A stretch of DNA of 25,569 nucleotides from Elusimicrobiota bacterium (lineage in GTDB: Bacteria > CAYTYR01 > UBA6262): the NCBI GenBank assembly GCA_003153935.1, contig PMCA01000006.1, positions 22,077 to 47,645 on the forward strand, given 5' to 3'. The notes beneath the pieces were generated by a model, which worked only from the letters and a program-made list of their open reading frames with translations, ran no database searches and had not been told where the DNA came from. Position numbers and translations under genes: made by a program. Below, one piece after another: positions 1 through 25,569 of the stretch. Each line of letters starts with the position of its first letter. Within the stretch, counting starts at the first letter, position 1.

Positions 1-1047
1 GTACCGGTCGGGATCATCGGTATGCTGGCCACAGCGGTGATCCAGAAGGAATACTGGACCGAGAAAGTGCGGTCCTTTGATTTTATCGGTTTCTTGTCGG
101 CTACCGTGTTCCTGGCATTCCTCATGCTGGCGCTGTCGGAAGCCAATGCCGCCTGGAATATCGGCGGCTGGACATCCGGCTTCATTGTCACCTGCCTGAT
201 CCTGTCCTTGATCGGCCTGGTGACATTCATGATAACCGAGCTCAGCATAGAGCATCCCATTATTGAATTGCGACTGCTAAAGAATTTTAATTTTGGCCTG
301 ACTAATATCGTCCTCTTTATTTTTGGCCTGGGTATGTTCGGCAGCACATTTTTGCTGCCGCTTTACCTGCAAAATTCGCTGGGCTACACCGCTTTGCAGG
401 CCGGCGCGGTCTTCCTGCCGGTGGGTATATTGCAGGGCTTGACCTCACCGGTTTCAGGTTACCTTTCCGACAAGGTCAATCCCAAGATCCCGATCATTAC
501 CGGTATGGTGCTGTTATCTTATAGTTTGTATTTGAACAGCAAACTCTCTCTATTTTCCATGCATCAGCAGATCATGTTCCCTCTTTACTTGCGTGGCTTT
601 GCCATGGGCCTGCTTTTTGCGCCTTTATCGTCTGTGGCCCTAATGGAGATCCCCCGGGAAAAAATGGCCCAGGCTTCGGGTTTGTTCAATGTCATACGCC
701 AGATCGGCGGCAGTTTCGGCGTAGCGATCCTGGGATACTTGCTTACTCAGCGGCTGAATTTTCACCAGACTACTTTTGGGCAAGCGGTTGACCAGTATTC
801 CCCGGCTTTCCAGCAGGTCTATCGCAACCTGACGCATTTCGCCAGCCAAGCGGTGGGGGGAACTACCGAGGTTGTCGCCAGCCAGGCCAAAACGCTGATC
901 GGGTCGCACGTCATACAACAAGCCTATGTGCAAGCCATCGCCGACGATTTTTTTATCGCCGGTGCGGTCTCGGTGCTGGGGATCATACCGATCCTGTTCT
1001 TAAGGGTACATAAACAAGCAGGACCAAAAATAGTTAATCCGGAGTAA
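1..1047 (+). CDS. DHA2-type MFS multidrug exporter, C-terminal part
   Basis: The reading frame is open from the first base, so the gene begins upstream of the window; the ATG at 22 is internal. The visible 348 residues begin with VPVGI, typical of the segment after the sixth membrane helix in 14-helix drug:H+ antiporters (EmrB/QacA type). About eight further hydrophobic helices follow. LQAGAVFLPVG and SGYLSDK near residues 130-155 fit the second-half MFS loop signature, and the protein ends in a short basic tail. It probably exports drugs or lipophilic compounds across the inner membrane. A TolC-family gene starts two bases after the stop, which suggests a tripartite EmrAB-TolC-like pump; the expected membrane-fusion gene would lie upstream. 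The substrate cannot be read from the sequence. Confidence 0.9.
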   Translation, partial: VPVGIIGMLATAVIQKEYWTEKVRSFDFIGFLSATVFLAFLMLALSEANAAWNIGGWTSGFIVTCLILSLIGLVTFMITELSIEHPIIELRLLKNFNFGLTNIVLFIFGLGMFGSTFLLPLYLQNSLGYTALQAGAVFLPVGILQGLTSPVSGYLSDKVNPKIPIITGMVLLSYSLYLNSKLSLFSMHQQIMFPLYLRGFAMGLLFAPLSSVALMEIPREKMAQASGLFNVIRQIGGSFGVAILGYLLTQRLNFHQTTFGQAVDQYSPAFQQVYRNLTHFASQAVGGTTEVVASQAKTLIGSHVIQQAYVQAIADDFFIAGAVSVLGIIPILFLRVHKQAGPKIVNPE

Positions 1048-1049
1048 AA

Positions 1050-2372
1050 ATGAAAAAAACAGCAGGATGGATATTCATCATAAGTTTATTAATGCCGCTG
1101 GGCTTAGCTTGGGCCGGCGATACTCTTAGTTTGACGGTGAACCAGGCGGTAGCCATGTCATTGCAGAACTACCCCAGCGTCCGGCAGGCACTGGAGCAGG
1201 CCGGCGCGGCGGAAGCCAGGGTGGATCAAAGCAAAAGCGGATATTACCCAACGGTGACCGGAGAGGCGGTTTATAACCGGCTGCATCCGATAGAGGAGGT
1301 AGCTTTTGGCAGTGAAGTATTCCAGATGTTTCCAGCAGATAATTATGATATGCATATAGGTTTAAGGCATAATCTGTTTGATTTCGGCAAAACCTCTACT
1401 CAGTTGAACTTATCCCGGACCTATCAGAAAACCTCCCAGGATAACCTTCAGGCGGTCAAGACCGATCTTACTTTCCAAGCGATCAAGTCTTTTTATGCCG
1501 TATTGTACCTGGCCCGGAGCGTTGCCGTTGAAAAGGAAGAAATATCTATTCTCCAGGACCACCTGGATGAGACCGGAAAAAAAGTTAAGGCCGGTACCGC
1601 CACCGATTTCGAAACGCTTACCACCCAGGTAAGGGTGGCGCTAGCGCAGAATCGCCGGATAGACCTGGAAAATATGCTGAGAAAGCAGGATATCCAGCTA
1701 ACCACTTTTTTGGGAGTAGCTAATGATACCCGCCTGGATCTGCAGGGGGATTTTACCGTCGCGCCGGTGGAGCTGGACGAAGCCAAAAGCATTGACCAGG
1801 CCTTGCAGGAGCGCGTCGAAGTAAAATTAGCCAGGGATATGGAAACTGCTGCTAAGGTGCAGGAAAAACTGAGCAAGTACGGCAACAAACCCACGATCGA
1901 TCTTAATTTTTCATATGGCGTTAAAAACGGATACTTGCCGGACTTGAATGAGAGAGTGAAGAACTGGGTCGCCGGCGGGGACCTAAAGATACCTTTAATT
2001 GACGGGTTACGCACCCATTACCAGGAGAAGGAAGCTGTCGCTAATTTCAACGCGGCCCAGGCGCGGCGGCTGGAAGTGGAGAAACAGATAACAACCGATG
2101 TCAGGCAAGCTGTTTCCGACTATAGTTCCAGCCTGGAAAAATTGTCTGCTACCGATCTGCAGGTGAAATTGGCGCAGACTGCCCTGGACCAGGCCAGGAT
2201 CCGTTATGATGCCGGGGTGATAACTAACTTGGACCTGCTGGATGCCGAAAATTCTTTGTCCCAGGCCAGGCTGATGCAACTGGACGCGGCTTATAGTTAT
2301 GTATTGAGCAATTACGCTCTGCAGAAAGCCACCGGCGTTGACCTATCACGCCTGCCGGAAAAAAGTCAATAA
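1050..2372 (+). CDS. TolC-family outer-membrane efflux protein
   Basis: The 440-residue product has a signal peptide (basic MKK, hydrophobic run, cleavage near LAWA at about residue 22). Two related OEP halves follow, rich in long amphipathic helices with AEARVDQSKSGYYPTV in the first and QARIRYDAGVITNLDLLDAE in the second, both hallmarks of TolC/OprM-like channels. The start is supported by GGAG nine bases upstream and a two-base gap to the MFS gene. It should form the trimeric outer-membrane duct for the adjacent exporter. The last codons and stop overlap the distal half of the conserved promoter element that serves the next gene. Length is normal for the family. Confidence 0.92.
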   Translation: MKKTAGWIFIISLLMPLGLAWAGDTLSLTVNQAVAMSLQNYPSVRQALEQAGAAEARVDQSKSGYYPTVTGEAVYNRLHPIEEVAFGSEVFQMFPADNYDMHIGLRHNLFDFGKTSTQLNLSRTYQKTSQDNLQAVKTDLTFQAIKSFYAVLYLARSVAVEKEEISILQDHLDETGKKVKAGTATDFETLTTQVRVALAQNRRIDLENMLRKQDIQLTTFLGVANDTRLDLQGDFTVAPVELDEAKSIDQALQERVEVKLARDMETAAKVQEKLSKYGNKPTIDLNFSYGVKNGYLPDLNERVKNWVAGGDLKIPLIDGLRTHYQEKEAVANFNAAQARRLEVEKQITTDVRQAVSDYSSSLEKLSATDLQVKLAQTALDQARIRYDAGVITNLDLLDAENSLSQARLMQLDAAYSYVLSNYALQKATGVDLSRLPEKSQ

Positions 2373-2418
2373 AAAGTAGAATCAGCCAATTTACTTATTC
2401 TCCCGGTTGTCATATTAT
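2363..2418 (+). promoter_or_regulatory. Composite promoter element, copy 1
   Basis: AAGTCA at 2363-2368, then 16 bases ending in GAATCA, GCC at 2385-2387, AA, a -35-like TTTACT at 2390-2395, a 17-base spacer and a -10-like TATTAT at 2413-2418. The same arrangement recurs at 2947, 9672, 16804 and 25041. The upstream half lies inside the end of the TolC-family gene. It would drive the small secreted protein at 2463. The -35 is poor, as expected for an activator-dependent promoter. Confidence 0.7.
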
Positions 2419-2462
2419 TGTGTATGAAGCATTAATTACAAGTGAACGAAGGAGGGAATAAA

Positions 2463-2873
2463 ATGAGGTTGATCAAGGTAATTTTGATAATAAGCACAAT
2501 GATAATGTTGGCGACTGCGGCTTGGCCTAAGAATGAATCATTTCTGACGGGTAGAGTCTATTTTTTGGGTTACTCCACCATGGGAGGCAAGACCTGCAGC
2601 GGTTTTATGGTAGCCGATAACGGTACGTACTATTGTTTAACAGCTAGTGACGCATTGACTAACCTTAAAACGCAAGTAAGCGGCAATCCTGTTACCCGGG
2701 TATCGGTAAAAGGGGAAGTGACGCAGAACGGGGATGTGCGGTATCTGGATATGGATGATTTTACCGTTATTTCGTCCACACCGTCGTCTCTGGGGAGCAT
2801 TCCGGGACAACCGGAAGTCCAGCCGTCCGCTCCGCCCACATCCGTACCACCGATGTCGCCCAGGGGTTATTAA
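2463..2873 (+). CDS. Small secreted protein of unknown function
   Basis: This 136-residue product is not recognised. The ATG at 2463 is chosen because GGAGGG at 2450-2455 sits at correct spacing; an in-frame GTG at 2442 lies before that site and is less likely. Residues 1-20 form a signal peptide (MRLIKV then a hydrophobic run ending ATAAWP). The middle (about 25-105) looks like a small beta-rich domain with two cysteines, containing FLTGRVYFLGYSTMGGKTC and a DVRYLDMDDFTVI strand. The tail of about 30 residues is rich in proline and serine, so probably disordered. It stands alone between a composite promoter and a strong terminator. The product is likely periplasmic or surface exposed. Confidence 0.8.
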   Translation: MRLIKVILIISTMIMLATAAWPKNESFLTGRVYFLGYSTMGGKTCSGFMVADNGTYYCLTASDALTNLKTQVSGNPVTRVSVKGEVTQNGDVRYLDMDDFTVISSTPSSLGSIPGQPEVQPSAPPTSVPPMSPRGY

Positions 2874-2899
2874 GTTAAGTATTGCTTTTAAACCTATTT

Positions 2900-2935
2900 T
2901 AAGCGCCAGTTCTTCGGAACTGGCGCTTTTTATTT
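2900..2935 (+). terminator. Intrinsic terminator with TTCG loop
   Basis: A perfect 11-base-pair stem (2902-2912 with 2917-2927) closed by the very stable TTCG tetraloop and followed by a T-rich tract. It ends the small secreted-protein transcript. The next composite promoter begins directly in the A/T-rich tail. Confidence 0.93.
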
Positions 2936-2946
2936 TAAGTAGAAAC

Positions 2947-3002
2947 AAGTCAGATAAAAGTGGAATCCGCCAATTACAATGATACACGGGGTACGTTATA
3001 CT
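2947..3002 (+). promoter_or_regulatory. Composite promoter element, copy 2
   Basis: AAGTCA at 2947-2952, 16 bases ending in GGAATCC, GCC at 2969-2971, AA, -35-like TTACAA at 2974-2979, exactly 17 bases, then TATACT at 2997-3002. Spacing is identical to the other full copies. It directs transcription of the 53-residue gene at 3053. Confidence 0.72.
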
Positions 3003-3036
3003 AAGATCGCGTCACCGGTAACGGTTGCGCCATCTT
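3003..3036 (+). promoter_or_regulatory. Imperfect inverted repeat at the start of transcription
   Basis: Arms 3003-3017 and 3022-3036 pair at 13 of 15 positions (one of them G-T) around a GTAA centre, with ACCG/CGGT innermost and AAGAT/ATCTT outermost. It begins directly after the -10 hexamer, so it may be a repressor operator, or its inner part may be a 5' RNA hairpin with a GNRA loop. No T-tract follows, so it is not a terminator. Confidence 0.5.
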
Positions 3037-3052
3037 ATAACAGGAGGGGATC

Positions 3053-3214
3053 ATGCAACAACAAATGGAAGTCACATCTACCGTAGCGCAGAAAGACGAA
3101 ATCGAACTTCTGCAGATTTACCGGAAGGCTAAGTCCTTGAAGTATGCCGACATTAACGTGTCCATACAGGAAGGCGCGCGGGTCAAGCTATGGTTGACGG
3201 AAAAGATGAGATAA
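3053..3214 (+). CDS. Small 53-residue protein of unknown function
   Basis: An ORF beginning MQQQMEVTSTVAQKDEIELL with a very good Shine-Dalgarno (AGGAGGGG at 3042-3049). The product is charged, has no signal or membrane segment, and looks like a helix (residues 12-30) followed by two short beta strands ending KLWLTEKMR. It is not recognised. It is the only gene between a composite promoter with an operator-like repeat and a terminator region, so it is a self-standing regulated unit. A real gene is likely, given the ribosome site, promoter and ordinary codon use. Confidence 0.68.
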   Translation: MQQQMEVTSTVAQKDEIELLQIYRKAKSLKYADINVSIQEGARVKLWLTEKMR

Positions 3215-3226
3215 AGCGGTATTAAT

Positions 3227-3254
3227 TTTGTTTTGATAATAAAGGATATATAAT
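3227..3254 (+). promoter_or_regulatory. Possible AT-rich promoter before a hairpin leader
   Basis: TTTGTT at 3227-3232 and a perfect TATAAT at 3249-3254 are separated by 16 bases. Transcription from here would run at once into the hairpin at 3256. The -35 is weak and the region is AT-rich, so chance is possible. Confidence 0.35.
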
Positions 3255-3255
3255 T

Positions 3256-3289
3256 AAAGCAATTCTCATTAATTGGGAATTGCTTTTTT
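3256..3289 (+). terminator. Intrinsic terminator
   Basis: AAAGCAATTC (3256-3265) pairs with GAATTGCTTT (3277-3286) and a T run follows. It ends the 53-residue gene's transcript, or acts on the leader if the TATAAT at 3249 is used. Confidence 0.85.
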
Positions 3290-3304
3290 ATTAAGGAGGT
3301 AAAT

Positions 3305-3352
3305 ATGCATTTTATAGGGTTCTTGCTGTTTATCCCGAACCCGTCTGGATAG
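3305..3352 (+). CDS. Possible 15-residue leader peptide
   Basis: A near-perfect Shine-Dalgarno (AAGGAGGT at 3293-3300) stands four bases before an ATG that opens the short frame MHFIGFLLFIPNPSG. The stop lies in the loop of the terminator hairpin at 3338-3370. The peptide is hydrophobic and no amino acid is clearly enriched, so classical attenuation by codon starvation is not obvious. The arrangement of ribosome site, tiny ORF and overlapping terminator resembles a translated attenuator. It may instead be the remnant of a lost gene. Confidence 0.4.
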   Translation: MHFIGFLLFIPNPSG

Positions 3353-3371
3353 GAGCTGGCGGGTTTTTTTA
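3338..3371 (+). terminator. Intrinsic terminator overlapping the leader peptide
   Basis: AACCCGTC at 3338-3345 pairs with GGCGGGTT at 3358-3365 (one T-G pair), followed by a run of T. The left arm is within the 15-codon ORF, so ribosome movement could change folding. Confidence 0.75.
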
Positions 3372-3372
3372 A

Positions 3373-3401
3373 TTGAATGGCCAGGGTAGTTATGCTATAA
3401 C
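3373..3401 (+). promoter_or_regulatory. Sigma-70-type promoter for the retropepsin-like gene unit
   Basis: TTGAAT at 3373-3378, a 17-base spacer and TATAAC at 3396-3401. It lies just after a terminator and before the gene at 3464, and would also serve the prepilin, glycosyltransferase and methyltransferase genes downstream, which follow without large gaps. Confidence 0.6.
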
Positions 3402-3463
3402 GGGAACAACATTAGCCAGAGGAAATGATCGATCAGTATCTTAAAGAACAGAATGGGGAAATA

Positions 3464-4159
3464 ATGGAGAAATACTCGATTAGTGTAGCCGAAAGCCGCA
3501 TCGTCGCCATTATGAACGGCCAGCGCGTCCTGATCAGCACCGGCGCCACGGTCAGTATTGGCGAGATACCGGAGATCAAGATCCTGGGGCAGTCTTACAA
3601 GCTGGAAAATAGGCTGCAAGGCGCGGACCTAAATAGTATAAGAGACTCGTTAAAGACTGATATAAAAGCTTTACTGGGTATGGACATATTGACCAAGTTC
3701 GTTTTCTACGTTTCACACGGCATTCAGGCCATAATCTGCAGCGATTATTTCATTAATTTTAAGGAAAACATGCACGAACTGCCAATAAGTATCGAGCTAG
3801 GTCTCCCGGTAATAGATGTAAAAATAGCCGGGCTGGACATGAAAATGGTACTGGATACCGGTTCCAAATGGTCCTATCTGCAGGAAGACCTTTTAACCGG
3901 GGTAAAGAATATCAACATTCAAGAAACATACTATCCCGGCGCCGGGAGCTTCATAACCGACATTTATGACCTGCCGCTGGACCTCAAGGGCAAGGATATG
4001 AACGTTCCCGCGGGCGTCCTGCCGGAAGTTTTAAAAAGAGAATTAGCGGCCCGGGACTGCGTGGGCATCCTGGGAGCGGACATCTTCAGGTATTTTAATA
4101 TTCAATTTAACTTTAAGAATAGCACTATCTGGCTGGTGGAAAAAGGGAAGGCGCGCTAG
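3464..4159 (+). CDS. Retropepsin-like (clan AA) protein with two halves
   Basis: The ATG at 3464 is preferred because GGGGA is placed correctly before it; an in-frame ATG at 3425 has its purine run too close. With this start the protein has 231 residues. The C-terminal half carries the retropepsin signature VLDTGSKWSYL (Asp131) and the later GILGADIF (201-208). The N-terminal half repeats the same pattern as VLISTGATVSIG (25-28) and LLGMDILTKF (70-79), but the position of the catalytic Asp holds Ser. It therefore looks like a fused dimer with one active-site Asp lost. No signal peptide is seen. It may be a protease or a binding protein. Family assignment rests on motifs only; substrate unknown. 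Confidence 0.7.
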   Translation: MEKYSISVAESRIVAIMNGQRVLISTGATVSIGEIPEIKILGQSYKLENRLQGADLNSIRDSLKTDIKALLGMDILTKFVFYVSHGIQAIICSDYFINFKENMHELPISIELGLPVIDVKIAGLDMKMVLDTGSKWSYLQEDLLTGVKNINIQETYYPGAGSFITDIYDLPLDLKGKDMNVPAGVLPEVLKRELAARDCVGILGADIFRYFNIQFNFKNSTIWLVEKGKAR

Positions 4160-4178
4160 AAAGTTGTGGAGGGTGGCC

Positions 4179-4697
4179 ATGACCAAGATGGGCGTCATTA
4201 AAATGTTGTCAGGAAATGAGGAAGCTTTTACTTTGGTAGAACTCATGATAGTGGTTGCTATTCTGACTATCCTTTCCAGTATAGCTATTCCCCGTTACCA
4301 AAATTTTATCAGGCGGTCCAGGGAAGGAGCGACTAAAGGCAGCCTGGGGGCTATCCGCTCCGCCTTGAGCATTTATTATGGCGATAACGACGGTATTTTC
4401 CCGGCCCGGCTGGTCGGCGGGGTAGCCGGTATCGCCACTGCGCCCTTTATAGGACAGACCAACCTTAACTATCTGGATGCCATACCGATTGCTACTGAAG
4501 CCTGCGACGATTATAATACGCACAAGCTTAATAGTACCAATGTAGTCCCGGTTGATGGCATGACAGCTAATATCACTAATACCGGAGGCTGGGCCTATCT
4601 CACCCCGACTGGCATAACTTACTCGACTATCATCTGCAGGGTAGTTGTTAATTGCGCCAATGGCGACTCTCATGACGCAATTATTTCCACCTGGTAA
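4179..4697 (+). CDS. Type IV prepilin-like / pseudopilin protein
   Basis: Start at ATG 4179, five bases after GGAGGG; a TTG at 4164 lies before this site and is unlikely. The 172-residue product has a 16-residue leader, then FTLVELMIVVAILTILSSIA, the conserved hydrophobic N-terminus of type IV pilins with Glu at mature position 5. The residue before the cleavage point is Ala (EEA/F) rather than the usual Gly, which prepilin peptidases sometimes accept. The C-terminal globular part has cysteines that could form a disulfide. Prepilin peptidase and pilus assembly ATPase genes are not in the window, so the role (pilus, secretion pseudopilus or other) is open. It is followed seven bases later by a glycosyltransferase. 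Confidence 0.85.
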   Translation: MTKMGVIKMLSGNEEAFTLVELMIVVAILTILSSIAIPRYQNFIRRSREGATKGSLGAIRSALSIYYGDNDGIFPARLVGGVAGIATAPFIGQTNLNYLDAIPIATEACDDYNTHKLNSTNVVPVDGMTANITNTGGWAYLTPTGITYSTIICRVVVNCANGDSHDAIISTW

Positions 4698-4704
4698 AGG
4701 CGCT

Positions 4705-5880
4705 ATGACTAATAATCTTAACTCAGAGATCACTGTATCAGTACTGATCCCGTGCCTCGATGAAGCGGCTACGATCGGGGTTTGCGTAAAAAAAGCTAAA
4801 GATGCGCTCAACGCCAATAAACTAGCTGGTGAGGTGATCGTCGCTGATAATGGCAGCGCGGACAATTCACGTGCCCTGGCTGAACAAAACGGCGCCAAGG
4901 TGGTATTAATCAAAGAGAAGGGGTACGGAGCGGCGCTGATGGGCGGTATGGCGGTCGCCAGTGGTAGATATATAGTCATGGGTGACGCGGATGACAGTTA
5001 CGATTTTTCCCAGTTGGCTCCGTTCATAGATAAATTGCGGGAAGGGTACGACCTGGTAATGGGTTGCCGGTTGCCGGCGGGCGGAGGCCGGATAATGCCT
5101 GGAGCCATGCCTTGGGCCCATCGCTGGATAGGAAATCCTTTATTTACCGCGATCGGTAAGCTATTCTTCCGCTCGCCGATTCACGATATTAATTGCGGGA
5201 TGCGCGCCTTTACCGGCGCAGCTTATGAGAAGATGGACCTGCGCACCATCGGCATGGAATTTGCCCCGGAAATGGTTATCAAGACGACTTTACAAGGTTT
5301 AAAGATCACGGAAATACCAATAACTCTGAATAAAGACGGCAGAGGTCGGCGGCCCCATCTCAGGAGCTTGCGCGATGGCTGGAGAACCCTGCGCTTTATG
5401 CTGCTTTATTGTCCCCGATGGCTGTTCCTCATACCCGGGGCGGCGCTGCTTATCCTGGGCCTGGTTATAGGCAGCATACTGGAATTTGGTCCGATCTGGG
5501 TAGGCAGGGTCGGTTTTGACGCCAGCACCCAGTTGGTGTGCGCCATGAGCGTGTTGATCGGCTTTCAGCTGATAGTTTTTGCGGTTTTTACCAAGGTGTT
5601 CGCTATCTCGGAAAATTTGCTGCCGTCCGACCATACGATCGAGCGATTATTTGAGTTCATTAAATTGGAAACGGGCCTTGTGGCGGGTTTGATCACGACC
5701 CTGCTTGGTTTAGCCATATTAATATACGCGGTGTGGAACTGGAAGGCGCACGGTTTTGGGCCCATGTCTTATCCGCAGAATCTGCGCCTGACCATACCGG
5801 CTGTTACCCTGCTGGTCTTGGGCCTCGAAATAATATTTGCCAGTTTCTTCCTGAGTATCCTGGGCTTGAAAAGAAAATAA
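4705..5880 (+). CDS. Membrane-anchored family 2 glycosyltransferase (DPM1-like)
   Basis: ATG 4705, preceded by AAAGG, gives 391 residues; an earlier in-frame ATG at 4645 lies inside the prepilin gene. Residues about 8-230 form a GT-A fold: VLIPCLDEAATIGVCV, VADNGSADNSRAL and the metal-binding MGDADDSYDF, with RRPHLRSLRDGWRTLRFML near 235-255. About four membrane helices fill the C-terminus. This fits polyprenyl-phosphate sugar synthases, which transfer a sugar from a nucleotide donor to a lipid phosphate at the inner membrane. The linked methyltransferase starts one base after the stop, suggesting joint work on a surface glycan or lipid. Sugar and acceptor are unknown. Confidence 0.85.
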   Translation: MTNNLNSEITVSVLIPCLDEAATIGVCVKKAKDALNANKLAGEVIVADNGSADNSRALAEQNGAKVVLIKEKGYGAALMGGMAVASGRYIVMGDADDSYDFSQLAPFIDKLREGYDLVMGCRLPAGGGRIMPGAMPWAHRWIGNPLFTAIGKLFFRSPIHDINCGMRAFTGAAYEKMDLRTIGMEFAPEMVIKTTLQGLKITEIPITLNKDGRGRRPHLRSLRDGWRTLRFMLLYCPRWLFLIPGAALLILGLVIGSILEFGPIWVGRVGFDASTQLVCAMSVLIGFQLIVFAVFTKVFAISENLLPSDHTIERLFEFIKLETGLVAGLITTLLGLAILIYAVWNWKAHGFGPMSYPQNLRLTIPAVTLLVLGLEIIFASFFLSILGLKRK

Positions 5881-5881
5881 A

Positions 5882-6586
5882 ATGAATGAATCCCATCTGC
5901 AATTTTACCAGCGCTGGCAAACCCTGGCGCAGCCATACTTCCAATGGCAATTCGAGCAATTTCTCCCATATCTTGGCCAAAGGGTGGCGGATCTTGGCTG
6001 CGGTTTGGGGAATTTTGTCGAACTCCTGAATAACCGCGAATTCTATATCGGCTTAGACTCAGACCAGGAGATGATAACTGCCATTAGTGAGAAATATAAG
6101 CAACGGAAAAACATGGTTTTTCTTAAGGAGGATATCAGCCGGAAAGAAGTCTATGACTATCTCCGGTCACAGGCTGTAGACACTATATTCTGCGTCAATG
6201 TGCTGGAGCACCTGGCTGATGACCGGCTGGCACTGAATCATATGGTCGAGGCCCTGCCAGCGGGGGGCAAGATATGTCTTTTAGTCCCGGCTCACCGGAG
6301 TTTGTTTGGCTCTTTGGATAAGTTGGATGGACATTATAGACGGTATGCGAAGAGGGGTTTCCGCGAAATATTGTCTACTCTGCCGGTAGAGGTGGAAAAA
6401 TTATACTATTTTAATTTGGCGGGGGCGCTAGGCTGGTTCTTCAAGAGTCGGGTAATGCGGCAGTATTTCCAGGCCGACGAGAATTTTACCCTGATGAACA
6501 AGCTGGTGCCGTTACTCAGGATACTGGAAGGGTGGATACATCCGCCGCTGGGTTTATCCTTGGTTGCCGTTTTAAGAAAAAGATAA
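5882..6586 (+). CDS. Class I SAM-dependent methyltransferase
   Basis: The 234-residue product has the SAM-binding loop VADLGCGLGNFVELL (about 34-48), an acidic residue ending the next strand (GLDSDQEM) and the motif FCVNVLEHLADD (about 102-113), as in methyltransferase type 11/12 proteins. The region after about residue 125 carries HRSLFGSLDKLDGHYRRY, seen in methyltransferases paired with sugar or lipid glycosyltransferases. It begins one base after the glycosyltransferase stop, so the two are probably translationally coupled; the ribosome site is weak on its own. The substrate is not evident, but a lipid-linked sugar is likely from context. Confidence 0.85.
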   Translation: MNESHLQFYQRWQTLAQPYFQWQFEQFLPYLGQRVADLGCGLGNFVELLNNREFYIGLDSDQEMITAISEKYKQRKNMVFLKEDISRKEVYDYLRSQAVDTIFCVNVLEHLADDRLALNHMVEALPAGGKICLLVPAHRSLFGSLDKLDGHYRRYAKRGFREILSTLPVEVEKLYYFNLAGALGWFFKSRVMRQYFQADENFTLMNKLVPLLRILEGWIHPPLGLSLVAVLRKR

Positions 6587-6599
6587 TTGCCCTTTTATC

Positions 6600-6628
6600 T
6601 TGACAAGGGGGCGTTGGTCAGGTATACT
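6600..6628 (+). promoter_or_regulatory. Consensus sigma-70-type promoter of the cold-shock gene
   Basis: Perfect TTGACA at 6600-6605, 17 bases, TATACT at 6623-6628. The predicted start near 6635 leaves an untranslated leader of about 105 bases before the ATG at 6741, similar in style to the long leaders of cspA-type genes. Confidence 0.88.
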
Positions 6629-6660
6629 TAATACAGTAGTAAATAAGGTATTGATATTTT

Positions 6661-6697
6661 AACCGCAAGGTGAGAGTCAACCTGCGGTTCTTTTTCT
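6661..6697 (+). terminator. Terminator-like hairpin inside the cold-shock leader
   Basis: AACCGCAAGGT (6661-6671) pairs with ACCTGCGGTT (6680-6689) with one bulged A, followed by CTTTTTC. It lies downstream of the strong promoter and upstream of the coding region, so it is in the leader and may act as an attenuator. It could also stop read-through from the methyltransferase gene. Confidence 0.65.
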
Positions 6698-6740
6698 GCC
6701 ATTGTTTACTTCCAGTTTATAAGAAAGGAGGTAGTTAATA

Positions 6741-6941
6741 ATGACAAAAGGAAAAGTGAAATGGTTCAACGAAGCAAAAGGTTACGGCTTTATCACTCCC
6801 GAGTCTGGTGAAGATGTTTTTGTTCATTTCAAGGCCATAAAAGGTGACGGTTTCAAGTCACTGAATGAAGGCCAGGAAGTGGAATTTGATATCGAACAAG
6901 GCCCGAAAGGCAATCAAGCGGCGAATGTAGTGAAAATATAA
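6741..6941 (+). CDS. csp: Cold-shock protein (CspA family)
   Basis: At 66 residues this is a complete cold-shock domain. [15 protein letters not shown] carries the RNP1-type aromatic face and DVFVHFKAI the RNP2-type motif. Such proteins bind single-stranded RNA or DNA, melt RNA secondary structure and can antiterminate transcription. AAAGGAGG at 6724-6731 gives a very strong ribosome site. The gene is a single unit with its own consensus promoter, a structured leader and a strong terminator. A hairpin in its own leader would fit autoregulation by an RNA-melting protein, but that is inferred. Confidence 0.96.
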
Positions 6942-6957
6942 CTATATAACCTAATGG

Positions 6958-6991
6958 AACGGGCTCTGCTAATGCAGAGCCCGTTTTTTTT
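6958..6991 (+). terminator. Strong intrinsic terminator after the cold-shock gene
   Basis: ACGGGCTCTGC (6959-6969), loop TAAT, GCAGAGCCCGT (6974-6984) and a run of eight T. The stem is perfect. Confidence 0.95.
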
Positions 6992-7078
6992 ATTTGGCTC
7001 TATATTGCCCTAATCCTGTTTTTGTGCTATAAGGAACATATCCAGATCTTAAGAAATCATGAGGCGATTGGAGTACCG

Positions 7079-7582
7079 GTGATTAATAATAGGCGAGGCT
7101 TTACGTTAGTGGAACTATTGATCGTCATAGTGATACTGGGCATCCTGGCGGCAATAGTGATCGCCCGGTTCGGCGGAGCTACCAGGGATAGTAAAGAAGC
7201 GAATCTGAAAGGTAACCTGCGAACCATCCGTTCAGCTCTAGAATCATATAAGGCTAATTCTCGCAGTAATTCTTATCCCTCAATATTAGATGACCTGTGG
7301 GAGGGGACTGCGGTAGATGTTGATAGTAAAACATTTCTGGAAAGGATCCCCGCTGATCCCTTCTTCCGCTTAAAGACGGTTTACCCAGTGACCTCGGGGG
7401 CTCCCCTGGACCCGGCCGATACTTTCATTGTCCGCAATTCCAAGATTACCGGCGGAGGCGGCTGGGCTTACGATTCCCGAGTGGGGCGCATATGTGCCAA
7501 TTACGATTCTGCAAACGACGCGGCTATCGTTGGTTTGCTACCGGAAGATTCCAGCTGGGGATTAAGATATAATATTTGGTAA
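7079..7582 (+). CDS. Type IV prepilin-like / type II secretion pseudopilin protein
   Basis: GTG at 7079 is chosen: GGAG at 7070-7073 is at correct spacing and the leader MINNRRG is then a typical seven-residue prepilin leader with Gly before the cleavage site. An upstream TTG at 7022 would give an unusual 26-residue leader. The mature 160-residue protein begins FTLVELLIVIVILGILAAIV with Glu at position 5. The remaining region has a long helix (residues about 30-60) with RTIRSALESYKAN, similar to the corresponding part of the first prepilin (IRSALSIYYGDN), and a GGGWAYDSRVG segment that parallels GGWAYLTPTG there. The two are diverged paralogues. A DUF481-type barrel starts 12 bases after the stop. 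Confidence 0.83.
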   Translation: MINNRRGFTLVELLIVIVILGILAAIVIARFGGATRDSKEANLKGNLRTIRSALESYKANSRSNSYPSILDDLWEGTAVDVDSKTFLERIPADPFFRLKTVYPVTSGAPLDPADTFIVRNSKITGGGGWAYDSRVGRICANYDSANDAAIVGLLPEDSSWGLRYNIW

Positions 7583-7594
7583 AGGAGCAGTAAT

Positions 7595-8332
7595 ATGAAA
7601 AAATTTATTACAATTATGATTTATTTGTCAATGCTGATACTATTAATCGCCCTGGTGGCGCAGGCCGCGGACGCGCCGGCCAAACCCTGGAAAGCGAACG
7701 CGGAGGTCTCTTTTGTCAATGCCAACGGTAACACTAAGGCAACAACGCTGTCGGCTAAAGGGAAATATAATTATGACTGGGCCAAGGACGGTCTGGAAGT
7801 CGAAGCCGGAGCTTTTAACACCACGAACCAGCAGGTAACTACTGCGGAGCAATATTTTGCCAGTGAAAGAGTGACCAGGAAGTGGACCGATAAAGACTAT
7901 CTGTTCGAGAAGATCCGCTGGGACAAGGACCGGTTCGCCGGGGTAAGAGACCGCTACGACATGGGTGTCGGCGAGGGCCGGCTGCTCCTGGATTTGGCCA
8001 AGGACAAACTGAATGCGGAGTTGGGAGCAGGATATATTACTGAAGATCATTATGATAGTATACCTAAATCCGAATATGCCACCGGCCGGGCTTATGCCAA
8101 GTACGTGCGTATATTGAGCGCCACTGCCACCGCCAGCCAGGATGTTGAATACCTGGCGGATTTAAAGAACAGTGATGCGTATAGAGTAACCGCGGAAACA
8201 GCGCTTATTGCCTCCATGTCCACGCATTTGTCACTAAAAACATCGTTTATAGTAAAGCATGTTAATAAGCCTCCGGCAGGGTTCTATAAGAACGACACTA
8301 TGTTACTGGTAACTCTCATTATTAACTATTAA
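7595..8332 (+). CDS. DUF481-type outer-membrane beta-barrel protein
   Basis: The 245-residue product has a signal peptide (about 1-25, ending AQAAD). The rest is alternating beta-strand sequence: KANAEVSFVNANGNTKATTL and LFEKIRWDKDRFAGVRDRYD are characteristic of DUF481 proteins (YdiY, 'salt-induced outer membrane protein'). It ends with an aromatic residue, as outer-membrane barrels usually do. AAAGGAG precedes the ATG. It sits between a prepilin gene and mscL with gaps of only 12 and 14 bases, so the three may be cotranscribed. Grouping with the mechanosensitive channel fits a role under osmotic change; function of the family is poorly known. Confidence 0.8.
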   Translation: MKKFITIMIYLSMLILLIALVAQAADAPAKPWKANAEVSFVNANGNTKATTLSAKGKYNYDWAKDGLEVEAGAFNTTNQQVTTAEQYFASERVTRKWTDKDYLFEKIRWDKDRFAGVRDRYDMGVGEGRLLLDLAKDKLNAELGAGYITEDHYDSIPKSEYATGRAYAKYVRILSATATASQDVEYLADLKNSDAYRVTAETALIASMSTHLSLKTSFIVKHVNKPPAGFYKNDTMLLVTLIINY

Positions 8333-8346
8333 TAACGGAGGGCAAA

Positions 8347-8802
8347 ATGTCAGTGTTAAAAGAGTTTAAAGATTTTGCCGTAAAAGGTAATGTCGTGGAC
8401 ATGGCGGTTGGTATAATTGTGGGTGCGTCCTTCGGCACTATTGTCAGTTCATTGGTGGCGGATGTATTAATGCCGCCTATCGGTTTATTAATGGGCCGGG
8501 TAGATTTTTCCAATCTATTCTTTACTCTCAAGGAAGGGCTGACAGTGGCCGGGCCTTATAGTTCCGTGGCCACCGCTAAAGCGGCAGGTGCCGTGACCAT
8601 TAATTACGGCCAGTTTTTGAACCAGATAATCAGCTTCGTGATAGTGGCTTTCGCCGTGTTCATTCTGGTCCACAACATCAACAAACTCAAGAAGCAGCCA
8701 GTTGCTGCCGCTCCTAACAACAAGAAATGCCCGTATTGCGCCACGGACATTCCGCTTACAGCGGTACGCTGCCCAAACTGCACTTCGGAACTTAAAGCTT
8801 AA
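8347..8802 (+). CDS. mscL: Large-conductance mechanosensitive channel MscL with C-terminal zinc ribbon
   Basis: The 151-residue product contains the whole MscL fold: KEFKDFAVKGNVVDMAVGII (amphipathic N-helix into TM1), a periplasmic loop and TM2 (about 97-118). MscL opens under membrane tension to release solutes after hypo-osmotic shock. An added cytoplasmic tail carries four cysteines (128, 131, 142, 145) in CPYC-x10-CPNC, a small zinc ribbon; many MscL proteins have such a tail and E. coli MscL does not. CGGAGGG gives a good ribosome site. It is the third gene after a prepilin and a DUF481 barrel. Confidence 0.95.
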   Translation: MSVLKEFKDFAVKGNVVDMAVGIIVGASFGTIVSSLVADVLMPPIGLLMGRVDFSNLFFTLKEGLTVAGPYSSVATAKAAGAVTINYGQFLNQIISFVIVAFAVFILVHNINKLKKQPVAAAPNNKKCPYCATDIPLTAVRCPNCTSELKA

Positions 8803-8864
8803 TGCTTGAACACTCTAAGCAACCTTTTGGATATCGATGACGAGGAATAGGCGAGGTAAATTTT

Positions 8865-9095
8865 ATGGCCGATAATTACGGTTCGCAACAATTAGACGAG
8901 ATAATGACGCGGCTAAGCATAACCAATTCGGATATTGTCAACGCGTCAACGGAGCAGTTGACGCATAAAATGGTGCAAAAGGGTCGCAAAGGGCGGCGTC
9001 TCACGCCGCATATCAAGCAGAAGATCGCCAACGCCCTGAACGCTTGCCAGAAGGAGCAGTTGTTTACCATCAGGGACCTGTTCAATTATGGATGA
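8865..9095 (+). CDS. Small helical, possibly DNA-binding protein
   Basis: The 76-residue product is not assigned to a family. The ATG follows GCGAGG. The sequence is helical and strongly basic in the middle: LDEIMTRLSITNSDIVNAS, then LTHKMVQKGRKGRRLTPHIKQKIANALN, which resembles the recognition-helix region of Xre/LacI-type helix-turn-helix proteins (RLTPxxKxKIxxALN). It could be a small transcription factor or nucleic-acid-binding protein. Its stop codon overlaps the beginning of the next reading frame and the next gene's Shine-Dalgarno follows within two bases, so the two are probably coupled. Confidence 0.65.
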   Translation: MADNYGSQQLDEIMTRLSITNSDIVNASTEQLTHKMVQKGRKGRRLTPHIKQKIANALNACQKEQLFTIRDLFNYG

Positions 9096-9108
9096 TAAAG
9101 GAGGTAAT

Positions 9109-9603
9109 TTGGAGACGAAACAACCGCACAGGTTTAGTTTGCAGAAATATATCTTCGGCGCGACCTCGGCTATTATCACTAATCTGGCCATAGTGACAGG
9201 ATTGCACAGTTCCCCTAACGCCAAAACCAGTATTATCGGGAGCTTGATGGTTATCGCTCTGGCGGATAATATTTCCGATTCACTGGGTATCCATATTTAC
9301 CAGGAGACCGAAGACATCCAGAAAAAAGAGGTCTGGATAGGAACTTTTACCAATTTCTTTGCCCGATTGCTGGTTTCTTTCGGGTTCATACTGATAGTGT
9401 TATTACTCCCCGTAGAAATGGCCGTCAGGGTCTCAATCATCTACGGCTTAGTAACTTTGGGTCTCTTTAGTTATTTGATCGCCAAAAGGAAAGGGCTTAA
9501 TCCTGTTTCTGCTATATTTGAGCATATTATCATCGCCACCGTTGTGATAATAATCAGTAAATATCTTGGCGAATGGATCATTAGCCATTTACATTATCTT
9601 TAA
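9109..9603 (+). CDS. VIT1/CCC1-like membrane protein
   Basis: AAAGGAGG at 9097-9104 sits four bases before a TTG at 9109, which is preferred over the in-frame ATG at 9088 that lies before the ribosome site and inside the previous gene. The 164-residue product has about four membrane helices. Helix one contains SAIITNLAIVTGL and helix two MVIALADNISDSLGIHIYQETE, matching the first two helices of VIT1/CCC1 proteins (vacuolar-type Fe/Mn transporters), where acidic residues bind metal. It is shorter than the usual five-helix form. Metal transport is a reasonable but unproven guess. Confidence 0.6.
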   Translation: METKQPHRFSLQKYIFGATSAIITNLAIVTGLHSSPNAKTSIIGSLMVIALADNISDSLGIHIYQETEDIQKKEVWIGTFTNFFARLLVSFGFILIVLLLPVEMAVRVSIIYGLVTLGLFSYLIAKRKGLNPVSAIFEHIIIATVVIIISKYLGEWIISHLHYL

Positions 9604-9630
9604 ACCATAATAAATCAAATGCAGTTGAAA

Positions 9631-9658
9631 CCCGCGGGTTATCTGCGGGCTTTTTTTA
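9631..9658 (+). terminator. Intrinsic terminator after the VIT-like gene
   Basis: CCCGCG (9631-9636) pairs with TGCGGG (9644-9649) with one G-T pair, followed by C and seven T. The composite promoter element begins a few bases later. Confidence 0.82.
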
Positions 9659-9671
9659 TTTATGTAGAAAA

Positions 9672-9727
9672 AAGTCAGAATAAAGCGGAATCAGCCGCTT
9701 GTAAAATATAGGTAAATAATGCAAAAT
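9672..9727 (+). promoter_or_regulatory. Composite promoter element, copy 3 (polyphosphate operon)
   Basis: AAGTCA at 9672-9677, 16 bases ending in CGGAATCA, GCC at 9694-9696, two bases, TTGTAA at 9699-9704, 17 bases, CAAAAT at 9722-9727. The upstream half is almost identical to copy 4, matching even through the preceding T-tract and ATGTAGAAAA. It lies just before a second promoter, so the operon may have tandem promoters. Confidence 0.68.
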
Positions 9728-9731
9728 GGGG

Positions 9732-9761
9732 TTGACACAAGGCGTCCAGGGGGTCTATAAA
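9732..9761 (+). promoter_or_regulatory. Sigma-70-type promoter of the polyphosphate operon
   Basis: Perfect TTGACA at 9732-9737, 18-base G-rich spacer, TATAAA at 9756-9761. It is five bases after copy 3 of the composite element. Confidence 0.75.
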
Positions 9762-9783
9762 TATAATAGGGGGAGATAAAATC

Positions 9784-9814
9784 AAAGCAACCCGGTAAGA
9801 TAGGGTGGCTTTTT
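9784..9814 (+). terminator. Terminator-like hairpin in the leader of the polyphosphate operon
   Basis: AAAGCAACCC (9784-9793) pairs with GGGTGGCTTT (9803-9812) except for one A-G mismatch, followed by TTTTT from 9810. It lies between the promoters and the first gene, so if it works it would attenuate the operon. Confidence 0.5.
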
Positions 9815-9852
9815 GCGCTTTTTGAATAAGGTTTTTCCCTTAAGGAGCAGTT

Positions 9853-10368
9853 ATGAAACATCTTTACCTGGTTAGACACGCTAAATCCAGCAAGGATATT
9901 CCCGATATTACTGATATAGAGCGGCCCTTGAACAAACGGGGCTTAAGAGATTCCCGGCTAATGGGCCGGCGTTTGAAAAAAAAGGGAATAACCGTAGACG
10001 CCATTTACTCCAGCCCGGCTAAAAGGGCTTTGGCCACCGCCAAACGCTTAGCGGAGGAGATAGGGGTTCCCCGCCGGGATATAGTGACAGTAAAATCCCT
10101 GTACCGGGCCAATGTCCTGAAGTTGATGGCGGCCATTAAGCAAATCGCTGACACCGCGGAAACAGCCATGATATTCGGCCATAACCCTGAGTTTCTTAAC
10201 CTGGCTAACTACCTGACCCCGCGCCTGATCGTAAAATTTCCCACCAGTGGTGTTTTAGGCGTGGATTTTAACGTAAATTCATGGAAAAAAGTAACGAGAA
10301 AAAGCGGCCGGGTAGCGTTTTTTGACTATCCCAAGAAAAAAAATAAACCACCCAAGGAACTACTATGA
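9853..10368 (+). CDS. sixA: SixA-type phosphohistidine phosphatase (histidine phosphatase family)
   Basis: The 171-residue product starts with LYLVRHAKSS (His9 is the phospho-accepting residue of the RHG motif) and has YSSPAKRALATAKRL and FGHNPEF in the order expected for the SixA branch of the phosphoglycerate-mutase-like fold. SixA proteins remove phosphate from phosphohistidine on proteins. AAGGAG precedes the ATG. The stop overlaps the start of the ppx/gppA gene (ATGA). SixA next to ppx, ppk1 and CHAD is common, so the physiological substrate may relate to phosphate or polyphosphate metabolism. A KKKNKPPK tail is basic. Confidence 0.88.
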   Translation: MKHLYLVRHAKSSKDIPDITDIERPLNKRGLRDSRLMGRRLKKKGITVDAIYSSPAKRALATAKRLAEEIGVPRRDIVTVKSLYRANVLKLMAAIKQIADTAETAMIFGHNPEFLNLANYLTPRLIVKFPTSGVLGVDFNVNSWKKVTRKSGRVAFFDYPKKKNKPPKELL

Positions 10369-11918
10369 AAGAAAAAGATCCCCTCAGAGCGGCAGTGCTG
10401 GATATCGGCACCCATTCCATCAAACTGCTGATAGCGGAAGAACACGAAGGCGATATAAAGATATTGGAATCGCTGAAGAATTTACTGCCTTTAGGTAACG
10501 ACACGTTTTTTAAGGACCGTATCAGCCAGGAAACGATCAATCGGACCGTGGCGATACTGGAGAAATACAGCGAGAAACTGAAGGAATACTCGATCACCAG
10601 TGTGAAGGCTATAGCTACCACCGCGGTTCGCGAAGCGGAGAACCGAGCCATGTTCGTTGATACCATCTACCGCCGGACCGGTTTTAATATAGAGGTCCTG
10701 ACCGTGGGTGACGTCATCTATTACATCGACGCTTACCTGCACAAAAAACTAAAGGATAAGTACCCTCTGCATGAAAAGAACGTACTGATCGCGGAACTAG
10801 GGGCCGGCAGTCTGGATATCTCGGTCATGGCCCAGGGTTACACTTTGATGAATATCGGGCTGCCACTTGGCACTATGCGCATCCGGCAGCTATTAAGCAA
10901 ACTGGACGGCAGTCTGCTCGAGAATTACGAAGCCGCTACGGAAAACACGGATAACGAATTTGATTACCTGAAACGGGAAATGCCGCCGATAAACATTGAC
11001 GATATTATCCTGATCGATGAAACTTATGCCGCGTTCTTGCCTCAAATAATGTCCACTAACAAACCACCGGAGGCTTTCTTTAAACTGGGCGAAGCCGATA
11101 TCAGCGTGCTTTTAGGCAAGCTGACGGACCGGAAGATCGAAGATATCGCCAGCGAATACAAAATCCCCCTGGAAACTGCGGATACTTTTCCCGGCTACGC
11201 CATAATCCTGACCACTTTCGTGCGACTCAGCCAGAATAAGAATATTTACATACTGGAAGTGTCGCTGGCTGAGGCGGTGCTGGCCGACCTGATCCTGGAC
11301 TTCGATATTTCCCCGAAATACAACAAAACCAATCAGCTGATATCCATCGCCACCTCGATCTGCCGCAAATTCAACACCGATATGCAGCACGTGCAGAAAG
11401 TCGCGGAACTGTCGGACATCCTGTTCGACAATTTCAAGGAAACACTGGGTCTCAAGAAATCCGATTCTCTTTATCTTTTGCTCGCCGCCTACCTGCATGA
11501 CGTCGGGATGTTTCTCTACAATCGGGCGCATCACAAACACAGCGAATACCTTATCTCCAACCTTAATCTGTTCCGTCTTACGGAAGAGGAGATCAAGGTC
11601 ATCGCCTGTATCGGTCGCTACCATCGTAAGGGAGCGCCGGCCAGAAGCCATCTCCTGTACAACGCCCTGCCGAAGGATAAGCAGGTGCTGGTGCAAAAGT
11701 TAAGTTCTATCCTGCGCATAGCCAACGCGCTGGACCGCTCGCATAAGCAAAAGGTTAAAAAAATGGATATCAAATTTAACCGCAGCCAGGATATAACCTT
11801 AACCGTGGTGGTGGAAGCGAACTTTATCCTGGAAAAAGTAGATTTTACAGAGAAAAAAGAAATGTTTGAAGAGATCTCCGGTAATAAGATCAATCTAAAA
11901 ATACAGCACGCGGAATGA
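10365..11918 (+). CDS. ppx: Exopolyphosphatase / guanosine pentaphosphatase (Ppx/GppA) with HD domain
   Basis: Of its 517 residues, the first 300 or so form the actin-like ASKHA fold: AAVLDIGTHSIKLLIAE (phosphate loop 1, residues 9-25), IATTAVREAENR, and the second phosphate loop VLIAELGAGSLDISVM (about 140-155). The C-terminal part is HD-like, with AYLHDVGMFLYNRAHHKHSEYL near residue 380, as in long Ppx/GppA enzymes. It should hydrolyse the ends of inorganic polyphosphate and perhaps pppGpp. It overlaps sixA by four bases and is followed six bases later by ppk1, so synthesis and breakdown of polyphosphate are in one operon. Which substrate dominates cannot be told from sequence. Confidence 0.9.
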   Translation: MKEKDPLRAAVLDIGTHSIKLLIAEEHEGDIKILESLKNLLPLGNDTFFKDRISQETINRTVAILEKYSEKLKEYSITSVKAIATTAVREAENRAMFVDTIYRRTGFNIEVLTVGDVIYYIDAYLHKKLKDKYPLHEKNVLIAELGAGSLDISVMAQGYTLMNIGLPLGTMRIRQLLSKLDGSLLENYEAATENTDNEFDYLKREMPPINIDDIILIDETYAAFLPQIMSTNKPPEAFFKLGEADISVLLGKLTDRKIEDIASEYKIPLETADTFPGYAIILTTFVRLSQNKNIYILEVSLAEAVLADLILDFDISPKYNKTNQLISIATSICRKFNTDMQHVQKVAELSDILFDNFKETLGLKKSDSLYLLLAAYLHDVGMFLYNRAHHKHSEYLISNLNLFRLTEEEIKVIACIGRYHRKGAPARSHLLYNALPKDKQVLVQKLSSILRIANALDRSHKQKVKKMDIKFNRSQDITLTVVVEANFILEKVDFTEKKEMFEEISGNKINLKIQHAE

Positions 11919-11924
11919 GGACCT

Positions 11925-13958
11925 GTGGTTAAAGGCCAAAAGGACCCAAAAGAAATATATATACATCGCGACCTGAGCTGGCTGGCTTTTAACGAGCGCG
12001 TGCTGGCTGAGGCCTGTGACCGGAACAATCCGCTGCTGGAACGGCTGCGGTTCCTCAGTATCGCCGCCAGCAATCTGGACGAATTTTTCACCGTCCGGGT
12101 GGCGGGTTTAAAGAGGCTTCTGGCCGCCGGGTATAATCGTAAGGATGATTTCGGCTATTATCCGCCGGAACTGGCTGAGGGTATACGGACCAAAGTGGAG
12201 GCCTTGATCGCCAAACTATATTCAGTTTACCAGGGGGATATCAGCGCGGACCTGACCAGGAACAAGATCTTTATTCTCAAATACGAGCAGCTTAACCCTG
12301 AGCAAAAGAAGGCGGCGAAAAAATATTTTGAAACGACCTTATTCCCTATAATCACGCCGATGGCCGTGGACCAGGGCCATCCTTTCCCGGTGTTACATTC
12401 CAAGACTAACGCTTTCGCTATCCAGCTGAGTCGCGGTGACAACTCGTACCTGGCGGTTATCGTCATCCCTAAATCGGTCCCGAGGCTTTACCGGCTGCCT
12501 TCGGAAAAAGATGAGAACTGTTTCATCTTCATTGATGACCTGATCCGCAACAATATGGAAGCTTTTTTCCGGGGTTACAAACTGCTTAATAATTTTGCCT
12601 TCAGGATTATCCGCGACAGCGAGCTCTCTCTGCAGGAAGACTACGCGCCGGACTTATTGAAAGCCATCGAAGGTGAAATTAAAAAACGGCCGAAAGCCAA
12701 CGTGGTTGGTCTGCAGGTAGAAAAAAGCGGCTACGCGGAACTACTGGAACTGCTCCAGGCAAACCTGGATTTTCCCCCAGAGGAGATACTTTCTATCTCG
12801 GGCGATCTTGACCTGTCTTCACTGGCTGAATTGCCCGCTCAGGTGGTTAAGCCGGAATTATCATATCGCAGTTACACACCGGCCAAACTGGAATATGAGA
12901 ATATATTTGATAAGGTAAAAGAAGGCGATTTTCTCTTGCACCTGCCTTATCAATCTTTCCAGCCTACGGTGGACTTAATCCAGGCCGCGGCGGCGGACAA
13001 AGACGTATTGGCCATTAAGATGACGCTTTACCGCACGAATGAAGATTCGGCCATAGTCCGGGCTCTGGCGAAGGCGGCCAAGAACAAGAAGCAGGTAACA
13101 GTCTTTGTGGAATTGAAGGCGCGCTTTGACGAAGAGAAAAATATTGAATGGACCCGGGACCTGGAAGCAGCCGGCTGTCATGTGATTTACGGGATACCGG
13201 GAATGAAGATTCATTCCAAAATGGCTCTGATAGTCAGGAAAGAGGAAGGTCGCATCCACCGTTATGTGCACTTATCCACCGGTAATTATAACGAAATTAC
13301 CGCCCGGGTTTATACCGATATCGGCTATTTCACCGAGAGCGATGATTTTGCTATGGACATAGCGGATATTTTTAATGTCATCACCGGGTATTCCCTGCCC
13401 GGCCGCTGGAAGAAAATAGTGGCCTCCCCGCATGACCTGCGCAAATATTTATTTGAGTTGATCGACAAGGAGATCGATTTCCAGAAAAAGTACAAGAACG
13501 GCGCCATCTTTGCCAAAATGAACTCCCTGGAAGACACGCAGATGATCGACAAACTGTATGAGGCTTCAGCCGCGGGAGTTAAGATCAAGTTGATCGTTCG
13601 CGGGATATGCTGCCTGATGCCTGGAGTCAAGGGCCTGAGCGATAATATAGAGGTTAAGAGCATCGTGGGCCGTTTCCTGGAACACTCCCGGATCTTCATG
13701 TTTCATAATAATTCGTCTCCCCGGACTTTCCTCTCCTCCGCCGATTGGATGGGACGCAATTTTGACCGCAGGATAGAGCTTCTTTTCGAAGTAACCAGGA
13801 AGGACCTGAATGAGCACATGAGTTCGATCCTGGATGAATACTGGCGGGATAACCTCAAAGCCTATCGGCTTGATTCCGCCGGGCAGTATATCCGCTCCAA
13901 ACCGGAAGATAAAGCCTTCAACGCGCAGGAAAATCTCATCGAACATTATGCGAAATAA
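11925..13958 (+). CDS. ppk1: Polyphosphate kinase 1
   Basis: GTG start at 11925 after GAGGA; 677 residues, normal for PPK1. The N-terminal domain opens with YIHRDLSWLAFNERVLAEA, and RFLSIAASNLDEFFTVRVAG follows. The two PLD-like catalytic domains contain LAIKMTLYRTNEDSAIVRAL, the catalytic-histidine motif GMKIHSKMAL (His430) and SADWMGRNFDRRIELLFEV. The enzyme moves the gamma phosphate of ATP onto polyphosphate, reversibly, at the membrane periphery. It is between ppx and a CHAD gene that overlaps its 3' end. Confidence 0.97.
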   Translation: MVKGQKDPKEIYIHRDLSWLAFNERVLAEACDRNNPLLERLRFLSIAASNLDEFFTVRVAGLKRLLAAGYNRKDDFGYYPPELAEGIRTKVEALIAKLYSVYQGDISADLTRNKIFILKYEQLNPEQKKAAKKYFETTLFPIITPMAVDQGHPFPVLHSKTNAFAIQLSRGDNSYLAVIVIPKSVPRLYRLPSEKDENCFIFIDDLIRNNMEAFFRGYKLLNNFAFRIIRDSELSLQEDYAPDLLKAIEGEIKKRPKANVVGLQVEKSGYAELLELLQANLDFPPEEILSISGDLDLSSLAELPAQVVKPELSYRSYTPAKLEYENIFDKVKEGDFLLHLPYQSFQPTVDLIQAAAADKDVLAIKMTLYRTNEDSAIVRALAKAAKNKKQVTVFVELKARFDEEKNIEWTRDLEAAGCHVIYGIPGMKIHSKMALIVRKEEGRIHRYVHLSTGNYNEITARVYTDIGYFTESDDFAMDIADIFNVITGYSLPGRWKKIVASPHDLRKYLFELIDKEIDFQKKYKNGAIFAKMNSLEDTQMIDKLYEASAAGVKIKLIVRGICCLMPGVKGLSDNIEVKSIVGRFLEHSRIFMFHNNSSPRTFLSSADWMGRNFDRRIELLFEVTRKDLNEHMSSILDEYWRDNLKAYRLDSAGQYIRSKPEDKAFNAQENLIEHYAK

Positions 13959-14856
13959 TAAACCAGACCTGTATGAATACGCGCCAGAAATCCTTTCCCG
14001 CTATCTTAAGCATTTCTTGCGGGAGCGTAAAGCTGTGTGCCGGCAAGAGGGGATAGAGTCGCTGCACCGGATGCGCGTGGCTTCCCGGCGTCTGCGCGCG
14101 GCCCTGAGCGTTTTTCAGGAGATCCTGCCCGCGGGGAAAGTTAAAGGATGGCGCTGCGAGGTACGCCGGATCGGGCGCACGCTGGGACAGGGCCGGCAGA
14201 TTGATATCCAGATCAGATATCTGGAAAAGGCCGGTGAGGAATTAGAACCGGCTACGCACGGCGCGAATATACGGTTTATGATCAGGTTATTGGACAAAAG
14301 AAGAAAGGAAATACAAAAGCAAATTAAGCTCGTGTTGAACAAGAATAGGATGAAGAGAAGATTCTCCGGGTTAAAGTCCGGGATCGAGGGGCTAGGGGCA
14401 GGAGATAATATAAACGCTGGCGCCGCCTTTACCGCTCACCGCCGGGGTGTGATAATAAAAAGGATCAATCTGGTGCGGAGTTTGCGGTCTTATGTGCATG
14501 ATCCCGCTAACGCTAAAGAACTTCACCTGCTGCGCATCGCGGCTAAGAACCTGCGCTACACATTGGAAATTTTCCGGCCCTGGTACGGCCGAAAAGTTGA
14601 CAGATATATCCGGTCCAGCCGGGATATCCAGGATGTACTGGGAGATTTCCGCGAGCTTGATGTCTTGTTAGAGTTTTTGTCAGAGGTTGGTCGGCTGCGC
14701 AGGCAAGATAATAGTTTCAGGGAAACGGTAGAGCATTTGGCGGGAAACTACGATGTCTTACGTAAAAACACCTATTTGGAATTTAGCCGGCTCTGGGAGC
14801 GAACACCTTTTGCCAGGGCTACACCGCCTAAGATCACCGCATCGTCTCCCAGTTGA
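13948..14856 (+). CDS. CHAD-domain protein (polyphosphate-binding)
   Basis: The ATG at 13948 overlaps the last codons of ppk1 by 11 bases; longer in-frame starts would lie deeper in ppk1. The 302-residue product is an all-helical CHAD domain: HRMRVASRRLRAALSVFQE in the first half and LHLLRIAAKNLRYTLEIFRP followed by DIQDVLGDFRELDVL in the second, the repeated conserved histidine/arginine helices that line the basic pore. CHAD proteins bind inorganic polyphosphate and localise to granules. Being the last gene of the sixA-ppx-ppk1 operon fits this exactly. Its 3' end overlaps the convergent sugar kinase gene by 85 bases. Confidence 0.92.
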   Translation: MRNNKPDLYEYAPEILSRYLKHFLRERKAVCRQEGIESLHRMRVASRRLRAALSVFQEILPAGKVKGWRCEVRRIGRTLGQGRQIDIQIRYLEKAGEELEPATHGANIRFMIRLLDKRRKEIQKQIKLVLNKNRMKRRFSGLKSGIEGLGAGDNINAGAAFTAHRRGVIIKRINLVRSLRSYVHDPANAKELHLLRIAAKNLRYTLEIFRPWYGRKVDRYIRSSRDIQDVLGDFRELDVLLEFLSEVGRLRRQDNSFRETVEHLAGNYDVLRKNTYLEFSRLWERTPFARATPPKITASSPS

Positions 14857-15761
14857 GAAGAGCATATCCCGCAATCATCCACGCCTTCAAATAACCGGTC
14901 TCGTTGCGCCGTTTTTCTGATTATCGGCAGCATGAAATCACCGCAGGCCTCAATGACCCCGCCACCTAACACAATAATTTCCGGATCATAGATATGTCTT
15001 AAGGAAATGCAAGCTATCCCTAACCAGCGCGCCGCCGCGGTCAATATTTCTGTGACCAGGGGGTCGTCTTTTTGCAGCGCCTTGCGCAGTATCTTGCTTT
15101 TGATAGTGTCGGATTTTCGCTCAAGCAGTTTAGTGACGATGGTTTTCCTACCTTTGGTTATCGCCTGCCGGATATCTCTCTCCATGGCCCAGCGGCTGGC
15201 CAGGGCCTCCAGGCAACCGCTGTTCCCGCAACTGCATTTAGGGCCGTCGGCTTGAATGATCATATGGCCAAGTTCACTGGCCGCACCGTGCGCGCCGGTC
15301 AAAAGTCCGTTGTTGACTATTACTCCGCCGCCTATCCCGGTGCCGATGAATAAGCCAGCCACATTACGGGCCTTTCTCGCCGCTCCCAGCCATTGCTCAC
15401 CCAGTATTCCCAAATTAACATCATTACCGAGGGTCACTTTAACTTTATAAGTTTTCTCCAGTGGTTTCCGCAGTTCCGCGCCGGAGAGATTCATATTTAC
15501 CGTGTGAATTATCCTTCCCTTAGCGCTGTCCACCAACCCGGGAATGCCTATACCAATGCCAGACAGGTCCCTTTTATCCAAGTCGCAGTCATGGAGCAGT
15601 CCTACTAACATATCGCGGATTAACCTGACAATTTTTGTCGGTGATGAATGCTTAGGGGTAGACGATTTTACCCGTCCGGCCAGACGACCGGCAGAAGAAG
15701 CTAATCCGACCGCTATCTTAGTACCGCCTATATCAATTCCCGCAAAATACCTGTTCTCCAT
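14772..15761 (-). CDS. ROK-family sugar kinase (glucokinase-like)
   Basis: The 329-residue product carries YFAGIDIGGTKIAVGLA (phosphate loop, residues 5-21), GIGIGIPGLVD, the second loop GLFIGTGIGGGVIVNNGLLTGA, ELGHM, and the ROK zinc motif CSCGNSGCLEAL. The usual substrate is glucose with ATP. It is the only minus-strand gene inside a polyphosphate cluster (CHAD before it, PPK2 after it), so use of polyphosphate as donor, known in some ROK glucokinases, deserves thought, but no residue visible here proves it. The ribosome site upstream of the start is weak. The 3' end overlaps the CHAD gene. Confidence 0.9.
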   Translation of the reverse strand: MENRYFAGIDIGGTKIAVGLASSAGRLAGRVKSSTPKHSSPTKIVRLIRDMLVGLLHDCDLDKRDLSGIGIGIPGLVDSAKGRIIHTVNMNLSGAELRKPLEKTYKVKVTLGNDVNLGILGEQWLGAARKARNVAGLFIGTGIGGGVIVNNGLLTGAHGAASELGHMIIQADGPKCSCGNSGCLEALASRWAMERDIRQAITKGRKTIVTKLLERKSDTIKSKILRKALQKDDPLVTEILTAAARWLGIACISLRHIYDPEIIVLGGGVIEACGDFMLPIIRKTAQRDRLFEGVDDCGICSSQLGDDAVILGGVALAKGVRSQSRLNSK

Positions 15762-15829
15762 ACAGGGGATTATACCACAAAAAATACAACCTCCGCAATA
15801 TTTTGGCGGGTTCCTCGTTTATAAAATGA

Positions 15830-15859
15830 TTGACAGGGAGTGGGTAGCGGGTTTATAAC
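15830..15859 (+). promoter_or_regulatory. Sigma-70-type promoter of ppk2
   Basis: TTGACA at 15830-15835, an 18-base G-rich spacer and TATAAC at 15854-15859, about 38 bases before the ATG at 15897. It resembles the promoters at 9732 and 23565 in spacer length and G-richness. Confidence 0.78.
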
Positions 15860-15896
15860 CTAATCTAGGAAGTATCAAGTAGAACAAGAGGAGAAT

Positions 15897-16727
15897 ATGA
15901 AATATAGTGAACTATTTCGGGTTAAACCAGGGCATAAAGTTAACTTGAGCACAATTGATCCGACTTTTACTATTAAGAACAAGGATAAAGCTTCGGCCAA
16001 GGAAGAGATCGAGAAATATAACCGGCACCTGCGCGACTTGCAATATCATTTATACGCCGAAGGGAAACATTCACTGCTTATTTGCCTGCAGGGGCTGGAT
16101 GGCGCTGGTAAGGACGGGGTCATCAACCATGTCCTGGGCGCTATGAATCCACAAGGAACGAAAGTCTACGGGTTTAAGGTCCCGACGAAAGAAGAAGCTG
16201 CGCACGATTTCCTCTGGCGCATTGAAAAACAGGTTCCGGCCAAAGGCGAGGTGACTATCTTTAACCGCTCACAATATGAAGACGTCCTGGTGGCGCGGGT
16301 GCATAAAACTGTCCCAAAAAAAGTTTGGTCAAAGCGTTACGAATTCATCAATTATTTCGAGAAAAAACTGGTCACCAATGGAACGCATATTTTGAAGTTT
16401 TTGCTGCACATCAGCCCGGAAGAACAGCTGGAGCGGTTCCAGCAGCGTCTCGATGACCCCGAGCGTCGTTGGAAAATAAGTGAAGCCGACTATGAAGAAA
16501 GAAAATACTGGGATGAGTACATCCGGGCCTATGAAAAGGCCTTGAGTAAGACGAGCACTCCCTATGCGCCATGGTATATCATTCCTGCCAACCATAAATG
16601 GTTCCGTGATCTCGCCGTGTCCAAGATAGTTATTGAAAAACTTGAATCCATGGGGATGAAATTACCGCCAACCAAAGTGGATATTGCTGAAATTCGGCGC
16701 AAATATCACAAGGCCCGTAAGAAATAA
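15897..16727 (+). CDS. ppk2: Polyphosphate kinase 2 family nucleotide phosphotransferase
   Basis: The 276-residue, single-domain PPK2 has the Walker A loop GLDGAGKDG (66-74), GFKVPTKEEAAHDFLWRIEKQVP as lid and linker, and the Walker-B-like IFNRSQYEDVLVARVH. The C-terminal part has QQRLDDPERRWKISEADYEER and APWYIIPANHKWFRDLAVSKIV, conserved in the PPK2 family polyphosphate:nucleotide phosphotransferases. It would charge AMP or ADP (or GDP) from polyphosphate; class I, II or III cannot be fixed by eye. GAGGAG gives a strong ribosome site. It is a separate unit with its own promoter and terminator, downstream of the ppk1 operon. Confidence 0.94.
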   Translation: MKYSELFRVKPGHKVNLSTIDPTFTIKNKDKASAKEEIEKYNRHLRDLQYHLYAEGKHSLLICLQGLDGAGKDGVINHVLGAMNPQGTKVYGFKVPTKEEAAHDFLWRIEKQVPAKGEVTIFNRSQYEDVLVARVHKTVPKKVWSKRYEFINYFEKKLVTNGTHILKFLLHISPEEQLERFQQRLDDPERRWKISEADYEERKYWDEYIRAYEKALSKTSTPYAPWYIIPANHKWFRDLAVSKIVIEKLESMGMKLPPTKVDIAEIRRKYHKARKK

Positions 16728-16760
16728 AATGGGATAAGCAGTAAGAAAACAAATACAGCG

Positions 16761-16790
16761 AAGCTTGCATACTATATGCAGGCTTTTTTA
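16761..16790 (+). terminator. Intrinsic terminator after ppk2
   Basis: AAGCTTGCATA (16761-16771) pairs with TATGCAGGCTT (16775-16785) with one T-G pair and a three-base loop, followed by a T run. Confidence 0.9.
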
Positions 16791-16803
16791 TTTATGTAGA
16801 AAA

Positions 16804-16859
16804 AAGTCAAAATAAAGAGGAATCAGCCAATAGTCTTGAGCTCTCCCAGGGTGTAAAAT
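16804..16859 (+). promoter_or_regulatory. Composite promoter element, copy 4
   Basis: AAGTCA at 16804-16809, 16 bases ending in AGGAATCA, GCC at 16826-16828, AA, TAGTCT at 16831-16836 in the -35 position, 17 bases, TAAAAT at 16854-16859. A Shine-Dalgarno starts only about 12 bases after the -10, so the first ORF here is the one at 16885. Confidence 0.7.
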
Positions 16860-16884
16860 TAAAAGAAAAAAGGAGGTAACACGT

Positions 16885-16971
16885 ATTGAAAATCCAGTTA
16901 CCGAAGGCAATGTCCTGGACTTGATCGAGATGACCAAGGCGCAAAAAGACAGGAACAAGAAGAAAAAGTAG
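16885..16971 (+). CDS. Possible 28-residue peptide with ATT start
   Basis: A strong Shine-Dalgarno (AGGAGG at 16871-16876) directly follows a composite promoter. Eight bases later an ATT opens the frame IENPVTEGNVLDLIEMTKAQ, which continues to a lysine-rich end (KKKK) and stop; 28 codons. There is no ATG, GTG or usable TTG at the right place in this frame; the overlapping TTG at 16886 gives only 12 residues. The composition (charged, one helix likely) looks like coding sequence. ATT initiation is rare and is known mainly for self-controlled genes such as infC. The DUF3185 gene begins 11 bases after the stop. A decayed gene is the alternative. Confidence 0.42.
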   Translation: MENPVTEGNVLDLIEMTKAQKDRNKKKK

Positions 16972-16982
16972 AGGAGGATGTT

Positions 16983-17189
16983 ATGAATAAAGGTTTATCA
17001 GTTGTACTTCTGGTGATAGGAGTTGTTTTGCTGGTTTTTGGCTATAACGCTTACCATTCAGCTGCTTCCGGTGTTTCCCGCTTCTTCACAGGTGAACCCA
17101 CAGACAGGGCACTCTGGCTGCTGATCGGTGGAGCGGTAGCGAGTATAGCCGGTGTAGTGGGCTTAACCATGGGGCCTAAGGCCAGTTAA
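16983..17189 (+). CDS. DUF3185-family small membrane protein
   Basis: This 68-residue protein has two membrane helices (about 5-22 and 44-63). ASGVSRFFTGEPTDRALWLLIGG in between is the conserved part of DUF3185. GAGGAGG at 16971-16977 gives a strong start. The family has no established function. It belongs to the unit driven by composite promoter copy 4, followed 15 bases later by the AsmA-like gene. Confidence 0.8.
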   Translation: MNKGLSVVLLVIGVVLLVFGYNAYHSAASGVSRFFTGEPTDRALWLLIGGAVASIAGVVGLTMGPKAS

Positions 17190-17204
17190 ATACGGGGATG
17201 TGTT

Positions 17205-18158
17205 ATGAAAAAACTTATTATCGTGCTGGGGATAGTAGTCATTTCCTTAGCAGGCATAGCAGTTTTTAAAAACCTGATCATTAAATCCGTAGTAACAACG
17301 GTTGCTTCCGGCATGATAGGTGCGCCTGTGCATATGGACAGGTTTTCGTTGGATTACTTTAGTTCTACTATACGCATATCCGGATTTAAAATTTATAACC
17401 CTACCGGATATCCGGAAGGGGTGCTGGTATCTTGCCCCAAAATAAAGGTTATTTATGATCGCTCTACCCTGTTTAATCCGAAACGCCACTTCCTGCTTGT
17501 GGATGTCGACTTAAAGGAAATGGGGGTAGTCAAAAATAAGGATGGGAAACTCAATGTCGATTCTCTGAAAATAGTGAAAGAATACAAAGCTTCGTCCACC
17601 ATCAAAATGCAGATCGACATCCTTAATTTAAGCATGGGCCAGATAGTTTACAAGGACTATACAGCGGGCCAGGAACCCAGCGTACGCGTCTACAATGTTA
17701 ATAAGCACAATACCTACAAGGGTATCCCCAGCGCTCAACATTTGGCTTTACTGGTACTAGAAGAGCCTCTGAAGGCTGCCACGATAAAAGGCGCCGAGAT
17801 CTATGGAGTGGTTATGTTGGCGGGTGTAGCGGCGCTGCCGATTACCATAGCGGCAACCCCTGTTGCTGTAGCAGAGGAATTTATAAGCAAAGATAGCGTG
17901 CGGCAAATACTTGCCGTAGGTTTTGAACATACGTATAAGGTAAGTCTTGAGATAGCAGGGCGTATGGGCAGGGTTACTAAAGAGGAAGCGGTAAATGGAG
18001 AGATCAAGGCTAAAATTAGCGGAGCCAGGGTGGCGATTATCCTTAAGAAAAAAACGGGTAATATGACTGAAATCACAATTTCTGCTCGCAAATATTTATT
18101 CCCCAAGTCCGATATAGCCGGAGGGGTCTTGTACGAGATACTTGATAAGTTGCAATAA
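17205..18158 (+). CDS. AsmA-like protein fused to a DUF3568-like domain
   Basis: Residues 1-25 are an N-terminal membrane anchor (MKKLIIVLGIVVISLAGI). Residues about 30-190 look like an AsmA/DUF748-type domain: GAPVHMDRFSLDYFSSTIRI, GFKIYNPTGYPEGVLVSCPKI and LFNPKRHFLLVDVDL are typical of the repeated beta-strand lipid-groove proteins that face the periplasm. A second hydrophobic stretch lies near 205-225, and residues about 230-317 (SVRQILAVGFEHTYKVSLEIAG ... ITISARKYLFPKSDIAGGV) resemble DUF3568, normally a free lipoprotein. The join is unusual. It is much shorter than E. coli AsmA. Family calls are by pattern only. Confidence 0.62.
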   Translation: MKKLIIVLGIVVISLAGIAVFKNLIIKSVVTTVASGMIGAPVHMDRFSLDYFSSTIRISGFKIYNPTGYPEGVLVSCPKIKVIYDRSTLFNPKRHFLLVDVDLKEMGVVKNKDGKLNVDSLKIVKEYKASSTIKMQIDILNLSMGQIVYKDYTAGQEPSVRVYNVNKHNTYKGIPSAQHLALLVLEEPLKAATIKGAEIYGVVMLAGVAALPITIAATPVAVAEEFISKDSVRQILAVGFEHTYKVSLEIAGRMGRVTKEEAVNGEIKAKISGARVAIILKKKTGNMTEITISARKYLFPKSDIAGGVLYEILDKLQ

Positions 18159-18169
18159 AGGGGAAGTTT

Positions 18170-18253
18170 ATGAACGCATTATGGTCTGGGATGGTTTCAT
18201 TCGGGCTGGTCTATATTACAAAAACTGCTGAAGTAAAAGGATTAAATATTGAC
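18170..18253 (+). pseudogene. N-terminal remnant of a Ku end-joining gene
   Basis: An ATG at 18170 with a purine-rich GGGGAAG upstream opens MNALWSGMVSFGLVYI, which matches the start of bacterial Ku (M..IW.G.I.FGLV.I). The rest of Ku is absent: after about 28 codons (TAEVKGLNID, possibly the TATEDKGL region with a small deletion) the frame runs into the leader and start of the hemerythrin gene, ending at 18367. No other Ku part or LigD is in the window. It is best read as a relic of a longer gene lost by deletion. Confidence 0.55.
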
Positions 18254-18277
18254 AAAAACATGGAAAGGGTGTCTTAT
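18249..18277 (+). promoter_or_regulatory. Possible promoter of the hemerythrin gene
   Basis: TTGACA at 18249-18254, 17 bases, TCTTAT at 18272-18277, 26 bases before the ATG. The -10 is poor. The -35 lies at the broken end of the Ku remnant. Confidence 0.38.
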
Positions 18278-18302
18278 GTAGTAAATATAGGGAGGAACAA
18301 CA

Positions 18303-18857
18303 ATGAAACCAACGGAAATACTGAAAAAAGAGCACGAAGACATCAAGATCATGCTGAATATCTTTGAGAGACTCGTTTTTAAGCTTGAATCCACGGAGGG
18401 AGCGAGTCTGGAGCATGTCGAGCAGGCTTTGAACTATCTGGAACTCTATGTCGGTAAATGTCATTTTGGCAAAGAAGAGGAATTGTTCTTCCCTGCTTTG
18501 GAAAAGATAGGCATTCCGAAAGACGGCGGACCATTGGGGGCGATGATCCAGGACCATGATTCCTGCCGCAGCAATATGAAAGAGATGAGAGCGGCGTTTG
18601 AGAAGTATAAAGCCGGGGATCATACAGTGGCTAACAATATCATCAAGCCAGGGCATAAATACGTGATCACGCTCAAAACTCATTTTGACACGGAGGCCAA
18701 CATCCTGTTCCCGATGGCGGATAAAGGGTTACCGGCCGCGAAGCAGGATGAGTTGTCCATAAAATTCGGGCAATACGAGATAACCAAGATCGGCGCCGGC
18801 ATCCACGAGACATTGCACCAAACCCTTGAGCAGCTTAAAGCTATCTATTTGATATGA
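18303..18857 (+). CDS. Hemerythrin HHE-domain protein
   Basis: Its 184 residues form one HHE four-helix bundle: LKKEHEDIKIMLNIFERL, then CHFGKEEELFFPAL, DHDSCRSNMKEMRAAFEKY and LKTHFDTEANILFPMAD supply the histidine and acidic residues of a di-iron site that can bind oxygen, NO or take part in iron-centre repair. GGGAGGAA is the ribosome site. The stop overlaps the start of the next gene (ATGA), so both are coupled. In an anaerobe this would fit oxygen or NO sensing or scavenging. Confidence 0.9.
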   Translation: MKPTEILKKEHEDIKIMLNIFERLVFKLESTEGASLEHVEQALNYLELYVGKCHFGKEEELFFPALEKIGIPKDGGPLGAMIQDHDSCRSNMKEMRAAFEKYKAGDHTVANNIIKPGHKYVITLKTHFDTEANILFPMADKGLPAAKQDELSIKFGQYEITKIGAGIHETLHQTLEQLKAIYLI

Positions 18858-19405
18858 AGAAATTATTTTTACTGATATTTATCCTAATGTGTTCTCAAAT
18901 TACAGCCAGGGCCGAGGAAGATATTAATACAGGAATGATATCCGGAGAGGGATATTCATATATCTTAACCGCTCCCAAAGGGTGGATCCTTGACAGCCAG
19001 AGCGGGTTATCCCAGGGGTTGCACGCCGTCTTTTATCCCGCCGGCTCTTCCTGGGAAAACGGAGAAGTTGTATGTTATACCAATGCCGTGCTATTAGTAA
19101 ATACTGAAAATATTGATGATGTTATGAAAAGGGATATGGATAAATTCAAGAAAGATTCCCCCAATCTTAAAGCCGAACCAAAGGGTTTAATATTCATAGA
19201 GGTTGAGAAGCAGGCCAAGGTGGTATATTTTGGCGGGGACGCGAATAACAGCTATTTAGCCACAGCGTATATACCGGAACAAAAAGCCATAGTACTCATT
19301 TATTTATCAACAAAAACCGAAGAAGAATTTTCCAAAAATATTGAAGCTTTTCACGCTTTGGTTAAGTCTTATAGTTTTTTGACCGATAAAGCAACAGAAC
19401 AATAA
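18854..19405 (+). CDS. Secreted protein of unknown function
   Basis: The 183-residue product has a signal peptide (MKKLFLLIFILMCSQITARA, cleaved near residue 20). The mature part begins with EDINTGMISGEGYSYILTAPKGW, a pattern common to small exported proteins whose domain starts with a strand and a PKGW turn. The two cysteines are one in the signal and one near residue 74. No family is recognised. It overlaps the hemerythrin gene by four bases and precedes the aldo/keto reductase by 14 bases. Confidence 0.78.
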   Translation: MKKLFLLIFILMCSQITARAEEDINTGMISGEGYSYILTAPKGWILDSQSGLSQGLHAVFYPAGSSWENGEVVCYTNAVLLVNTENIDDVMKRDMDKFKKDSPNLKAEPKGLIFIEVEKQAKVVYFGGDANNSYLATAYIPEQKAIVLIYLSTKTEEEFSKNIEAFHALVKSYSFLTDKATEQ

Positions 19406-19419
19406 CCCTGGAGTCCTTT

Positions 19420-20562
19420 ATGAAATACAGAAAATTCGGAAAACTCGATTATCAGATATCCGTATTAGGATTCGGTTGTATGCGACTGCCTACGCGGGAC
19501 AACAAACCTATGAGCGGCGATATAGACGAAAAAGAATCCGTGCGATTGATTCGCTCCGCCATTGACCGCGGGGTAAATTATGTTGATACCGCTTATCCGT
19601 ACCACAACGGGAATAGTGAGATTGTTACCGGCAAAGCGCTTGGCGATGGCTATCGTGGTAAAGTGAAACTGGCGACAAAATCACCACTGTGGTTCGTCAC
19701 TGCGCCCAATGACTTCGACAAATTCCTTAATGAACAGCTGAAAAAATTACAAACCGATCATATTGATTTTTATCTATTGCATGGACTCGACAAGAAGAAG
19801 TGGGAGAAAACCGTGCTCAAATTCGGCCTGCTGAAGAAAGCCGAGGCCGCCATAGCGGACGGGAGAATCAGCCATCTCGGATTTTCTTTCCATGATGATC
19901 ATAAATCATTCCAGCCTATCGTGGACGGCTATGACCGTTGGGATTTCTGCCAGATCCAGTATAATTACATGGACACTGAGAATCAGGCCGGCACTGAAGG
20001 GCTGCGCTATGCCGCCGCCAAAGGATTGGCGGTCATCGTCATGGAGCCCTTACTCGGCGGCCGGCTCGCGGCCCCGCCTCAAGAAGTGATGAAAATGTTC
20101 GAGAAATATGGTACTAAACGATCTCCGGCGCAGTGGGCTCTGCAATGGGTATGGAACCAGCCGGGAGTCACATCCCTGCTTAGTGGCATGAACAGCATGA
20201 AACAGATCGATGAAAACCTGCAAACAGCCGAATTGCTCAGTATCCAGCCGCTTTTACCTGAGGACCTGAAATTAATCGAGCGGGTTCGCGCCACCTTCCT
20301 GAAGCGGGCCGCTGTTCCCTGCACAAAATGCGGCTACTGCCTTCCTTGCCCCCAGGGCGTGGATATCCCCGGAGTACTTGAACTCTATAACAACGGCGTT
20401 ATTTACGACGACATGGCCATATCCCGCTTCATATACAACAGATTCTTTCCGGAAAATGAACGCGCCAACTCCTGCACTGAGTGCGGTCAATGCGAAGAGA
20501 AATGTCCCCAAGGTATTAAACCCGGCAAACTTATGCGAACTATTCATGAAAAATTAAAGTAA
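19420..20562 (+). CDS. Aldo/keto reductase with C-terminal ferredoxin-type motifs
   Basis: The protein has 380 residues. Residues 1-275 are an AKR barrel: KYRKFGKLDYQISVLGFGCMRLP, catalytic-type YVDTAYPYHNG (Asp, Tyr), ATKSP (Lys) and FYLLHGLD (His). The C-terminus adds CTKCGYCLPCPQGVDIPG and CTECGQCEEKCPQGIKPG, two 4Fe-4S type cysteine groups, as in the common 4Fe-4S-containing aldo/keto reductases of anaerobes. It probably moves electrons between NAD(P)H, iron-sulfur clusters and a carbonyl or other substrate. GGAG precedes the ATG. It begins the redox gene run that continues with nitroreductase, thioredoxin-like and CDGSH genes. Confidence 0.95.
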   Translation: MKYRKFGKLDYQISVLGFGCMRLPTRDNKPMSGDIDEKESVRLIRSAIDRGVNYVDTAYPYHNGNSEIVTGKALGDGYRGKVKLATKSPLWFVTAPNDFDKFLNEQLKKLQTDHIDFYLLHGLDKKKWEKTVLKFGLLKKAEAAIADGRISHLGFSFHDDHKSFQPIVDGYDRWDFCQIQYNYMDTENQAGTEGLRYAAAKGLAVIVMEPLLGGRLAAPPQEVMKMFEKYGTKRSPAQWALQWVWNQPGVTSLLSGMNSMKQIDENLQTAELLSIQPLLPEDLKLIERVRATFLKRAAVPCTKCGYCLPCPQGVDIPGVLELYNNGVIYDDMAISRFIYNRFFPENERANSCTECGQCEEKCPQGIKPGKLMRTIHEKLK

Positions 20563-20589
20563 TTACCATATAAGGGAGGAATAAATATC

Positions 20590-21108
20590 ATGGATGTTAT
20601 GGAAGCGATCAAAAAAAGATGCAGTGTGCGCAGTTACCAGGACCGGTCGGTGGAGAAAGAAAAACTGGAGATGATTCTTGAGGCAGCCAGGCTGGCGCCT
20701 TCCGCCGGTAACCGGCAGGAATGGAGATTTATAATAGTCGAAGATAAAAATACCCGTCAGCGCCTTACGAAAGCCGCCAAAAACCAGGTCTCTGTCAGCC
20801 AGGCGCCGGTGATAATTGCTTGTTGTGCCGAGACCGATAATTATACCATGACCTGCGGTCAATTGGCCTATACCATTGATTTGGCTATTGCCATTGAACA
20901 TATGGCGCTTAAAGCGACCGAAGAGGGGTTAGGGACTTGCTGGATTGGGGCTTTTTATGAAGATCAGGTTAAGGAGATCCTGGGCATACCTAAAGATATC
21001 CGGGTAGTGCAACTCCTGATCCTGGGATATCCGGATAAACCCTGCCCCAGCCCTAAGGATAGATTGAGCTTTAAAGAAATTGTAAGATATGGCGGCTGGG
21101 GGAATTAA
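20590..21108 (+). CDS. Nitroreductase-family FMN protein
   Basis: The 172-residue product has the FMN-binding start MEAIKKRCSVRSYQDRSVEK, APSAGNRQEWRFIIVED, and EGLGTCWIGAF near residues 116-126. The reduced FMN could reduce nitro compounds, quinones or similar acceptors. GGGAGG lies ten bases before the ATG. Its last base overlaps the ATG of the thioredoxin-like gene. A very similar gene starts at 25168, with about 22 differences over the 134 residues that can be compared, so this is one of two recent duplicates. Confidence 0.92.
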   Translation: MDVMEAIKKRCSVRSYQDRSVEKEKLEMILEAARLAPSAGNRQEWRFIIVEDKNTRQRLTKAAKNQVSVSQAPVIIACCAETDNYTMTCGQLAYTIDLAIAIEHMALKATEEGLGTCWIGAFYEDQVKEILGIPKDIRVVQLLILGYPDKPCPSPKDRLSFKEIVRYGGWGN

Positions 21109-21434
21109 TGAGCAGGATTATTGAAAACGAGTCGGATCTCGATAAGATATTGAGCGAGTGCCCGAACATGTTCGTTCTTTTTTACGCTTCCTGGTGTCCT
21201 TACTCTCAAGAATTCCTGCCGATTTTCGAAAAATACGCTAAAAGCGACGCCCAGAAGTTTTGCCAGGTAGTGACCGACCAGACACCTGAGTGCGAGGAAA
21301 AGTATTCCATCGAAGTGGTGCCGACCGTAATATATTTTGAGAATGGACAAGCGGTCAAACGCTTGGACGGTGCACGAGGCAGCGGGCTGGACGAACATCA
21401 GCTAACTAACCTAATACGCTCATGTAGGAGATAG
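21108..21434 (+). CDS. Thioredoxin-like protein with CxxS active site
   Basis: The 108-residue product has a thioredoxin fold: FVLFYASWCPYSQEFLPIFEKYA holds the active site, where the second cysteine is Ser (Cys30-Pro-Tyr-Ser), and VVPTVIYFENGQ is the cis-Pro strand. A monothiol site normally cannot reduce disulfides by the classical two-cysteine route; it may act in thiol exchange, or with another cysteine of the several present. It overlaps the nitroreductase stop by one base and is followed three bases later by the CDGSH gene. Confidence 0.88.
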   Translation: MSRIIENESDLDKILSECPNMFVLFYASWCPYSQEFLPIFEKYAKSDAQKFCQVVTDQTPECEEKYSIEVVPTVIYFENGQAVKRLDGARGSGLDEHQLTNLIRSCRR

Positions 21435-21437
21435 ATA

Positions 21438-22136
21438 ATGAAAAACCCAAAAATCACTGTCACCAAAGATGGCCCATATCAGGTATCCGGATCCATTCCC
21501 TTAGCTAAAGAAATTATCATCTCGGACGCTAAGGGGATACCCATACTCTGGAAACGCGGTAAGAAATTTCCACTCCAGGGAACCTACAACCTCTGCCGTT
21601 GCGGGCATTCCAAGGACAAACCATTTTGTGATGGTTCCCACAAGAAATCGAGATTTAAAGGGAAAGAAACGGCCCCACACATACCGCACAAAGACCAGGT
21701 AACCGAAACCACTACCGGCCCCGGACTGGTCCTGGATGATGCTGAAGCTTTCTGCGCGGTAGCCCTATTTTGCCACCGGGCCGGCGACGCCTGGAATCTT
21801 ACGGAAAGATCGCAGGATCCGTCAGCCAAAAAAACTGCTATCCATGAAGCATGTGATTGTCCTTCAGGCAGGTTAGTAGCGCGGGACCCCAAGACGGGTA
21901 AAGCATTCGAGCCGGAATTCTCCCCGTCAATAGGCGTCATTGAGAATCCCCGTAAAAAACATAGCGGGCCGCTCTGGGTCAAGGGCAGGATCCGGGTGAG
22001 GGGAGCTAACGGTAAAGCCTACGAGGTAAGGAACAGGGTGACTCTCTGCCGTTGCGGGAGATCAAAAAATAAGCCATTTTGTGACGGGACACACGTTACC
22101 ATGAAGTTTAAAGACGGCGATCCGTCCGTTAAATAA
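21438..22136 (+). CDS. Double CDGSH iron-sulfur domain protein
   Basis: The 232-residue product carries two CDGSH motifs, CRCGHSKDKPFCDGSH (about 53-68) and CRCGRSKNKPFCDGTH (about 205-220). Each supplies three Cys and one His to a 2Fe-2S cluster. The middle segment (DAEAFCAVALFCHRAGDAWNLT ... CDCPSGRLVARD) is found in bacterial members with this build. It is a soluble electron carrier or redox sensor. AGGAG starts the gene. It ends nine bases before the convergent hgcB stop, with no strong terminator between, so the two transcripts may overlap. Confidence 0.93.
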   Translation: MKNPKITVTKDGPYQVSGSIPLAKEIIISDAKGIPILWKRGKKFPLQGTYNLCRCGHSKDKPFCDGSHKKSRFKGKETAPHIPHKDQVTETTTGPGLVLDDAEAFCAVALFCHRAGDAWNLTERSQDPSAKKTAIHEACDCPSGRLVARDPKTGKAFEPEFSPSIGVIENPRKKHSGPLWVKGRIRVRGANGKAYEVRNRVTLCRCGRSKNKPFCDGTHVTMKFKDGDPSVK

Positions 22137-22144
22137 TTACAGTA

Positions 22145-22432
22145 TCAACCACAGTTGCAACCTTCTCCGCCGCACGTTCCGCTTTCGCCGGGTTTGGCGT
22201 TCAACAGGGCCGACGCGCAGCCAACACCGGCATTAACCGTTATCGCTTCGAACTGGCAATTCATCTGGCAGGCCCCGCACTCGATACAGGCATCCTTATT
22301 TACAACTTTAGCTTTTTTGTTCTCAATAATGAAAACGCCATGCGGGCAAACCTCGACGCACCGGCCGCAATTCCGGCATTTGCTCTCATCATATTTTAAA
22401 GTAGAAACCCCTGCGAGATATATTAAGCTCAT
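22145..22432 (-). CDS. hgcB: HgcB, ferredoxin partner for mercury methylation
   Basis: The 95-residue product has two 4Fe-4S motifs: CRNCGRCVEVCP (Cys19, 22, 25, 29) and CIECGACQMNC (Cys49, 52, 55, 59), the second being the HgcB signature. GVGCASALL (Cys72) and the cysteine-rich end TCGGEGCNCG (Cys87, 92, 94) are also hgcB-like. HgcB passes low-potential electrons to the corrinoid of HgcA and its C-terminal cysteines are thought to bind Hg(II). The ATG immediately follows the hgcA stop and GGAGG precedes it, so the pair is one transcript. Motif agreement plus the adjacent hgcA makes the call firm. Confidence 0.93.
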   Translation of the reverse strand: MSLIYLAGVSTLKYDESKCRNCGRCVEVCPHGVFIIENKKAKVVNKDACIECGACQMNCQFEAITVNAGVGCASALLNAKPGESGTCGGEGCNCG

Positions 22433-23494
22433 CTAAATCATCCTCCCTATGTAAGTTAACACCCCGGCTATTACCACCAGGGAAATTATCACCGGCATAG
22501 CCAACCTGATCTCTTTTTTTACCCCGGAAGGGGAGGTGTAGGTGGAGCAACCGGTATAATTCAGGGCCAGGAAAGCGGAAACTGCGGTCATCAATATAGT
22601 TAAGGCCGCCACCGAGACTGGTGGGATATACAGAAGAGAATAGCGGTTGCAGGCAGTCAAAAATCCAGCCGTTACTATCCCTCCCAATATCCCGCCCTTA
22701 GCCGAAAAAGCCTTAAAGGGTAAATACGGCAAGAGCAGGGCGGTAAATAATGTTCCTGACAGAATGGCCACCCAGAATGTCGCCAAAATGATCAATAATA
22801 TCCTGCTGGGGAAAAAGATATTGATGATGATCAAGCCTATGGTGATGATAAGGCCTTTCCAGGCCGCCGGCACAAGCTCCGTCCAGGAGACAGCTACCCG
22901 GTCCCAGGCGCCGAAAGTCACCCGGCGCATAGCTGCATCAGCCTTCATCCCCGCGGATAAGTATTTCTTTATGTCACTGGCCCGCACCGGACCGTATTTC
23001 ACGCTAAACCCGCTGAAAGCGCTAACCATCTGGGCCGACACTCCCGGAGCTCCCAACTGGGGCAGAATAACGGTCCTGGAAGTAACAACTTCCGCCAATT
23101 TGGTCCCGGCGATCTGTTTTACCAGTTCAGCCGTGCCGAATGTTCCCTTGCCAGCCGCGCACCAGACATTAACCCCTTTGGTGTCCAATACCAGCAGCCA
23201 GGCGTCAACTCCGGCCAGTTCCCGGCGCAAGACATCAAAAGAGAGCTTATAATTCGCCGATACCAGTACAGGAGAGTTTTTGCCGGGGTTCCCCACACGG
23301 TATAGGCCCGGTTTCACGGCGTAATCCATACGGTTAATGTTCAATCGTACGGCGATCGCCCCAATATAGTCGCTAAGGCGCCAATCCGTAGTTATCCGGC
23401 CCCCGATAAGAGCTATCGGCTTGTATTTTATGTTTTCATTGGCCGCTGGTCCACAGCAGGCTTTGTCAGTATTCTTGGTTTCTGCGCATTCCAT
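22433..23494 (-). CDS. hgcA: HgcA, corrinoid protein for mercury methylation
   Basis: The 353-residue product has an N-terminal soluble corrinoid-binding domain with GVNVWCAAGKGTFGT near 107-121. Cys112 sits in the cap-helix motif N(V/I)WCA(A/G)GK that is diagnostic of HgcA and gives the lower axial ligand to cobalt. The C-terminal half has five membrane helices (ending VVIAGVLTYIGRMI). HgcA moves a methyl group to Hg(II), making methylmercury. AAAGGAG precedes the ATG. The N-terminus is cysteine-rich (Cys3, 13, 14), perhaps metal-binding. It reads divergently from the ferredoxin-nitroreductase gene and has its own promoter. Confidence 0.95.
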   Translation of the reverse strand: MECAETKNTDKACCGPAANENIKYKPIALIGGRITTDWRLSDYIGAIAVRLNINRMDYAVKPGLYRVGNPGKNSPVLVSANYKLSFDVLRRELAGVDAWLLVLDTKGVNVWCAAGKGTFGTAELVKQIAGTKLAEVVTSRTVILPQLGAPGVSAQMVSAFSGFSVKYGPVRASDIKKYLSAGMKADAAMRRVTFGAWDRVAVSWTELVPAAWKGLIITIGLIIINIFFPSRILLIILATFWVAILSGTLFTALLLPYLPFKAFSAKGGILGGIVTAGFLTACNRYSLLYIPPVSVAALTILMTAVSAFLALNYTGCSTYTSPSGVKKEIRLAMPVIISLVVIAGVLTYIGRMI

Positions 23495-23514
23495 ATAAGC
23501 TCCTTTATTGCTTA

Positions 23515-23544
23515 ATGATATTGCTGATGACCGGATCTAGTCAA
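23515..23544 (-). promoter_or_regulatory. Promoter of hgcAB
   Basis: On the minus strand TTGACT (23544-23539), an 18-base spacer and TATCAT (23520-23515), about 20 bases before the ATG. It is divergent from the promoter at 23565, with 20 bases between the two -35 hexamers. No mercury-type operator (long dyad inside the spacer) is visible. Confidence 0.65.
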
Positions 23545-23564
23545 GCGAATAATTATAAATAGGG

Positions 23565-23594
23565 TTGACAGGCAGCAGGGGCGGGGAGTATAAG
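23565..23594 (+). promoter_or_regulatory. Sigma-70-type promoter of the ferredoxin-nitroreductase gene
   Basis: TTGACA at 23565-23570, 18-base G-rich spacer, TATAAG at 23589-23594, about 40 bases before the ATG at 23635. Confidence 0.75.
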
Positions 23595-23634
23595 GAAATA
23601 TAAATATTCCCTTAAATTAGCTTGGAGGAGTTTA

Positions 23635-24459
23635 ATGAGCGAGACAGTTTTTGATCAAAAGATCTGTATCAAATGCGGGGTATGCGTTGAGGTCTGCCCG
23701 GTAGGTATCATTAGTAAACCCGGTGCGGATGAATACCCCTTTATATCCGCAGAAAACAAGGCGAAGTGTATCCAGTGCGGGCAATGTGAAGCATTCTGTC
23801 CTAACGAGGCAGTGGAAGTTATAGGCACTGATCTGTTTAAGATGGATATCCCAAAAAATCAACCCGCCATAACAGCGGAGCAGATCAAAAGCTATTTCCC
23901 CATGAGACGGTCCATCAGGCGCTATAAACAGCAGCCGGTAGACAGGAAAACATTGGAACAGCTATTAGATGTAGTGCGTTACGCGCCATCAGGCATCAAC
24001 CAGCAGGCGATTCGCTGGATAGTCGTCTATAATAAGGAAGAGGTAAGAAAACTCACCTCTATGACGATCGATATCATGCGCCAGATGGTCAAGGATAAAT
24101 CCCCGATGGCCGCCATGATGAATTTTCAGAATATGGTCTCTGCCTGGGAGCAGGGGAAAGACATCGTCTGCCGAAACGCCCCGCATTTAGTGATCGCCTA
24201 CGGCCGCAAGGAGAACCGAATAGCGCCTGTTGACGCCATTATTGCCATGGCGCATTTCGATCTGGCGGCGCCTGCTTTTGGCCTAGGCTCCTGCTCGGCA
24301 GGATATTTTGGCATTATCGCGAACCTGTCCCCGGCGCTGCGCCAAGCCTTGGGAATTCCCGGCGACTGTGTCCACCTGGGGACCCTGCTGACCGGCTATC
24401 CGCAATACACTCCCCGGCGCGCCCCAAAACGCAAACGAGCATCTATAACCTGGAAGTAG
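23635..24459 (+). CDS. Ferredoxin-nitroreductase fusion protein
   Basis: Of 274 residues, 1-65 hold two 4Fe-4S motifs (CIKCGVCVEVCP and CIQCGQCEAFCP), and from about residue 85 a nitroreductase domain starts with MRRSIRRYKQQPVDRKTLEQLL and continues through APSGINQQAIRWIVVY and a Gly/Cys-rich FGLGSCSAGYF. Such fusions let ferredoxin electrons reach FMN directly and are typical of anaerobes. GGAGGAG is the ribosome site. It is transcribed away from hgcA. The physiological acceptor is unknown. Confidence 0.93.
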   Translation: MSETVFDQKICIKCGVCVEVCPVGIISKPGADEYPFISAENKAKCIQCGQCEAFCPNEAVEVIGTDLFKMDIPKNQPAITAEQIKSYFPMRRSIRRYKQQPVDRKTLEQLLDVVRYAPSGINQQAIRWIVVYNKEEVRKLTSMTIDIMRQMVKDKSPMAAMMNFQNMVSAWEQGKDIVCRNAPHLVIAYGRKENRIAPVDAIIAMAHFDLAAPAFGLGSCSAGYFGIIANLSPALRQALGIPGDCVHLGTLLTGYPQYTPRRAPKRKRASITWK

Positions 24460-24469
24460 GGATAAAATG

Positions 24470-24501
24470 AAAGCAATCCAGAAATAAGGATTGCTTTTTT
24501 T
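24470..24501 (+). terminator. Intrinsic terminator between convergent genes
   Basis: A perfect 10-base stem AAAGCAATCC (24470-24479) with GGATTGCTTT (24488-24497) and a T run. Its left arm shares AAAGCAA with the hairpins at 3256 and 9784. The minus strand is less T-rich after the stem, so termination of the minus-strand gene is possible but weaker. Confidence 0.92.
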
Positions 24502-24533
24502 GTCTCTTGTTGCACTTAAACTCGACTTACCGC

Positions 24534-24797
24534 CTATGCATGCCTTACGACGAAGCGTGTCACTCCCACTAAAACTATCGCACCAACTAGCGCCATCAGG
24601 AACGCGCCAAACGAACTGCCGGCAGATATTCCCATTACTCTGCCCATCCATCCACCAAGCACAGCTCCTACTATCCCGATCAGGATGTCTATGATAACCC
24701 CGAATCCCCGACCTCTCACAATAAGCCCCGCCAACCATCCGACTACTCCACCGATGAACAGAAACCAAATCCAATACCCAATGTTATTGTCATACAT
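24534..24797 (-). CDS. GlsB/YeaQ/YmgE-family stress-response membrane protein
   Basis: The 87-residue product has three membrane helices rich in glycine: GYWIWFLFIGGVVGWLAGL, then GFGVIIDILIGIVGAVLGGWM and GAFLMALVGAIVLVGVTRFVV. The pattern GWLAG...RG.GFG...DI..GI.GA..GG is that of the transglycosylase-associated / GlsB family, stress-induced in several bacteria. GGGAGG precedes the ATG. The upstream small ORF ends after this start (eight-base overlap), suggesting coupling, and both appear to depend on a minus-strand version of the composite promoter. Confidence 0.88.
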   Translation of the reverse strand: MYDNNIGYWIWFLFIGGVVGWLAGLIVRGRGFGVIIDILIGIVGAVLGGWMGRVMGISAGSSFGAFLMALVGAIVLVGVTRFVVRHA

Positions 24798-24915
24798 ATT
24801 GTTGCCTCCCTGCCTGCCGATAGGCAGGCTTCTTATTAGCCGTTACCATGTTACAGACTTTCATCTCGAATTCAACCTGCACAAGATCGCCCGGCTTTAG
24901 TTCAACTGCACAAAT
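24790..24915 (-). CDS. Possible 41-residue protein with ATT start
   Basis: On the minus strand AGGAGG is followed six bases later by ATT, opening a frame that begins ICAVELKPGDLVQVEFEMKV and ends in PAYRQAGRQQYV. No ATG, GTG or TTG opens this frame near the ribosome site; ATG codons at residues 18 and 23 lack one. The first half looks like a beta-strand domain start. The last part is encoded by a dispersed palindrome (24812-24829), so a repeat may have altered the end. The ORF overlaps the GlsB-like start by eight bases. Compare the ATT-started ORF at 16885. A decayed or non-coding leader is the alternative. Confidence 0.4.
   Translation of the reverse strand: MCAVELKPGDLVQVEFEMKVCNMVTANKKPAYRQAGRQQYV
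24812..24829. repeat. Short perfect palindromic repeat (REP-like)
   Basis: GCCTGCC, GATA, GGCAGGC: a seven-base-pair hairpin in the leader of the GlsB-like gene. GCCTGCC/GGCAGGC palindromes are frequent dispersed repeats in many uncultured bacterial genomes. Only this one copy is in the window. On the minus strand it ends a few bases before the Shine-Dalgarno. Confidence 0.55.
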
Positions 24916-24936
24916 TGCTTTCCTCCTTTTATCTAT

Positions 24937-24991
24937 ATTATAGACTTATAAAAATATATAGCAATTGGCTAATAGCACTTATTAAGAACAT
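24937..24991 (-). promoter_or_regulatory. Composite promoter element, reduced minus-strand copy
   Basis: On the minus strand ATTAGCC (GCC at 24969-24967), AA, TTGCTA at 24964-24959, 16 bases, and a perfect TATAAT at 24942-24937. At the place of AAGTCA stands ATGTTC, so only the proximal half is well kept. A ribosome site follows within about 12 bases of the -10. Confidence 0.6.
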
Positions 24992-25040
24992 ATATCTACC
25001 TCATTGTTCAATCTCCTGCTGGTGTTATTGTGGGGGATAT

Positions 25041-25096
25041 AAGTCAGTAAATAAGGGGATTAGCCAATTGTTATATTCCCTGTATAAATTTATAAT
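25041..25096 (+). promoter_or_regulatory. Composite promoter element, copy 5
   Basis: AAGTCA at 25041-25046, 16 bases ending in GGGATTA, GCC at 25063-25065, AA, TTGTTA at 25068-25073, 17 bases, perfect TATAAT at 25091-25096. It drives the second nitroreductase. The region 24992-25040 between this and the minus-strand copy shows nothing I can identify. Confidence 0.7.
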
Positions 25097-25167
25097 CATA
25101 ATAATAAATAGTTTGTGTCGCTGACGTCGAACTAAAATTTAACGCGATGCTGGGAGATGTGACTATC

Positions 25168-25569
25168 ATGGATATTATGGAAGCGATCAAAAGAAGATGC
25201 AGTTCGCGCGGCTATAAAAACCGGGCGGTAGAGAAAGAAAAGCTTGAACTGATCCTGGAAGCCGCCAGGCTGGCGCCTTCTGCCGGTAACCGGCAGGAAT
25301 GGAGATTTGTAGTAGTCCAGGAGAATAATACCCGGCAGCGACTTATGAAGGCAGCCAAAGACCAGCCCTCTGTAGGCCAGGCGCCGGTGATAATCGTCTG
25401 CTGTGCCGAGACCGATAACTATACCATGTCCTGCGGCCAATTGGCTTATCCCATTGATGTGGCTATTGCCGTTGAACATATGGCGCTTAAGGCAACTGAA
25501 GAGGGATTAGGGACCTGCTGGATCGGGGCTTTTTATGAAGATCAGGTCAAAGAAATTTTGGGAATCCCA
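25168..25569 (+). CDS. Nitroreductase-family FMN protein, second copy (3' end outside window)
   Basis: The frame from ATG 25168 (after GGGAG) is open to the window end, 134 codons. It begins MDIMEAIKRRCSSRGYKNRA and has APSAGNRQEWRFVVVQ and EGLGTCWIGAF, the same FMN-binding blocks as the gene at 20590. By direct comparison about 112 of 134 residues are identical, and the last 30 are the same. It is probably a recent duplicate. Unlike the first copy, which is inside an operon, it has its own composite promoter, so the two are likely regulated differently. Confidence 0.92.
   Translation, partial: MDIMEAIKRRCSSRGYKNRAVEKEKLELILEAARLAPSAGNRQEWRFVVVQENNTRQRLMKAAKDQPSVGQAPVIIVCCAETDNYTMSCGQLAYPIDVAIAVEHMALKATEEGLGTCWIGAFYEDQVKEILGIP

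Follow-up and report, generated by a model that had tools for sequence, protein, structure and literature searches.

Knowledge of global gene regulation is very scarce for Omnitrophota, Elusimicrobiota, and the uncultured lineages close to them. In the window, i.e., the whole 25,569-nucleotide stretch of Elusimicrobiota DNA analysed here, a first-pass annotation noticed a recurrent sequence in front of several promoters and suggested a stress regulon with an activator. The locus raises the question of what this sequence is, which protein reads it, and which genes it serves. We consider it highly likely that an AraC-type two-component response regulator uses this sequence as its operator; the targets would constitute a general/oxidative stress regulon.

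An extended element upstream of poor -35 hexamers

All five plus-strand AAGTCA starts that had been reported were confirmed to the base, and the layout described for them (AAGTCA and GCC separated by 16 bases, then 2 bases to a hexamer and a further 17 to the -10 hexamer) is exact at every one of the five sites (Table 1). The element is real but longer than was claimed: it covers ~38 bp, beginning 9 bases before AAGTCA, with the consensus GGTRGAAAAAAGTCARWAAAAAGNGGAATCAGCCAAT. Four blocks, GTRG-GTCA-GNGG-GCCA, are spaced approximately one helical turn apart and represent putative protein contact blocks. Tandem half-sites, GTRGAA..GTCA (distal) and GNGGAA..GCCA (proximal), lie 20-21 bp apart; self-similarity of the profile at these distances is modest (p 0.03 at 20 bp and 0.05 at 21 bp), and peaks occur at 10-12 bp too. 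The first-pass proposal that A(A/G)TCA pentamers 16 bases apart form the repeat unit was rejected because the sites agree poorly on AATCA in the second half. The distinction drawn from the Pho box was borne out: the element does not repeat a TGTCA-like block directly every 11 bp, and GTCA appears at full strength only once per element, the remaining blocks being GTRG, GNGG, and GCCA.

The element abuts a poor -35 hexamer, and the -10 hexamer usually follows 17 bp downstream of it; orientation and distance to the -10 are fixed across sites. General stress regulons of well-studied bacteria usually depend on an alternative sigma factor (SigB, RpoS, or EcfG, for example), and a factor of this kind might read the element as an extended promoter. 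This is very improbable here, since the conserved blocks reach ~35 bp upstream of the -35, beyond the range of sigma contacts, the -10 hexamer is of the ordinary TATAAT-like kind, and at the -35 just the first T is near-invariant and the second moderately conserved.

Taken alone, ARTCA-N16-GCC is mildly unusual in the window, with 5 occurrences versus a shuffle mean of 1.76 (at least 5 in 2 of 100 shuffles). For the full element, a window search with the core model R2 returned the five plus-strand sites at E = 3e-11 to 4e-8, followed by the minus-strand copy as the next-best match (E = 0.014). A matrix derived solely from sites in genomes outside the window's family also ranked the five sites first in the window, at 37.8-48.0 bits, versus 17.3 bits for the best of 200 dinucleotide shuffles. 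The intergenic placement claimed for all sites is not strict at 2363: the ORF upstream (1050-2372) ends within site 1, its stop codon occupying 2370-2372. The window end is also the contig end and falls inside the nitroreductase gene of site 5.

Table 1. Putative operator cores, predicted promoters, and target genes in the window (bit scores from the other-lineage matrix)
Feature	Position	Strand	Details
Operator core, site 1 (AAGTCA 2363)	2354-2391	+	R2 E 3.1e-11 (window); 45.2 bits
Site 1 promoter	2390-2418	+	-35 TTTACT 2390-2395, 17 bp, -10 TATTAT 2413-2418
Site 1 target gene	2463-2873	+	136-aa protein, signal-like N-terminus, without Pfam match
Operator core, site 2 (AAGTCA 2947)	2938-2975	+	R2 E 1.5e-10; 45.4 bits
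Site 2 promoter	2974-3002	+	-35 TTACAA 2974-2979, -10 TATACT 2997-3002
Site 2 target gene	3053-3214	+	53-aa small protein, without Pfam match
Operator core, site 3 (AAGTCA 9672)	9663-9700	+	R2 E 5.5e-11; 48.0 bits
Site 3 promoter	9699-9727	+	-35 TTGTAA 9699-9704, -10 CAAAAT 9722-9727
Site 3 target unit	9853-13958	+	Polyphosphate operon, three genes
Site 3 unit, histidine phosphatase	9853-10368	+	PF00300
Site 3 unit, Ppx/GppA	10365-11918	+	PF02541
Site 3 unit, polyphosphate kinase PPK1	11925-13958	+	PF02503/PF13090/PF17941
Operator core, site 4 (AAGTCA 16804)	16795-16832	+	R2 E 5.7e-11; 47.9 bits
Site 4 promoter	16831-16859	+	-35 TAGTCT 16831-16836, -10 TAAAAT 16854-16859
Site 4 target gene	16983-17189	+	DUF3185 protein, leads a unit; PF11381 E 1.7e-23
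Operator core, site 5 (AAGTCA 25041)	25032-25069	+	R2 E 3.5e-8; 37.8 bits
Site 5 promoter	25068-25096	+	-35 TTGTTA 25068-25073, -10 TATAAT 25091-25096
Site 5 target gene	25168-25569	+	Nitroreductase family protein, cut by window end; PF00881 E 4.4e-30
Degenerate operator, site 6	24963-25000	-	Proximal half AGCCAATT retained, distal half weak; R2 E 0.014 (window); R1 E 5.9e-4 (genome-wide)
Site 6 promoter	24937-24964	-	-35 TTGCTA 24964-24959, 16 bp, -10 TATAAT 24942-24937
Site 6 target gene	24534-24797	-	87-aa GlsB/YmgE-type protein

At the minus-strand copy, the proximal half, TATAAT, and the 16-base spacer are present as first noted, but the copy is weak and lacks AAGTCA; it is a degenerate relative of the element. 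A paralogue of its target gene, located on contig C5 and assigned to the transglycosylase-associated family (PF04226), has a full site.

Sites in the genome and their target genes

The bare pattern AAGTCA-N16-GCC gave 14 forward and 2 reverse matches in the genome, and the backward control gave 7 in each direction; several of the bare matches are thus noise. It was too loose as a genome search (7 of the 16 own-genome matches resemble noise), and profile models were used instead. With these, ~25 sites were found in the 1.75-Mb genome and more in its relatives. The 24 own-genome R2 matches at E < 1e-3 were checked one by one: no match falls within an open frame of at least 100 codons on its own strand, and every one aims at a start codon within ~330 nt, so that among these 24 the pattern was neither equally common inside genes nor randomly oriented. 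The arrangement of a conserved element directly upstream of a poor -35 likewise recurs throughout the genome, in members of the family, and in several phyla.

Copies often occur directly after terminators and have an A-rich stretch in common, as might be expected of a dispersed repeat, a mobile element, or an RNA element. An origin of this kind, in place of a protein-binding site, is extremely improbable: the 38 bp are conserved at the level of single columns, with a spacer that is free and a -10 whose position is fixed, the copies aim at start codons, and the same element precedes different genes in different phyla. An Rfam search of the window gave no match to a described RNA family.

In a plain listing by family name, many first genes of units belong to stress families. 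Target families include MsrAB, superoxide reductase, SOD, peroxiredoxin, and Hsp20, as well as DUF2934, DUF3185, GlsB/YmgE, polyphosphate enzymes, and many stand-alone receivers. The family names of these first genes suggest a general/oxidative stress regulon, and the initial idea of a stress-type regulon with an activator is supported by the genome-wide and multi-phylum sites.

A candidate regulator that accompanies the element

The first-pass annotation left the regulator unnamed; co-occurrence and linkage now point to a response regulator, so far uncharacterised, whose DNA-binding domain is AraC-type and whose gene lies outside the window on contig C31 (6328-7035). This protein very probably operates the element, through predicted binding and activation. 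It carries a receiver domain (PF00072, E 2.3e-25) and a C-terminal double helix-turn-helix (PF12833, HTH_18, E 2.6e-22, together with PF00165, HTH_AraC), and its phosphorylation residues D9, D52, T80, and K102 are invariant in 11 orthologues. Solved AraC-type domains match residues 135-233, and relatives of solved structure include PDB 3cu5 (receiver) and 6swi (DNA-binding domain). The orthologues form a separate group, with 53-72% identity within and about 30% outside; none of the curated NCBIfam models reaches its cut-off for the regulator, and NCBIfam AraC matches the DNA-binding domain at E 2.7e-18, below cut-off.

The element was found in Elusimicrobiota, Omnitrophota, and Auribacterota, nearly always with the regulator. 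In raw counts that ignore kinship, the motif is present in 10 of 13 Elusimicrobiota genomes with an orthologue versus 0 of 185 without, and in 29 of 40 versus 10 of 245 Omnitrophota genomes; a mixed genome set gave 9/10 versus 0/18. Around orthologues, 15 matches were detected in 156 kb, versus none in 556 kb around unrelated response regulators, and 39 of 125 strong sites lie at most 5 kb from the regulator gene (expected, 0.8). The regulator gene's own promoter has a version of the site, with an upstream site in three genomes. Computation establishes the element, its fixed spacing and orientation, the content of the regulon, and the co-occurrence and linkage of the regulator.

Among the 40 Omnitrophota genomes that encode a homologue, 11 lack a strong site; in roughly half of the 11, the homologue is among the most divergent. 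The 10 Omnitrophota genomes with a motif match and without a full orthologue include one with a terminal orthologue fragment (G421) and two with a more distant AraC-type protein (G297 and G482). Such genomes, together with the self-similarity peak at 10-12 bp, would suit a different reader of the element, for example an OmpR/PhoB-type regulator of 11-bp direct repeats or an MraZ-like repeat binder, with the AraC-type regulator only a conserved target, a status with which linkage alone is compatible. We regard this as unlikely, since the AraC-type orthologue predicts the motif in two phyla and in the mixed set, and the second blocks of the two halves differ (GTCA and GCCA), unlike uniform repeats. 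No further DNA-binding protein was noticed in the conserved gene cluster formed by regulator, kinase, and receivers, with transcription-factor families partly screened.

Proposed mechanism and significance

A PAS/GAF histidine kinase usually adjoins the AraC-type regulator (G001, G003, L098, L101, L102, and L104), and the kinase sensors often include MASE3; on C31 in the window's genome, receivers lie beside the regulator, with no kinase adjoining. We infer binding, activation, phosphorylation dependence, and the signal along the following lines. The PAS/GAF (often MASE3) sensor kinase would phosphorylate the receiver, and the active regulator dimer would bind head-to-tail to the distal and proximal half-sites described above. 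As the proximal half ends immediately upstream of the -35, the regulator could bring sigma70-type RNA polymerase to promoters whose -35 is poor and whose -10 is good. Two predicted AraC-type domains suit the 10-12 and 20-21 bp periodicity and the directional, asymmetric site at the -35. Besides many stand-alone receiver proteins, the regulon would include the regulator.

More tentatively, and at slightly less than even chances, a single AraC-type two-component regulator, not an alternative sigma factor, may run the general stress response through a 38-bp operator that has hardly changed between Elusimicrobiota, Omnitrophota, Auribacterota, and uncultured lineages related to them; the system would be connected to a PAS/GAF kinase and to a bank of stand-alone receivers serving as phosphate buffer or relay. 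An operator so long and so stable across phyla is unusual because an operator normally changes far more rapidly than the regulator that reads it. One operator with its regulator lets a regulon with as many as two dozen promoters be read from sequence alone and suggests a shared stress role for many uncharacterised small proteins (DUF2934, DUF3185, DUF2267, DUF378, and DUF6629). A full-text search of open-licence papers on AraC-type response regulators, stress regulons, and motifs, and on Omnitrophota/Elusimicrobia, found no earlier description, which is weak evidence of novelty.

Relation to known regulatory systems

The SigB, RpoS, and PhyR-EcfG regulons target MsrAB, SOD, Hsp20, small membrane stress proteins, and polyphosphate/osmolyte enzymes, and the kinds of targets found here are similar. 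In contrast to those systems, the present promoters combine an ordinary sigma70-type -10 with an upstream putative operator and a linked candidate two-component activator, and show no alternative sigma signature. The Pho box of PhoB resembles the element as a direct-repeat operator upstream of a poor -35, with polyphosphate genes among the targets; however, block order and spacing differ, and the associated regulator is AraC-type, not winged-helix.

AraC at araI1-I2, like other class II activators of the AraC family, uses direct-repeat half-sites ~21 bp apart with the proximal half at the -35, and each AraC half-site comprises two major-groove blocks one turn apart. The element appears to share with class II AraC operators the tandem half-site layout at the -35 and the fixed orientation, whereas its base sequence differs, the candidate has a receiver in place of the sugar-binding domain, and dozens of promoters are involved instead of one pathway. 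Known AraC-type response regulators have the same two-domain architecture (receiver and HTH_18) as the candidate, a detectable sequence relation to it in the solved receiver and DNA-binding parts, and a directional, asymmetric operator adjoining the -35; what sets the present system apart from them is a large, multi-gene, stress-type regulon and a 38-bp putative operator kept across phyla.

A conserved element before weak -35 hexamers

The five plus-strand sites of the first-pass annotation were found at the coordinates it gave, with identical spacing in 5/5, and they are intergenic as it described, except for 2363, which overlaps the stop codon of the preceding gene. The bare pattern was only mildly enriched in the window (as ARTCA-N16-GCC) and noisy across its own genome (as AAGTCA-N16-GCC), where nine matches have much further sequence in common. 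R1, a 72-column profile built from sequence alone, gave 25 own-genome matches at E < 0.01 and matches in 3/3 same-family genomes, and none below E 0.01 in 36 other genomes searched. A 38-column core profile derived from 47 sites (R2) gave 24 own-genome matches at E < 0.01. None of the 24 strong own-genome sites lay within a same-strand frame of at least 100 codons, a few had an opposite-strand open frame, and all 24 faced a start codon, in agreement with the orientation first proposed.

The consensus of 88 sites is GGTRGAAAAAAGTCARWAAAAAGNGGAATCAGCCAA, followed by T (98%), the first base of the -35 hexamer. Within the family, 34 of 43 sites have a TA...T hexamer at a single fixed column; in other lineages, 27 of 44 sites have it there or one column earlier. 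The -35 is weak (mean 3.5/6 matches) and the -10 better (4.6/6). The profile is most similar to itself at shifts of 10-12 and 20-21 bp, a signal of modest significance, and to that modest degree the four blocks GTRG, GTCA, GNGG and GCCA would share one helix face. A matrix built only from 44 sites outside the window's family, not a fully blind test in that these were first found by a family-trained model, gave the window sites 48.0, 47.9, 45.4, 45.2 and 37.8 bits; the next window match, the degenerate minus-strand copy, scored 10.7 bits, and the best of 200 shuffles 17.3 bits.

A candidate regulator

Sites on contig C31 precede receiver proteins, one of which is a receiver fused to an AraC-type DNA-binding domain. 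Most probably, the element is read by this two-component AraC-type regulator, with putative binding and activation at class II sigma70-type promoters. The G001 and G003 orthologues (68 and 72% identity) both have a site directly upstream. In the regulator promoters the proximal half is degraded and the -35 is better (TTTACA, TTGACT), which would permit basal expression. Ten orthologues (53-72% identity; about 30% beyond them) were found in public genomes, from MAGs labelled Elusimicrobia, Omnitrophota, Auribacterota, PVC and unclassified; two of the ten are probably the G001 and G003 assemblies again. At locus L098 the regulator is followed, in this order, by a MASE3/PAS kinase, two receivers, a superoxide reductase and a ferritin-like protein; a kinase also comes after the regulator in G001, G003, L101, L102 and L104.

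Co-occurrence of element and regulator

In counts and p values that throughout ignore shared ancestry, 15 motif matches (E < 0.01) were found in 156 kb near orthologues versus zero in 556 kb near 38 unrelated response regulators, and whole genomes carried the motif in 9/10 with an orthologue (E <= 1e-4) and in 0/18 controls (below 0.01). Among 198 Elusimicrobiota genomes, 13 had an orthologue and 10 the motif (E <= 5e-4), all among those 13 (Fisher p 1.4e-14; 2e-13 leaving out G044, which supplied sites). Among 285 Omnitrophota genomes, 40 had an orthologue, 39 the motif (E <= 1e-3) and 29 both (p 2.4e-22), with at least two sites in 24/40 genomes with an orthologue versus 3/245 without. The main guard against an effect of shared ancestry is recurrence in several phyla together with site-regulator linkage: among the sites listed for regulator-bearing genomes, 39 of 125 strong sites lay within 5 kb of the regulator gene, versus 0.8 expected.

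Within the window's family, G002, without an orthologue, had 2 sites, whereas two congeners with one had 8 each; the incompleteness of G002 (91%) may be an alternative cause. Seven Omnitrophota genomes (G293, G370, G443, G451, G459, G481, G483) lack strong sites and encode divergent homologues (E 1e-62 to 1e-73), which may represent a sister regulator that recognises a different operator. In G297 and G482 the regulator may have been replaced.

Target genes

First targets in the own genome include two cupredoxins, a superoxide reductase with a rubredoxin-like domain, MsrAB, a nitroreductase and a LigB-type dioxygenase, as well as a cation-transporting ATPase, a GlsB/YmgE-type protein, polyphosphate enzymes, receivers, several small exported-looking proteins, and DUF2934, DUF3185, DUF6629 and DUF2062 proteins. 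The 59 first genes in other genomes include 13 receivers, and also MsrAB, BON, Hsp20, Redoxin, SOD, DJ-1/PfpI, DUF2267, DUF378, DUF3300 and GT20. Judging by family functions, these targets suggest a general/oxidative stress regulon; the first-pass annotation had proposed a stress regulon. Stand-alone receivers are the commonest target class; possible roles are phosphate sink, relay or protein partner. The PF03599 match hints at acetyl-CoA pathway chemistry.

Coordinates of features (window positions unless a contig or locus is named)
Feature	Location	Observation
AAGTCA of plus-strand sites	2363, 2947, 9672, 16804, 25041	
Minus-strand copy	24963-25000 (-)	before 87-aa GlsB/YmgE-type gene
Divergent region	24963-25069	flanked by site pair resembling the G000 C18 pair
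Back-to-back sites	G000 C18:23198-23330 (L079)	targets on opposite strands: DEAD-box helicase and 55-aa protein
PPK1; PPK2	11925-13958; 15897-16727	polyphosphate kinases close together, with Ppx, between two sites
Hemerythrin-domain protein	18303-18857	unit downstream of DUF3185 gene
PF03599 protein	22433-23494 (-)	CO dehydrogenase/acetyl-CoA synthase delta subunit family
Regulator	C31:6328-7035	
Stand-alone receivers	L075:4984-5343, 7242-7646, 7628-8002	examples
Hemerythrin	L086:12272-12814	near regulator cluster, G001
AraC-type domains	G297:C2:120613-120945; G482:C62:540-908	Omnitrophota with sites; only this more distant domain, receiver part unmatched

Comparison with known systems

No named protein family describes the regulator at NCBIfam cut-offs, the element had no Rfam match in the window, and no earlier description of either was found in open-licence literature. 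AraC, PhoB and SigB/RpoS/EcfG serve as general background for comparison.
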